In this document: positions 1 through 43,403 of the stretch, one piece after another
How positions within the stretch are numbered: position 1 is the stretch's first letter
How the letters are laid out: every line of letters begins with the position of its first letter
From: a virus
IMG/VR virus record: IMGVR_UViG_3300021440_000049
Span: 1 to 43,403 of that record
Strand: one strand, 5' to 3'
DNA length: 43,403 nucleotides
Made by a program: the position numbers and the translations under genes
Notes under the pieces: model-generated
The model's database searches: none
Seen by the model: the letters and a program-made list of their open reading frames with translations, nothing else
What the model was told of the DNA's origin: nothing

Positions 1-1
1 C

Positions 2-721
2 GCCAGCTACGCGGTCGTCAACGCCGTCGCCCAAGACCTCGGCGCCAGCTACGCGATCATCGTCAGCGCCCAGCAGGACCTCGGCGCCAGCTACGCGGCC
101 GTCAACGCCGTCGCCCAAGACCTCGGCGCCAGCTACGCGGTCATCAACGCCGTCACCCAAGACCTCGGCGCCAGCTACGCCATCGTCGTCAGCGCCCAGC
201 AGGACCTCGGGGGTGCGTACGACGTGGCCGGCACGGTCGCGCAGGACCTTGGAGGCGCCTACGGCATCGCCGGCACGGTCACGCAGGACCTCGGGGGTGC
301 GTACGACATCCTCACACCTGGCAACGTGTCGAGCGACTTGCCGGGCGCGTACGACATCATCAACGCCGCAACCCAAGACCTCGCGGCGGCCTACGGGGTC
401 GTCAACGCGGTTGCGCAGGACCTCGGCGGCGCCTATGCGGTCATCAACGCTGCGGCCCAAGACCTCGGCGGCGCGTACACCGTCGTCGGCAGCGCCGCGC
501 AGGACCTCGCGGCCAGCTACGCGATCGTCAATGCGGCGGCCCAAGACCTGAGCGCCAACTACGCGGTCGTCAACTCCGCAGCGCAGGACCTCGCGGCGGC
601 CTACACGGTCATCAACGCCGCGGCGCAGGACCTCGCGGCGGCCTACGCCTTCGCGACCCCCGTCGAGCAGGACCTGGCTGCCGTGTGGTTGATGTCGGGC
701 AGCACGCAGCAAGACCTCGGC
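2..721 (+). repeat. 42-bp tandem coding repeats
   Basis: Seventeen in-frame units of 42 bp (one of 48 bp) run from the window edge. The first five are most alike, with the recurring core CAAGACCTCGGCGCCAGCTA; later units drift to GGCGCCTAC or GCGGCCTAC variants. They encode the 14-residue repeats of the virion protein. The near identity of the leftmost units probably explains why the sequence ends here. Confidence 0.9.
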
Positions 722-985
722 GGGGAGTACACCGTCTACGGGGGAGGCGGCACGGGCGCGTCGGCCGCAGAGATCGCCGAGGCCGTGTGGAAGTACGTCC
801 TCGAGGGCGGCGTCACCGCCGAGCGCTTCCAACGCATCATGCTCGCCGCGCTGGCCGGCAAGAGTTCCGGCGTCGGAGCCGACGGCCCTGAGGTCTACTA
901 CGGCCGCGACGGCACGACCCCGCGCCTGACCGTGACCTTCGACGCGTTCGGGAACCGCGACGCCGTCACGCTGAACGGCGCATGA
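2..985 (+). CDS. Virion-associated repeat protein, 5' truncated by the window edge
   Basis: The frame is open from the first bases, so the N-terminus is missing. The visible 327 residues begin with 17 repeats of about 14 residues of the type ASYAVVNAVAQDLG, one of them 16 residues long. A C-terminal segment follows, with AEIAEAVWKYVLEGG, then a helix around ERFQRIMLAALAGK, then a short beta-rich tail containing a GNRDAV motif. I recognise similar C-terminal domains in hypothetical phage proteins encoded near head genes, but I know no function for them. The position before the capsid protease suggests a virion component. It overlaps the next gene by ATGA. A GTG at 224 is an internal codon, not the true start. 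Length variation by repeat slippage is likely. Confidence 0.8.
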   Translation, partial: ASYAVVNAVAQDLGASYAIIVSAQQDLGASYAAVNAVAQDLGASYAVINAVTQDLGASYAIVVSAQQDLGGAYDVAGTVAQDLGGAYGIAGTVTQDLGGAYDILTPGNVSSDLPGAYDIINAATQDLAAAYGVVNAVAQDLGGAYAVINAAAQDLGGAYTVVGSAAQDLAASYAIVNAAAQDLSANYAVVNSAAQDLAAAYTVINAAAQDLAAAYAFATPVEQDLAAVWLMSGSTQQDLGGEYTVYGGGGTGASAAEIAEAVWKYVLEGGVTAERFQRIMLAALAGKSSGVGADGPEVYYGRDGTTPRLTVTFDAFGNRDAVTLNGA

Positions 986-1182
986 ACTACCGCGGCAAAC
1001 GGCTGTTCGCCGGCCGTTTGTTCGCCGGCCAACTGTGGGGGCCGCCGGTCGTGACGGGAGGCCCGCCGCCGATATGGACGGCGGGCGGGAGCGCGACCGG
1101 GCACCGCAACCGTCGCCAGCCGCCGAAGCGTCGCCGCCGTCGCGACACCGACGATGACGTGCTGCTGTTCCTGCTGCGTTAA
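982..1182 (+). CDS. Small basic protein of unknown function
   Basis: This is a 66-residue protein whose ATG overlaps the stop of the repeat protein (ATGA). The N-terminus holds a duplicated LFAG motif (RLFAGRLFAGQL). Proline- and glycine-rich sequence follows, then a strongly basic stretch (RRQPPKRRRRR) and a short acidic-hydrophobic tail (DTDDDVLLFLLR). Small proteins with a similar start occur next to head genes in related phages, but I cannot name a role. Its stop codon lies inside the CGTTAAAACG palindrome of the element at 1176-1203, so translation of this gene ends within a regulatory site. Confidence 0.65.
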   Translation: MNYRGKRLFAGRLFAGQLWGPPVVTGGPPPIWTAGGSATGHRNRRQPPKRRRRRDTDDDVLLFLLR

Positions 1183-1203
1183 AACGAAATAACACCGCAG
1201 ACT
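1176..1203 (+). promoter_or_regulatory. 28-bp element before the head genes (copy 1)
   Basis: These 28 bases are identical to 5040-5067. The element starts with GCGTTAAAACG, an instance of the CGTTWWAACG palindrome, and ends in CAGACT. Read as a promoter core, the two ends could be a poor -35 (TGCGTT) and a poor -10 (CAGACT) about 17-18 bp apart. It lies in the 54-bp gap before the protease gene. Head-gene promoter or activator site is inference; the identity between the two copies is directly visible. Confidence 0.6.
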
Positions 1204-1236
1204 CTTCTTCAAACTTGTCCCCAGAATCGGGGCAGT

Positions 1237-2235
1237 ATGAAAAACTGGTACTCGATCAAAGCCGTGTCCGACGCCGTCGCCGAATTGTCGGTGTTCGACG
1301 AGATCGGCTTCTGGGGCGTGCAGGCCAAGGACTTCGTTCGCGAGGTCAAGGCGATCACCGCGCCGACGATCAAGCTGTACATCAATTCGCCGGGCGGCAG
1401 CGTGTTCGACGCCGTGACGATGTTCAACGCCCTGGCGATGACCGGCAAGACGATCGAAGTCCACGTGCTCGGCGTCGCCGCCAGCGCGGCCAGCTACCTC
1501 GCGATGGTCGGCTCCAAGGTCGTGATGCCCGACAACACGTTCATGTTCCTGCACAACCCGATCAACGGGGTTTACGGCAATGCCGAGGACATGCGCGAGA
1601 TGGCCGACGTGCTCGACAAGATCGGCGCGTCCCTCACCGCTACCTACGCCAAGCGTTTCAAGGGAGACGAACAGGCGCTGAAGGACATCCTCGCGGCCGA
1701 GTCGTACCTGACCGCGGCCGAGTGCCTCGAGTACGGCCTGTGCGACGAAGTGGTGCCGGCGATCGAGGCCACGGCCAAGTTCGACATCGACCACGTGCCT
1801 GAGGCGGTGCGTGCCGTCGCCTTCAAGGCTGCCGCGCCGGCGCCCGTCGTCGAGCTGCCGAGTCTGCCCGAGCAGATTGCCGCGGCGCTCGACGCCGCCG
1901 GGCTGGCCGAGTTCCAAGCGGCGTTCAGCACCGACGCGGCGATCGCCGACGCCGACTCACTGACGGCCGCCGTCGCCGCGGCGCGTGACATCCGTTCGTT
2001 CTGCGCGCTCGCCGGCAAGGCCGACATGGCGCCGTCGCTGATTCGCGCCCGCAAGTCGGTCGCCGAGGCCCGCGCCGCGCTGCTCGCCACGCTGGCCGCG
2101 GCCGACGAGGACACGTTCGTCGACACCGCACCGCGCAGTGCGCCGAAGACCGCACCGGCCGGCGCGGACGCGCCAATGAATTCAACCGCCCTGTGGGCAC
2201 AGATCAACGCGATGAAAGCAGGAGTGAAGCAATGA
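1237..2235 (+). CDS. ClpP-type head maturation protease, possibly with C-terminal scaffold
   Basis: The 332-residue protein starts with a ClpP/S49-like fold. YINSPGGSVFDAV lies at residues 48-60, the nucleophile region GVAASAAS at 79-86 (serine 83 likely), and the histidine in FLHNP at 104-108. ClpP-type head proteases process capsid components during head assembly. Residues from about 200 onward are alanine-rich and helical and may act as a scaffold, as the C-terminal part of lambda gpC/Nu3 does; a nested scaffold start is possible but I see no decisive site. The stop overlaps the gpD-like start (ATGA). No strong Shine-Dalgarno precedes the ATG; the sequence just upstream is CGGGGCAGT. Confidence 0.9.
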   Translation: MKNWYSIKAVSDAVAELSVFDEIGFWGVQAKDFVREVKAITAPTIKLYINSPGGSVFDAVTMFNALAMTGKTIEVHVLGVAASAASYLAMVGSKVVMPDNTFMFLHNPINGVYGNAEDMREMADVLDKIGASLTATYAKRFKGDEQALKDILAAESYLTAAECLEYGLCDEVVPAIEATAKFDIDHVPEAVRAVAFKAAAPAPVVELPSLPEQIAAALDAAGLAEFQAAFSTDAAIADADSLTAAVAAARDIRSFCALAGKADMAPSLIRARKSVAEARAALLATLAAADEDTFVDTAPRSAPKTAPAGADAPMNSTALWAQINAMKAGVKQ

Positions 2236-2585
2236 CCGCACTGACCCAGGGCATCCAGACCGGCGAGTTCCTGCTGTCGGAAGCAGACGGTCAACTGAGC
2301 CGTGAGCAAGTGACCGTCACCGTCGCGGGCGCCGTCGCCCTGCCGTCGGGCAGCGTGCTCGGCAAGATCACCGCCACCGGCAAGTACGTCAAGTACGACG
2401 AGGCCGGCACCGATGACGGCCGCCGCGTCGCCGCCGCCGTGCTGCTGAACGCCCTGCCCGGCACCAACGGCGACTACAAGGCGACCGTCTTCGTGCGCAA
2501 CTGTGAGGTCGCCAGCGCGATGCTGACTTTCAGCGATGCGAACGGCGTGGCCGACCTGAAGGCCCTGAACGTCATCGTTCGCTGA
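2232..2585 (+). CDS. Head decoration protein, lambda gpD-like
   Basis: The protein has 117 residues with the typical decoration-protein layout. The N-terminal part contains GEFLLSEADGQLSREQVTV, then a small beta-rich body with LPSGSVLGKITATGKYVKY and a C-terminal LKALNVIVR. Proteins of this family trimerise on the capsid surface and stabilise the expanded shell. The start at 2232 is preferred over 2193 because AGGAG lies 8 bases upstream and it gives an ATGA overlap with the protease stop. The order protease, decoration protein, major capsid protein matches lambda C-D-E. Confidence 0.88.
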   Translation: MTALTQGIQTGEFLLSEADGQLSREQVTVTVAGAVALPSGSVLGKITATGKYVKYDEAGTDDGRRVAAAVLLNALPGTNGDYKATVFVRNCEVASAMLTFSDANGVADLKALNVIVR

Positions 2586-2614
2586 ACCCCCAAAATCACC
2601 CCGGAGACCTTGCA

Positions 2615-3604
2615 ATGCTGCTCGACGTATTCAACAGCGACGCGTTCCACCTGACCAAGCTGACCAAGGCGATCAACCTGATCCCGTATCGTCCGACGCG
2701 CATTCAAAGCCTCGGTTGGTTCGCCCAGGAGGGCATCGACACGACTTCGGTCGCGATCGAGATGCAGAGTGACGTGCTCTCGCTGGTGCCGGTCGCGGCG
2801 CGCGGCGCCCCGATGCCGATCAAGAATCTGCCGCGTCGCAACGTGCGCCCGTTCAATACGGTGCACCTGCCGCAGCGCGTCGCCTTGTACGCCGACGAAG
2901 TCCAGCAACTGCGCGCGTTCGGCGAGCAGACCGAGACCGAGCTGGCGATGGCCCGGCTGAACAAGAAGCTGGCGGTCGCCCGTCGCGACCTCGACCTGAC
3001 GATCGAGTTCCAACGCATCGGCGCGGTCAAGGGTCAGGTGCTCGACGCCGACGGTTCGACCGTGCTGCTGGACCTGTTCACCGAGTTCGGCGTGTCGCAG
3101 CAGACGCACGACATGGTGCTCGACAACGACGCCACCAAGGTTGCGATCAAGTGCAACGAAGTGCTGCGCAAGGTCGAGGACAAGCTGGGCGGCCAGATGA
3201 TGAGCGGCGCCCGCGCACTGTGCTCCAACGAGTTCTTCGACGCGCTGATCGGCCATCCGGCGGTCGTCGAGACCTACAAGTATCAGCAGGGCGCCGTGTT
3301 GCGCGAAGACCGCCGTCGCGGCTTCGAGTTCGGCGGCATCTTCTGGGAAGAGTACCGCGGCACGATCGGCGCGACCCGGTTTATCGAGGCGAACGCGGCC
3401 TACGTGGTTCCCGAGGGCGTGCCCGACCTGTTCGTCACGTACTACGCCCCGGCGCCGTACATGGAGACGGTCAACACCGAGGGCCTGCCGTTCTACGCGA
3501 AGCAGGAACTGATGGACTTCGGCAAGGGTGTGGATGTCGAGACCCAGTCGAACCCGCTGCACCTGAACACCCGCCCGAACGCGATCGTGAAGGTCACGAT
3601 CTAA
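2615..3604 (+). CDS. Major capsid protein, lambda gpE family
   Basis: This 329-residue protein matches the phage major capsid protein E family. It opens with DVFNSDAFHLTKLTKAIN and has IPYRPTRIQSLGWFAQEGI near residues 22-40. It also carries the family-typical VVPEGVPDLFVTYYAPAPYMETVNT near 270-295. The length is normal for the family. GGAG precedes the ATG by 8 bases. It builds the icosahedral head under the gpD-like protein encoded just upstream. Confidence 0.93.
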   Translation: MLLDVFNSDAFHLTKLTKAINLIPYRPTRIQSLGWFAQEGIDTTSVAIEMQSDVLSLVPVAARGAPMPIKNLPRRNVRPFNTVHLPQRVALYADEVQQLRAFGEQTETELAMARLNKKLAVARRDLDLTIEFQRIGAVKGQVLDADGSTVLLDLFTEFGVSQQTHDMVLDNDATKVAIKCNEVLRKVEDKLGGQMMSGARALCSNEFFDALIGHPAVVETYKYQQGAVLREDRRRGFEFGGIFWEEYRGTIGATRFIEANAAYVVPEGVPDLFVTYYAPAPYMETVNTEGLPFYAKQELMDFGKGVDVETQSNPLHLNTRPNAIVKVTI

Positions 3605-3608
3605 GGTC

Positions 3609-3959
3609 ATGGCGCTGGGCTACCAAGCCCGTGCAATGCAAAGGGGCCTCGCCAAACTCGGCGAGGCTTCTTTACTTGACGGGGTCGCTTGCGGAAACGT
3701 GAACCTGCAAAGGGACACGCTGATCTACGCCGGCATCGGCGACACCGCGGACGACAACCCCGTGGTGCGGTACGACCTGGCGGTCATCTCGTCGGAGCAC
3801 AACCCGAGGGTCGGCCAACGCCTCGTTCACCCGGACGGCGACTACCGCCTCGACCGCTTGGTGGATGACAACAGGTTCGTGCGTCGATTCATCCTCGTCG
3901 TCGTGCCGGTTGCGATCGCCGACTTGAGCGCCGCCTACGAAGTCGAGGCGGTGGCGTGA
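3609..3959 (+). CDS. Head-tail joining protein, probably gpFII-like
   Basis: This is a 116-residue protein between the capsid and gpZ-like genes, where lambda carries its head completion and connector genes. The sequence is mixed alpha/beta: NVNLQRDTLIYAGIGDTADDNPVVRYDLAVISSEHNP, then a predicted strand-rich end (FVRRFILVVVPVAIADL). I assign the connector role mainly from position and size; sequence support is modest. It ends in a GTGA overlap with the next gene. Confidence 0.6.
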   Translation: MALGYQARAMQRGLAKLGEASLLDGVACGNVNLQRDTLIYAGIGDTADDNPVVRYDLAVISSEHNPRVGQRLVHPDGDYRLDRLVDDNRFVRRFILVVVPVAIADLSAAYEVEAVA

Positions 3960-4576
3960 AGGTCACCATCGACGCCAAGGGCGCGATGCCGGCGCTGGCC
4001 GACCGCCTCGGACGCATCTCGGGCAGCGTGATCGGCATGGCGGCGCGCGACGCCGTGAACGAGGTCATCAAACGCTTCGAGGGCGACGCGCTGAAGGGCA
4101 TGACGGCCGACATCGGCCTGACGCCGGCCTACGTCAAGAGCAAGACCGACCTGCAACTCGCCAACAGCGTGTTGAACCCGAAGGCTCAGATGGTCACGCG
4201 GGGCAACCTGACGATCCTCGGCCGCTACCCGCTGCAGCAACTGACGCAGCCCGCAAGCCGCGCAAAGGGCGACCCGAGCCGCGGCATTGGGGCGGGCCGC
4301 AAGCAAGCAGGCGTGCGCGCCACGATCAAGCGATCGGCGCCGGCCGCCCGCGACAAGTGGTTCACGATGCGCCTACGCGCCGGGGCCGGCCCTGGTGAGA
4401 ACGTCGGCGTGTTCGTGCGCGCTACCGGTCGCACCAAGCCGAAGCACATCTACGGCCCGGCCCCGTACTCGCTGTTCCGCCATCAGATCGGCGTCTACGC
4501 CAGCGATGTCGAAGCCGACCTCGCCGAAACCACGATGCGGACGATCGTCGACCGCGTCGAGAAAGCGATCGCATGA
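3956..4576 (+). CDS. Minor tail protein, gpZ-like
   Basis: The protein has 206 residues and starts at GTG (GTGA overlap). The N-terminal half, with ISGSVIGMAARDAVNEVIKRF, a GLTPAYVKSKTDLQLA segment and VTRGNLTILGRYPLQQL, resembles the prophage minor tail protein Z family. The later part contains KWFTMRLRAG and VGVFVRATGRTKPKHIYGP. In lambda, gpZ acts at the tail end that joins the head. The order Z-like, U-like, tail tube supports the call. Confidence 0.75.
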   Translation: MKVTIDAKGAMPALADRLGRISGSVIGMAARDAVNEVIKRFEGDALKGMTADIGLTPAYVKSKTDLQLANSVLNPKAQMVTRGNLTILGRYPLQQLTQPASRAKGDPSRGIGAGRKQAGVRATIKRSAPAARDKWFTMRLRAGAGPGENVGVFVRATGRTKPKHIYGPAPYSLFRHQIGVYASDVEADLAETTMRTIVDRVEKAIA

Positions 4577-5040
4577 CTACATCCCACCACAGTGCCGAGG
4601 CCGTCGGCACTGAGCTGAGCACGCGGCTCGCCACGCGCACCGTCGCGCAAGGCGCCGAGACCAACCTTGGCGCCACGGTCTACCGCGGCCGTCGTCACAT
4701 CGACGACACCATGATCCCCTGCGTCGTGGTCATCGAAGGCGATGACGTGGTGGCGCGCGCGAACGCGCGCACTGAAGTGCAGCTCGACCAGCGCTACGTG
4801 CTGTTCGCCTACGTGCCGTGCGATCCGAACCACCCGAACGACGCAGCGCACGCAGCGCTGCGCGACATGAAGCGGGCGCTGTTCAACACCGACGGCAAGG
4901 CCGACAACCGACTCGGCGGCAAGGTCAAAGAAATCGAGTACCTCGGTCGCGACATCGGCCCGCGTGCCGACGGCGCGAGTTTCGTGTTGGCCGCCCTTGA
5001 AGTTGGGGTCGCGTACGTCGAGAACCTGGCGAACCCGTAG
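4573..5040 (+). CDS. Tail terminator-like protein (gpU position)
   Basis: This 155-residue protein overlaps the gpZ-like gene by ATGA and lies directly before the tail tube gene, where tail terminators are found. The body is mixed alpha/beta with TMIPCVVVIEGDD, RYVLFAYVPCDPNHPND, a helix HAALRDMKRALFN and a final beta region FVLAALEVGVAYVEN, consistent with the terminator fold. Sequence identity to lambda gpU is not obvious, so the role rests on position and fold-like pattern. Its stop touches the CGTTAAAACG element. Confidence 0.65.
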   Translation: MTTSHHSAEAVGTELSTRLATRTVAQGAETNLGATVYRGRRHIDDTMIPCVVVIEGDDVVARANARTEVQLDQRYVLFAYVPCDPNHPNDAAHAALRDMKRALFNTDGKADNRLGGKVKEIEYLGRDIGPRADGASFVLAALEVGVAYVENLANP

Positions 5041-5067
5041 CGTTAAAACGAAATAACACCGCAGACT
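5040..5067 (+). promoter_or_regulatory. 28-bp element before the tail tube gene (copy 2)
   Basis: This element is identical base for base to 1176-1203, with the CGTTAAAACG palindrome at 5041-5050. It lies in the 78-bp gap before the tail tube gene, one of the few gaps in the virion operon. Tube proteins are needed in many copies, so a dedicated promoter here is plausible. A TAGACT at 5085-5090 is an alternative -10 if the palindrome is an upstream activator site. Confidence 0.6.
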
Positions 5068-5118
5068 TTCCAACCCCGGTCCCGATAGACTGACCCGAAT
5101 CGACAAGGAGCATTGAGC

Positions 5119-5868
5119 ATGGCTGCACGTGGTTTTCTAGGCGCTGGCGACCTCTACATGGCGCGCCAAGTTTCCGGCGTGTGGGAGGATTACTCGGGCC
5201 CCTACGAGGCGACCAAGGTTGAAATCAAGCCGAACGTCGAGCTGAAGGAACAGGTCAGCAAGGGCCGTTCCACCTACGGCCAAGTGATCGAGACGGTCGC
5301 CATCGCGCAACCGTCCGACCTGACGATTGACCTGGCCGAAGTCAACAAAGAATCGCTGGCGATCGCGCTGCTCGGCACGACCGCCGCGCTGGCGCAGAAC
5401 AGCGGCACGTTGACCGCCGAAGTGTTGGTCGCCAAGCTCGACAAGTGGGTGCCGCTGTCGAAGGCCGCGCTGACCGGCTCGCAAACCGTGACCAACTCGG
5501 CTGCCAGCACGACCTACGTCAAGGGCGTCGACTACCTCGTCAACGAGCAACTCGGCTGGATCAAGGCGATCGTCGGCGGCGCGATCACCGATGCGCAGTC
5601 GCTGAAGGTCACGAGCACCTACGCCGCGATCACCGGCACCGAGATCAAAGGCTCGACGCAGACCCAACTGCGCGTGCGCTTCAAGTTGGACGGCAAGAAC
5701 TTCGCCGACGACCTGCCGTGCATCGTCACAGTCCACGAGGCCGTGATCGCTGCTGACGCCGCGTTCGACTTCCTGAGCGACGACTTCGCCACGGTCACGA
5801 TGCCGGGTCGCATGAAGACCCCGACGGGCTACACCGAGCCCTTCACCGTGCACCTGCGCAACGCCTGA
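5119..5868 (+). CDS. Major tail tube protein
   Basis: The protein has 249 residues. GFLGAGDLYMARQ at the N-terminus, an early strand region with YEATKVEIKPNVELKEQVSK, and SDLTIDLAEVNKESLAIALLG are typical of tube proteins of Mu-like and lambda-like siphophages. A C-terminal segment ends in FTVHLRNA. The ATG at 5119 is chosen because AGGAG lies 8 bases before it; an in-frame TTG at 5113 sits too close to that site. It polymerises around the tape measure protein encoded next. No chaperone gene separates the two. Confidence 0.85.
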   Translation: MAARGFLGAGDLYMARQVSGVWEDYSGPYEATKVEIKPNVELKEQVSKGRSTYGQVIETVAIAQPSDLTIDLAEVNKESLAIALLGTTAALAQNSGTLTAEVLVAKLDKWVPLSKAALTGSQTVTNSAASTTYVKGVDYLVNEQLGWIKAIVGGAITDAQSLKVTSTYAAITGTEIKGSTQTQLRVRFKLDGKNFADDLPCIVTVHEAVIAADAAFDFLSDDFATVTMPGRMKTPTGYTEPFTVHLRNA

Positions 5869-5931
5869 TGACGGGGGCGCCACGGCGGGGGCGCCAATGC
5901 CCGCCACGCACGAACAGCACCGGATGATCCA

Positions 5932-8900
5932 ATGGCGACGGCGAGCAAACGCGAAGTAGGGTTTGTCGTCGGGGTCGAGACCACCGGCACGGGCGAGATT
6001 CAGCGCCTGGCCGCCGAGGTTCGCAAACTGGGCGCCGAGGGCGACCCGGCCGCCGAAGAGTTCAAGGCCCTTGCCGACCAACTGGACCGCCTCGGCGAGC
6101 AAGTCGCCGCCGTCTCGGCGATCCGCGCGCTCAATGCCGACGTAGATCGCCTCGCGGCCACGCAACTCGAAGCCGCCGCGGCCACGAAAGCGGCCAAGGA
6201 CGCGCTCGAGGCGCAGACCGCCACCGTCGCGCAACTGCGCGAGCAGCAGACCGCTGCCGCGCGAGCCGTGGCCGACGGCGTCGCCAGCACGCGCGCCGCC
6301 GGGGACGCCGTCAAGGCGCTACGCCGCGACTACGACGCCGCGGGCAAGGCCACGCAGGAGTACCGCGACAAAGCGGCTGCGGCCGACGCCGCCGTCACGG
6401 AAGCGCGGAACAACGTCGACCGGCTGCGCGAAGCCAGGGACAAGGCGAACAGCGCCGTCGCCGAGGCCGCCCGCGAAGAGGGCCGCCTCGCCGCTGCGTA
6501 CCTGCGCACGCGCGAGAACGCCAGCCAAGCCGACGCCGCCGTGCGCGAGCGTGCCGCCACGCTGCGCACCGCGCAGGCCGCCGCCTCAGGCCTGGCCGTC
6601 AGCACGACCGACCTTGCGCAAGCCGACGCGCAACTGCTCGACTCGCAGGCCAAGCTGATCGCCCAGTTGGGCACGCTGAAGGCGCAGCAGGCCGAACGCC
6701 TCGCGCTCGACCAGCAGGCCGAGGCAGCGCTCATCCGCACCACGCAGAACGTGCGGGCGCTGGCGTCGGCCCACGAAGCCGAGCAGGCAGCCCTCGCCGA
6801 GTCGGCCGCGGCCAGCGCCGCCAGCGCCGCCGCCAAGCAACGCCTGACGGACGCGATCGAGCGCGTCGTGGCCGCCGAGCGCGCCGCAGCGGCAGCGGTC
6901 GACGCCACCAACGCCAAGCGCCAGGCGCAAGGCTCGCTCGACCAGCAGGCCGCGCTCGACGCGCTGAAGCTCGGCGAAGCGCGCCGCGCGTCGGTGCTCG
7001 CGATCGAGGCCGAGATCGCGGCGCTCGGCAACTCGGCCGAACGTACCCAGCGCTACGCTCAGGCGCACCGCGACGCGGACGCCGCGGTCGAGGCGTTCGC
7101 CGAGGCCACGAAGCGGTCCACCGCGGCCAGCCTCGAAGCGGACAAGGCGCAGTCCAAGCTCGCTGCGTCGCTGCGCGAGACCGAAGCGGCGGCCGAGAAG
7201 TACGCGGCAGCGATCGGCGAAGCGGCAGCGGCCGGTGAACTCGACGTGGCTGCCGCGCAGAAGCGTCGGGCCGCAGCCGAGGCGCTGATCGACTCGGAGC
7301 GCAAGCTGACCGCCGAACAGCGCGAGGCGGCGCTCACCCGCGACCGCAGCCGGGCGGCACTGATCGAAGAGGCGCAGGCCCTGCTCGCCAGCGCGCGGGC
7401 CGCCGACGAAAGCCGCGCCGCCACCGGCCGCCTGGTGCAACAAGCGTTGGCGCTCGGCACGGCCGTCGACGGCACCAGCAAGTCGATCCGCCAGATGGGC
7501 ACCGTCACCGAACAGGCGTTCGGTGCGACAGGCATCCGCGGGTTGCAGTCGATCGAGGCCGAGATTCGCCGCGTAGACATGGCGATGTCGCAGCTCGCCC
7601 GCGACATGCAGGCGGGCCGGATCAGCACGCAGGACTTCGAGCGCGCCGTCGGCAGCGCCGCGGTCAAGCTGAACCAACTAAACGCAGAGGCGCGCCAGGT
7701 CAACGCGCTGCCCGGCCAGTTCGAGCGCATCTCGTCGTCGATCCAAGGCGTCGTGAGCAAGTTCGGCGCGCTCGGGGCGGCCGTCGCCACCGTGGGCGTC
7801 GCGGTGCGCCCGGTGATCGAGGCGACGGTCGCGCTCGACCAGATGCGCCGCACGCTGACCACGGTTACGGGCAGTTCGGACGAGGCCGCGCGGCAGATCG
7901 ATTTCTTGCGCAAGGTGTCGCAGCAGTCGGGGCAGTCGTTCACGGAGGTCGGTCAGTCCTACGCCAAGTTCGCCGCGAGTGCGCTGCAGTCGGGGCTTTC
8001 GATCCAGCAGACGCAGGACGTATTCAAGTCGGTGGCGCTGGCCGCCGGCAACCTCGGGCTGTCGTCAGACCAGGCCAAACGTGCGCTCGAGGCGCTGTCG
8101 CAGATCGCGTCGAAGGGCACGGTCAGCATGGAAGAACTGCGGCAGCAGTTGGGCGATGCGTTGCCCGGCGTGCTGCCGCTGCTGGCGAAGGAACTCGGCC
8201 TCACGCAAGCCGAGCTGAACAAGGTCGTCGAGTCGGGCAACCTGCTGGCGCAGGAGGCGATCCCCGCGATCGGCCGTGCGCTGGTGTCGTTGCAGCCGCA
8301 GGACGGCGTCGTCAACGGCATGGTGGCGACGTGGAACCGCTTCATCAACGTGGTGAAGCAGGCCGGCACCACGCTGGTCGAGGGCCCGTTGGGGCAAACG
8401 GCCGGGGTCGTCTTGACGGCGTTCGCGGGCGTGCTGCGCGACGTGAGCGTGGTCGCCGTCGGGGCCTCGGAAGCGTTCAAGTTGTTCGGGCTGTCAGTCC
8501 TGGCCGTGTTCGACGCCCTCACGCCGGGGGGCGCGAAGCTGAAGGACTTGGGCAAGACGCTCGACGACTTCGCGCAACAGGCAGGCACGAACATCGCGAA
8601 GTTCCGCGACACGGCTTACGGGGCGAACGACGCCACGACGAAACTCGGCGAGGGTACGAAGTCTCTCGGCACGTCTTTCGCGTCGTTGACCCTCGAGCAG
8701 CAGAAGGCGATCGACCAGACCGAGGCGCAGGTCAGTTCGGCCACGAAATACACGCAGGCCGCGAAGGACCAGGCGCAGGCGATCACGACGCTCGCGGGGC
8801 TGACGGGCGACGAAGCCGAGGCGCGGACGGCCGCGGTCGAAGCGTCCGACCTCATGGTTGCGGCGGCAGACCGGGAGGCGGCTGCGACGGCCCGACTCGT

Positions 8901-10416
8901 CGAAGCGCTCAAAGCCTCCAAGGTCCAGAACGAGGCGAACGCTGTCGCGGCCGGGCTCGGCGCAGAGGCGGTTCGCCAGAAGAACGCCGAGGTCGACAAA
9001 GAGATCGCCAAGGCCGAGGCGAGCGCCGAGAAGGCGGCGCAGCAGGCTGAGGCGTATCGCGCGACCGCAGCGGCGACCGAACTCGCGGCCAAGGCGGCGC
9101 GCGACAACTCGGGCGACATCGACAAGCTGCGCAAAGCCTACGAGGACGCGAAGATCGCCGTCGAGAACGCGCGCCTCGCGATGGTCAGCGGCGCCGGTTC
9201 AGAAGCGGACGCCGAGAAGGCCAGCCGCGCGCTCGCTGTCGCCAAGGGTCTGCTGAAGGACGCGATCGACGACGTGAGCGAAGCGCTCGACCGGCAGATC
9301 AAGCTGATGCAAGCCGACGTGAAGCTGCAAGAGGCCGGCATCAAGTTGGAGATCGAGCGCCAGAAGAACGCCGTCATCGCGGCGAACCTGGCGGGCAACG
9401 AGTACGCGGCTCGGCAGGCGTCGCTGAAGATCAAGGAACTCGAACTCAAGATCGGCAACCTGTCGGTCGAGCAGAAGCGCGCCGAGGCTGAGATGAGGTT
9501 GAAGGCCATCGGCATCGAAGAGGACGAACTGCGCAATAGCGGCCGGTTGACTGAGGCGAAGTCGATCGAGTTGTCGGCGCGGCGCAAGACGGAACTCGCG
9601 ATCATCCTCGAATCGCAGGCCACCAACGAGGCGGCCAAGTCCAAGCGCGCCGAGTACGAAGAACTGCAGAAGGGCACGCCGGCCCGTGAGGCGCACTCGA
9701 AGGCGACGGGGGAGGGGACGGCGGCGACGCGCAGCAACACGTCCGCCACCGACGGCAACACGTCAGCTCTCGGCAATAACGAGCGTCAACTGCGCGGCGC
9801 GACCACGGCGCAGGATGCCCTCACGCAAGCACGGCAGCGGTACAACCAAGTGCTGCGCGAGTCGCAGCAGTACGGGGCCGGTGTGACCGACGGCAGCGGC
9901 ATCGCGGGCATCACGGACCCGAGCCTGACTGGCGTTCGGGACGCGGGCGGCGCGGGCAATAGGCTGGCGGCCGACGGGGGCGACAACCTCAGTGTGCTCA
10001 CCAAGAACGACATGACGCCGACGGACAACCGGCTCATGTTCGAACTGCTGGACAAGTACGAGCGGGGCGCGATCACGGGAGGCGACTACGCGTCGCTGCA
10101 GTCGGCGCTCGCCGCCGCGCGGGCCAACAGCCAGTTGACGGCGAACTCGTCGGTCGGGTCGTCCCGCCTTGGGGACTACGCGGCGATTGAAGCCAAACTG
10201 GCGGCGGCGGCGCAGCAGGCGTTCTACCAATCGCTGCCGCAGGGGCCGGGCGCTTTCGGCGGGTCCAACACCCCGGCGTTCCGCACCGCGTCCAAAACCG
10301 TCAACGTGAACCTGAACGTGGGCGGCAAGACCACGACGTTGCAAGGCACCAGCTCGGCCGCCGACCAACTTCTCAGGCAACTGCAGGACGCCCAACGCGC
10401 GGCGGGGGGACTATGA
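5932..10416 (+). CDS. Tape measure protein
   Basis: This 1494-residue protein is the longest in the window. Residues 1-600 are an alanine- and glutamate-rich coiled coil. Residues of about 600-800 hold the conserved tape measure domain, with DQMRRTLTTVTGSSDEAARQ, FTEVGQSYAKFAASA, SIQQTQDVFKSVALAAGNLG and GTVSMEELRQQLGDALPG. More coiled coil follows, then a flexible serine- and asparagine-rich stretch and a short conserved end (FRTASKTVNVNLNVGG). It sets tail length; at about 0.15 nm per residue this suggests roughly 220 nm. The stop overlaps the next gene by ATGA. Confidence 0.95.
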   Translation: MATASKREVGFVVGVETTGTGEIQRLAAEVRKLGAEGDPAAEEFKALADQLDRLGEQVAAVSAIRALNADVDRLAATQLEAAAATKAAKDALEAQTATVAQLREQQTAAARAVADGVASTRAAGDAVKALRRDYDAAGKATQEYRDKAAAADAAVTEARNNVDRLREARDKANSAVAEAAREEGRLAAAYLRTRENASQADAAVRERAATLRTAQAAASGLAVSTTDLAQADAQLLDSQAKLIAQLGTLKAQQAERLALDQQAEAALIRTTQNVRALASAHEAEQAALAESAAASAASAAAKQRLTDAIERVVAAERAAAAAVDATNAKRQAQGSLDQQAALDALKLGEARRASVLAIEAEIAALGNSAERTQRYAQAHRDADAAVEAFAEATKRSTAASLEADKAQSKLAASLRETEAAAEKYAAAIGEAAAAGELDVAAAQKRRAAAEALIDSERKLTAEQREAALTRDRSRAALIEEAQALLASARAADESRAATGRLVQQALALGTAVDGTSKSIRQMGTVTEQAFGATGIRGLQSIEAEIRRVDMAMSQLARDMQAGRISTQDFERAVGSAAVKLNQLNAEARQVNALPGQFERISSSIQGVVSKFGALGAAVATVGVAVRPVIEATVALDQMRRTLTTVTGSSDEAARQIDFLRKVSQQSGQSFTEVGQSYAKFAASALQSGLSIQQTQDVFKSVALAAGNLGLSSDQAKRALEALSQIASKGTVSMEELRQQLGDALPGVLPLLAKELGLTQAELNKVVESGNLLAQEAIPAIGRALVSLQPQDGVVNGMVATWNRFINVVKQAGTTLVEGPLGQTAGVVLTAFAGVLRDVSVVAVGASEAFKLFGLSVLAVFDALTPGGAKLKDLGKTLDDFAQQAGTNIAKFRDTAYGANDATTKLGEGTKSLGTSFASLTLEQQKAIDQTEAQVSSATKYTQAAKDQAQAITTLAGLTGDEAEARTAAVEASDLMVAAADREAAATARLVEALKASKVQNEANAVAAGLGAEAVRQKNAEVDKEIAKAEASAEKAAQQAEAYRATAAATELAAKAARDNSGDIDKLRKAYEDAKIAVENARLAMVSGAGSEADAEKASRALAVAKGLLKDAIDDVSEALDRQIKLMQADVKLQEAGIKLEIERQKNAVIAANLAGNEYAARQASLKIKELELKIGNLSVEQKRAEAEMRLKAIGIEEDELRNSGRLTEAKSIELSARRKTELAIILESQATNEAAKSKRAEYEELQKGTPAREAHSKATGEGTAATRSNTSATDGNTSALGNNERQLRGATTAQDALTQARQRYNQVLRESQQYGAGVTDGSGIAGITDPSLTGVRDAGGAGNRLAADGGDNLSVLTKNDMTPTDNRLMFELLDKYERGAITGGDYASLQSALAAARANSQLTANSSVGSSRLGDYAAIEAKLAAAAQQAFYQSLPQGPGAFGGSNTPAFRTASKTVNVNLNVGGKTTTLQGTSSAADQLLRQLQDAQRAAGGL

Positions 10417-10802
10417 CGACGCTCGCCTATGGCGCCATCACGCTGACCCTCCACGACGACATGCTGTGGACCGACGAATACGCGTGGTCGGTCGTGTCGC
10501 AGCGCCGCGAGTACACCATCGCGGGCGCGCAGATCATCGACGCAGGGGCCAAGCAGTCGGGCCGCCCGATCACCCTGGCCGGCGATGAGTCTTGCGGCTG
10601 GCTGCCGCGCACCACCGTGGACGCCCTCGCCGCGGCCGCCGCCATCCCCGGCCAGCAGTTCACCCTCACGCTGCGCGGCACACCGCACACGGTCGTCTTC
10701 GACCACACGAATCAGGCGCTCGAGGCCGAACCCGTGTGGGGTGTGAACGACCCCGCCTCGACGGACAACTACGTCGTCACGCTCCGATTCATTGAGGTAT
10801 AG
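10413..10802 (+). CDS. Small distal tail protein
   Basis: This 129-residue protein follows the tape measure gene with an ATGA overlap, the usual place for distal tail or tail-tip assembly proteins. The sequence is beta-rich: YGAITLTLHDDMLWTDEYAW, then YTIAGAQIIDAGAKQSGRPITL, and a closing strand NYVVTLRFIEV. The pattern fits a small distal tail component. I do not recognise a named family, so the role rests on gene order. Confidence 0.65.
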   Translation: MTTLAYGAITLTLHDDMLWTDEYAWSVVSQRREYTIAGAQIIDAGAKQSGRPITLAGDESCGWLPRTTVDALAAAAAIPGQQFTLTLRGTPHTVVFDHTNQALEAEPVWGVNDPASTDNYVVTLRFIEV

Positions 10803-10807
10803 CCGAC

Positions 10808-12205
10808 ATGGCGATCACCAGTGCAAACCTGAAGTTCATCGCCGCCGAGCGCATGATCGACAACCTCTCGTCCGTCGCGGGCGTGGGCGGCGGCGGGCCC
10901 ATGAGCCAGACCCTCGTCGTCGACGGCACGACCAACAACGTGTTCCCCGACGTGATGCCCGGCGACCGCACGGCCGGCGTGCAGCAGTTGCGCGAGGTCT
11001 ACCCGATCGTGCTGTCGAACGACAACGCTACGCTCTACAACGCGACGGCCGGGCTGCTGGTGCGCCCCACCGATGCGAACGTCGAGGTCTGCGCGTTCAC
11101 GATCCCGTCGGGCAACTTGTCGGCGCAGGCGTCGGCAGCGCTGGGGACGAAGTGGGTGACCGTAGGAAGCGTCAACGCCGACAACGTGTCGGGGTCGGTC
11201 GTGATGAACTCCGGCGAGCCGGTCCCCCCGGTCGGCAGTTTGGTGAGCGTCGTCGAGCCGTCTTACACCTACTACAACTACGGCTCGTATGAAGTGGCGA
11301 GGTCGGACCGCGGCCTGCGGATCGTCACTGCCGTTGCGGGCAGCACCCTCACTCTTGACGGCGCCGCCATCACTCCGGGCAGTTTCTGGCCTGAGCACCC
11401 AGGGTACTCTGTTCACGTCTTGTCGGCGGCTGTAATCTCCGCCGGCACGCGCGTCTCGGCGGTGTCGCTGCTGACCGCGGGAGCCTCGGCGGCGGCCACG
11501 ACGGTGACGGTCGACCGGGTATTTGCTGCCGTGCAACTGCCTGGCGCGTCGTCCCTCGACACGGTGGGCGAACCGGCCGGCCGCAGCGGCACGCTGCCCC
11601 TGTACCTGCCCGGCGATCGACTGTTGATCGAGCACGCCAGCACGCCGACAACGCGCGAGGCCGCAGTCGTCGCATCGGTCAACCACAGCACGGGCGTCAT
11701 CACGCTCACGGCGGGGCTCACCAACGCGTTCCCGACGGGGTCGAAGGTGACGCGGCCGGTCGCCCTCGGCACGTTGCAAGCCCGCGCCAACAACGTGTTC
11801 TCGCAGCAGACGTGGACGCGCACGTGGTCGGACACTGCGACCGGGTCGAGCATCAGCTCGCGCTACAGCGGCATCATCGCGATGGTCAACGAAGGGGCCG
11901 TCACCGACCGCTGGGCTTGCGTGTTCACCAGCGCCACGCAGTACAGCCTCATCAGCGAACGCCTCGGCCAGATCGGCAGCGGCAACATCGGCACGAACTA
12001 CCTGCCGCTGAACCCGATGACCAGCCAACCGTACTTCACGCTCGCCGCAGCGGGGTGGGGCACCGGCTGGCTGCCCGGCAACGCGCTGCGATTCAACACC
12101 GTGGCCGCGTCGCAACCCCTGTGGTTGAACCGCCTCGTCAAGCCGAGCACGGCCAGCGGCACCGACCAGGCGACGCTGTTCATGCGCGGAGACGTGGATG
12201 CCTAG
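10808..12205 (+). CDS. Tail structural protein
   Basis: The 465-residue protein starts five bases after the previous stop and overlaps the next gene by eight bases. It begins with a segment containing ERMIDNLSSVAGVGGG and QLREVYPIVLSNDNATL. A long serine-, threonine- and valine-rich beta region follows, with repeated strand-turn patterns such as TVGSVNADNVSGSVVMNSGEP. I see no enzymatic motif. Proteins of this appearance are common in the tail-tip region of siphophages. The tail role is inferred from position. Confidence 0.65.
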   Translation: MAITSANLKFIAAERMIDNLSSVAGVGGGGPMSQTLVVDGTTNNVFPDVMPGDRTAGVQQLREVYPIVLSNDNATLYNATAGLLVRPTDANVEVCAFTIPSGNLSAQASAALGTKWVTVGSVNADNVSGSVVMNSGEPVPPVGSLVSVVEPSYTYYNYGSYEVARSDRGLRIVTAVAGSTLTLDGAAITPGSFWPEHPGYSVHVLSAAVISAGTRVSAVSLLTAGASAAATTVTVDRVFAAVQLPGASSLDTVGEPAGRSGTLPLYLPGDRLLIEHASTPTTREAAVVASVNHSTGVITLTAGLTNAFPTGSKVTRPVALGTLQARANNVFSQQTWTRTWSDTATGSSISSRYSGIIAMVNEGAVTDRWACVFTSATQYSLISERLGQIGSGNIGTNYLPLNPMTSQPYFTLAAAGWGTGWLPGNALRFNTVAASQPLWLNRLVKPSTASGTDQATLFMRGDVDA

Positions 12206-14336
12206 CGTCCACATCGCGGTCGGCGCACCGTGGGCGGACGGCGCGACGATCCACGCGAGCGCGCCCTCTATCCCGTGGACCGACGGCGCGACTGTCCACG
12301 CTGGCATGAGCGGCTACACGCCAGGCTCCCCACCCGTGGGAGGATCGACGACATCCCCGACAGCGGCCAGCGTGTTCGAGATCGCGGCCCGGCAGACCTA
12401 CGACGCCGTGCACGACTGCAGCCTCACGGACCTGCGCGACGACTCGACGATCGACGTGTTCGACCTGGCGATCGCCACCGACGAGGACTCGGTGTTCTGG
12501 ACGCTGCGCGCCAGCGGCGCCGGGTCGCTGTACGCGAAGCTGACGACCGGCGAGCAGCCGGCGCAGATCGAGGCCGTCATCGACGGCCTGGTGTGGCGCT
12601 TCGCGGTCGACACCGTCTCGCGGTCGCGTGAGTTCGGCACGGACAACGTCTCGTTCACCGGTCGCAGCCTCACCGTGGCCGCGTCGTCGCCCTACGAGGT
12701 CGACAGCAACTGGGTCAACGACGGCGATACGACGGCGGCGCAGACCGCGGCCATAGCGAACATCTACACCGGTCTCGAAGTCGTCTGGCGGCTCGACGAC
12801 TGGATCATCCCGAACCAGATTTTCAGCTTCAGCGGCACGCCCCTCGGCGTGGTGCGCCGGTTGGCCGAAGCGGTGGGCGCCGTCGTCGCCAGCGACCGCT
12901 CGGAGTACCGCGTGACCGTGTCGCCGCGCTACCCGAGCCTGCCGAACGAGTGGCCGGTGTCGCCGGTCGACGTGCAGATCGCATGGGAGGCAGTACAGGC
13001 CGAGGCGTTCGAGCGCGCAGACAGGCCCGAGTACGACGGCGTCTACGTGTCGGGGCAGCAGGGTGGCGTCGTCGGTTTCGTGCGCTTGGCGGGCTGCGCA
13101 GGGGCCACGCCGCACCCCCTGGTGACGGACTTGCTGTTGACGGAGGCACCAGCGCTGCGCCAGCGCGGCATGGCGATCCTCGGCGCATCGGGCGGCCAGG
13201 CGCGCGTGTCGCTCACGCTGCCGGTGCTGACCGGTGCGGGCGAACCGGGCGTGCTCGAGTTGAACCAACTGGTGCGCGTGCTCGACCCGGCCGGTACGTG
13301 GGTCGGGCTGGTGCGCTCGGTCTCGGTGTCGGTGGCCGACGTGGCGACCGACCCGCGCGTGCGCCAGGTCGTCGTGCTCGAGCGCCACACCAAACTGCTG
13401 TCGGGCACCTACGTGCCGGTCGGCGGCAGCCCCGTGGCGGACCCCCTCGTGTTCAGCGGCACGATCGTCGATCAGACCGCCACCGTGGGCGTGGCGTTCT
13501 CGCTCGACCTGTCGGGCTACTGGTCGGGCGGCACGACGCCGTACACCTGGTCGATGCGCTCGGGCACGCTGCCAGCGGGGCTCACGCTCAACGCCACGAC
13601 TGGGGTCATCAGCGGTACGCCGACGACGGGCGGCACGGTGTCGGGCCTCGCGTTCCGCGCGGTCGATGCCGAGGCGCAGATGGCCGACAGCAACACCTTG
13701 GAGGTCGACGTGGGGACATCGGGCGGATACCCTCGTGACACTTTCACGGGTGGCGACACGACACTGGCCTCGCGCGTGCCGGAAGTCGGCGGGTCGTGGG
13801 TGCTCGGGTCGTCGTGGTCGTCGGACCCTCTAAGCGAAGGGTTGGTGACGGGAGGGGCCGCCCACGCGGCGGCGGTGTCGGGCGAGCGCTGGTATTTCCT
13901 CAATGGCGCGGCGCCCGGCTCGGGCGACTGTTACGCCGAGATCGAAATGCTGGCGCCGTCGTCCGCCGGGATCACCGGCTCGCCGGTCGCTGGCTTGCTG
14001 CTGACGGACGACCCCAACGACGACTTCGCCAACTTCGTAGGCGTGGTCGCCTACCGCGAGCCGTCAGACAACTCATGGTGGACTGGCGGCACGGGCTACG
14101 CAGACCACACCCACGCGACCACGGGGGTTACGTACGCGACTGACGCGGCCAAGGTTCTTCGGGTCGAACTGAGCGCGGGGCGGACCACGGTGCGGGTCTA
14201 TTTCAACGGCGCGCTTGCGTCGGAGCGAACAGGCGTGCCCGCTCTCGGCGCGTTCCACGTGGGCGTCGACCTCGGCAATTGGAGTGCGACGACGCGGTCC
14301 CTCGACATCCTTCGCGTGGAAACGGGAACCCTGTGA
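12198..14336 (+). CDS. Tail-tip hub-like protein with Ig-like domain
   Basis: This is a 712-residue protein. Residues of about 50-400 look like a baseplate hub/tail protein region (ASVFEIAARQTYDAVHDCSL, VVRRLAEAVGAVVASDRSEY, DRPEYDGVYVSGQQGG). A putative Ig domain of the He_PIG type spans about 415-510, with the hallmarks PYTWSMRSGTLPAGLTL and TGVISGTPTTGG. The remainder is a lectin- or laminin-like beta domain with LRVELSAGRTTVRVYFNG. Such Ig-like modules on phage tails are thought to bind surface carbohydrate. It ends in a GTGA overlap with the next gene, whose Ig-like module is closely similar. Confidence 0.72.
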   Translation: MPSVHIAVGAPWADGATIHASAPSIPWTDGATVHAGMSGYTPGSPPVGGSTTSPTAASVFEIAARQTYDAVHDCSLTDLRDDSTIDVFDLAIATDEDSVFWTLRASGAGSLYAKLTTGEQPAQIEAVIDGLVWRFAVDTVSRSREFGTDNVSFTGRSLTVAASSPYEVDSNWVNDGDTTAAQTAAIANIYTGLEVVWRLDDWIIPNQIFSFSGTPLGVVRRLAEAVGAVVASDRSEYRVTVSPRYPSLPNEWPVSPVDVQIAWEAVQAEAFERADRPEYDGVYVSGQQGGVVGFVRLAGCAGATPHPLVTDLLLTEAPALRQRGMAILGASGGQARVSLTLPVLTGAGEPGVLELNQLVRVLDPAGTWVGLVRSVSVSVADVATDPRVRQVVVLERHTKLLSGTYVPVGGSPVADPLVFSGTIVDQTATVGVAFSLDLSGYWSGGTTPYTWSMRSGTLPAGLTLNATTGVISGTPTTGGTVSGLAFRAVDAEAQMADSNTLEVDVGTSGGYPRDTFTGGDTTLASRVPEVGGSWVLGSSWSSDPLSEGLVTGGAAHAAAVSGERWYFLNGAAPGSGDCYAEIEMLAPSSAGITGSPVAGLLLTDDPNDDFANFVGVVAYREPSDNSWWTGGTGYADHTHATTGVTYATDAAKVLRVELSAGRTTVRVYFNGALASERTGVPALGAFHVGVDLGNWSATTRSLDILRVETGTL

Positions 14337-15817
14337 GCGCCACCAACCTCTTCGCGAAGCTGCAGCGGCTGCTGCCGCCGTCACCCGTCCTCGTGGGCAC
14401 TGTCACCGCGATCAACGAGGCCGAGGACTACAGCACGGTCGAACTCGTCACCAACCAGGGCACCAGCGAGTACGCCTCCGGGGTCGCCACGGGGTCGCGC
14501 ATCCGGGCGCGCGGCACGTTCGTCCCGGTCGGCGAGAAAGCGTTCGTGCGCGACGGCGTGATCGAGACGCGAGCGCCGTCGGACACGCCGCTTGAAATCG
14601 AGGTCGGCATCGTCACAGTGCCGCCGGCCGAACTGACGTTCAGCGGGCCGATACCCGACCAGGACGCAACAGTGGGCTCGGCGTTCAGCCTCGCGCTCGC
14701 CGACTACTGGACGGGCGGTACGACGCCTCTCGCGTTCTCGCTGACCGCTGGGGCGTTGCCGGCGGGGCTGTCGCTGGCGCCGTCGACCGGCGTCGTCAGC
14801 GGCACGCCCACGACGGCAGGCACGTTCGCCGGCTCGGTGTTTCGCGCGACGGACATGTTGGCCTTGCGCGCCGACAGCAACGCGTTCGGCATCGAGGTCA
14901 GCGCGCCACCGCCCGCCCGATGGGTGGCTGTGGCGAGCACGTCGCGGCGCGTGTGGTACTCCGATGACCGCGGGGCGACGTGGGTCGACACCGGGTATTC
15001 GTTCGCGGCGACGACGTATGTCGAATGGGGTGGCGGGACATTCGTAGCGGCGGACACCGGAGTGACCAGCGACTTCTACACGAGTCCCGACGGCGTGACG
15101 TGGACGTTGCGCACCGCCCCAGCGTCTACGATACGGTACGGCGTGGCGTGGAACGGCTCGATTTTCGTGGCCGCATCGCTCCCCCTTACCTACGCCGGCC
15201 CCCACGTGCTCACAAGTCCCGACGGCGTGACGTGGACTGCGAGAACCCTTGCCGGAGTCAGAACCGGCGTACCCACGACGCGGAACATCTGTTGGGCAAC
15301 CGACCGATTCGTCCTCTCGCAAGCTACCCCAGGCGCGGGCGGGGGCGCTACGAACTCCGCAACGAGCCCCGACGGCGTGACGTGGGCCCCGTGCGAACAG
15401 CCGTATCACCCGCCCACGTTCGCCTACGCGTCCGGGGCGATCAAGGTCGGGTCAACCTACTCAATTCTGCCGGGGAATTCCAACAACAAGATTTACACGA
15501 CCACGGACTTTGCGACTTTCACGCAGGTCACGCTTTCTTCGGGAACGGCCGCGATAGCGACCAGCACGGGGTCTCCGGCCGCCAGGAATGGGTCCACGTG
15601 GGTTATCGCCAGTCCGACCGGGCTGCGTTCAACAACGGACGGCCTTACCTTCGTGGTGCGCCGCTCCGGCGCCCACACATCAGTGCGGTGGGACGGGGCG
15701 GTATTCGTCGCAGACGGAGGCGGCGTCATCGCCACGTCGCCCGATGGGGTCGCGTGGACCGTGGTGACTCCCCCCTTCACCGTGTCGCGCTTGGCAGTCG
15801 CTTACTCGCAGGCGTAA
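14333..15817 (+). CDS. Tail fibre-like protein with Ig-like and propeller-type repeats
   Basis: The 494-residue protein starts with GTG inside the previous stop (GTGA). Residues of about 1-90 form an N-terminal attachment region (LFAKLQRLLPP, then a beta domain). An Ig-like He_PIG module follows at about 100-200 (PLAFSLTAGALPAGLSL, TGVVSGTPTTAG). The rest has repeated SPDGVTWT motifs separated by strands (YTSPDGVTWTLR, LTSPDGVTWTAR, TSPDGVTWAP, TSPDGVAWTV), like BNR/sialidase-type propeller blades. A receptor-binding or adhesion role is likely. A GC-rich hairpin follows the stop. Confidence 0.7.
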   Translation: MSATNLFAKLQRLLPPSPVLVGTVTAINEAEDYSTVELVTNQGTSEYASGVATGSRIRARGTFVPVGEKAFVRDGVIETRAPSDTPLEIEVGIVTVPPAELTFSGPIPDQDATVGSAFSLALADYWTGGTTPLAFSLTAGALPAGLSLAPSTGVVSGTPTTAGTFAGSVFRATDMLALRADSNAFGIEVSAPPPARWVAVASTSRRVWYSDDRGATWVDTGYSFAATTYVEWGGGTFVAADTGVTSDFYTSPDGVTWTLRTAPASTIRYGVAWNGSIFVAASLPLTYAGPHVLTSPDGVTWTARTLAGVRTGVPTTRNICWATDRFVLSQATPGAGGGATNSATSPDGVTWAPCEQPYHPPTFAYASGAIKVGSTYSILPGNSNNKIYTTTDFATFTQVTLSSGTAAIATSTGSPAARNGSTWVIASPTGLRSTTDGLTFVVRRSGAHTSVRWDGAVFVADGGGVIATSPDGVAWTVVTPPFTVSRLAVAYSQA

Positions 15818-15825
15818 CCGAAATC

Positions 15826-15843
15826 CCGCCGCTTGCGCGGCGG
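15826..15843 (+). terminator. GC-rich stem-loop after the tail operon
   Basis: CCGCCGC and GCGGCGG form a perfect 7-bp stem with a TTGC loop, 9 bases after the fibre stop. No T-run follows, so it is not a classic intrinsic terminator. It could be a weak or factor-assisted terminator, or an mRNA-stabilising hairpin. Confidence 0.45.
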
Positions 15844-15865
15844 CCGTAGTTCGACTAGAGTGCTA

Positions 15866-15875
15866 CGTTATAACG
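15866..15875. promoter_or_regulatory. CGTTATAACG palindrome before the lysis cassette
   Basis: A perfect 10-bp palindrome lies in the gap between the tail and lysis operons, 12 bases before the first lysis ATG. It is one of seven CGTTWWAACG sites in the window. It includes TATAAC, which could serve as a -10 box, but I see no good -35. A bound protein here would probably control entry into the lysis genes. Confidence 0.55.
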
Positions 15876-15887
15876 CAAGGATTGTCG

Positions 15888-16256
15888 ATGGTCGAGCCTA
15901 CAGCCGGGGCTTCTGCGAAGGGCGTCGTTGCGCTGGCGGTGCTGATGTTCGGCGCCGTCGCGGGCGAGTACGCCGCCATCGTGTTTTGCGCGCTGGCCGG
16001 CGGGCTGTGGACCCTGCAGAAGATGGACACCGACAGCCGCGCGCAAGGCGCGTTGCTGATTTTCCGCCTGGTGCTGACGGCCGTGGTGCTGACCAGTCCG
16101 ATCGCGTGGTGGCTCGAGCACGAATACCAGTGGCCTGCGCACCGCATGTTGGCGCCCCTGGCGTTCGCCATCGGCGCGCTCGGCGACAAGTGGCCCGACT
16201 TCGTCGGTGACGCTGCGCGCCGCATCAACCGCCGCTTGTTCGGGGGCGGCGAATGA
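15888..16256 (+). CDS. Membrane protein of the lysis cassette, holin candidate
   Basis: This 122-residue protein has three predicted membrane helices: about residues 9-40 (GVVALAVLMFGAVAGEYAAIVFCALAG), 57-75 (ALLIFRLVLTAVVLTSPIAW) and 86-98 (MLAPLAFAIGALG). The C-terminus is basic (RRINRRLF). The ATG at 15888 is chosen because AAGGA lies 6 bases upstream; an in-frame TTG at 15882 overlaps that spacing. It is the first gene of the lysis block and overlaps the next by ATGA. It could be a holin or an accessory pore protein; two further membrane genes follow, so the pore former cannot be picked from sequence alone. Confidence 0.7.
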   Translation: MVEPTAGASAKGVVALAVLMFGAVAGEYAAIVFCALAGGLWTLQKMDTDSRAQGALLIFRLVLTAVVLTSPIAWWLEHEYQWPAHRMLAPLAFAIGALGDKWPDFVGDAARRINRRLFGGGE

Positions 16257-16528
16257 TCTTCACGTTCGCCTGCCTGATGTTGTTGTATTCGGGCTTCTGC
16301 CGTCTCGTGCACACGAGCCTGACCACGCGGCTCGAACTGCGGCTCGCGGTCTACGGCCTGACGGTATCGGCCCTGGTCGGACTGTACGCCGCGCTCTTCC
16401 AAGCCTACGACCCCGGCTGGCCCGGCACGTTGATCGTGGCCGCGATGGTCGTCGTGCAGGTCGTAACGGCACGTCTATGGCGCTTCGGCGTCCCCGCCCC
16501 TTTCGCAACCCAACGGAGTGAACCATGA
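16253..16528 (+). CDS. Small membrane protein of the lysis cassette
   Basis: The protein has 91 residues with three hydrophobic segments: an N-terminal one (MIFTFACLMLLYSGFC), a second around residues 31-49 (AVYGLTVSALVGLYAALF), and a third around 59-70 (TLIVAAMVVVQVV). It is flanked by other membrane genes with ATGA overlaps on both sides. Size and position fit a holin, antiholin or accessory membrane protein. No family is recognised. Confidence 0.65.
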   Translation: MIFTFACLMLLYSGFCRLVHTSLTTRLELRLAVYGLTVSALVGLYAALFQAYDPGWPGTLIVAAMVVVQVVTARLWRFGVPAPFATQRSEP

Positions 16529-16752
16529 AGCTGATCGTCTCGGATTGGAAGCAAGCCTACAAGTGGCTGTCGGTGCAGGCCAGCACGATTTTCGCAACCA
16601 TCGCCCTGTCGTGGTCGCTGCTGACTCCTGAGCAGCAAGACGCGCTGCTGCAGTTTATCGGTCTGCCCCCCGGCACCCTCGTCGCCATCGCCTTCGGCAC
16701 GGTCATCGTCGGCCGCCTGGCGGCGCAGTCGGGCCTCGACAAGACCGAGTGA
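16525..16752 (+). CDS. Holin-like membrane protein
   Basis: The protein has 75 residues. The pattern DWKQAYKWLSVQASTIFATIALSW followed by a short loop (TPEQQDALLQFIGLPPG) and a second hydrophobic helix (TLVAIAFGTVIVGRLAAQ) matches the small phage proteins with an R/K-WSVQ helix found directly before endolysin genes (DUF7940-like). Two membrane helices and a position immediately before the endolysin make it the best holin candidate of the three. Confidence 0.7.
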   Translation: MKLIVSDWKQAYKWLSVQASTIFATIALSWSLLTPEQQDALLQFIGLPPGTLVAIAFGTVIVGRLAAQSGLDKTE

Positions 16753-17366
16753 TGATTACCTTCGGCGCTCTCGTCTCGGCTGGCATCGCGCCCACGCAGG
16801 CGCGAGTGTTCGCCGAACCGTTGGCCGACGCGTGCGAGCGCTTCGGCATCAACACCCCGGTGCGTGTCGCCGGGTTCATCGCGCAGTGCCGCGTCGAGAG
16901 CGCGGGCTTCACGACGCTCGAAGAAAACCTCTACTACAGCAGCCCGGAGCGCATCCGCAAGTTGTTCCCGAGCACCGTGCCAGACCTGGAAGTCGCGGCG
17001 CGGATCGCGCGCAACGGCAAGGCGCTGGCGAACCGCGTCTACGGCGGCCGGCTCGGCAACGGCGACGAGGCGAGCGGAGACGGTTGGCGCTTCCGTGGCC
17101 GCGGCCTGAAGCAACTCACCGGCCGCTACAACTACACGCAAGCGGCGATCGCGCTCGGGCAACCCTACGTCGGGCACCCCGAGCTTGTCGCCGAGCCTGG
17201 CGGCGCGTGCCTGACCGCCGCGTGGTTCTGGCACGAGCACGGGTGCAACGCGTTCGCCGACTCGTCGCAGTGGGATGCGATCACCCGCGTGGTCAACGGC
17301 CCCGGCATGCTGCAGGCGTTCGAGCGCCGGCAGTATTCCAACGACGCGGTGCGGGCGTTCTCGTGA
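16752..17366 (+). CDS. Endolysin, glycoside hydrolase family 19
   Basis: The 204-residue protein matches the GH19 chitinase/endolysin fold used to cleave peptidoglycan. QCRVESAGFTTLEENLYYS contains the presumed catalytic Glu49 and the second acidic position at 57-58. GDGWRFRGRGLKQLTGRYNY and the late TAAWFWHEHGCNAFAD and ITRVVNGP segments are family hallmarks. There is no signal peptide or membrane anchor, so export needs a holin. A GTG at 16749 directly before the ATG is an alternative start. Confidence 0.92.
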   Translation: MITFGALVSAGIAPTQARVFAEPLADACERFGINTPVRVAGFIAQCRVESAGFTTLEENLYYSSPERIRKLFPSTVPDLEVAARIARNGKALANRVYGGRLGNGDEASGDGWRFRGRGLKQLTGRYNYTQAAIALGQPYVGHPELVAEPGGACLTAAWFWHEHGCNAFADSSQWDAITRVVNGPGMLQAFERRQYSNDAVRAFS

Positions 17367-17518
17367 CCCAACGAGCCGACCCGAGCGGAGCGGCGCCTGC
17401 CCACACGTCGCGCGACGACGCGCAGGCAGCGTGGCTCGAAGTCGCCGTACGCGCTGCCGAGGCCGCGAAGCAGCGGGACGACGCGCAGGTGGCCCTGCTT
17501 CGCGAGGCGGTGCGGTGA
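17363..17518 (+). CDS. Small hydrophilic protein in the lysis cassette
   Basis: This is a 51-residue reading frame that starts with GTG inside the endolysin stop (GTGA) and ends in a GTGA overlap with the Rz gene. The sequence is charged and helical (DDAQAAWLEVAVRAAEAAKQRDDAQVAL), with no membrane segment or signal. Tight coupling on both sides is the main evidence that it is a gene. Function unknown. Confidence 0.5.
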   Translation: MTQRADPSGAAPAHTSRDDAQAAWLEVAVRAAEAAKQRDDAQVALLREAVR

Positions 17519-17871
17519 TCTACACGCACCTGGCCGCCGCCCTGGCCGCCGCCCTGGCCGCGTGGACCGTGCGGGCGTGGAAGGCCGACGCCGACGCCGC
17601 CGACATCGTGGCGGGGGTGCACGCCGCGGTCTTGGCGCAACAGGCCGCAGCGGACGCCGCAGCGAGTCAATTCGAGACCGACCGGGCGAAGCTGGCCGCC
17701 AGCCGCAAGGTCATCACCGTGGAGGTCGATCGTGTGGTCGAGCGTCCGATATACCGCGATGGCATGTGCCTTGACGACGCCGGCCTGCGCCTCGTTTCAG
17801 CCGCCGTCGCAGGCGCCCACGGTGCCAGCCAGCCTACGCGAGCCCTGCCCGCCGCTTCCGCCGCCGACTGA
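17515..17871 (+). CDS. Rz-like i-spanin
   Basis: The 118-residue protein starts with GTG. An N-terminal membrane helix (HLAAALAAALAAWTVRAW) is followed by a long alanine-rich helical periplasmic region (ADAAASQFETDRAKLAASRK), the layout of inner-membrane spanins. The Rz1-like gene starts inside it in another frame. Spanins join inner and outer membranes and disrupt the outer membrane at the end of lysis, which implies a Gram-negative host. Confidence 0.75.
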   Translation: MIYTHLAAALAAALAAWTVRAWKADADAADIVAGVHAAVLAQQAAADAAASQFETDRAKLAASRKVITVEVDRVVERPIYRDGMCLDDAGLRLVSAAVAGAHGASQPTRALPAASAAD

Positions 17872-17971
17872 CGGCCGCGGGGCGACGACGCTGCGCTGGA
17901 TGATCGACGCTGCGTTGCAGTACCGCGAGTGCGCGGACCGACACCGGGCTCTTGTGGAGGCGCTGAGATGA
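17732..17971 (+). CDS. Rz1-like o-spanin, nested in Rz
   Basis: The 79-residue frame begins inside Rz (140 bases of overlap) and continues past its stop. The GTG start has GGAGG 6 bases upstream. A short hydrophobic N-terminus with ACALTTPACAS gives a candidate lipidated cysteine near residue 18, then proline-rich sequence (VPASLREPCPPLPPP) and LRWMIDAALQYRECADRHRALVEALR, a characteristic Rz1-like ending. The lipobox is atypical because no leucine occupies position -3. Confidence 0.75.
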   Translation: MWSSVRYTAMACALTTPACASFQPPSQAPTVPASLREPCPPLPPPTDGRGATTLRWMIDAALQYRECADRHRALVEALR

Positions 17972-18108
17972 CGCTGCAGTGGGATGTCGCGCTACTGGTC
18001 GAAGCCTTTGATGTGACGCTGTCGCGGGGGGTTGCGTCGGCCGGGGCGTTCATCGCCGGCCTCGTGCTCGGCGTGCTGCTGGGCGTATTGGCCGCGGTGT
18101 CGAAATGA
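17968..18108 (+). CDS. Small single-pass membrane protein
   Basis: This 46-residue protein overlaps Rz1 and the next gene by ATGA. The second half is a strong membrane helix (AGAFIAGLVLGVLLGVLAAV) ending in SK. It could be a lysis accessory or a superinfection-related membrane peptide; there is no motif to decide. Confidence 0.55.
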   Translation: MTLQWDVALLVEAFDVTLSRGVASAGAFIAGLVLGVLLGVLAAVSK

Positions 18109-18413
18109 TCCGCCACGACCACGTCACCAGCGCGCTGCGCTTCTACGCCAGCGACGAACCCGGCCCGTTTGAACCCTACGCGGCAATCTGCACACTACTG
18201 TGGGAGACCGACAAAGTGGTGTGGATCGTCGGCATGCACGGGTCGCTCTCGCGGGGCATGCTGCGGCAGTTGGTGCAGTTCCTGCACGGCGCTGGCGTCA
18301 CGCTCGCCAAGGCCCACCGCCACCCCGCGCACCGGCTGCCGTTCGGGCAGGACGTAGGCGACCACGTTGAACTGGACGTGGCGACGATGGCCGCCCGAAC
18401 GGGGCTCGCATGA
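18105..18413 (+). CDS. Conserved phage protein of unknown function
   Basis: The protein has 102 residues. It is mixed alpha/beta, with VTSALRFYASDEPGPF, a hydrophobic strand VVWIVGMHGSLSRGMLRQLVQFLHGAG and a histidine-rich AKAHRHPAHRLPFG. The middle strand-helix pattern is faintly reminiscent of a GNAT acetyltransferase, but the diagnostic acyl-CoA motif is absent. Overlaps on both sides place it in the same transcript as the lysis genes. Confidence 0.55.
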   Translation: MIRHDHVTSALRFYASDEPGPFEPYAAICTLLWETDKVVWIVGMHGSLSRGMLRQLVQFLHGAGVTLAKAHRHPAHRLPFGQDVGDHVELDVATMAARTGLA

Positions 18414-18778
18414 ACCGCCCGACACGCGCCCACGCTCGCGAGTTCGGCCGCTACCTGCGTCAGTGGCAGGGGTTGTTGAACCTGCACGACTGGCGCATCG
18501 CCCCGAGGCGCGGGAGGGCCAAAGGCGTCATGGCGGAAGTCACGCGCGAACTCGAGCACCGGCTCGCCGGCTATCGACTCGGCGATACGTTCGGCGGAAC
18601 GCCGATCACGCCGCACTCGCTCGAAGCGACCGCCTTGCACGAGATGCTGCACGTGCTGCTGCATGAACTTGTCGAGATGGCGCGTGCCCCAGGGACGACG
18701 CCCGACTTGCTCATGTCCGCCGAGCACCGCGTCATCAACGTACTCGAAAAACTGCTGATGCCGCCGGAGATCGAATGA
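18410..18778 (+). CDS. Putative small zinc metallopeptidase (HExxH)
   Basis: The 122-residue protein has HEMLH (the HExxH zinc-binding signature) within TALHEMLHVLLHELVEMA near residues 77-94, preceded by LHDWRIAPRR, which resembles the N-terminal strand of SprT-like or minigluzincin peptidases. A third metal ligand is not certain; a downstream EHRVINVLEKLL could supply one. The substrate is unknown. It is coupled by ATGA to both neighbours. Confidence 0.6.
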   Translation: MNRPTRAHAREFGRYLRQWQGLLNLHDWRIAPRRGRAKGVMAEVTRELEHRLAGYRLGDTFGGTPITPHSLEATALHEMLHVLLHELVEMARAPGTTPDLLMSAEHRVINVLEKLLMPPEIE

Positions 18779-20007
18779 CCCCCCTCTACCGCGTCGACGA
18801 GGGGTTGTTCCCCTACGCCACCGCCAGCCAACGGGCGAAGTTGGAGGCCGTCAACGAGCACCGGAGCATGCGTGCGGCGGCCCGCGCGCTCGGCATCCAG
18901 TACAACGCCGTCGCGGAGACAGTGGCCGCGGTGAGGAAAAAGGCCGCGCTGCAGGGGTACTCGCCCGAGCACGACATGACGCGCACGGTGCCTGAGCCGT
19001 TCGTGCTGAAGGGCGTCAGCACCTACTACAACAAGGACGGCAAGGCGTCGGGCCAGTGGGTCAAGTCGCAACTGGCGCAAGAGCAGTACAACGCAATGGT
19101 GAAGGCGGCCATCGGCGAGTTCCTTGCCGACGTGCCGCAACTGCCGGTGGCGCCCGCCCCGCTCGACTTCCAAGGCGACATCATCCCGTGGATTCAGATC
19201 GGCGACGCGCACCTCGGCATGCTGGCGCACGCGGCCGAGGCGGGGGAGAACTTCGACCTGAAGATCGCCGAGACCGAGCTGTGCGGCGCCATCGCGCTGC
19301 TGATCGACGAGATGCCGAACTGCGAGCGCATCGTGGTCAACGACCTCGGCGACTTCACGCACTACGACAACATGGCGGCCGTCACCGCGGCCAGCGGCCA
19401 CCCGCTCGACGCCGACGGCCGCATCTCGAAGATGCTGCGCGTCTACAGCCGCACGATGCGATTCATCGTCGAGCGCTGCCTGACGAAGTGCAAGCACTTG
19501 GACGTCATCGTCAACCAGGGCAACCACTCGCGGGTCAACGACCTGTGGATGCGCGAGTTGCTGACCGTGGCGTACGGGCACACCGGCCGCGTCCACGTGC
19601 TCGATAACGACAACGTGTTCATCGGTTACCGCATGGGCGCCACGCTGGTGATGGTGCACCACTCGGACAAGTGCCCGCCGGCCCGCCTGGTCGGCGTGAT
19701 GACCAGCGACTTCCGCAAGGACTTCGGCGAGACGGAGTTCCACTACATCGACACGGGGCACGTGCACCACCACTTCGCGTCGAAGGAACATCCCAGCGTG
19801 GTGATCGAGTCGTGGAACCACCTGGCGTCCAACGACAAGTGGGCGCACGAGGCCGGCTACCGCTCGCGCAAGGCGATCACGGTTGTCCTGCGCAGCCGCA
19901 CCTACGGGGATGTGGGGCGGCGCGTGCTGCCGATCGAAGAGGTGAGAGCGCGGCTGGCCCGAGCGGATCAGGCGCAGCCGGCAAAGAAGACGGCCTACGC
20001 CGTCTAG
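18775..20007 (+). CDS. HTH and calcineurin-like metallophosphoesterase
   Basis: This is a 410-residue protein. Residues of about 15-60 form a helix-turn-helix region (MRAAARALGIQYNAVAETVAAV). Metallophosphoesterase motifs follow: IQIGDAHLG, VVNDLGDFTHYDN, VIVNQGNHSRVND and YIDTGHVHHHF, the ordered D-x-H, GD, GNH and GHxH sites that bind two metal ions. Phosphodiesterase or DNA phosphatase activity is inferred from the family. The pairing of an N-terminal HTH with this fold occurs in other phages. The stop overlaps the opposing gene's stop by 3 bases (CTAG). Confidence 0.8.
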   Translation: MTPLYRVDEGLFPYATASQRAKLEAVNEHRSMRAAARALGIQYNAVAETVAAVRKKAALQGYSPEHDMTRTVPEPFVLKGVSTYYNKDGKASGQWVKSQLAQEQYNAMVKAAIGEFLADVPQLPVAPAPLDFQGDIIPWIQIGDAHLGMLAHAAEAGENFDLKIAETELCGAIALLIDEMPNCERIVVNDLGDFTHYDNMAAVTAASGHPLDADGRISKMLRVYSRTMRFIVERCLTKCKHLDVIVNQGNHSRVNDLWMRELLTVAYGHTGRVHVLDNDNVFIGYRMGATLVMVHHSDKCPPARLVGVMTSDFRKDFGETEFHYIDTGHVHHHFASKEHPSVVIESWNHLASNDKWAHEAGYRSRKAITVVLRSRTYGDVGRRVLPIEEVRARLARADQAQPAKKTAYAV

Positions 20008-20270
20008 GGCGCCATCGCGATGACCTTGGCGCACTCCACGAGGTCGGCCTTGCGGCTGTCGCTCAAGTCGTTGTAGATGCCAAGCAGGGTCGAGGCGGAA
20101 GGGGCCGGGCCCTCTCCCTCGCGCAGCCATTGGAACGTCTCGGGCGGCAGTTGCGATGGGTGTACCCCGCCTAGCGCTGCGTCAAGTTCTCGGGCGTCAT
20201 CGAAGGTGGCGTCAGGTCCGAGCAGAAGGTGCAGGATCTCGCGCAGTCGATCCTCAGTCGTGATAGTCAT
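20004..20270 (-). CDS. Small acidic protein of unknown function
   Basis: This 88-residue protein on the minus strand converges with the phosphoesterase gene; the two stop codons share bases. It is helical and acidic (TTEDRLREILHLLLGPDATFDDARELDAALGG, then STLLGIYNDLSDSRKADLVECAKVIA). There is no recognisable domain. A 35-residue frame overlaps its start by 17 bases, which suggests a two-gene transcript. Confidence 0.55.
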   Translation of the reverse strand: MTITTEDRLREILHLLLGPDATFDDARELDAALGGVHPSQLPPETFQWLREGEGPAPSASTLLGIYNDLSDSRKADLVECAKVIAMAP

Positions 20271-20361
20271 TTGAAGGCGGCGGCCAGAAGTTGAGGGGGT
20301 CGAGGTTCGACGACGCGGGCCAGCCCGGCGGGCGGCCCGCCAATAGAAGTGCGGTAGACAT
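20254..20361 (-). CDS. Possible 35-residue protein
   Basis: The frame opens with ATG preceded by GAGG and reads STALLLAGRPPGWP at the start and LNFWPPPSNDYHD at the end. It overlaps the 88-residue gene by 17 bases. Support is the Shine-Dalgarno, the compact arrangement and the protein-like composition. It is too short for family recognition. Confidence 0.35.
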   Translation of the reverse strand: MSTALLLAGRPPGWPASSNLDPLNFWPPPSNDYHD

Positions 20362-20644
20362 GATCCTCGGCAATTTAGGGTGTTGGGGGGGGTGCCATTG
20401 TAAGCGCGTCGTCAGGTAGCGGGCCGGCGTAGCTTTCGGCGTAACTTCACCTGCGGAGAATTTATGACGCCCCGTAGGAGTGCTCTGGTGCCAGCATCAA
20501 TCAACCACCTATGGAGAATGGTCAATTTGCTATTTTCACCTATGAAATTAACTTCGTTTTAACGTAGTGCATCGCAACGCCACTTGCCGGCACTTGCGGC
20601 CCTGGCGTAGATTTCGGCGTAACCCTCCACTGCGCCACAACGAA
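20362..20644. promoter_or_regulatory. Integrase upstream region, candidate attP
   Basis: This noncoding stretch of 283 bp is more AT-rich than its surroundings. It holds two near-identical 20-bp direct repeats, GGCGTAGCTTTCGGCGTAAC at 20426-20445 and GGCGTAGATTTCGGCGTAAC at 20604-20623. It also has two CACCTATG copies, a short tandem of CACTTGCCGG/CACTTGCGGC at 20581-20600, and a CGTTTTAACG palindrome at 20555-20564. Repeats of this kind beside an integrase gene suit arm-type integrase sites. I cannot identify the core crossover site without the host sequence. Confidence 0.5.
20555..20564. promoter_or_regulatory. CGTTTTAACG palindrome before the integrase
   Basis: One of seven CGTTWWAACG sites, 81-90 bases before the preferred integrase start. 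The extended match is TTCGTTTTAACGTAGT, less symmetrical than the sites at 37047 and 42745. Likely operator for integrase expression. Confidence 0.5.
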
Positions 20645-21880
20645 ATGCTCGCCTTCGACGCTCGCACCGCCAAATTACTGGCCCCCGGCGACCACTTGGT
20701 TTTCCCCGACGCGCCCGGCCTGCGGCTGGTGGCGACGGCGTCGAGGCGGGCGTGGGTGTACCGCTTCAAGTCCCCGCTGGACGGCCGCATGCGGCAGACG
20801 AAGATCGGCGAGTGGCCTGCCATGCCGCCGGCCGGGGCGCTGGCCGCGTGGGAGCGCGTCAGGGCCTCGCGGGCTACCGGCGTCGACCCAGCGGCCGAGA
20901 AGCGTGCCACGCGGGCGGCAAGGGCCGCGGCGGCCATGTCCGAGGTAATGACGGTGCGCCGGGTGTGCGACGACTACCTGGCGGGGCTGCACGCCGCGGT
21001 GGCCCCGACGACCTACCGCGACATCGAGCGCCTGTTCGGCGCCGAACTGGGCGACTTGGCGGACGCCCCCGCCGCGGCAGTCACGCGTGCCGCTGCGTTC
21101 GACCTTCTGAGCCCGATGCGCGACCGCCCCGTGATGGCGCAGCGGCTGCGGCAAACGCTCGGGGCGGCATGGGATCGAGCGCTCGACGCCGGCCGGCTGC
21201 CGCCCGAGACGCCGAACTGGTGGCGCCTGGTGCTGCGCGGCAAGCTGGCGAGCAAGGGCCGGCGCGTCAAGGGCAAGCACGCGGGCGAGGTGAAGCGGGT
21301 TCTGTCGGACGACGAGGTCGGCGCCCTGCTGCGCGAGATGCCCGTTCGAGGCCTCAGCCGCGACATGCAGGACATCCTGACGCTCTACCTGTGGACGTGC
21401 TGCCGGGGCGCCGAGATCGTCGCGATGGAACGTGGCGAGGTAACGCGCGAGCCCGACGCCCTGTGGTGGACGGTGCCGAAGGGCAAGCTCAAGATGCGGC
21501 GCAACCCGCTGGTGACGGACCTGCGCGTGCCGCTGGTCGGGCGCGCGGCGGCGGTCGTCCTGCGCCGGCTCGAAGAAGCGCGCGGCAAGACGTGGGTGTT
21601 TCCGAGCGTCGGGCGAGCCGGCCACATTGGGCAGGTCGCCGTGAGCGTCGCCGTCGCGCGGGCGGAGCGCCTCGGGGTGGCGCACTGGGCGCCCCACGAC
21701 CTGCGCAGGACGGGCCGAACGATGCTGGCGGGGCTCGGGTGCCCGGCCGAGGTCGCCGAGGCGATCCTGGGCCATCTACAGCCCGGCGTGCAGGCTGTCT
21801 ACAACCGCCACGGGTACGACACCGAGCGGCACGTGTGGCTTACTCGGTTGGCGGATCACTTGGAGTCGTTGGGAGCATAG
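20645..21880 (+). CDS. int: Tyrosine recombinase (phage integrase)
   Basis: The 411-residue protein has an N-terminal arm-binding domain of the P4-integrase type (FDARTAKLLAPGDHLVFPDAPGLRL, then KSPLDGRMRQTKIGEWP), a SAM-like core-binding domain near 105-200 and a C-terminal catalytic domain. Catalytic residues are visible: Arg254 in TCCRGAEIV, the HxxR motif His351-Arg354 in PHDLRRT, a GH pair in ILGHLQPG and the tyrosine in AVYNRHGY. The ATG at 20645 matches the usual family start better than 20567, which would add a basic, atypical extension. No Shine-Dalgarno is evident. Confidence 0.93.
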   Translation: MLAFDARTAKLLAPGDHLVFPDAPGLRLVATASRRAWVYRFKSPLDGRMRQTKIGEWPAMPPAGALAAWERVRASRATGVDPAAEKRATRAARAAAAMSEVMTVRRVCDDYLAGLHAAVAPTTYRDIERLFGAELGDLADAPAAAVTRAAAFDLLSPMRDRPVMAQRLRQTLGAAWDRALDAGRLPPETPNWWRLVLRGKLASKGRRVKGKHAGEVKRVLSDDEVGALLREMPVRGLSRDMQDILTLYLWTCCRGAEIVAMERGEVTREPDALWWTVPKGKLKMRRNPLVTDLRVPLVGRAAAVVLRRLEEARGKTWVFPSVGRAGHIGQVAVSVAVARAERLGVAHWAPHDLRRTGRTMLAGLGCPAEVAEAILGHLQPGVQAVYNRHGYDTERHVWLTRLADHLESLGA

Positions 21881-21981
21881 CTTTCTTTTTGATGACCGGC
21901 CGCCAAAGCGATGCGGGAAGGGCCGGGGCGACGACGGCGCCGCTCGTGCGGGCCCCCGTCGACACCGTCTTGGTTTTGTCG

Positions 21982-22179
21982 TCAGTCTGGATTCATCTCG
22001 GCCTGTTTGTCCGTGCGGCGGCGCCGCAGCATCGCCTTGGCGACACGCGTGGCCGTGTCGAACGCCGCGCACGCGCGCACGAACACGGTCGGGTCGAGCG
22101 GGTCGATCTCCAACGCCGGGGGCGGGGGCTGCGGCACTACCGCGTAGTGCGCCGGCTGGGTGTCGTGGGCGTCGTTCAT
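21982..22179 (-). CDS. Small protein downstream of the excisionase-like gene
   Basis: This 65-residue protein starts with ATG overlapping the stop of the AlpA-like gene (ATGA). It is proline-rich at the N-terminus (HYAVVPQPPPPALEIDPLDP), then helical (VFVRACAAFDTATRVAKAMLRRRR). Function unknown. It is the last gene of the minus-strand control operon, facing the integrase. Confidence 0.55.
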   Translation of the reverse strand: MNDAHDTQPAHYAVVPQPPPPALEIDPLDPTVFVRACAAFDTATRVAKAMLRRRRTDKQAEMNPD

Positions 22180-22400
22180 GCTGACTTGCGCCGCGACGAC
22201 GTGTTCGGCGGCGGCGGAAGATCGCTCTCGGGCAGGTGCTGCGCCCACTCGACGAGGTCGCTGCGTAGCCACGCCACGCGGGCGTCACTGACCTTGCGCG
22301 GCCGGGGAAAGCGCCCGAGGCGTACGAGCTTTTCAAGCGTCGACACGCTCAGGGAGACGGCTTCGGCCGCAGATTGCTTGTCGTAGAAAATCGGGTCCAC
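22176..22400 (-). CDS. AlpA/excisionase-like HTH protein
   Basis: This 74-residue protein has an N-terminal winged-helix pattern of the AlpA/Xis type: YDKQSAAEAVSLSVSTLEKLVRLGRFPRPRKVSDARVAWLRSDL, with the helix-turn-helix followed by the typical RFPRPRKV turn and a tryptophan. Such proteins bend att DNA to direct excision or regulate transcription. The location close to the integrase fits an excision role. The start is GTG. The C-terminus is disordered and proline/serine-rich. Confidence 0.75.
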   Translation of the reverse strand: MDPIFYDKQSAAEAVSLSVSTLEKLVRLGRFPRPRKVSDARVAWLRSDLVEWAQHLPESDLPPPPNTSSRRKSA

Positions 22401-22403
22401 GGG

Positions 22404-22676
22404 TCAGTCGTGCCTTGGCGGGTCGTCGTCCTTGCCGGTGCCTACCAGCAGGTCGGGCAGGGTCAGCGGCGGCGAGTGAATCTTGCGGGACAGCCGGCGC
22501 GACTCGGCGCAGATCGACAACGCCAGGCGCACGCGCGGGTTCGGGTGTTTCTCGGCGGCGAGTTGGTAGAGGTAGATCGTCGTCGTGCCGCACGCAGCCG
22601 CGACGGCCTCACGTTGGTCTTTGGTCAACGCCCTCAGAAATTGGAGAAGTGGCGTTGGTGTGTGGGAAGGCGGCAT
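22404..22676 (-). CDS. Cro/YdaS-like transcriptional regulator
   Basis: The preferred form has 90 residues from the ATG at 22676; an in-frame ATG at 22751 would add 25 proline- and arginine-rich residues but lies within a putative operator. The core LLQFLRALTKDQREAVAAACGTTTIYLYQLAAEK matches phage Cro-like HTH proteins, with GTTTIYLYQL as the recognition-helix region, followed by RVRLALSICAESRRLSRK. A lysis-lysogeny control role is inferred from the position beside the integrase and excisionase and from operator-like repeats upstream. Confidence 0.65.
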   Translation of the reverse strand: MPPSHTPTPLLQFLRALTKDQREAVAAACGTTTIYLYQLAAEKHPNPRVRLALSICAESRRLSRKIHSPPLTLPDLLVGTGKDDDPPRHD

Positions 22677-22742
22677 TGGCGCGGGTGTAGTCGGCGGACG
22701 CCGGATACTAACGGGCCTGAGCGACGGACGGGTGTGGTGAGC

Positions 22743-22813
22743 AAGTTGCATAAATTACCTTGTTCGTCAAAACGCAGGGCAACTTTGCGCCTAAACGCAC
22801 AAGCATGCAACTT
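22743..22813. promoter_or_regulatory. Cluster of AAGTTGC/GCAACTT sites
   Basis: Three related sites lie in 71 bp: AAGTTGCAT at 22743-22751, GCAACTTTGC at 22779-22788 and ATGCAACTT at 22805-22813. The outer two are exact inverted copies of nine bases. They stand upstream of the Cro-like gene in the largest gap of the minus operon (22752-22888). The layout resembles a multi-site phage operator; which protein binds is unknown, the Cro-like product being the obvious candidate. Confidence 0.45.
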
Positions 22814-22888
22814 ATATTTTGGGGGGAAGGGTTTCCCCTAGGATTCCCCCTAGTCGTGGGGGAGGGGGGCACGTCGGCCCATCCGGCA

Positions 22889-23188
22889 TCAGTCTCCCCA
22901 TTTGGCGGGGTCGCTTCCGACGTAGTGGTACACGCCTACCTCGGAGTCGATCGCGCCGTACTCCGCCAGCAGGTCGCGCCGCGGGTTGACCGGCCTGGAG
23001 GGCATCAGGTAGTAGGCCCTACGGGTCACCATCTCTGCGTCGACGGCAGACCCCGGCGGACCGACGATGTGACCGCAGTCGGCCCGCCGGGCGACGTGAC
23101 GGCGGTGCAGTGCTTCGACGGTGTGGCGCTGGCCGTCCAGCGGCCCCCCGATGAAGAAGGCGAACTTGGGCCGGGAAAGATTGCTCAT
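22889..23188 (-). CDS. Conserved phage protein (GGPLDG motif)
   Basis: The 99-residue protein begins SRPKFAFFIGGPLDGQRHTVEAL and continues with AYYLMPSRPV and a C-terminal VGVYHYVGSDPAKW. This GGPxDG type is a widespread small phage protein of unknown function. The ATG at 23188 is chosen over the ATG at 23194 because AAGG lies 8 bases upstream of the former and overlaps the spacing of the latter. A 55-bp gap separates it from the upstream gene. Confidence 0.65.
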   Translation of the reverse strand: MSNLSRPKFAFFIGGPLDGQRHTVEALHRRHVARRADCGHIVGPPGSAVDAEMVTRRAYYLMPSRPVNPRRDLLAEYGAIDSEVGVYHYVGSDPAKWGD

Positions 23189-23243
23189 TCGCATGTCCTT
23201 GTTGAATAAGTGGCCGCTACTCTCCCGGCCCGGTCGGTCGTCG

Positions 23244-23603
23244 TCAATGTCGAGAATACGCCCACGTGACCACGTCGGGCGCGAGGCGGATCGCGTTGCG
23301 CGGTGGCAGGGCGGCCAGCCACGTCGCGACGAATCGCGCCGGGCCGTTGGCGCGAGCGCCGGGCACCAACGCATAGCGACCTTCCACGTAGGCGCGGCCC
23401 TTCTGCGTGAGCACCCATAGGTGGACGCGCATGCCGGTGCCCTTGCCCTTGGGCTCGCGGCCCGCCTGTCGGATCAACCCGAGTTCTTGAGCCCGGCCGA
23501 GCGCCGACGGCCGGCCCGAGTCGAGCACGTCGAACTTCGAACTTGGCAGCGGCCCGCCGCCCTGCGCGTACAGTTCGCCCACGATTGCGCGCCACCCGCT
23601 CAT
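23244..23603 (-). CDS. Winged-helix-like small protein
   Basis: This 119-residue protein contains FDVLDSGRPSALGRAQELGLIRQAGREPKGKG then VHLWVLTQKGRAYVEGRYALVP, which reads as a helix-helix-wing arrangement (ALGRAQELGLI helix, strand-turn-strand wing). DNA-binding is a reasonable inference; the target is unknown. The ATG overlaps the upstream stop (ATGA). Confidence 0.55.
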   Translation of the reverse strand: MSGWRAIVGELYAQGGGPLPSSKFDVLDSGRPSALGRAQELGLIRQAGREPKGKGTGMRVHLWVLTQKGRAYVEGRYALVPGARANGPARFVATWLAALPPRNAIRLAPDVVTWAYSRH

Positions 23604-24187
23604 GTGAGACCTCGGCCGAGCGTCCCGACGCGACGGTGCGCGTTGTTGCCCGCCAGCGCGAACACGCTGCCGACGAGGCCTCGCGTGCGGGCGCGATACC
23701 GCCGGTTGTACTCGGCGTCGCTCAGGCGACCGGGGGGCTTCACGTCGGGGCCTTTGCCGAGCGCGTAGACGGGGCGCGGGTAGAGCCGGCCGCCGTCGCT
23801 GTCGCGGCGGTACTCGGCGATGCGTAGGCCCTTGCCGTGGAGGTTCGACACGACCGCCCGCGCGTGGCTGACCGTGATGCCAAGTTCTTCAGCGACCTCC
23901 CGAGCGGTGAGACGCCCGTGTTCGGCGACGAGGGCCAATGTGCGGGCCTTGAGGGTCATGGTGTGAGCGGCCCGTGACGGCGCGGCATGGTCGGGGGCGG
24001 CGAGGGCTGGCGCGCGGTCTGCGAGGGGTTGTCGATACTCGAACCCGCCATCGGTGCCGGCGTAACCGCTGGCGTCACCCCACCAGTTCAAGTCGTTGTT
24101 CCAACGGCGCTCGACGTAGCGCAAGAACGCCCATCGGCCGCCGAGCATCTTGACGGGTCGCCACGAGAACCAAGGCGCCCAAGTCAT
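23600..24187 (-). CDS. Winged HTH protein
   Basis: The 195-residue protein starts at the ATG overlapping the upstream PP-loop gene's stop. The N-terminus is aromatic-rich (WAPWFSWRPVKMLGGRWAF, RRWNNDLNWW). The centre has a clear winged HTH: LALVAEHGRLTAREVAEELGITVSHARAVVSNLHGKGLRIAEYRR. The C-terminus RLSDAEYNRRYRARTRG is basic. It is probably a sequence-specific DNA-binding protein of the early operon. Confidence 0.65.
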   Translation of the reverse strand: MTWAPWFSWRPVKMLGGRWAFLRYVERRWNNDLNWWGDASGYAGTDGGFEYRQPLADRAPALAAPDHAAPSRAAHTMTLKARTLALVAEHGRLTAREVAEELGITVSHARAVVSNLHGKGLRIAEYRRDSDGGRLYPRPVYALGKGPDVKPPGRLSDAEYNRRYRARTRGLVGSVFALAGNNAHRRVGTLGRGLT

Positions 24188-24930
24188 AGCCCGCACCCCG
24201 CGCCGACGAAGCACGCGCCCTCGTCGTCAACGTCGGCAACGTGGTTCTTCCCATGCCGCGCCCACATGACAACCCCGTGGATGCCGAGGGCGGCGAAGCG
24301 TTTCGGGCGAAACATCGGCTTGCCGACTTCGACCTCAAGCGCCGAGACGCGGGCGACCTCGGGTGGCGTCAGGCGCAGGATGTCCGCCCGGTTCGCGTTG
24401 ACGCACGGGTTGCATTCGAGGCTGCGGTGCGGTAGCGGCTTGAGCCCGGCGCGTTCGAGAAGCGCATCGCGCATCGCCTCAGTGTGGGCGTAGAGCGGGT
24501 GCCACAAGGGGCGCTCGCCGTGGTACTCCGACGACTGAACCCACTCGGGGGTGTCCGCCCGTGCCGCGCTTTCCTCGCGCCGCTTCCCGACGAGGGTTAC
24601 GGCCGACCGCTCGGGGTCGACGCGGTCGAGCCATTCGAGGTACGGAAAACCTTTGAGCCAGGCCGTGCAGAACTGTTGCCCGTTGCCGGGAAAGCCGCTC
24701 TTGCGGCGCACGAGTTCGGTCATGCCCTCGCTGGCGATGCGAACGGGCTCGAACCCCGCCGAGCGCGCCAGCGCTTCCCCGACCTCGACCTCAACCTTCC
24801 ACGTTGGCGAGGCCCACCCGGTATCGCAGTACGCGACGACCACTCGGTCGAGAAGCCCTAGGCCGGCTTCGTGCGCCCATCGGATCAACGCTCGCGAGTC
24901 GTTGCCGTAGCTGGAGGATACAACGAACAT
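24184..24930 (-). CDS. PP-loop ATPase, PAPS reductase-like
   Basis: This 248-residue protein has an N-terminal PP-loop (VVSSSYGNDSRALIRWA), a variant of SGGxDS, typical of the phosphoadenosine phosphosulfate reductase/adenine nucleotide alpha-hydrolase superfamily. A late CNPC pair (SLECNPCVNANRADILRL) may bind a metal or Fe-S cluster. Such enzymes adenylate a substrate and are used in sulfate reduction, tRNA thiolation and DNA phosphorothioation; the substrate here is unknown. The ATG at 24930 follows the polymerase stop region by two bases. No other phosphorothioation gene is present. Confidence 0.75.
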   Translation of the reverse strand: MFVVSSSYGNDSRALIRWAHEAGLGLLDRVVVAYCDTGWASPTWKVEVEVGEALARSAGFEPVRIASEGMTELVRRKSGFPGNGQQFCTAWLKGFPYLEWLDRVDPERSAVTLVGKRREESAARADTPEWVQSSEYHGERPLWHPLYAHTEAMRDALLERAGLKPLPHRSLECNPCVNANRADILRLTPPEVARVSALEVEVGKPMFRPKRFAALGIHGVVMWARHGKNHVADVDDEGACFVGAGCGL

Positions 24931-24932
24931 CG

Positions 24933-27362
24933 TCAGCCCTTCCGGTATCTCTTTGCGCGCCAGGGACCGGGCGCACGGATCGGCCAGTCGCGCGCCCAGA
25001 ACGGCGGCACTTCGACGACCGCTTGGAACTCTTCGAGCGAGCCGAAGCCCTCGGGTATCTCGCACACGATCTCGTCGTAGACGTGGAGTACGACGGGGTA
25101 GCCGCGTTGTTCGAGGTTGATGCAGGCGAATCGCAGGATGTCGCGGCATGCGCCCTGATTGATGTTCTCGACGATTCTCGAGCCCCACGTGCGAATCTCG
25201 ATCCAGCCGATCGGGCCGTTCTTCGGGTTGGTGTTGTTGCCCCAATAGCTGATCGACAGCCCGCGGTCGCTTTGATCGACACGCGCATCGTGATACGTGA
25301 GCCAGCGGCCCGAGGGCAGTTGTGCGTACAGCGTCTTGCCGCGCATCAGGAACGCGATGCCGCTGTCGGTGCCGTCGAGGCGCTTGACGCGGTACTCGGT
25401 GCCGGGGTCGAGGACCGCGCTGATCGCCATGCCCTCGACGCCGAAGTAGTGGGGCGTGCGATCCCAACGCCCGTCGGGTGTGCGCAGCGCCGCTCTCGCC
25501 TCGTCACTCACGCTGCCGGCGTAGGCCGGATCGACCGCGTTCTGGGCGATCCCGAACGCCTGCCCGAGTGTTTGGCCGCCCCACAACCACACCACCGCCG
25601 GGCTCGCCGCACGCCACGCCAGGATGTTTTTCTTGATCTCGTCGTCAGTGCCGGGCATGCCGAACGCATGCGCCGACCCAAGCCATCCGCCATAGCCGTT
25701 GGCGAGTTCGCTAATTTTTCCGAGGGCCCGTAGGTGATGGTGCTGGCCCGTCTCTTTCTTGTGCCGCTCGAACTCCTCCAAAGGCACCTTGAACATGGTG
25801 CTCGCGGACGCCTCGTAAATCTTCCCGTGCGTGCGGAACACGTCGATGCGCCACTGCTCGCCCGACAGCATCGCCAGGCCGACCGCCTCGATCGAGTTGT
25901 AGTCGGTCGAGATGAGGTCGTGGCCGGGGGCCGCGTCGTACATGCCGCGGATGCAGCCGGCGATGGCGTGCATCGCGTCGCCGAACACGTGCTCGAGCAG
26001 CGGCAGCGAGCGCTGGCGAAGCACTTCGATCGCATCCTCGGCGGCGTCGGGGTTCCACTCGACGACGCGCGCGGTCGGGGCCTTGGGCACGTTGCACCAC
26101 GGGCACGCCATCAGCGCCGATTGGTAGTGCCGTTTGCACCCGCAACGCACGAGGTCAGGGCCAGCCTTCGGGCTGTTGGTCGGCTGCGGACCCTCTCCTG
26201 TCGCCCGGCCGGTTCTCGCCCCGTAGTAGATGAACAGGTCGTGCATGCGGCTCGCGGCCGTCGCACGGTTGCGCATCGCGAAGACCTTCTTCACCGACGC
26301 GCTGCCGACCGCGGCGCGAATCTCCAACACGCGGCGCGCGGCCGGCGGTAGCGTCTCGACCTTCAGCATCGCCTCGACGTTTTCCTCGTCGAGCGAGTCC
26401 ATGTGAACGCCCTGGCCGTGCAGCCAGCCGATCAACTGCTGCACCTTGCTGGCGGCGTCCACGCCGCACAACTCGAACAACTCGGCGTGGTACTTCGCCA
26501 TCGCCTGCTCGATCACCGCGATGCAGTTCTCGACGCTCGCCAGGTCGATGTGGACGCCGCGCTTGTTCACCGCCTGGTCGACTTGCCACCACGCGAGTTC
26601 TTCACCTTCGAGGTCGGGCACGAGGCTGCTGGCCTCGGCTTCCGAGACGATGTCGGTCTCGTTGTAGGACAGCATCGCCACCGTGTCGGCGTAGTCCTCG
26701 GCGATCAACGCCGTGTCGGCGCCGGCCCGCAGGTCGTCGATGTTCAACGGCCCGTAGCGCATCGGGATGCGCTTGCGCGGGTCCGACTTCGTGGGCTTGC
26801 GCGGCATGCAGAACTTGTTGATGAGCCGCACGCCCTCTTTGTCCTTCTGCACCGACAGCGCGAGCACTTCGCCGGCCTTGGCGAGCGAGCCGGGCAGCGA
26901 GTACGCGCGGGCCTTGGCCGCAGCGCACCGCCATTGGCTCGGGTGGACCGCCGGCCAGCCCATGCGCGGCACGCACACGTTCTCCCATATCCAGCGCTCG
27001 AACGAGACGTTCCACGCCTCGATCAGCCCGCCGGTCGCGAGGTAGGCGAACAGGTCGGCGGGAGGCGGCAGGCCGGGGTGCCAGCGGCGCCGGCCGAGGC
27101 CGTCCTTCAGGTCGTAGGCGGCGCACAGCACCTCGCACGACGGATCGGCCGAGTAGATGGCCGCGCCGACCACGGGGAGGCCCTTGGTGCTGCCTGGTGC
27201 GCCGGGCGGGCCGATCCACTTGCCGGCGGCTTCGTTCCACACGTAGCCCGCTTCGGAGTAACTTTCAAAATCAAGATCGGGGAGGATCGTCGCGTAGCCG
27301 AGGCCCGCGACAAGACGCGTGCCCCGCGGCAGGTCTTCAAGGCGCGGCGGCGTCGGGATCAA
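24933..27362 (-). CDS. DNA polymerase, family A, with 3'-5' exonuclease domain
   Basis: This is an 809-residue protein. The exonuclease motifs are DFES at 31-34, a NVSFE segment (IEAWNVSFERWIW) and YNETD. Polymerase motif A is STDYNSIEAVGLAML near 484-498; motif B holds RALGKISELANGYGG; motif C is HVYDEIV near 760-766. Four cysteines (CGC, then CPWC) near 405-423 form a probable zinc ribbon inserted before motif A. The start is TTG with GGGGAG about 5 bases upstream, overlapping the HNH gene by 26 bp. It is the replicative polymerase candidate. Confidence 0.92.
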   Translation of the reverse strand: MIPTPPRLEDLPRGTRLVAGLGYATILPDLDFESYSEAGYVWNEAAGKWIGPPGAPGSTKGLPVVGAAIYSADPSCEVLCAAYDLKDGLGRRRWHPGLPPPADLFAYLATGGLIEAWNVSFERWIWENVCVPRMGWPAVHPSQWRCAAAKARAYSLPGSLAKAGEVLALSVQKDKEGVRLINKFCMPRKPTKSDPRKRIPMRYGPLNIDDLRAGADTALIAEDYADTVAMLSYNETDIVSEAEASSLVPDLEGEELAWWQVDQAVNKRGVHIDLASVENCIAVIEQAMAKYHAELFELCGVDAASKVQQLIGWLHGQGVHMDSLDEENVEAMLKVETLPPAARRVLEIRAAVGSASVKKVFAMRNRATAASRMHDLFIYYGARTGRATGEGPQPTNSPKAGPDLVRCGCKRHYQSALMACPWCNVPKAPTARVVEWNPDAAEDAIEVLRQRSLPLLEHVFGDAMHAIAGCIRGMYDAAPGHDLISTDYNSIEAVGLAMLSGEQWRIDVFRTHGKIYEASASTMFKVPLEEFERHKKETGQHHHLRALGKISELANGYGGWLGSAHAFGMPGTDDEIKKNILAWRAASPAVVWLWGGQTLGQAFGIAQNAVDPAYAGSVSDEARAALRTPDGRWDRTPHYFGVEGMAISAVLDPGTEYRVKRLDGTDSGIAFLMRGKTLYAQLPSGRWLTYHDARVDQSDRGLSISYWGNNTNPKNGPIGWIEIRTWGSRIVENINQGACRDILRFACINLEQRGYPVVLHVYDEIVCEIPEGFGSLEEFQAVVEVPPFWARDWPIRAPGPWRAKRYRKG

Positions 27363-27918
27363 AGCGGCTCCCCTTCGATAGGTTTACGCGCGCCGGCACG
27401 ACCCGCAGGTTACTCGGGACGTGCAGCCCGGAGACACGCTTCCCTTGCAGCGGGAGAACGTGGTCAACGTGATGCGGCACCCCCGTTTCCCGACTCCGTC
27501 TCACAGCCGCCGCGTACTTCGCGTGCATCGCCGCGTAGTCTTTCTTCGTCAGCCACGCGGGGGTCCGCTGCAGCAGTGCCGCACGGCGCTTCGCGGTTCT
27601 AGCGTTGTAGTCTTCCGCGCAACGGCGCCGGTACTCGGCGCAGTATTCGCGATTGCGCTCAACCCAAGCGGCGTGCTTGGCCTTTTGGGCGTCGCGGTTC
27701 TCTCTGTAGTAGGCGAGCGCCGCTGCAAGTTCTCGCTCCCGGTGGCGTTCGTAGTGCGCGCGGCGCAGAACCCGGTACGCCCCTTCCCGTGCCGCGCGGT
27801 ACCCGGCTGCGCAAGGTTTGCACTTGTAGGCCAAGCCGTCGGGGCTCGCGGCCCGACGGTCAAACTCGGGCCGCGGCTTCCGGTGGCGGCACGCGCTGCA
27901 GGGCTTCGTCGGCGTCAT
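27337..27918 (-). CDS. HNH endonuclease with zinc ribbon
   Basis: This 193-residue protein has an N-terminal zinc ribbon (Cys7, Cys10, Cys33, Cys36), a basic aromatic-repeat helix region (AALAYYRENRDAQKAKHAAWVERNREY) and a C-terminal HNH motif in HHVDHVLPLQGKRVSGLHV followed by PSNLRVVPARVNLSKGS. Free-standing HNH nucleases are common beside phage polymerases and may be homing-type. It is coupled upstream by ATGA and overlaps the polymerase start. Confidence 0.82.
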   Translation of the reverse strand: MTPTKPCSACRHRKPRPEFDRRAASPDGLAYKCKPCAAGYRAAREGAYRVLRRAHYERHRERELAAALAYYRENRDAQKAKHAAWVERNREYCAEYRRRCAEDYNARTAKRRAALLQRTPAWLTKKDYAAMHAKYAAAVRRSRETGVPHHVDHVLPLQGKRVSGLHVPSNLRVVPARVNLSKGSRFDPDAAAP

Positions 27919-28244
27919 CGCTCGAACGCCTCCCGGTGCACGACACGCGCGTGCTTCAGCGCTTCGCCCAGTTCGCCCGGCCGTAGCGCCAGGTCGCGCG
28001 CCAGTTGACGGACGCAGTCCATGATCTGGTGAGCCATTGCGCTGCGTTCCTCTTGCGGCGCGGCGAAGTTCCGACTGGCGTCGAACAGGCGCATCGCGAG
28101 CCGCGCCTGCACGCCAGCGGTGACGACGGCGCCGAACGCGTCGCCCTTGGTCGCGCGGGCGACTTCCAGCATCTCGACCATGCGCGCTTGCCCCTGCGCC
28201 TGGCGGGGGGTGAGCTTCACGTCGGGGCGCGCGTCAGGCGACAT
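27915..28244 (-). CDS. Small helical protein of the early operon
   Basis: The protein has 109 residues from the ATG at 28244. It is almost entirely helical: KLTPRQAQGQARMVEMLEVARATKG, then QARLAMRLFDASRNFAAPQEERSAMAHQIMDCVRQLARDLAL and GELGEALKHARVVH. No family is recognised. It overlaps the upstream zinc-ribbon gene by 11 bases and the HNH gene by ATGA. Possibly a replication accessory or DNA-binding helical bundle; this is a guess. Confidence 0.55.
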   Translation of the reverse strand: MSPDARPDVKLTPRQAQGQARMVEMLEVARATKGDAFGAVVTAGVQARLAMRLFDASRNFAAPQEERSAMAHQIMDCVRQLARDLALRPGELGEALKHARVVHREAFER

Positions 28245-28608
28245 TTGACAAGCCCTTTCTCGCAGTCGACGTCGCAGCCGCTCGGGAGGCCGAGCAGGAG
28301 GCACGGACGATCTGAGAGACCCGGTCGCTCGACAGCCCGTACTCCGTCGCCACGTCGATCCGCGTGCGCGTCTTGCACGCCCGGACGATCTCCGCATCGC
28401 GCTTCGCACGGATCACCCTCGCCTCGATCGTCGTCAGGGACCGCCGCCGCCGCTGCGGGGGTAGGCCGCTGTAGACCGTGCTCAGGATCTCGATCGTCGC
28501 AACCCGATGGCCGTTGGCACACTCGCGAGTCCGCCTCAGGGCGAACCCGCGGTCGGCCTTGCGGGTTTCCAGCACCGAAGTCCATGCTCCGCACTTCCCG
28601 CAGTTCAC
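28234..28608 (-). CDS. NrdR-like zinc ribbon plus HTH protein
   Basis: The 124-residue protein starts with GTG overlapping the upstream stop (GTGA). The first 40 residues read CGKCGAWTSVLETRK, then LRRTRECANGHRVATIEIL, the zinc ribbon pattern of the NrdR N-terminus with ligands Cys3, Cys6, Cys30 and probably His34. The ATP-cone that NrdR uses to sense nucleotides is absent; instead a helical region with an HTH follows (RIDVATEYGLSSDRVSQIVRA). It is likely a phage regulator rather than a true NrdR. Confidence 0.7.
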   Translation of the reverse strand: MNCGKCGAWTSVLETRKADRGFALRRTRECANGHRVATIEILSTVYSGLPPQRRRRSLTTIEARVIRAKRDAEIVRACKTRTRIDVATEYGLSSDRVSQIVRASCSASRAAATSTARKGLSNVA

Positions 28609-29489
28609 GCCAGGACGTACCCGTGCTGCACCATCGCCTCGTGCGTCCAGCCGCCGGCTTTCATCGCCTCGTAGGTGACGCCGGCGGCCTTGGCGGTCAT
28701 GACCGGGCCGGCTGGCGGCGCGGGCGGCGCGGCGACGGGGGCGGGCGGGGGCGGCATCAGGATGGCCGGGTTCGGGGTGACGGCGACGACCGGCGGCGGG
28801 GCGGCGACGACAGCGACCGGCGGGGCGACAGCGACCGGCGGGGCGGGGTTGAACGCGCCGCCAACAGGCAACGCGGACGCGCCGGCCGGCAGTGCGACAC
28901 CCTTGCCGAACCCGACGGCGGCAGCGTCCGGGCCGACGGTGATCTCGGGGCCGTAGGCGGCCAGGGCGACCATGCCGTGGTTCAGGTAGATGCCAGGGGT
29001 GTCGCCCGTGTTGCCGTCGACCGAGCCGAACACCTGCACGTAGTAGCCGAGCTTGACGGCGTCCGCGTCGAGAATCTGCTGGCTGCCGTCCGCGTTGTAG
29101 ATGCGCGGGGCGAAGCTCGACGCGAAGTTCAGCACCCAGCAACCGGCGTAGCCCTCGTTGTCGACCGGCTTGCGGCCCTTGCGGTTCGGCACGGTGCTGT
29201 CGCCGTCGGTGATCTTCCACGCGAAGGCAGGGCCTTGCGCGGGGCCGGGATGGCATGTGTGGCCGACCGTCCAGACCTGCGCGCCCCACTCGGTTTGCGA
29301 CCAGTGCGTGTGCCCGGCGACCTTGGGGATCGCCACGGCGAAGTAGTAGCTGATGACGGGCTTGCCGGCGTTCGGTCCCGACTTGACGAGGACCGGGCTA
29401 CCGTGGTTGTCGAGCTTTTCCTGCGGCTTGTAGAGCGACCCGCGGACGACGCGGCCGACCGGGAACAGAATATCTTTGCGAGTGGTCAT
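28605..29489 (-). CDS. Single-strand DNA-binding-like replication protein
   Basis: This is a 294-residue protein. The N-terminal 190 residues form a beta-rich domain (FPVGRVVRGSLYKPQEKLD, ISYYFAVAIPKVAG, GCWVLNFASSFAPRIYN, AVKLGYYVQVFGSVDGN) like the DUF2815/OB-fold ssDNA-binding proteins of phages. A long proline- and alanine-rich linker at 205-265 precedes a C-terminal peptide AGVTYEAMKAGGWTHEAMVQHG. The first gene after the promoter at 29514-29542. Binding of single-stranded DNA is inferred from fold pattern and location with the polymerase. Confidence 0.65.
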   Translation of the reverse strand: MTTRKDILFPVGRVVRGSLYKPQEKLDNHGSPVLVKSGPNAGKPVISYYFAVAIPKVAGHTHWSQTEWGAQVWTVGHTCHPGPAQGPAFAWKITDGDSTVPNRKGRKPVDNEGYAGCWVLNFASSFAPRIYNADGSQQILDADAVKLGYYVQVFGSVDGNTGDTPGIYLNHGMVALAAYGPEITVGPDAAAVGFGKGVALPAGASALPVGGAFNPAPPVAVAPPVAVVAAPPPVVAVTPNPAILMPPPPAPVAAPPAPPAGPVMTAKAAGVTYEAMKAGGWTHEAMVQHGYVLA

Positions 29490-29513
29490 GTTGAATCGGG
29501 TAGTGGAAGTTGA

Positions 29514-29542
29514 ATGCTATTGCGTTTTAACGAAGTCGTCAA
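29514..29542 (-). promoter_or_regulatory. Early leftward promoter with operator in the spacer
   Basis: On the minus strand TTGACG (29542-29537) and TAGCAT (29519-29514) are 17 bp apart, a good sigma70-type match. The spacer holds CGTTAAAACG (plus-strand CGTTTTAACG at 29523-29532), one of the seven palindromes. A protein bound there would block the polymerase. The first ATG is at 29489, about 18 bases from the expected transcription start, without an obvious Shine-Dalgarno. A second half-like site, GCTTTTTAACG, lies at 29545-29555. Confidence 0.65.
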
Positions 29543-29841
29543 TTGCTTTTTAACGCGGCGAGACGTGCGCGCGCTCGGTATGCTTTGATCTTGTCGGCGT
29601 TGGCGGCGTAGTAGGCCGCTTGGCATGCTTTGATCTTGTCGGCGTTGGCGGCGCGGTAGGCGGCGTCCTGCGCTTTGATCTGCTCCGCGTTGGCGGCGCG
29701 GTAACTCGCCTGAGCGGCACGTATTGCGTCGGCGTTGGCGGCGTAGCGGGCCGCTTTGACTGCTTTGATCTTGTCGGCGTTGGCAGCGGCGTAGGCAGCC
29801 GCGCACCGCCGAGAATCCCGTAGTTCGGCTTGACCTTCACG
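29539..29841 (-). pseudogene. Start-less repeat-protein frame directly behind the MazG-like stop
   Basis: A 100-codon open frame follows the MazG-like gene in the same frame after its UGA. It reads AELRDSRRCAAAYAAANADK then repeats of about 14-15 residues such as YRAANADKIKACQAA, ending RARLAALKSN. It contains no ATG, GTG or TTG. Codon choice with GC-rich third positions marks it as the coding frame. Similar repeat tails occur in phage proteins with a Cys-rich head, so it may be a 5'-deleted remnant; readthrough of UGA (followed by C) or frameshifting from a GTG at 29840 are alternatives. It ends inside the -35 box of the next promoter. Confidence 0.5.
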
Positions 29842-30261
29842 TCAATAAGACTTGCCGCCCGCCGCGAATCGCGCTTCAGGCTTGTGGTCCGGGCGGACGG
29901 CGTTGAATGCCATCTTCTCGGCGATCGCGCCGCCGAGGTCGAGGCCCAGCGCCCCCGCGAGGTCGGCGATGCGGATCACGGCGTCGGCAAGCTCGACCTC
30001 GATCATCGGACGGTGCGGCAGCTTGTCGTCCATGAGGCCCTTGCGGTGGCCCTCCATCGCCTCGCTGACCTCACTGTGGACGAGGCACAGTTTCTCGGCC
30101 ACGAGTGCCTTGCCGAAACGCCCGTCCCGCTTGCGGGCGACTTCGCGATGGTCGAGGCCGTCCGCGCCGTGCCACCAGCCAGCGGCGCGTGCGGCGCCGT
30201 GGCACTGTTTCGTGAGGATCAAGCCGGCGGTAAGCAAAGAGGGTTCGTCAAGTTCAAACAT
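29842..30261 (-). CDS. MazG-like nucleotide pyrophosphohydrolase
   Basis: This 139-residue protein has the all-alpha MazG-type metal-binding helices: KLCLVHSEVSEAMEGHRKG (ExxE-type motif near 63-72) and MIEVELADAVIRIADLAGALGLDL with the second acidic cluster, ending in the family-like EKMAFNAVRPDHKPEARFAAGGKSY. Such enzymes hydrolyse dNTPs to the monophosphates. AGGA precedes the ATG by about 6 bases. The 30254 gene overlaps its start by 8 bases. It may adjust the dNTP pool for replication. Confidence 0.78.
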   Translation of the reverse strand: MFELDEPSLLTAGLILTKQCHGAARAAGWWHGADGLDHREVARKRDGRFGKALVAEKLCLVHSEVSEAMEGHRKGLMDDKLPHRPMIEVELADAVIRIADLAGALGLDLGGAIAEKMAFNAVRPDHKPEARFAAGGKSY

Positions 30262-30478
30262 CGGAGTCCTTTAGTACCCACCCCGCGCCCTCGGACCACG
30301 ACGCCAGCTTTGTCTGCTGGGGGTCGGCGGTCACGAGGCGCCATGCGAGCGGTTCGAGCAGTGAGGCGAGATGCCCCGAGATGCGCATCACTTCGTCGAG
30401 CGAGTCGAGCGGGAAGCGGCCGACGGTGCGCCACTTCGCGCAGTCGCCCCGCAATTGGCGTTGGAGGATGACGGTCAC
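30254..30478 (-). CDS. Small protein of the early operon
   Basis: This 74-residue frame starts with GTG in a GTGA overlap with the nuclease gene and overlaps the MazG-like start. It reads VILQRQLRGDCAKWRTVGRF then EVMRISGHLASLLEPLAWRLVTADPQQTKLASWSEGAGWVL. Small proteins of this kind accompany replication operons; I do not recognise a function. Confidence 0.55.
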   Translation of the reverse strand: MTVILQRQLRGDCAKWRTVGRFPLDSLDEVMRISGHLASLLEPLAWRLVTADPQQTKLASWSEGAGWVLKDSDV

Positions 30479-31608
30479 GACACCCTCCCGAACACGTGGC
30501 GCGCCTTGCTGCCGTCGTCGCGCGTCAGCACGGCGGCACCCTTCGGTGCGTCCGCCAGGGTCGTCAGCAACTCCGGCAGCAGGCCCTTGGCAACCGCCTG
30601 TACCGGTGTGACCGCCTCGGCAGGCTTCGCCAGGTCCAGCCCGAACAGTTGGCCCAGCGCGATGACCTCTCCCGCCGGCTTGACCCAGCGCTTGCGGCCG
30701 GCGCTTTGTTCGAGCGACCAACCGGGGATCATCACGCCGCGCTTGATCTGCGCGAGCGCCTGCTCTTCGAGGCCCGAGGCGCGCGCTTCGAGGCGTTTGA
30801 CGCCCTCGCGCAGCATCGCCAGTTCGAGCCCGAGCGCGGCGGGCGGCAGTTCGAGCGGCTGCTCGCGGCCCGCCTCGTCAAGTTCGCGCATCGCCGCGCG
30901 CTGCAGCGTCACACACGCGTGGCGAGCGCGGCAATCGCGGCACTCGGGGCCGACTCGTTGGCGCGGCGCGGGGCCGAGCGCTTCGTGCGCCGCGGTGCTG
31001 GCGATGTTGATGTGCGGCCGGATGTCGCTCGCTTTGAACTTCCACGTGCGCACCGGGCCGTCGCGATGGTAGGCGCGCGGCTGCACGATCTTGACGGTCA
31101 CGTCGATGTTGCGGTCGTCGTAGCCCTGCGTCGTCATGTCGTGCAGCAGGCCCGCCACGTACTCGATCAACTGCGGGTTCTCGTAGACCTCGACGTAGCG
31201 GTGGCCGAACTTGTAGTCGTAAACCAACAGCGACCCGAATCGCGGCCAGATTGCGAAGTCGGGCGTGCCGAATGACTGCGGGTGCACGCGCGGGATGGCG
31301 ATCTGCTGCTCGACCTTGCCCTGGTGCGGCGCGAGGCCGTGGGGCTTGAGGGTCTTGACCACGTCGTCGTAATACAGGTCTGCGCCCTCGACCATCTCCT
31401 GCGTCAGCACCACGCCGTTCGGCGCGATCTGGCCTACGTCGACGAGGCGCCCCGACAGCATCTCGGCGGCGGCCCAGTGCGACGCCTCGCCCTCGGCGGC
31501 CTCGGGCGTCGCTTCCGTCTCGGGGTACTGCGCTTCGAGCAACGTCGAGGCGGGGCACTGGATGCGCCGCGCGGCCGACGACGGCGGGATGATGCTGTGC
31601 TGCGTCAC
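30475..31608 (-). CDS. Cas4/RecB-like nuclease (DUF2800-type)
   Basis: The 377-residue protein from GTG 31608 has the PD-(D/E)xK nuclease core: EASHWAA with His44, FGTPDFAI with Asp117, VYDYKFG with Asp131 and Lys133, and the RecB-family QxxxY motif in NPQLIEYVAG. Cys18 in RIQCPAS and the cluster CRDCRARHAC (Cys223, 226, 232) suggest a Cas4-type iron-sulfur cluster. The C-terminal third is helical. Family members process DNA ends in phage recombination or replication. The start is GTGA-coupled to a 56-residue gene. Confidence 0.82.
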   Translation of the reverse strand: MTQHSIIPPSSAARRIQCPASTLLEAQYPETEATPEAAEGEASHWAAAEMLSGRLVDVGQIAPNGVVLTQEMVEGADLYYDDVVKTLKPHGLAPHQGKVEQQIAIPRVHPQSFGTPDFAIWPRFGSLLVYDYKFGHRYVEVYENPQLIEYVAGLLHDMTTQGYDDRNIDVTVKIVQPRAYHRDGPVRTWKFKASDIRPHINIASTAAHEALGPAPRQRVGPECRDCRARHACVTLQRAAMRELDEAGREQPLELPPAALGLELAMLREGVKRLEARASGLEEQALAQIKRGVMIPGWSLEQSAGRKRWVKPAGEVIALGQLFGLDLAKPAEAVTPVQAVAKGLLPELLTTLADAPKGAAVLTRDDGSKARHVFGRVS

Positions 31609-31775
31609 GATGCGCGAGCCTCGGCCGGCGCGGCGGGGCGGCGGGGCGGCGTGGCCTCGCTCCACGCGGCACCCCACTCCAAGCGCGCCAGCGCCTGCAT
31701 CGTGAGGCTGGACTCGGCCACGCCCGCCTCGCGCAACACCGTGCGGACCAACTCCGCGTCGTCGGTGGCCGTCAT
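31605..31775 (-). CDS. 56-residue protein between two early genes
   Basis: This short frame is flanked by a 4-base overlap on each side: ATGA with the upstream gene and GTGA with the nuclease gene. It reads TATDDAELVRTVLREAGV, then SSLTMQALARLEWGAAWSEA and a proline-alanine tail. Double coupling and codon composition make it a real gene. Function unknown. Confidence 0.6.
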   Translation of the reverse strand: MTATDDAELVRTVLREAGVAESSLTMQALARLEWGAAWSEATPPRRPAAPAEARAS

Positions 31776-32566
31776 GCTGCCAGCAGCGCGTCGATGCGTT
31801 GACCAACCGGGCCGACGAGGTCGGGGCGCGTCGGCAGCAGCGCCATCGACGGCAGGCCGAACTCCACGCAGATGCTGTCGAGCGCCGCCGAGGTCAGCTT
31901 GCCCGACATCAGGTGCGGGCCCATGCGGGAGGCCAGCGACGCGAAGGTGTCAGGTGCCGTAGGCGCAGCCGGCGGCGAGGGAATGGCCGGCGTCTCCGTA
32001 GCAATCGGCGCAGGCGGGACGAAAGGGGCGTTCGGACCACCCAACGCCACGCTCGGGGCTCCCATCGCTTGCCGCAGTTCCGCCTCAACCCGAGCCTTCA
32101 GGGCTGCGTCGTTCAGGCCGCGCTTCTGACGCCACCGACCGTCGGCGTTCTGCGCCCGGCCGCCAGCGTGGATGCGTGCATCCCACGGCAGACCGTCGGC
32201 GTCAACATCGATCCCGGCAGGGCTCGCAGGGGCGGCAGGCGCCGCGGGGACAGCCGCCTCCGGCGCGGGCGGCGGTGCAGGCGGAACGCCAACGGCCGGC
32301 GGCGTCACTGAAGTAGCCGGCGGTGCCGCGGGGGCAGTCGGCGGCGCTGCGACAACCGCAATAGAGGGGGCAGGCGGCGGGGGGACCGGCACGGCGGCAA
32401 CCTCTTGCTGGGCGAAGGGGTTGAACGGCGCCGCGACGGCGGCACTCACACCCACGTCGGGGCGGTCGTTGAAGTCGATCTTGAGTTGGCGGTCTACGCC
32501 CCCGTTCAGGTACTCGTGCAGTTCGTCCAGCGAGGCGAAGGTAAGGGTAAGCGTTACTGCGTTCAT
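31772..32566 (-). CDS. Conserved phage protein with LPWDxRIH motif
   Basis: The 264-residue protein starts at the ATG at 32566; the frame extends upstream but into the promoter. The N-terminal segment (VTLTLTFASLDELHEYLNG) forms a small domain, followed by a long proline- and alanine-rich linker. The conserved central block GLPWDARIHAGGRAQNADGRWRQKRGLN with ALKARVEAELR recurs in many phage early operons. A C-terminal helical domain follows. The molecular role is unknown; association with replication or recombination operons is the only clue. It is the first gene of the leftward operon. Confidence 0.68.
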   Translation of the reverse strand: MNAVTLTLTFASLDELHEYLNGGVDRQLKIDFNDRPDVGVSAAVAAPFNPFAQQEVAAVPVPPPPAPSIAVVAAPPTAPAAPPATSVTPPAVGVPPAPPPAPEAAVPAAPAAPASPAGIDVDADGLPWDARIHAGGRAQNADGRWRQKRGLNDAALKARVEAELRQAMGAPSVALGGPNAPFVPPAPIATETPAIPSPPAAPTAPDTFASLASRMGPHLMSGKLTSAALDSICVEFGLPSMALLPTRPDLVGPVGQRIDALLAA

Positions 32567-32580
32567 GCGAAGAAAAGAAG

Positions 32581-32610
32581 TTGACGGCGGGCCGGACTCT
32601 AGTGTGAAAT
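32581..32610 (+). promoter_or_regulatory. Possible rightward early promoter
   Basis: TTGACG at 32581-32586 and TGAAAT at 32605-32610 are 18 bp apart, about 30 bases before the helicase ATG. The -10 is poor. It overlaps the leftward promoter, so the two operons may be controlled together. Confidence 0.4.
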
Positions 32611-32624
32611 AACGCAATCGTCAA
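32596..32624 (-). promoter_or_regulatory. Leftward early promoter
   Basis: On the minus strand TTGACG (32624-32619) and TAGAGT (32601-32596) are 17 bp apart. The spacer contains ATTGCGTTATTTCA, which matches the left half of the TTGCGTTWWAACG palindrome but not the right half. It stands about 30 bp before the first leftward ATG. Confidence 0.6.
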
Positions 32625-32640
32625 CTGCGCTAAAAAATAA

Positions 32641-34314
32641 ATGTCTGCTACGGCGAAACGAAGTAGCATTACGATCCATGAACTGCGCGACTACCAATCC
32701 GACCTGCTCCGCAACGTGGTCGCCGAGTGGCACGCGGGGGCGCGCAACGTGCTCGCCGTCTCGCCCACCGGGTCAGGCAAGACCGTGGTGTTTGCCTACG
32801 CCATCGCCAATCACCCAGGCAGCAGCGTCGCCATCGCCCACCGTGCGGAACTCGTCTCGCAGATGAGCTTGGCGCTCGCCAGGGAGGGGGTGCGGCACCG
32901 CGTCATCGGCCCGGCCACGCTTGGCCGCACGTGCGCCCGACTGCACATGGACGAGTTGCAGCGGCTGTACGTCGATCCGGGCGCTCGCTGCGCTGTCGCC
33001 AGCGTGGACACCCTCGTGCGGATGGACAAGGCCGACCCGTGGTTCGCTCAGGTCACGCTTTGGGTGCAGGACGAGGCGCATCACGTTCTCGTCGACAACA
33101 AATGGGGCGACGCCTGCGCGATGTTCCCCAACGCTCGCGGGCTGGGCGTGACGGCCACGCCGGTACGCGCGGACGGGAGGGGGCTCGGCCGCCACGCTGA
33201 CGGCCTCATGGATGCGATGGTCGTCGGCGCGACGATGCGCGAACTGATCGAGCGTGACTTCCTCACGGAGTACCGCGTCTTCGCCCCGCCGAGCGACATC
33301 GACTTGTCGGCAGTGGCGGTGACCGCAAGCGGCGACTACTCGCCGCCGAAGTTGAAGGCCGCGCGGCGCGCGTCGCACATCACCGGAGACGTGGTCGCGC
33401 ACTACCTGCGCATCGCGCCGGGCAAACTCGGGATCACGTTCGACACCGACATCGAGAGCGCCACCGAGACGGCCGCGGCGTTCCGCGCCGCCGGGGTGCC
33501 CGCCGAACTCGTGACCGGTGAGTCGCACCCGGAGTTCCGCGCGTCGGCGCTACGTCGGTTCCGCAACCGCGAAGTGCTGCAACTGGTGAACGTGTCGCTT
33601 TTTGACGAAGGGTTCGACCTCCCGGCGATCGAAGTCGTGTCGATGGCCGCGCCGACTCAGTCGTACGGCCGCTACGTGCAGCAATTCGGCCGCGCCCTCA
33701 GGCCCCTGCCCGGCAAGACGCACGCGATCATCATCGACCACGTGGGCAACGTCCTGCGCCACGGTCTGCCTGACGCGTATCGCGAGTGGTCGCTGGACCG
33801 TCGCGAGCGCCGCAGTCGCAGCGCCCCGGCCGATGCGATCCCGGTGCGCACGTGCCTGAACCCCGAGTGCCTGTCGGTCTACGAGCGCATCTACTCGGCG
33901 TGCCCCTTCTGCGGCCAGGTCGTCGTGCCGGCCGCGCGCAACGCCCCCGAGTTCGTCGACGGTGACCTGCTCGAGTTGGACCAGGCCGCGCTCGCGGCCC
34001 TGCGCGGCGAGAAGGCACGCATCGACGCGGCCGTGCAGGTGCCCCACAACCTCGTCGGCACGCCCGCCGAGCACCGCCTGCGCCGCGTGCACTGGGAGCG
34101 CCAGGAGGGCCAGAAGCCGCTGCGCGACGCCATCGCGCTGTGGGCCGGCTGGCAGAACACGCTGGGCCGCCCCGACCCCGAGGTCTACCGGCGGTTCTAT
34201 TTCAAGTTCGGTGTGGACATCCTCACCGCGCAATCGCTCGGAGCCGCGGAAGCCGCCGAGTTAACCGAACGGGTCAGCACCGAGCTTGCCCGTCATTCCG
34301 TGGAGCATGCATGA
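32641..34314 (+). CDS. Superfamily 2 DEAD/DEAH-box helicase
   Basis: This is a 557-residue protein. Q-motif-like LRDYQSDLL near 15-23, Walker A SPTGSGKT at 41-48, DEAH at 144-147, TATP at 171-174 and motif VI QQFGRALRP at 347-355 identify an SF2 (RecQ/UvsW/Hef-like) helicase. A C-terminal zinc ribbon follows (Cys405, 410, 421, 424). Its role is probably unwinding of replication or recombination intermediates. No Shine-Dalgarno precedes the ATG; the upstream bases are AT-rich (GCTAAAAAATAA). The stop overlaps the next gene (ATGA). Confidence 0.9.
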   Translation: MSATAKRSSITIHELRDYQSDLLRNVVAEWHAGARNVLAVSPTGSGKTVVFAYAIANHPGSSVAIAHRAELVSQMSLALAREGVRHRVIGPATLGRTCARLHMDELQRLYVDPGARCAVASVDTLVRMDKADPWFAQVTLWVQDEAHHVLVDNKWGDACAMFPNARGLGVTATPVRADGRGLGRHADGLMDAMVVGATMRELIERDFLTEYRVFAPPSDIDLSAVAVTASGDYSPPKLKAARRASHITGDVVAHYLRIAPGKLGITFDTDIESATETAAAFRAAGVPAELVTGESHPEFRASALRRFRNREVLQLVNVSLFDEGFDLPAIEVVSMAAPTQSYGRYVQQFGRALRPLPGKTHAIIIDHVGNVLRHGLPDAYREWSLDRRERRSRSAPADAIPVRTCLNPECLSVYERIYSACPFCGQVVVPAARNAPEFVDGDLLELDQAALAALRGEKARIDAAVQVPHNLVGTPAEHRLRRVHWERQEGQKPLRDAIALWAGWQNTLGRPDPEVYRRFYFKFGVDILTAQSLGAAEAAELTERVSTELARHSVEHA

Positions 34315-34928
34315 CGCGATGGATAGATTGGAGTGGCGGGGACTACTGCCCCGTGCTGAAGAACACGCCGGTGGAACTACGCTACCGCGGGCTGCGGGAA
34401 GGCGAGTTCGAGCATGAGGTCGTCGGGGACGCGACTGACCTGACCTGGATGCACGCAGGTGGCATCGGGGACATCCTCGCGTACCGCCTCTTGGAGCCGC
34501 CGCGCGAGTCGAAGCCCTCGAACCCAAAGGACATCGTCGGCGTGCGCAAGGCGCCCCTGTCCACGGTGTCGGGCCCCGTGATCGCCGAACTCGGCGTTGC
34601 GATGCTCGAAGGGGCGGCCAAATACGGTCGGCACAACTACCGCGCGGTCGGCGTGCGCAGCAGCGTCTACTACGACGCGACGATGCGCCACCTGATCGCG
34701 TGGTGGGAAGGCGAGGACATCGACCCGGACTCGGGCATGTCGCACATCACGAAGGCGATCGCGTCGCTGGCGGTGCTGCGCGACGCGATGCTGCAGGGCA
34801 AGGTCGAGGACGACCGACCGCCGCGCGCTGCCCCGTTCTACGCGGCGTTGAACGAGCGGGCCGCCGCCACGCTCGACAAGCACGCGGACAAGTCGCCGCG
34901 CCACTACACGTTGGAGGACGAACTGTGA
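34311..34928 (+). CDS. dATP/dGTP diphosphohydrolase N-terminal domain protein
   Basis: The 205-residue protein contains NPKDIVGVRKAPLS, then AELGVAMLEGAAKYGRHNYRAVG, MRHLIAWWEGEDIDPDSG and HITKAIASLAVLRDAML, the pattern of the dGTP_diPhyd_N (DUF5664) family. This is a helical bundle with histidine and acidic residues that bind metal. The domain is linked to dGTP/dATP hydrolysis in phages. A second pool enzyme, MazG-like, is encoded at 29842-30261. It is coupled to the helicase by ATGA and to the next gene by GTGA. Confidence 0.8.
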   Translation: MTRWIDWSGGDYCPVLKNTPVELRYRGLREGEFEHEVVGDATDLTWMHAGGIGDILAYRLLEPPRESKPSNPKDIVGVRKAPLSTVSGPVIAELGVAMLEGAAKYGRHNYRAVGVRSSVYYDATMRHLIAWWEGEDIDPDSGMSHITKAIASLAVLRDAMLQGKVEDDRPPRAAPFYAALNERAAATLDKHADKSPRHYTLEDEL

Positions 34929-35218
34929 GCGCCCTGACCGGACTCGGCGCGCTGTCGATGGCGTTCGTGCTCGCGTTCACGTGGCATCGCTACAACGCGG
35001 GCCGCAGCCCGAGGCGCGCGATCGTCGAAGCGTGGGCCAACCTCGTCGTCGGGTTCACGATCAACTTCGTCGCGAACTTCGCGATCCTGCCGCTGGTCGG
35101 CGCGACGTTCACCGCGACGGAAAACTGGTGGATGGGCTGGGTCTACACCGCGATCAGTGTCATGCGGCAGTACGGGCTGCGCGTCACGTTCGAGCGGGTG
35201 TGGGAGCCCGCGCGATGA
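34925..35218 (+). CDS. Two-helix membrane protein (DUF7220-like)
   Basis: This 97-residue protein starts with GTG. Hydrophobic segments at about 2-18 (GLGALSMAFVLAF) and 39-59 (LVVGFTINFVANFAILPLVG), then WWMGWVYTAISVMRQYGLRVTFERVWE, match a common phage membrane family whose members carry a conserved VxGF...NxxILP segment and a final YxxRRxFE-like motif. Inner-membrane location is likely. Function unknown. Confidence 0.7.
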   Translation: MSALTGLGALSMAFVLAFTWHRYNAGRSPRRAIVEAWANLVVGFTINFVANFAILPLVGATFTATENWWMGWVYTAISVMRQYGLRVTFERVWEPAR

Positions 35219-35301
35219 AGCGGCGCCTTACCCCCGCCGGGAAGTTCTGGTTCGCTTACTGGCTGGCGCTGATCGCGGTCTGCGCGTGGGTGCTCGCATG
35301 A
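35215..35301 (+). CDS. 28-residue membrane peptide
   Basis: It reads KRRLTPAGKFWFAYWLALIAV followed by CAWVLA: a basic start and a single hydrophobic helix. It has ATGA overlaps on both sides. Real expression is likely from the coupling; the role is unknown. Confidence 0.45.
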   Translation: MKRRLTPAGKFWFAYWLALIAVCAWVLA

Positions 35302-35459
35302 GAGTCTTCCAAGTTGCGTTCACCTTCACCTTCACGGCGATCATCCTGAACGTCATCGACACTTTGATGATGGGCGGGCCGTTCAACGTGGCGGGCGCGT
35401 TGTGGTCGTTCGCCACGCTTTGCCTGCTGTACTTCGCGGTGCGGGAGGACGACCTGTGA
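35298..35459 (+). CDS. 53-residue membrane protein
   Basis: There are two hydrophobic segments: VFQVAFTFTFTAIILNVIDTL and ALWSFATLCLLYFAV. ATGA and GTGA overlaps couple it to its neighbours. It is the third small membrane protein in a row, which suggests that the three act together or protect the lysogen or the infected cell; this is speculation. Confidence 0.55.
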   Translation: MRVFQVAFTFTFTAIILNVIDTLMMGGPFNVAGALWSFATLCLLYFAVREDDL

Positions 35460-35929
35460 TCTTCGCCGACTGGGCCGCGAAGTGGGGCGTGCCGCCCGCC
35501 GCGATGGCCGATCTGCAGACTCGTGCGTTCGGACTCGACGGCACGCCAGGCGCCGAGGCGGGCCGCTCGGAAGCCGCGGTGCAGTCGCAGGTGCGGCTCG
35601 AAGCGTCGCGCAAGGGCGGGCGCCTGTGGCGCAACAACGTGGGCGCCGGGTACAGCGACACGGGGGATTACATCCGGTGGGGCCTGGCGAACGACTCGGC
35701 GAGCGTCAACCGCGTCATCAAGTCGGCCGACCTGATCGGGCTGCGCCCCGTGAAAGTCGAGCAGCGCCACGTCGGCACCGTGATCGGGCAGTTCGTGTCG
35801 CGCGAGGTCAAGGCGGCCGGCTGGACGTACCGCGGCACGGATCGCGAGGTCGCGCAATTGAACTGGGCGACGTTGGTCAACACGTTGGGCGGCGACGCAG
35901 CGTTCGCTACTGCGGAAGGGACTCTATGA
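35456..35929 (+). CDS. VRR-NUC-type nuclease
   Basis: This 157-residue protein starts with GTG. RSEAAVQSQVRLEASRKGGR supplies the N-terminal Glu/helix, LWRNNVGA the first strand, KSADLIGLRPV the D of the PD-(D/E)xK core and FVSREVKAAGW the ExK. This ordered set matches phage VRR-NUC nucleases. They act on branched or flapped DNA. The neighbourhood of helicase and methyltransferases fits an early DNA-processing role. Confidence 0.8.
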   Translation: MIFADWAAKWGVPPAAMADLQTRAFGLDGTPGAEAGRSEAAVQSQVRLEASRKGGRLWRNNVGAGYSDTGDYIRWGLANDSASVNRVIKSADLIGLRPVKVEQRHVGTVIGQFVSREVKAAGWTYRGTDREVAQLNWATLVNTLGGDAAFATAEGTL

Positions 35930-36042
35930 CCTGGCTCGAAGGCGGACCCGACGAGTGGACGCGCCGCTACGTCGCCGCGCAACCGCTGTGGCTTGGCGTC
36001 GCGTTCCTGCTCGCTCTGTGGTTCCTGGGGTGCGGGAGATGA
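35926..36042 (+). CDS. 38-residue membrane peptide
   Basis: It starts with an acidic-charged head (TWLEGGPDEWTRRYVAAQ) and one hydrophobic helix (PLWLGVAFLLALWFLGCG). It overlaps both neighbours by ATGA. Function unknown. Confidence 0.5.
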   Translation: MTWLEGGPDEWTRRYVAAQPLWLGVAFLLALWFLGCGR

Positions 36043-36251
36043 CCGCCGCCGAGGTGTGGCCGACGTTCGACGCGCACCGGGCGTGCCGTCGCTGCGATCA
36101 CGGGGTCGCTGGCGCGTGTCAGCGGGCCGAGGTGCAGGGCAGGGGCCAGCCGGTCGCTTTCAACGCAGCCAGGGCTCGCGGCGGGGCCTGCGGGCCCGAG
36201 GCCGACCTGCTGACGATCAAGGGTTTCGACTACTCATTGGAGCGTGGATGA
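36039..36251 (+). CDS. Small cysteine-containing protein
   Basis: This 70-residue protein has CRRCDHGVAGACQ and a later GACGP, four cysteines that could bind zinc. The N-terminal EVWPTFDAHRAC segment is helical. It is coupled by ATGA on both sides. A small zinc-binding accessory protein is the best guess. Confidence 0.55.
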   Translation: MTAAEVWPTFDAHRACRRCDHGVAGACQRAEVQGRGQPVAFNAARARGGACGPEADLLTIKGFDYSLERG

Positions 36252-36745
36252 TCTCACTAGACGAAGCGACGAAAGACTGGGCCGTTGACGAAGGTGGTTG
36301 GAAGATCGCGCCGGCCGGCCTCGCGTGGATTGCAGAAGGCGCGCGGGCCATCCTCGGCGACAGGGCCCGCATCGGCGACGGGGCCAGCATCGGCGACTGG
36401 GCCAGCATCGGCGACTGGGCCAGCATCGGCGACGGGGCCCGCATCGGCGACGAGGCCAGCATCGGCGACTGGGCCAGCATCGGCGACAGGGCCAGCATCG
36501 GCGACGAGGCCAGCATCGGCCCGAACTCGTCCGACGCCGTCGACCTCGGCTCGGCCGACGGATACCGCAAGTGCGTCGCGCAGGTTGACGGCGTTGCGTA
36601 CATCGGCGCCGGGTGCCGATGGTTCACGCTCGACGCCGCGCTAGCGCACTGGTCGGCCGCACCGGCAGGTACGCGAGACACGACGCTGTGCTTACTGCAG
36701 GCGGCGGTCGCTGTGGCGAAACTTCGCGGTTGGAGGCACGCATGA
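36248..36745 (+). CDS. Left-handed beta-helix protein with hexapeptide repeats
   Basis: The 165-residue protein has nine hexapeptides of the form xA(R/S)IGD at residues 39-92, the signature of a left-handed beta-helix: each repeat puts isoleucine on the inside. The C-terminal domain (YRKCVAQVDGVAYIGAGCRWFTLDAALAHW) is globular. The helix would have only about three turns. There are no acyltransferase motifs beyond the repeats. I recall similar phage proteins with the same IGAGCRWF ending and no known function. A trimer or a DNA-mimicking shape is possible but unproven. Confidence 0.7.
   Translation: MISLDEATKDWAVDEGGWKIAPAGLAWIAEGARAILGDRARIGDGASIGDWASIGDWASIGDGARIGDEASIGDWASIGDRASIGDEASIGPNSSDAVDLGSADGYRKCVAQVDGVAYIGAGCRWFTLDAALAHWSAAPAGTRDTTLCLLQAAVAVAKLRGWRHA
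36362..36523 (+). repeat. 18-bp tandem repeats encoding hexapeptides
   Basis: Nine in-frame 18-bp units (GCCAGCATCGGCGACTGG and variants) encode the hexapeptides. The repeats differ mainly at the first and third codons. The high DNA identity indicates recent expansion or recombination. Confidence 0.85.
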
Positions 36746-37056
36746 ACATCCGCATCGAATCAACCCTCACCGACCCGCCCGAGTCGCGCACGACGCTGTC
36801 GGGCGAGGCGGCGCTGATCTTCCGCGTCGCCACCGTGGGCTGGCCGGTCGAGGCACGCGTGAAGCTCGGCAAAGAGCCCGAGGCGTTCATCCGATCGAGG
36901 CGCCTGGCGGCCATGTGCCAACGCGGCGATGCGGTCGTCTTGGAGGCCACGGGGTTGTCACCCCGGACGGACCACTCGGTCGCCGCGATCCTGCTGCACG
37001 GGGTGTCGCAGGTCAAGGTCGTAGGCCGCTTCGTCGTGCCTGGACTATTGCGTTAA
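36742..37056 (+). CDS. Small protein before the cytosine methyltransferase
   Basis: This 104-residue protein opens NIRIESTLTDPPESRTTL and is beta-rich (AALIFRVATVGWPVEARVKLG, then AVVLEATGLSPRT and VKVVGRFVVPGLLR). No family is recognised. It is coupled to the hexapeptide protein by ATGA; its stop codon lies inside the operator-like palindrome at 37047-37064. Confidence 0.55.
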   Translation: MNIRIESTLTDPPESRTTLSGEAALIFRVATVGWPVEARVKLGKEPEAFIRSRRLAAMCQRGDAVVLEATGLSPRTDHSVAAILLHGVSQVKVVGRFVVPGLLR

Positions 37057-37064
37057 AACGCAAT
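37047..37064. promoter_or_regulatory. Palindrome over the cytosine methyltransferase start
   Basis: ATTGCGTTAAAACGCAAT is symmetrical in 16 of 18 bases and contains CGTTAAAACG at 37051-37060. Its right end includes the first bases of the methyltransferase ATG (37063). Binding here could block transcription or the start site, allowing direct control of the methyltransferase genes. Confidence 0.55.
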
Positions 37065-37962
37065 GGTCTACTACAATGAATTCGACCCGAAGCTGGCGCC
37101 GTGGCTCTACGAGTTGATGGACGCCGGGCTCATCGCCCCCGGCTACGTGGATACCCGCTCGATAGAGGACGTAGCCCCGGATGACCTGCGCGAGTTCACT
37201 CAATGCCATTTCTTCGCCGGTATCGGTGGGTGGCCCTACGCCTTGCGCCTCGCCGGCTGGCCCGACGATCGCCCCGTGTGGACCGGCTCGTGTCCGTGCC
37301 AACCTTTCAGCGCGGCAGGCAAAGGCGCAGGGTTTGCTGATGAGCGGCATCTTTGGCCCGCTTGGCACTGGCTCATCTCGCAGTGCCGCCCTGGCGTCAT
37401 CTTTGGCGAGCAAGTTGCAAGCAAGGACGGCCTCGCTTGGCTCGACCTTGTTCTCACTGACCTGGAAGTCGCGGGCTACGCCGCAGGGGCGGTCGATCTG
37501 TGCGCTGCGGGCGTCGGCGCCCCGCACATCCGACAGCGGCTGTGGATCGTGGCCGACACCGACGCGCCAGGACGCGGCGAGCAGCGGCTCAGCGGGCTAC
37601 TCGACGGCGAGCGGTCGCCACAGTGGCACGACGCTGACCGATGCGGCGCGATACGCGGGCTGGCCGACGCCGATGGCGGGCACGCTGGCGCAGAACGGCA
37701 ACAACGCGGACGAATTCCTGGCGGGGCGGGCGGACCAGACGCGCGGCAAGCCACTGAGCGAGCAGGCATTCGCGCTGGCCCCTGGTCAACCGTCGAGTGG
37801 GTCCAATGCCGCGACGGAAAAGCCCGGCCAGTTAAACCCGGCGTTCAGCCTTTGGCTGCAGGGCTATCCGGAAGAGTGGGCGTCTTGCGGGGCGCGGGCA
37901 ATGCAATCGTCCCGCAGGTTGCCGAACAAGTCATAAGGGCGTACCTTGAAAACATCAACTAA
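37063..37962 (+). CDS. dcm: DNA C5-cytosine methyltransferase
   Basis: This is a 299-residue protein. Motif I FFAGIGGW at 50-57, motif IV PCQPFS at 78-83 with catalytic Cys79, motif VI as EQV at 116-118 (instead of ENV), motif VIII QRLWIVAD at 158-165 and the late motif X GNAIVPQVAEQVIRAYL are present. The target-recognition region at about 170-250 is short. It opens VYYNEFDPKLAPWL, typical of phage members. Methylation would protect phage DNA from restriction. A second conserved protein is encoded out of frame inside it. Confidence 0.9.
   Translation: MVYYNEFDPKLAPWLYELMDAGLIAPGYVDTRSIEDVAPDDLREFTQCHFFAGIGGWPYALRLAGWPDDRPVWTGSCPCQPFSAAGKGAGFADERHLWPAWHWLISQCRPGVIFGEQVASKDGLAWLDLVLTDLEVAGYAAGAVDLCAAGVGAPHIRQRLWIVADTDAPGRGEQRLSGLLDGERSPQWHDADRCGAIRGLADADGGHAGAERQQRGRIPGGAGGPDARQATERAGIRAGPWSTVEWVQCRDGKARPVKPGVQPLAAGLSGRVGVLRGAGNAIVPQVAEQVIRAYLENIN
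37340..37936 (+). CDS. Conserved protein encoded out of frame inside the cytosine methyltransferase gene
   Basis: This 198-residue frame lies wholly within the methyltransferase gene in another frame. It starts GIFGPLGTGSSRSAAL and continues KLQARTASLGSTLFSLTWKSRATP, RSICALRASAPRTSDSG, two WPTP motifs (GSWPTPTRQDAA, GWPTPMAGTLAQNG) and GQLNPAFSLWLQGYPEEW. I recognise exactly this set in proteins encoded beside or within phage cytosine methyltransferase genes, so it is unlikely to be a chance frame. AGG precedes the ATG by 8 bases; the frame opens further upstream at 37181. Function unknown. Confidence 0.7.
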   Translation: MSGIFGPLGTGSSRSAALASSLASKLQARTASLGSTLFSLTWKSRATPQGRSICALRASAPRTSDSGCGSWPTPTRQDAASSGSAGYSTASGRHSGTTLTDAARYAGWPTPMAGTLAQNGNNADEFLAGRADQTRGKPLSEQAFALAPGQPSSGSNAATEKPGQLNPAFSLWLQGYPEEWASCGARAMQSSRRLPNKS

Positions 37963-38248
37963 AGAACGCGCCGCCGCGCTACTCGCCGCAGCCCTCGACC
38001 TGGCCCGCAAGCAGGGTTGGCACTCGTTGACGCACGAGTCAATCGCCAAGGCCGCCGACGTGTCGCCGTCGCTGGTCAAGGTGCGCCTCGGCACCATCGC
38101 CGCCCTGCGCCGCGCCGTGATGCGCGAGGCCGTCAGGCAGGGCGTCGTGCGCGTCGTTGCAGAAGGCCTGGTGGCGGGCGACCGGACGGCGCGGCGCGCC
38201 GACGCGGCGCTGCGCTCGGCGTGTGCCGAGTGGATGGTGCGCGCGTGA
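37946..38248 (+). CDS. TetR-like HTH protein without ligand domain
   Basis: This 100-residue protein starts with TTG; AAGGG lies 6 bases upstream, and it overlaps the end of the methyltransferase gene by 17 bases. The first 60 residues match the TetR DNA-binding domain (ALLAAALDLARKQGWHSLTHESIAKAADVSPSLVKVRLGTIAAL). The ligand-binding/dimerisation domain of full TetR proteins is missing. It sits between two methyltransferase genes, so controlling them is a plausible inference. Confidence 0.75.
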   Translation: MKTSTKERAAALLAAALDLARKQGWHSLTHESIAKAADVSPSLVKVRLGTIAALRRAVMREAVRQGVVRVVAEGLVAGDRTARRADAALRSACAEWMVRA

Positions 38249-39378
38249 CGGCCTATCGCGACTGGGGGCTGTTCGCCCTGCACCACGGCGATTGCTTGGA
38301 CGTGCTGCGCGCGATGCCCGAGGCGAGCGTCGACAGCGTCGTGACCGATCCGCCCTACGGCCTGGCGTTCATGGGCAAGCGGTGGGATTACGACGTGCCG
38401 GCCGCCGCGACGTGGGCGGAAGTGCTGCGCGTGCTCAAGCCGGGCGGCCACGTGTTGTCGTTCGGCGGCACGCGCACCTATCACCGCCTGGCGTGCGCGA
38501 TCGAGGACGGCGGGTTCGAGGTCCGCGATCAAATAGGCTGGGTGTTCGGCTCAGGCTTCCCGAAATCGCTGGACGTGTCGAAGGCGATCGACGCAGCGCT
38601 CGGGGCCGAACGCGCGCTGACGCGGCCGGCCTCCGACGCCGCTGCCGCATGGCAGGGCTGGGGCACCGCGCTCAAACCCGCATGGGAGCCGATCTGCGTG
38701 GCGCGCAAGCCGTTGATCGGCACCGTGGCGGCGAACGTGCTGGCGCACGGCACGGGGGCGCTGAACATCGACGGGTGCCGGGTGCCGACGACCGAGAGCA
38801 CCGTGAGGCCCAACGGCCCGATCGGCTATCACGGGGGTGGGTCGGGTGGGTCGGGCGGCAGTGACGTTGGCCGCTGGCCCGCAAACCTGATCCACGACGG
38901 CAGCGACGAAGTGCTCGCGGCGTTCCCGCAGGCGCCGGGGAAACTGGCCGACGCGAGCGACACCGCCGCGAGCGCCAAGACGGGCCGCGTGTACGGGCCA
39001 AGGGCGCGCACCGGCGAGCCCAGCGCCGGCAGCGACAACGAGGGCGCCGTCGGGTTCAAGATGAAGCCGGGTGCGCGCAGGCTCGACACCGGCAGTGCGG
39101 CGCGGTTCTTCTACTGCTCCAAGGCGAGCAAGTCCGATCGCGGCGCCGACAACACGCACCCGACCGTCAAACCTACCGACCTCATGCGCTACCTTTGCCG
39201 TCTCGTGACGCCTGCGGGCGGCCTGATCCTCGACCCGTTCATGGGCTCGGGCAGCACGGGCAAGGCGGCAGTGCTCGAGGGCTTCCGGTTCGTGGGGATC
39301 GAACGCGACGCCGCCTACCTCGACATCGCCGACCGCCGCATCGCCGTGGCGTACTTCGAGCGCATGGCCGCGGCATGA
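38245..39378 (+). CDS. DNA N4-cytosine/N6-adenine methyltransferase
   Basis: The 377-residue protein starts with GTG. Motif IV DPPY occurs at 35-38 (VVTDPPYGL) and the S-adenosylmethionine-binding motif at the C-terminus (LDPFMGSGSTGKAAV, about 329-343). With the catalytic motif first and the cofactor motif last, it is of the beta class. The region between them (about 100-320) includes the target-recognition domain with low-complexity GGGSGGSGGS. DPPY allows either N6-adenine or N4-cytosine methylation. It is coupled by GTGA upstream and ATGA downstream. Confidence 0.9.
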   Translation: MTAYRDWGLFALHHGDCLDVLRAMPEASVDSVVTDPPYGLAFMGKRWDYDVPAAATWAEVLRVLKPGGHVLSFGGTRTYHRLACAIEDGGFEVRDQIGWVFGSGFPKSLDVSKAIDAALGAERALTRPASDAAAAWQGWGTALKPAWEPICVARKPLIGTVAANVLAHGTGALNIDGCRVPTTESTVRPNGPIGYHGGGSGGSGGSDVGRWPANLIHDGSDEVLAAFPQAPGKLADASDTAASAKTGRVYGPRARTGEPSAGSDNEGAVGFKMKPGARRLDTGSAARFFYCSKASKSDRGADNTHPTVKPTDLMRYLCRLVTPAGGLILDPFMGSGSTGKAAVLEGFRFVGIERDAAYLDIADRRIAVAYFERMAAA

Positions 39379-41741
39379 CCCTCGGCCCCCTAGCGCCGCT
39401 GGCAGCCTATCGCCAGTTCATCGTCGTCAAGCTCGTACCGCTCGCCAACGGCAAGACGACCAAGCTGCCCGTGCGCCACGACACGCTCGCCGTGTGCGAC
39501 GCGCACGACCCGACCGCCTGGACCGACTATGACACCGCTGCGGCCGTCGCGCTGCTGTGCGGCCCGTCGTACACCGTGGGTTTCGTGCTGACCGACGCCG
39601 ACCCGTTCTGGTGTCTGGACATCGACGACTGCGCCACCCCGAGCGGATGGTCCGAACTCGCGCTCGCTCTCTGCCAGCAATTGCCGGGCACCGCGGTCGA
39701 GGTCTCGCAGTCGGGCCGCGCCCTCCACGTGTGGGGCCGGCGCTCGGCGATGCCCGCGCACGCCTCGAAGGACATCGACCGCCACATTGAGCTGTATTCG
39801 TCGAAGCGTTTCATCGCGCTCGGCTCGCAGCGGGTCGGCACGATGGCCGAGGACTGCGCGGCGATCGACGCGGTCGTGGCGGCGTTCTTCCCGCCGCGAG
39901 CCGAGCGCGCCACGGTCACCCCCGAGGGCGAGGGCCCGCGCGCCGACTGGCGCGGCCCGACCGACGACGCCGACCTCCTGCGGCGCGCGCTGATGTCGAA
40001 GTCGGCGGCCAGTGCGTTCGGCAACCGCGCGTCGTTCGCGGACCTGTGGCACGCCGACGAACGTGCGCTCGGCCGCGCCTTCCCGCCCGACAGCGGCAGC
40101 ACCGAGCCGTACGACCGCAGCAGTGCCGACGCCGCGCTGGCGCAGCACCTGGCCTTCTGGACCGGCTGCGATGTGGCCCGTATCGAGCGCCTGATGCGTC
40201 AGTCGGCACTCGTGCGGCCGAAGTGGGATGATCGGGCAGACTACCTCGTCGACCGCACGATCCGCGGCGCAGTCGGCATGCAGCGCGACGTGCTGCAGGA
40301 CGCCCCCAGTGCCGTGCCGCTGACGGTCGAGGCGGTCGCCGTGGCCGCCTCGCAGGCCGCCGGCAACGGCCCGCCGCCGCTGGTCGACGTGCAGGGCAAC
40401 ACGTTCCTCGGCGTGGACGAACAGAAGCGCCTATTCGCCGGCTGCATCTACATCCTTGACGCGCACCGGGTGCTGATCCCCGGCGGCCAGTTGGTGAAAG
40501 CGGACCAATTCCGCGCCAGGTTCGGGGGTTACACATTCGTGCTCGACCGCACCGCCACGAAGACCACGCGCAACGCGTGGGAGGCGTTCACCGAGTCGCA
40601 AGCCAACACGACGCCCGACGCCGACGGAACGTGCTTCAGGCCCGACCTGCCCTACGGGGCGATCGTGACCGACGCCGGCCGACGCCGCGCCAACATCTAC
40701 TGGCCGGTCGACGTGCCGTGCACGCCGGGCGACGCCGGGCCGTTCCTGCGCCACCTGGCGAAGTTGCTGCCCGACGAACGCGATCGCCTGATCCAATTGA
40801 GCTACCTCGCGTTCATCGTGCAGTACCCCGGCTGCAAAAGCCAATGGGCGGTCGTGCTGCAGGGCTGCGAGGGCAACGGCAAGACGCTGTTGTCGCGTTG
40901 CGTGGCCGAGGCGATCGGCCGGCGCTATACGTACTGGCCCAAGGCGAGCAAGATCACCAAGCAGTTCAACGCCTGGCTGTTCGGGCACATCTTCTTCGCC
41001 GTGGAAGACATCCACACGGGGGCCGACTCGGACATCCTCGACGAGTTGAAGCCGATGATTACCGGGGGCGACGGTCTGGAAATAGAGGCCAAAGGCGTCG
41101 ACCAAGTCAGCCGCGAGATATGCGGCAACTTTCAGTTCAATTCGAACCACAAAAACGCCCTCAAGAAAACGGCCAACGACCGCCGCCTGTGCATGCTGTT
41201 CTGCGCCCAGCAGTCGGCCGATGACCTGCTGCGCGACGGCATGGACGAGGCCTACATGACTGGCCTGTACGACTGGCTCAAGAGCGGCGGGTACGCGATC
41301 GTGACGCACCTGCTGAAGACCTTCGCCATCCCGGACGAGTTCAACCCGGCCAAGGACTGCCAGCGCGCCCCGGTCACGTCGAGCACGGCTCAGGCGATCG
41401 CCAACAGCCTCGGCTCGGCAGAGCAAGAGGTGCTTGAAGTCATCGAGCAAGGCACCGAGTCGGGTTTCCGCGGCGGGTGGGTCAGCAGCATGGCGCTCGA
41501 CCGGCTGCTCGACCGCGTCGGCAAGGGCCGCAGCGTGCCGCTCAATCGACGCAGGGACATGATGCGCTCCCTTGGATACGACTGGCACCCCGCGCTGCCT
41601 GACGGCCGCGTGAACAACCCCGTGCTGCCCGATGGCGGCGGGCGGCCCCGGCTGTACGTCGCCAAGGGCCACCCGTCGCTGGCGCTGACCGTGCCGGCCG
41701 AGATCGCTAAGGCTTACGTCGCCGCGCAGCAGTTGGCTTGA
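39375..41741 (+). CDS. Primase-helicase (AEP-like primase plus SF3 helicase)
   Basis: This is a 788-residue protein. The N-terminal archaeo-eukaryotic primase-like domain has LDIDD at 81-85 (metal-binding acidic motif), SQSGRALHVWG at 111-121 and the RHIELYSSKRFIALGS segment. The C-terminal helicase domain has Walker A GCEGNGKT at about 497-504, followed by FAVEDIHTGADSDILDELKPM (Walker B-like region) and NFQFNSNHKNAL, as in the DUF5906/D5-like SF3 group. It probably primes and opens the origin for the family A polymerase. The start is coupled to the methyltransferase by ATGA. Its last 35 bases overlap the opposing HTH gene. Confidence 0.88.
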   Translation: MTLGPLAPLAAYRQFIVVKLVPLANGKTTKLPVRHDTLAVCDAHDPTAWTDYDTAAAVALLCGPSYTVGFVLTDADPFWCLDIDDCATPSGWSELALALCQQLPGTAVEVSQSGRALHVWGRRSAMPAHASKDIDRHIELYSSKRFIALGSQRVGTMAEDCAAIDAVVAAFFPPRAERATVTPEGEGPRADWRGPTDDADLLRRALMSKSAASAFGNRASFADLWHADERALGRAFPPDSGSTEPYDRSSADAALAQHLAFWTGCDVARIERLMRQSALVRPKWDDRADYLVDRTIRGAVGMQRDVLQDAPSAVPLTVEAVAVAASQAAGNGPPPLVDVQGNTFLGVDEQKRLFAGCIYILDAHRVLIPGGQLVKADQFRARFGGYTFVLDRTATKTTRNAWEAFTESQANTTPDADGTCFRPDLPYGAIVTDAGRRRANIYWPVDVPCTPGDAGPFLRHLAKLLPDERDRLIQLSYLAFIVQYPGCKSQWAVVLQGCEGNGKTLLSRCVAEAIGRRYTYWPKASKITKQFNAWLFGHIFFAVEDIHTGADSDILDELKPMITGGDGLEIEAKGVDQVSREICGNFQFNSNHKNALKKTANDRRLCMLFCAQQSADDLLRDGMDEAYMTGLYDWLKSGGYAIVTHLLKTFAIPDEFNPAKDCQRAPVTSSTAQAIANSLGSAEQEVLEVIEQGTESGFRGGWVSSMALDRLLDRVGKGRSVPLNRRRDMMRSLGYDWHPALPDGRVNNPVLPDGGGRPRLYVAKGHPSLALTVPAEIAKAYVAAQQLA

Positions 41742-41904
41742 GGGGTCGGCCGGGCGCACCGGGCGGCTCGCCGCGGCGGCGCAGCGCGCGGATCACGGCG
41801 GAACGCGAGACCGATTCGGCCTCGGCCGCCGCGGCGATAGTGTGGCCTCCCGACAGGTAGCGGGAGACGGCGCGCTCGACGGCGCTGGATTCACGTGCGG
41901 TCAT
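41707..41904 (-). CDS. Small HTH protein antisense to the primase end
   Basis: This 65-residue protein has an HTH of the resolvase/Mor-like type: AVERAVSRYLSGGHTIAAAAEAESVSRSAVIRALRRRG. The C-terminus is proline- and basic-rich. It is coupled upstream by ATGA to a secreted-protein gene and ends inside the primase gene on the other strand. Transcription from here would give antisense RNA to the primase 3' end. Confidence 0.6.
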   Translation of the reverse strand: MTARESSAVERAVSRYLSGGHTIAAAAEAESVSRSAVIRALRRRGEPPGAPGRPLKPTAARRRKP

Positions 41905-42257
41905 CGCCGCCCCTCCACCCGCGGACGGCCGCCGCCGCCGCCGTTGACGCGCAGCGCCTCGGTCGACACGAACGGCACGGCCGTGCCCCGCGGCACCCAG
42001 TAGCCGACCGTGCGGCCCCGTTCATCGAATCCGATCACCTGCCACGAGCTGCCGGCGCTGCCCCCGAGATCGTCAGGGAAACGGGGGGCCTCGCGAATGA
42101 GGGGCGCATCGGGGATCGGGTCGTGCCGGTAGCCTGGGCCGCACGGCTCGGATTGGAACCAGCGTCGGCCCTCGGGATCGCTCAGGTCACGACAGGCGTA
42201 GCCGGCGTGGGCGGGGGTTGCGGTGGCGAGGACCGCCAGGGCGAGAAGGGGTCTCAT
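41901..42257 (-). CDS. Secreted DUF4124-like protein
   Basis: The 118-residue protein begins with a signal peptide (MRPLLALAVLATATPAHA, cleavage after AHA). The mature part opens GYACRDLSDPEGRRWFQSEPCGPG, with two cysteines in the DUF4124-like YxCxD...F...PC pattern, and continues with a WQVIGFDERGRTVGYWVP segment. A periplasmic location is expected. GGAG lies 5 bases before the ATG at 42257; an upstream extension of the frame lacks that site. It could be a lysogenic conversion gene. Confidence 0.68.
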   Translation of the reverse strand: MRPLLALAVLATATPAHAGYACRDLSDPEGRRWFQSEPCGPGYRHDPIPDAPLIREAPRFPDDLGGSAGSSWQVIGFDERGRTVGYWVPRGTAVPFVSTEALRVNGGGGGRPRVEGRR

Positions 42258-42384
42258 GGGTCTCCTTCGAGCCGCACCGCGCGACCCGTTGACGCTAGTA
42301 TCGTAGCGTAACGCCACCAATTCCATTGGGGAAAACCCTAGGGGGAGAAGGGAGATGCTGACCGCTAATTACCATAAATAAAGC

Positions 42385-42442
42385 AATAGCGCCCTCAAAA
42401 TTGCCCCCATAAAAATAGCGCCCTCAAAATTGCCCCCATAAA
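42385..42442. repeat. Two 29-bp direct repeats (iterons)
   Basis: The two units are perfectly identical and adjacent, running AATAGCGCCCTCAAAATTGC then CCCCATAAA. A partial third copy (AATAACG) follows. Possible iterons for an initiator such as the primase-helicase. Confidence 0.75.
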
Positions 42443-42744
42443 AATAACGGGGCACTTTCACACCAATCCACACGAAAGTGGGGGGTGGCCGGAGAGCAAG
42501 GACTGGCTTCAAAAACGGCCCTTTTACACGATACTCCACACCCTTTTCAGTTGCGTGGCGGCGCGGCGCAGGCGGCCACGGTGGGGCTATTTAACGCTAT
42601 TTAATTACTGCTCGTGCGTGTGCGTGCACGTATAGCAATGTGAGGTATGGTTAGGAGTATAGGAGTATAGGGTGTAAAAGAGTAATGAAATCAAGTACTT
42701 AGGTCTACGCCGGACTCAGGAGTATTTCCCGTGTAGTCCGGTGT

Positions 42745-42776
42745 GTGTTGCGTTTAAACGCAACACGAGGGACAAT
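42745..42776 (+). promoter_or_regulatory. Promoter with perfect 22-bp palindrome before the Mor-like gene
   Basis: A 22-bp perfect palindrome at 42745-42766 has the core TTGCGTTTAAACGCAA. TTGCGT (42748-42753) and GACAAT (42771-42776) are 17 bp apart, a fair sigma70 match, so the palindrome covers the -35 and most of the spacer. The expected transcript start falls within a few bases of the GTG at 42785. Confidence 0.65.
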
Positions 42777-42784
42777 CGGCCCCT

Positions 42785-43273
42785 GTGCAGAACAGCATCT
42801 ACGACGACCTCGGCGCCAGTGTGGGCTACACCGCCGTGGTGAAGCTCAAGACGTGGTACGCCGGGGGGTGGCTCTACATCCCGCACGCGAGCCGGGTCAC
42901 GCCCGAGCACTGCCTGGCGAAGCTGATCGGCATGCCGGCCCTGCGCGCCCTGGTGCGCGACTTCGAGGCCGACCAACACCTGTGGCTGCCGCTCGGCGAC
43001 GAGGAACGCTACGCCCGCGACCGGGACATCGCGTTGCGGCTCGCCACGGGGGACGCGCCGGCCGAGATCGCCACGCAGTTCGGGATCACCGAGCGGCGCA
43101 TCGAGCAGTTGCGCGACGAGATGTTGGAATCAGGAATTCTGGAACTTGCCGCGCAGCGTCGGCGCACCCGTGGCTTGCGCGGCCGCCCGCCCCGCGGGCA
43201 ATCGCCGTTCGCGGACGGGTTGAAAATTTTGGGAACGGGCGAGGTTTCCGGCGACACCCCCCTCCCTGGTTGA
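42785..43273 (+). CDS. Mor-family transcription activator
   Basis: This 162-residue protein starts with GTG. YDDLGASVGYTAVVKLKTWYAGGWLYIP matches the dimerisation and beta-strand part of the Mor/C family of Mu, and RDIALRLATGDAPAEIATQFGITERRIEQLRDEM (about 80-113) is its HTH. The C-terminal 45 residues are basic and disordered. Mor/C proteins activate middle or late phage promoters that lack a good -35. No Shine-Dalgarno is visible, and the promoter suggests a leaderless mRNA. The function as an activator is inferred from family. Confidence 0.75.
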   Translation: MQNSIYDDLGASVGYTAVVKLKTWYAGGWLYIPHASRVTPEHCLAKLIGMPALRALVRDFEADQHLWLPLGDEERYARDRDIALRLATGDAPAEIATQFGITERRIEQLRDEMLESGILELAAQRRRTRGLRGRPPRGQSPFADGLKILGTGEVSGDTPLPG

Positions 43274-43310
43274 AGCGGTCGGCGGGCTGGCGCTACGTTT
43301 ACGTTTGGTG

Positions 43311-43403
43311 CGGCCCCACGGCTGCGCCAGCGGCCCCACGGCTGCGCCAGCGGCCCCACGGCTGCGCCAGCGGCCCCACGGCTGCGCCAGCGGCCCCACG
43401 GCT
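43311..43403. repeat. 20-bp tandem repeats at the right edge
   Basis: Four full and one partial unit of CGGCCCCACGGCTGCGCCAG run into the window end without a single mismatch. No gene is visible in 43274-43403. A repeat of this type often stops assembly, so the true copy number is unknown. Confidence 0.9.

Follow-up and report, generated by a model that had tools for sequence, protein, structure and literature searches.

Dispersed palindromes as candidate operators of a Cro-like regulator in a virus related to Curvibacter phage PCA1

Dispersed operators in described phages

The conserved inverted repeats of Streptomyces phage phiC31 are symmetric repressor sites dispersed in the genome, and the sites described here are likened to them by symmetry and dispersal alone. 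Phage P1 has 22 C1 operators dispersed over its genome, each an asymmetric 17-bp sequence (PMC8546580), and Cluster A phages carry more than twenty stoperators, asymmetric 13-mers that lie mostly in one orientation, are read by a monomer and vary in sequence between relatives along with the repressor (PMC6550527, PMC9283540). In prophage CP-933P, YdaS and its partner PaaR2 bind a region in which 18-bp palindromes lie at equal distances over PRM and PR, and they also repress a further PL-like promoter (PMC8630535).

The window, i.e., the whole 43,403-base linear virus record analysed here, probably adds another case to the dispersed phage operators already known from P1 and Cluster A. By position, its candidate repressor sites would fit a dispersal over many promoters as described for P1, but they are symmetric where the P1 sites are asymmetric (PMC8546580). 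They occur genome-wide, as Cluster A stoperators are reported to do, yet they are palindromes and not asymmetric sequences of one orientation (PMC6550527, PMC9283540). The YdaS/PaaR2 system is similar in having a Cro-like regulator of possibly similar predicted fold and equally spaced palindromes over promoters; it differs in the reported location of its sites, which is the immunity region plus a single promoter elsewhere, in the CI-like partner PaaR2, and in the palindrome half-site GTTTAGTAA (PMC8630535). Because YdaS is described there as repressing several promoters, it provides the precedent for proposing a Cro-like protein as a phage-wide repressor (PMC8630535).

The virus record and its relatives

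The scanned open reading frames (ORFs) of the window include genes for structure and integration (head protease, major capsid, tail tube, tape measure, integrase) and for replication and other functions (DNA polymerase, a Gp2.5-like SSB, exonucleases, helicase, C5 methyltransferase, primase, a Mor-like activator). Curvibacter phage PCA1 and Acidovorax phage ACF1 are the named relatives nearest by protein; another close one is contig G003 (capsid 59%), and ACPWH, 99% identical to ACF1 across the matched stretches, was left uncounted. A megablast search of the window against phages returned nothing for positions 1-25000 and, among the best 20 of 21 records, methyltransferase stretches only for the rest. 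The window is 14 kb shorter than PCA1, and the terminase, adaptor and portal of PCA1 have no relatives in it, while the PCA1 capsid, used as a control, did match. The absence of terminase and portal genes indicates that the window is a fragment.

Distribution of the palindrome

CGTTWWAACG occurs in seven exact copies in the window, compared with a mean of 0.07 and a maximum of one in shuffled sequences, and its reversed pattern is not found there. An earlier note on this DNA had listed exactly these copies, starting at 1177, 5041, 15866, 20555, 29523, 37051 and 42751, and had expected well below one by chance; the list and the estimate both hold, the latter after a shuffled-genome check. No exact copy lies within a gene body of the window. 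By a GC-based gene model with an intergenic fraction of 0.083, five of the seven are strictly intergenic and the other two, 1177 and 37051, overlap the final six bases of the upstream ORF, in agreement with the placement at gene boundaries or in intergenic DNA that had been claimed. Since 1177 and 5041 share one identical 28-nt block, this duplication counts once, leaving six independent events.

The 16-bp form TTGCGTTWWAACGCAA is found with at most 2 mismatches at 6 places, whereas simulated genomes contain 0.0125 on average and never more than 1 (2000 simulations). The extended form given in the earlier note is perfect at 37048 and 42748 only; the other five exact-core sites have 2 to 4 outer-arm mismatches. 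The perfect 22-bp palindrome at 42745-42766 is present as reported, and symmetry past the core is slight at most sites. Chance or base composition as the source of the palindromes is ruled out by the shuffles, the mismatch scan and the simulations.

Two sites precede late operons: 1174..1189 (+) lies before the head protease gene (1237) and 5038..5053 (+) before the tail tube gene (5113), both with an exact 10-mer and 2 mismatches to the 16-bp form. The site at 15863..15878 (+) follows a possible -10 (TTGCGC-17-TAGAGT) and precedes gene 15882, previously labelled a lysis gene, a label not borne out by its 124-aa product, which has no PHROG match. Likewise, 20552..20567 (+) follows a possible -10 (TTGCTA-16-TAACTT) before the integrase gene (20567). 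On the other strand, the exact 10-mer of 29520..29535 (-) falls between the -35 and -10 of a putative leftward promoter, TTGACG-17-TAGCAT, which lies ahead of the SSB gene (28605-29489). The perfect 16-bp site 37048..37063 (+) runs into the ATG of the methyltransferase gene (37063), and upstream of the Mor-like gene the 22-bp palindrome (42745..42766, +) spans the -35 of a possible promoter, TTGCGT-17-GACAAT.

Paired sites and promoters

The earlier site list is complete for exact copies; the mismatch scan extends it by five weaker sites at 22762 (4 mismatches), 22785 (3), 29543 (3), 32602 (4) and 32625 (5). Further weak places are 3141, with 4 mismatches, and others with 5, which number eleven in total versus 10.3 expected; as the 5-mismatch places are near expectation, single weak sites carry little weight, and pairs carry more. 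Exactly three site pairs were found in the window, all with 23-bp spacing: 22762/22785, 29520/29543 and 32602/32625. The average simulated genome contained 0.03 such pairs, and three never occurred together in 2000 simulations, a somewhat optimistic statistic because the pair thresholds were chosen after the mismatch scan had been seen and the simulated genomes are uniform, with AT-rich gaps in the real one. The first pair, 22762..22777 (-) and 22785..22800 (-), lies directly upstream of the Cro-like gene. In the second, 29543..29558 (-) abuts the -35. In the third, 32602..32617 (-) sits between the -35 and -10 of a leftward promoter (TTGACG-17-TAGAGT) and extends over the presumed 5' end of ORF 31772-32617, and 32625..32640 (-) abuts the -35 directly before the helicase gene (32641, +). 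The promoters at 29.5 and 32.6 kb thus have an identical order of site, TTGACG, one base, site and -10.

These two, 29542-29514 (-) and 32624-32596 (-), are the sigma-70-like promoters recovered by a 9-of-12 criterion, a number not above that in shuffles (means 1.1, 0.7 and 0.7), and a weighted scan also places them at the top. Compared with GC-matched positions, the fractions for the best score are 0.008 at 15866, 0.022 at 37051, 0.118 at 29523, 0.248 at 42751, 0.32 at 1177 and 0.365 at 20555, while 5041 has no promoter-like score in the weighted scan. Promoter overlap taken alone is therefore weak, with only 15866 and 37051 standing out. At 42748 a minus-strand candidate slightly outscores TTGCGT-17-GACAAT, at 15863 the minus-strand candidate scores above the plus-strand one, and at 37048 the best-scoring promoter would place its -10 within the methyltransferase gene. 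The position of the palindrome varies between the -35, the spacer and the stretch after the -10, an arrangement that would fit a repressor better than an activator.

The Cro-like protein and the dyad of its relatives

The gene at 22404..22751 (-) encodes a Cro-like helix-turn-helix (HTH) protein of 115 aa, which the earlier note had listed as one alternative and which now appears as the better candidate, given the weak pair upstream of its gene and a different dyad upstream of 9 of 12 homologues. Pfam and PHROG searches of the product gave no match, nor did a Pfam search of the relatives tested. In a Foldseek search with its predicted model (mean pLDDT 71), ranks 1-3 were YdaS chains with probabilities of 0.97-0.99 and E-values of only 0.32-0.88, the top match being YdaS of prophage CP-933P (probability 0.99, E 0.32). 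Homologues are present in PCA1, ACF1, L104 and L105-L109, and also in L115-L118, L120 and L126; a scan of genome contigs with the Cro alignment gave 39 candidates, none of which was confirmed.

CGTTWWAACG is absent from PCA1, ACF1 and G003, all three of which encode Cro-like homologues and carry a second dyad before cro and at other gene starts. This dyad, TTNGC-N4-GCNAA, was first spotted by eye in the regions upstream of cro, so the count of its refined form TTHGC-N4-GCDAA is partly circular: 9 of 12 relatives have this form in the 50 nt before cro, 7 of them as an exact copy and 2 with a single mismatch, and L107, L109 and L115 lack it in that interval. Over 17 records, several of them near-duplicates, there are 47 matches versus 9 for the reversed pattern, distributed over 13 records, and none in the window. 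A less circular test is provided by PCA1, where intergenic DNA is 3.5% of the record and five of the six exact TTWGC-N4-GCWAA sites are intergenic (p 2.9e-7); two of these six were already known, and excluding them leaves three of four. ACF1 has no exact TTWGC-N4-GCWAA site, but of its five sites with one mismatch three lie between genes (p 0.0045) and another spans a gene start, and in G003 five of seven dyad sites lie outside ORFs by the gene model of this analysis. The Mor-like genes of ACF1 and G003 also have a one-mismatch copy in front of them (a chance of about 0.03 in each case), with none before that gene in PCA1 or at six other loci. In an unbiased dyad search of relatives several top matches proved to be tandem repeats or words spread evenly over the sequence, and a repeated-dyad search of G100 gave nothing convincing. 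The literature searched contained no description of the palindrome dyad or of PCA1 control, and a term search of the ACF1 paper gave no 'operator', 'promoter' or 'motif'.

The relatives thus appear to keep a similar plan with a different DNA word. In the modelled recognition helix, the second residue is Asn, Ala or Gly in 11 of 13 aligned Cro-like proteins, Ile in the window and Met in L115, which also lacks the dyad upstream of cro. That operator type may track this residue is, with two cases, a lead and not a proof; L107 and L109 run counter to it, having Ala yet no dyad.

An operator set of phage-wide extent is highly probable, and the proposal of the earlier note that one phage-wide regulator acts on these sites is well supported. 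From the sequence patterns, the palindromes are probably dispersed operators of a phage HTH repressor, for which the Cro-like product of 22404-22751 (-), putatively of the YdaS fold, is the most likely candidate. A dimer of this protein would read TTGCGTT/AACGCAA half-sites and would block sigma-70 promoters. It would repress its own gene and the two leftward promoters with a site on either side of the -35, at 29.5 and 32.6 kb, as well as the integrase, the methyltransferase, the 15.9-kb genes and the Mor-like late-activator gene, and perhaps also the late leaders at 1177 and 5041.

Alternative readers of the sites

The sites could instead belong to a CI-type repressor whose gene lies in the part of the genome outside the fragment or has diverged past recognition, with the Cro-like protein secondary or uninvolved. 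A homologous repressor gene adjoins cro in PCA1, ACF1, L104, L105-L109, L116, L120 and L126, the cro-position homologue being divergent from the CI repressor in each, and the window is a fragment without terminase and portal relatives. The repressor of PCA1 is known by annotation and has no Pfam match. However, a CI-profile search matched no ORF of the window and no CI gene was found adjacent to cro; L115, L117 and L118 likewise have cro without an adjoining CI gene, and in PCA1 the annotation of the gap between activator and head genes lists terminase, portal and hypothetical proteins, but no repressor. This alternative is considered unlikely, while under the Cro-like operator reading a CI-type partner may use the same operators from outside the 43-kb fragment.

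It is improbable that a host transcription factor reads the palindromes. The exact extended motif was found in 48 stretches of 47 viral contigs, with one CGTTWWAACG per record in 36 of these, two in nine, three in G038 and eight in G048; in the clustered cases G048, G038 and G035 (two copies) no Cro-like homologue was detected, which speaks for a host factor and against the Cro-like reading. These clusters may reflect convergence, another regulator or a host factor. The palindrome is nevertheless absent from the nearest relatives PCA1, ACF1 and G003 and from 33 of 38 primase relatives, the other five having one copy each.

The earlier note favoured the Mor-like product as the binder, which would turn operons on, and this is slightly more improbable still. 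Mor-type proteins bind dyad sites, and palindromes are found ahead of two late operons and of the gene for the activator itself (42785..43273, +). The product matches phrog_836, late transcriptional activator, with an E-value of 1.5e-12, and Pfam Mor with 16 bits, below the cut-off of 24.9. Its homologues in PCA1 and ACF1 (34% identity each) and G003 (39.5% over 124 residues) occur without any palindrome, the placement of the palindrome over promoters varies, and late genes are preceded by a different common element; a single-protein scan of viral contigs gave three Mor-like candidates, none confirmed.

This element, the non-palindromic CGMAAT-N4-SCGYWG before head and tail operons, has 34 matches in 10 of 20 records and none for the reversed control; it was derived from the window, PCA1, ACF1 and G003, and the other six matched records contribute 17 of the 34, in about three groups. 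G091, G092, G093, G098 and G099 have the Mor-like gene but no match, while G001, G002 and G102 match and were not searched directly for the gene. In the window the element CGAAATAACACCGCAG lies at 1185..1200 (+), overlapping the operator-like site 1174..1189, and at 5049..5064 (+), both located with the pattern CGMAATNNNNSCGYWG. We infer from these sequences that this element, rather than the palindrome, belongs to late activation, and the Mor-like protein is probably a target of the regulator. Since the palindrome overlaps the 5' end of the late-leader element, a repressor bound there could also block late genes directly.

A role in partition, replication or RNA hairpins rather than transcription control is very improbable, as the sites lie at gene starts genome-wide with mostly slight symmetry past the core, even though the 41707-41904 product shows a weak resemblance to ParB (E 0.025) and the 22-bp palindrome could fold.

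Implications for phage control and immunity

With the Cro-like protein as the probable reader, the sites make it possible to read how genes are controlled in a phage group that has received little study and whose named relatives infect Curvibacter and Acidovorax. The likely regulator is named and set apart from the late activator and its putative late element. A more far-reaching version is conceivable but doubtful: a lone Cro-type protein without CI would repress operons throughout the phage, namely the early ones and those for integration, modification, the late activator and late structural proteins, and the operator set would have switched from TTHGC-N4-GCDAA to TTGCGTTWWAACGCAA, tracking one recognition-helix position. 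If true, lone-Cro control and the switched operator set would make related phages heteroimmune. The window and its relatives would offer a natural example in which an entire operator set has changed from one relative to another, a point of interest for how phage immunity groups diverge.

Dyads and repeats

In the 28.6-kb contig G048 (loci L058/L059), CGTTTAAACG is present in eight copies, four of them with outer arms that match over 7-9 bp or over a further 3 bp, and a phrog_6361 gene adjoins sites both here and in contig G035 (L061). Other dyads are found in further loci. The primase-relative loci L064, L069 and L074 contain three copies each of TTGAC-N6-GTCAA, possibly another dispersed operator. 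CGTAWTACG (14 copies in L079), GGTAnTACC (nine in L090) and CGAA-N3-TTCG (13 in L095) occur far more often than simply expected.

The window itself contains a 29-nt repeat at 42385-42442, within the AT-rich gap 5' of the Mor-like gene, which perhaps represents replication iterons. Tandem repeats of 45 nt (29593-29799), 18 nt (36338-36550) and 20 nt (43310-43389) are also present, and the 18-nt array encodes repeats of the IGD-x-AS type.

Late-leader element

The head and tail operons are preceded by a late-leader element, CGMAAT-N4-SCGYWG, which is matched in the window at 1185-1200 and 5049-5064. Across 20 records, the pattern yielded 34 matches in ten (the window, its close relative G003, Curvibacter phage PCA1, Acidovorax phage ACF1, and G001, G002, G094, G095, G097 and G102), and the reversed pattern yielded none. 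Late activation is probably linked to this element.

Follow-up and report, generated by a model that had tools for sequence, protein, structure and literature searches.

Results

The repeats and their setting

The window analysed here, a viral contig record of 43,403 bases, encodes an integrase, a capsid protein E and a lambda-type decoration protein, and its first 12 kb gave no match to named phages in a near-identity search. Queries from Curvibacter phage PCA1 found neither a terminase nor a portal gene in the record, which is probably incomplete. Two of its genes, coding for a head maturation protease and for the major tail (tube) protein, are each preceded by the same 28-bp sequence (Table 1). 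As the initial annotation had reported, the two copies of GCGTTAAAACGAAATAACACCGCAGACT are identical at every base and lie in flanks that differ; the window holds no other copy at up to three mismatches, and the number expected by chance is 0 (100 dinucleotide shuffles). Copy 1 spans the stop codon of ORF 982-1182 and reaches into the gap ahead of the protease gene, while copy 2 begins at the stop of ORF 4573-5040, in the gap ahead of the tube gene. Their placement in the two main gaps of the head and tail operon was thus confirmed.

Table 1. Features of the window that bear on the two repeats.
Feature	Position	Strand	Evidence or remark
28-bp repeat, copy 1, before head protease	1176..1203	+	GCGTTAAAACGAAATAACACCGCAGACT
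Palindrome CGTTAAAACG	1177..1186	.	overlaps left end of head activator site
Putative activator site CGAAAT-AACA-CCGCAG, head late promoter	1185..1200	+	kept in place in relatives
Inferred -10 CAGAAT, 21 bp after head site	1222..1227	+	spacing 21-22 bp in 94/117 sites
ClpP-type head maturation protease	1237..2235	+	PF00574 3.9e-28, phrog_133; first gene behind promoter 1, ATG 1237
28-bp repeat, copy 2, before tail tube	5040..5067	+	GCGTTAAAACGAAATAACACCGCAGACT
Palindrome CGTTAAAACG	5041..5050	.	overlaps left end of tail activator site
Putative activator site CGAAAT-AACA-CCGCAG, tail late promoter	5049..5064	+	kept in place in relatives
Inferred -10 TAGACT, 21 bp after tail site	5086..5091	+	spacing 21-22 bp in 94/117 sites
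Major tail (tube) protein	5119..5868	+	phrog_807 9e-37; first gene behind promoter 2, ATG 5119
Palindrome CGTTATAACG	15866..15875	.	just ahead of ORF starting near 15882
Palindrome CGTTTTAACG	20555..20564	.	ahead of integrase gene
Palindrome CGTTTTAACG	29523..29532	.	inside spacer of TTGACG-N17-TAGCAT (minus strand), ahead of ssDNA-binding protein gene
Perfect-arm palindrome TTGCGTTAAAACGCAA	37048..37063	.	on TTGCGT-N18-TACAAT, ahead of DNA methylase/TetR-like operon
Perfect palindrome TTGCGTTTAAACGCAA	42748..42763	.	upstream of Mor-like gene, on promoter-like TTGCGT-N17-GACAAT
Mor/C-like protein, proposed activator	42785..43273	+	phrog_836 late transcriptional activator, 8e-13 to 1.5e-12; near window right end

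Related phages carry matched elements of their own

Searching with the capsid protein returned a handful of distant relatives, and the bacterial genome collection yielded one distant capsid relative only. The tail-tube protein gave 18 loci and the tail-tube alignment 78, the nearest named phages being PCA1 and the Acidovorax phages ACF1 and ACPWH. The upstream regions of these relatives hold direct repeats at exactly the same two gaps, of other sequence in each case (CCCCTGAAATTGGGCCGCAG in L007, AGCGAAGCGCTGCCGTAAGACA in L009, CGAAATTGTGCCGCAG in L012); an exact search of viral contigs for the window's 20-mer CGTTAAAACGAAATAACACC found none because the sequence is phage-specific. In one relative, L015, a 2.1-kb reversed segment is inserted in the same gap.

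The part common across phages is a 16-bp site, CG(A/C)AAT-N4-CCGCAG, present at a fixed place in 117 of 122 upstream regions, so that the element does recur where the initial annotation had made its reading depend on it. The site starts 69 nt (IQR 66-70) ahead of the protease start codon and 91 nt (83-94) ahead of that of the tube gene. The identity in the window extends to 28 bp rather than 16-18 bp because a window palindrome overlaps each late site. In an unbiased comparison of the best 18-mer match between protease and tube upstream regions, a match of at least 15/18 was obtained within 33 of 43 phages versus 34 of 300 cross-phage pairs, and an exact one within 14 of the 43 versus 2 of the 300.

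The left half of the site hardly varies; the right half is uniform within a phage and differs from one phage to the next, as expected of sites that track a changing trans-acting protein. Most phages have CCGCAG, and the other right halves are CCGTTG (4/4 sites of PCA1), CCGTAA/G (G006), RCGGAC (G008), (C/G)CGTTA (G037) and CCACAG (G043). The two halves, CGmAAT and CCGCAG, are not inverted copies of each other, and in the CGCAAT phages they come closer to being direct repeats at a distance of 11 bp. Since the site lacks dyad symmetry, we describe these promoters as working like Mor/C promoters and not as strict members of that class.

Promoter geometry

When the sites are aligned, information is found in the 16-bp site and then again in a hexamer xAxAxT, with none in the -35 region. 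The best -10 lies 21-22 bp after the site in 94 of the 117 upstream regions, compared with 7-8% at random positions, and the 16-bp site would accordingly span about -50 to -35 of the predicted promoter. In the window, the initial annotation had offered two readings. It preferred a promoter core running from a -35 (TGCGTT/AGCGTT) to a -10 (CAGACT) around an embedded operator; conserved promoter elements with an operator-like palindrome are indeed there, but neither hexamer is kept as such in relatives. We rejected CAGACT, at the end of the repeat, as a -10: its CAG is part of the 16-bp site, and the conserved -10 is further down. The alternative offered, an activator site with the -10 at CAGAAT or TAGACT, is strongly supported. 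CAGAAT had been placed correctly, TAGACT one base too early (5085-5090), and the distance from palindrome centre to hexamer, given as about 42-43 bp, is 43 bp in both copies.

Scanned whole, 19 phage records contain 72 sites on the late-gene strand and 3 on the other, against 5 matches on both strands of the reversed-sequence control, and 65 of the 72 have a -10 at 21-22 bp. For phages with unusual right halves the scan patterns came from the protease and tube sites of the same phages, which leaves their further sites as the independent evidence. Besides protease and tube, sites recur in a gap near the terminase and portal genes and, ahead of the last tail genes, within the phrog_4408 gene. 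The window has lost this in-gene site of its relatives and, being without terminase and portal, shows only two of an expected 4-5 sites.

A Mor/C-like gene

By its sequence, the protein encoded near the right end of the window belongs to the Mor/C activator family: Mu Mor and C match phrog_836, the same PHROG as the window protein. Against Pfam Mor (PF08765) the window protein alone falls below the cut-off (E 0.006-0.013). Homologues were reached through the tail-tube relatives, a direct search of viral contigs with the window protein having confirmed none; they occur in 13 phages of the group, of which 11 match PF08765 (best 2.8e-10). The gene's neighbourhood is fixed across the phages that carry it, and the five records longer than 45 kb without it each end between the primase and the terminase small subunit genes, its usual place.

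The window protein scores weakly against Mu Mor/C in profile comparison (E 0.001, probability 20%). Its predicted structure (pLDDT 88.8) has a C-terminal helix-turn-helix, and a structure search returned only common helix-turn-helix matches, Mor not being among those listed. Because comparison with Mor itself is weak in both sequence and structure, we infer that the Mor-like protein binds the late sites from promoter geometry, family and gene neighbourhood.

As leads only, we note the recognition-helix motif. It is RR where the left half is of the CGAAAT type and the right half is CCGCAG, CCGTTG or close to these; RH in G001 and G002, the two CGCAAT phages whose activator is known; SN in G043 (CCACAG); and ER in G038.

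A palindrome shared with other promoter regions

The palindrome at the left end of each repeat is one of seven window copies of CGTTWWAACG, which start at 1177, 5041, 15866, 20555, 29523, 37051 and 42751, all at or near gene borders (Table 1). The simulated mean is 0.04, other palindromes of the same make-up occur 0 or 1 times, and CGTTWWAACG appears at most once per record among the records of 22 relatives. Two copies are parts of 16-mers (TTGCGTTWWAACGCAA), and one of these 16-mers precedes the Mor-like gene. The most fitting reading of the motif is an operator for a second regulator peculiar to this phage, perhaps a repressor, which could close the late promoters directly. At the other palindromes sigma-70 matches do not surpass those of AT-rich windows in general, so a repressor is something that we infer. 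Among the candidate regulators found in PHROG and Pfam scans are an AlpA-like protein and a TetR-like one encoded at 37946-38248, and no classical immunity repressor.

Discussion

In dozens of related phages the same two places hold a matched pair of elements particular to the phage and, wherever the sequence extends that far, these pairs are accompanied by a predicted relative of Mu Mor and C. In our view the repeats are very probably Mor/C-like activator sites at two late promoters, each overlapped by an operator specific to the window; the promoter half of this explanation is very well supported, and the protein half is probable. In each repeat, a pair of binding sites for proteins would overlap at a late promoter that depends on an activator. 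Of the two, the right-hand one, 16 bp long (CGAAAT-N4-CCGCAG), would be the target of the phage's own Mor/C-like activator which, bound at about -50 to -35, would substitute for the missing -35 element and bring the host sigma-70 RNA polymerase to the two downstream hexamers. Late in infection, the head genes (protease-decoration-capsid) and the tail genes (tube onwards) would in this way be switched on. The left-hand CGTTAAAACG would be a second operator, common to five other promoter regions of this phage and probably serving a repressor able to shut the late promoters as well. The repeat, its conservation in place, the -10 spacing without a -35, the late-strand bias and the Mor-like gene with its fixed neighbourhood are observed; binding and activation by the Mor-like protein, transcript starts near 1234 and 5098, and what the palindrome does are predictions.

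The same late promoters might instead be activated by a different protein, of phage or host, and the Mor-like gene would then have another task, such as serving a middle promoter. The link between the gene and the late promoters is indirect, Mu has a pair of such proteins, each with targets of its own (PMC4287176), and many records, incomplete ones, lack the gene. However, where a record longer than 45 kb is without it, the cut falls at the gene's usual place, the geometry of the site is that of Mor/C, and no other conserved activator was seen adjoining the late genes; we therefore regard another switch as unlikely. Less probable is that the repeats are activator-independent sigma-70 core promoters with an embedded repressor operator. 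The 17-bp spacing from TGCGTT to CAGACT suits such promoters, and the edges of the repeat fall near both hexamers, but these match TTGACA at 1/6 and TATAAT at 3/6 positions, and a search of window positions 1100-5300 found no sigma-70 promoter-like site. In relatives, moreover, the first hexamer is not kept, CCGCAG is replaced in some by CCGTTG or CGGAC, and another 21-22 bp lie between it and the -10.

Slighter still is the chance that the elements mark the borders of modules exchanged between phages, or arose by a recent duplication, and have no promoter role. They do lie at gene borders in a mosaic genome, and a reversed segment has entered the same gap in L015; yet the fixed -10 distance, the strand bias and the site inside the phrog_4408 gene would be left unexplained, and phage-specific sequence would hinder exchange between phages. 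An RNA element in the transcript (attenuator, riboregulator or antitermination site) would suit the leader regions of two gene blocks, but is hardly credible given that there is no Rfam match, that two conserved blocks of 6 bp, spaced by about one turn of the helix and followed by a -10, make a DNA-protein pattern, and that one site is within coding DNA.

The reading as Mor/C-like activator sites with an overlapping operator suggests a broader picture, which we advance tentatively and at a little below an even chance: many integrase siphophages would have a Mor-type activator whose non-dyad site co-changes with the recognition helix, giving private late regulons, and in the window the overlaid operator would let one repressor shut early and late promoters together. 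Beyond the models of lambda and Mu, we know of no account of late gene control for most temperate siphophages. Within the literature that we could cover, which was part of it, no description of Mor-type late promoters turned up beyond the Mu-like phages, and a Mor/C-type late promoter set with an unequal, phage-private site in integrase-type siphophages is apparently undescribed in what is searchable. With sites, -10, candidate activator gene and several dozen natural variants in hand, this class of promoter can be tested immediately, and the paired changes in site and activator form a natural collection from which to learn how a Mor-family protein recognises DNA.

In spite of their likeness to known systems, the promoters proposed here show differences from each of them: (i) The Mor site of Mu is a 16-bp site at -51 to -36 of a promoter with a -10 and without a -35, bound by an activator family that is dimeric (PMC4287176). 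Here we find a site of the same length at a similar position, again with a -10 and no -35, and a protein of the same PHROG; the distance from site to -10 is about 23 bp in Pm, the middle promoter of Mu, going by the published site coordinates, and 21-22 bp here. In contrast to Pm, these are late promoters, several per phage, whose half-sites (CGAAAT and CCGCAG) are unequal and do not form the clean dyad of Mu, and the phages are of integrase type with a lambda-like capsid protein E, whereas Mu-type phages are transposable. (ii) Mu C activates Plys, PI, PP and Pmom, with PI directly before the capsid protease gene I (PMC4461284). The arrangement is alike in that one activator, here a proposed one, would serve several scattered late promoters, one of them right before the head protease. 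The two differ in the sequence of the site and in the second constant place, here the tail tube gene, as well as in the further sites, which lie before the portal and within the phrog_4408 gene; in the window a putative second operator also overlaps each late site. (iii) PCA1, whose published description does not mention promoters (PMC9763317), and ACF1 share with the window the gene order, a Mor-like gene and late sites, 4-6 of them, at the same places. The right half is CCGTTG in PCA1, where the sites are at 4727, 8629, 13624 and 55191 and the putative late activator is UZZ64568, and both phages are without the CGTTWWAACG palindrome. (iv) The C1 repressor of phage P1 and the repressor of mycobacteriophage L5 have short operators repeated at many promoters throughout the genome, late ones included. 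CGTTWWAACG is likewise dispersed over predicted promoter regions, among them the proposed late ones, although in only seven copies.

Repeats, an insertion and further genes

The ORF lying upstream of the head promoter contains tandem repeats whose unit encodes 14 residues, and one related phage locus (L009) carries a gene with similar 42-nt repeats at the equivalent position. Around the tail-tube promoter of another relative, L015, a strand-reversed segment of ~2.1 kb (3800-5930 of that locus) is inserted between this promoter and the tail terminator, the late site (the 16-bp putative activator site) being unbroken despite the insertion. In L003, L114, L115, L116 and L118, the match to the tube gene is split or ~200 nt longer than in the other relatives, the change falling near residue 128.

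Repeats also flank the gene of the Mor-like protein, the proposed late activator: two copies of AATAGCGCCCTCAAAATTGCCCCCATAAA in the AT-rich gap preceding it, and a tandem array past it, at the end of the record.

Repeats and further genes in the window
Feature	Position	Strand	Family
ORF, 42-nt tandem repeats (segment 1-800)	224-985		
PAPS-reductase-like gene	24184-24930	-	phrog_424
45-nt tandem repeats	29548-29799		
18-nt tandem repeats	36338-36535		
TetR-like helix-turn-helix protein, without ligand domain	37946-38248		phrog_8723
29-bp direct repeats	42385-42442		
20-bp tandem repeat	43310-43399		

The palindrome at 37051 precedes the operon that includes the TetR-like gene, whose product is a candidate binder of CGTTWWAACG. 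Adjoining the promoter of the ssDNA-binding gene, the 45-nt repeats encode a periodic protein (15-residue period); the 18-nt repeats specify G-D-x-A-x-I hexapeptides, a pattern typical of the left-handed beta-helix.

Follow-up and report, generated by a model that had tools for sequence, protein, structure and literature searches.

A fully nested +1-frame gene in a phage C5-cytosine methyltransferase gene as the probable target-recognition/motif IX subunit of a split enzyme

The closest described systems to the locus examined here are the two-polypeptide methyltransferases M.EcoHK31I and M.AquI. Work by Lee et al. in 1995 reportedly had the small EcoHK31I polypeptide read from another frame inside the large-subunit gene, and is said to have found that both polypeptides were needed in vitro. 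The large subunit of M.EcoHK31I carries motifs I–VIII and X and is described as containing the predicted recognition domain, with motif IX on the separate small polypeptide; in M.AquI, motifs I–VIII are on one chain and at least part of the recognition region together with motif IX on the other (PMC3404938). Searches of the open-access literature turned up only these precedents and no account of a nested phage pair, and a subscription paper may exist.

In the window, which is the whole 43,403 nt stretch of viral DNA that was analysed (IMG/VR record IMGVR_UViG_3300021440_000049), a C5-cytosine DNA methyltransferase gene (alpha) contains a second gene (beta) in its +1 frame. The locus very probably encodes one C5-cytosine methyltransferase as two polypeptides from the same DNA, a catalytic alpha and a recognition/motif IX beta that would come together as a single enzyme. 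Beta would most likely serve as the target-recognition/motif IX subunit in this split methyltransferase and be made by internal initiation. The features of the locus are as follows.

37063..37962, + strand: alpha gene, C5-cytosine DNA methyltransferase, 299 aa (ATG 37063; PF00145 E 5.8e-12; phrog_363 E 7e-80)
37165..37169, + strand: possible Shine-Dalgarno sequence GAGGA, 11 nt before the beta ATG at 37181, a spacing longer than ideal
37181..37936, + strand: beta gene, 251 aa, +1 frame, fully nested in alpha (ATG 37181; phrog_1008 E 4e-24)
37213..37230, + strand: alpha motif I (FAGIGG), invariant alignment columns
37294..37302, + strand: alpha motif IV, catalytic PCQ, invariant columns, aligned to the PCQ of M.HhaI
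37376..37516, + strand: beta helix (aa 66-85) and beta-hairpin (aa 92-112, SLTWK..ALRAS), AF2 pLDDT about 65-87
37522..37539, + strand: alpha motif VIII (PHIRQR), conserved, aligned to M.HhaI
37550..37573, + strand: beta first WPTPTxxD repeat, start of the putative recognition region; W124, T126 and P127 nearly invariant
37594..37767, + strand: alpha residues 178-235, predicted disordered, neutral linker over the DNA of the beta recognition region (pLDDT 32-40; omega)
37661..37672, + strand: beta second WPTP repeat; W161 nearly invariant
37835..37879, + strand: beta motif IX-like segment NPAFSLWLQGYPEEW (PSSM; in-frame counterpart in mycobacteriophage single-chain methyltransferases)
37897..37920, + strand: alpha motif X (GNAIVPQV), conserved; AF2 helices 271-298 confident

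Homologues were gathered from viral contigs with beta as the query and, independently, with alpha as the query, and stops were counted in 77 non-redundant loci among the matches listed. Most of these loci (L018-L097) were found by the alpha protein and were therefore not picked for beta. The null model was synonymous codon permutation within alpha, which keeps the alpha protein and its codon usage fixed. Under this model the +1 frame was expected to be fully open in 4.5 of the 77 loci and was so in 64, with 15 stops observed and 254 expected. There was no depletion in the -1 frame (853 stops observed, 748 expected). Residual +1 stops were present in 13 of the 77 loci and, except in L005, beta ended ~50-90 nt before the end of alpha. 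When the set was enlarged with bacterial-genome and more viral loci, a +1-frame beta was found in all 289 alpha loci among the matches listed, and was nested in alpha in 283 of them.

Over 28 independent sequence pairs, dNN/dNS was 0.46 (0.37-0.56) for beta, 0.90 (0.71-1.08) for beta's frame outside beta, and 1.68 for the -1 frame. Synonymous change per site in alpha was halved inside the overlap (0.039 versus 0.078 outside). Beta is a real gene, and selection acts at the protein level on it as well as on alpha. The first-pass annotation had proposed that this gene encodes two conserved proteins in overlapping frames, and the stop counts and the beta dNN/dNS bear this out; the signs that it had named as speaking against the proposal, a second frame regularly broken by stops and a lack of constraint on main-frame third positions, were looked for and not found. 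Both frames are present as described in the span that it gave, 37340-37936, but the nested gene starts earlier, at 37181 and not 37340. Similarly, long nested genes are unusual, as it had remarked, but this pair is not rare, recurring in hundreds of phage and prophage loci. In L106, from a Klebsiella aerogenes plasmid, and L178, from an Arsenophonus endosymbiont, both frames were broken in several places; these are decayed copies in which alpha and beta were lost together.

Alpha was found to carry motifs I, IV (PCQ), VI, VIII and X of the C5-cytosine methyltransferases (PF00145) on a Rossmann-type fold, with GEQV in place of ENV as motif VI. The motif IX and recognition domain that a single-chain PF00145 enzyme has in the same chain were absent from alpha and located in the +1 frame, an exception that also applies to the known two-polypeptide members. 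For structure prediction, annotated-record rows were left out of the alignment, and the AF2 model of alpha showed a methyltransferase fold with a confident core and confident motif X helices. Foldseek matched this model to M.HhaI, M.HaeIII and DNMT2, and profile searches likewise placed alpha there. Within alpha residues 1-80 (37063-37300), the sequence YYNEFDP..VDTRSIEDV resembles motifs II-III yet lies N-terminal to motif I (FAGIGG). Motif I and PCQ are separated by only 27 residues, whereas the separation is 64-72 in the phage enzymes of canonical order used for comparison. Alpha therefore seems to have a swapped motif order, II-III-I-IV, and the N-terminal segment was confidently folded by AF2. 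A profile of that segment gave no significant match to classical-order enzymes.

The peptide STLFSLTWKSRATP, both WPTP motifs and NPAFSLWLQGYPEEW are all encoded by beta, which is made up of an N-terminal helix and hairpin, a WPTP-repeat region that would serve in recognition, and the motif IX-like segment. Conservation in beta extends to the hairpin, which precedes the WPTP repeats and, together with the helix, is a possible alpha-binding element. Beta also matched phrog_31772 in the PHROG search, and both this family and phrog_1008 are labelled 'DNA methyltransferase' in PHROGs, whereas Pfam and NCBIfam searches with beta gave no match. The same label is common for beta, which has no catalytic motifs, in PHROGs and in many phage records, and is correct in spirit. 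The AF2 model of beta alone was of low confidence (pLDDT 58), though with the helix and hairpin confident and a short helix at the NPAFSLW segment fairly confident. A Foldseek search of the PDB with this weak model returned nothing significant, and a PDB search by the beta profile gave a chance match only.

Single-chain enzymes encoded in the same genomes have TPRECARLMGFPDTF as the classical motif IX, where beta has NPAHSRWLMGLPPEW (NPAFSLWLQGYPEEW in the window), in the same register with the Arg-Glu missing. A motif IX matrix (PSSM) built from 20 single-chain enzymes gave its highest score in the +1 frame for 134 of 143 alpha genes, with means of 3.3 bits in the +1 frame, -6.0 in-frame, -8.0 in the -1 frame and -5.1 in the permuted +1 frame. 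In classical single-chain enzymes motif IX was in-frame and not in +1, the reverse of the alphas. Profile-profile comparison of beta with ordinary bacterial C5-methyltransferases placed motif IX in register at E 0.07-0.12, which is not significant. Joining alpha motifs I-VIII, beta 119-236 and alpha motif X extended the Pfam match from a partial one (profile 66-160) to a near full-length one (66-321), with a modest gain from 46 to 53 bits; the joined sequence scored 53.3 bits versus 47.2 for a shuffled control, in which no near full-length match was obtained.

Selection on the two frames was also resolved along the overlap, with omega values obtained by simple site counting; these were bootstrapped over sequence pairs except in the per-segment case. 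Before beta, omega_beta was 0.91 and omega_alpha 0.13; the corresponding values were 0.80 and 0.22 over motifs I-VI, 0.63 and 0.23 over motifs VII-VIII (the beta hairpin), 0.39 and 0.95 from motif VIII towards X, and 0.31 and 0.31 over IX/X. An omega_alpha of 0.95 with an omega_beta of 0.39 at the site expected for the recognition domain indicates that alpha drifts there and beta does not. It is therefore unlikely that beta gives motif IX only, with the recognition domain in alpha and some other role, for example as a scaffold, for the WPTP region. The description of a predicted recognition domain in the large subunit of M.EcoHK31I (PMC3404938) would fit such an arrangement, but in alpha the stretch between VIII and X is effectively neutral and predicted to be disordered where beta is constrained, and single-chain relatives have a PTP-repeat region between motifs VIII and IX.

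Relatives in which the same parts are fused were found in Mycobacterium phages. WillSterrel gp71 and ShiLan gp70 are single chains with motifs I-VIII, PTP repeats, a NPAFPEWMMGWPTGW-like segment and then motif X in one frame, the motif IX-region segment of WillSterrel, between the PTP repeats and motif X, being LNPAFPEWMMGWPTGW. The beta segment in mycobacteriophage methyltransferases consists of WPTP repeats and an NP..W(L/M)MG motif, between motifs VIII and X. A profile of the beta recognition/IX region from the window's family matched WillSterrel 197-354 with E 6e-8, and with E 7e-14 when diverse nested betas were included; E. coli Dcm, which was in the search set, was absent among the matches listed. 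For searches of such small custom sets, E-values were rescaled to a set size of 100,000 sequences. The beta family phrog_1008 matched WillSterrel gp71 194-390 (E 1.3e-57), and the alpha family phrog_363 also matched this protein. In Gordonia phage Upyo (gp54/gp53), motifs I-VIII are in one gene and the PTP repeats, IX and X in an overlapping +1-frame gene. On these sequence matches, the beta segment and the recognition/motif IX part of single-chain enzymes are homologous. In two single-chain mycobacteriophage enzymes (L350, 1309-2484, and L351, 1309-2478), the +1 frame retains, up to a stop, sequence resembling the N-terminal part of beta (..YDPDTRSWKMWPD..ETWPKTGYMSGG..LLPTP), which may be left over from an ancestor with overlapping genes or may give a small product of its own.

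The assignment of beta as the recognition/IX subunit thus draws on constraint in beta between motifs VIII and X, where alpha is neutral and without IX, and on the fused mycobacteriophage and separate Upyo forms. That the second protein might be a methyltransferase partner was a guess of the first-pass annotation, and it is supported by the segment omegas, the motif IX in +1 and the in-frame fusions. It is improbable that beta is instead an independent protein (anti-restriction, a toxin or other) whose overlap with the methyltransferase gene is incidental. Beta does have its own start codons, and constraint is weak and complexity low over its first ~60 residues, but no beta was found without alpha in the 289 loci among the matches listed, the beta segment is fused in-frame into mycobacteriophage methyltransferases, and what beta supplies is exactly what alpha lacks. 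A free-standing anti-defence protein or toxin was rejected on the first two of these grounds.

A +1-frame TAG stop at 37172-37174 lies upstream of the beta ATG at 37181, thus beta must start at 37181 or later. Ahead of the conserved hairpin, the open +1 frame contained an ATG in 148 of 152 loci (75 expected), and in 100 of the 152 a +1-frame ATG had an SD-like site upstream (10.4 expected). Beta has its own conserved internal start codons, and the excess of internal ATGs and SD-like sites indicates internal initiation, not frameshifting. There is correspondingly little chance of programmed +1 ribosomal frameshifting near motif VIII to give a fused chain (alpha I-VIII, recognition and IX) besides alpha. 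The known single-frame versions indicate that a fused chain would be functional in principle. However, with a shift near motif VIII the +1 frame upstream would not have to be open, yet stops are depleted throughout that part; nor would a start codon be required, yet ATGs with SD-like sites are ten times commoner than expected; and beta is conserved in the hairpin that precedes the WPTP repeats. Frameshifting was disfavoured on the stop depletion and the internal starts. That the +1 frame is open merely through high GC and codon bias, with the conserved peptides as by-products of alpha, was rejected as having a negligible probability, since, although GC is 65-72% over most of the window and one high-GC locus taken singly departs only modestly from expectation (P = 0.007 for a +1 frame open this long in the window and 0.05 for the open frame in L017, by synonymous permutation with alpha fixed), 15 stops were seen where permutation keeping the alpha codon usage expects 254, phage genes of 45-49% GC (from Firmicutes, Vibrio and E. 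coli phages) retain betas of 172-236 aa, and the dNN/dNS of 0.46 is specific to beta.

In the split enzyme favoured here, alpha (frame 1) would contribute motifs I-VIII, as the core for catalysis and AdoMet binding, together with the motif X helix; the WPTP repeats, as the target-recognition region, and motif IX would come from beta (+1 frame, internal ATG). The two are predicted to assemble into one site-specific methylating enzyme, its assembly, activity and target sequence all being part of the prediction. The methylated target is probably phage DNA, which would be protected from host restriction, a role suggested by the family and by a neighbouring N4/N6 DNA methyltransferase gene (38245-39378; PF01555 E 7.6e-28). 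This gene follows one for a TetR-type HTH protein (37946-38248) directly after the alpha/beta pair, and the phage thus has two DNA methyltransferases of different types close together. Two genes upstream of the pair, the gene at 36248-36745 encodes tandem GDxASIGDW/GDxARIGD hexapeptide repeats (PF00132) of the left-handed beta-helix type. The suggestion made earlier that the nested protein blocks a host defence found no support beyond the general role of phage methyltransferases.

The two-polypeptide principle was already known, and what is new is the breadth and age of the arrangement and the evidence for a recognition domain in the nested frame. It seems rather likely that nested alpha/beta C5-methyltransferases are among the largest and oldest same-strand fully nested gene families in prokaryotic viruses, occurring in phages and prophages of Proteobacteria and Firmicutes with overlapping or fused actinophage forms, and that a widespread phage enzyme has a recognition domain that escaped notice through being encoded in the other frame. 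If so, many phage cytosine methyltransferases in databases are half annotated, recoding a synthetic 'methyltransferase' ORF would destroy the recognition subunit and leave no activity, and predictions of methylation specificity from the middle region of alpha rest on a passenger linker. As an overlapping-gene system it is unusually tractable, with hundreds of natural pairs, single-frame and side-by-side relatives and a methylation read-out, and could be used to test how two enzyme halves came to share DNA.

Both overlapping frames have already been annotated as genes in some phages, as ORF29 ('C-specific methylase') and ORF28 ('Mte8-like protein') in Kagunavirus K1ind2 and as gp56 and gp57, each called 'DNA cytosine methyltransferase', in Paenibacillus phage Jacopo; the relation between the two products is not stated in these records. 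WillSterrel gp71 and ShiLan gp70 have the catalytic part, the PTP repeats and the P..EWMMGWP segment in common with the window pair, but in one continuous frame and without a full nested beta, whereas the window uses two frames. Upyo gp54/gp53 has the M.AquI layout. The small subunit of M.AquI also carries motif X, whereas in the window motif X is in the alpha frame, with beta fully nested.

EcoHK31I differs from the window pair in being part of a restriction-modification system; in the window, the five neighbouring genes that were checked included no recognisable restriction gene. The published description of EcoHK31I has the recognition domain predicted in the large subunit, whereas the selection pattern in the window places it in beta, and alpha in the window seems to have a rearranged N-terminal order. 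However, M.EcoHK31I, together with M.EaeI, and the window are alike in having a large subunit with motifs I-VIII and X and without IX, and a second polypeptide with motif IX or, in the window, an IX-like segment that is weak against the classical motif IX when taken alone. As is reported for EcoHK31I, beta lies in another frame inside alpha.
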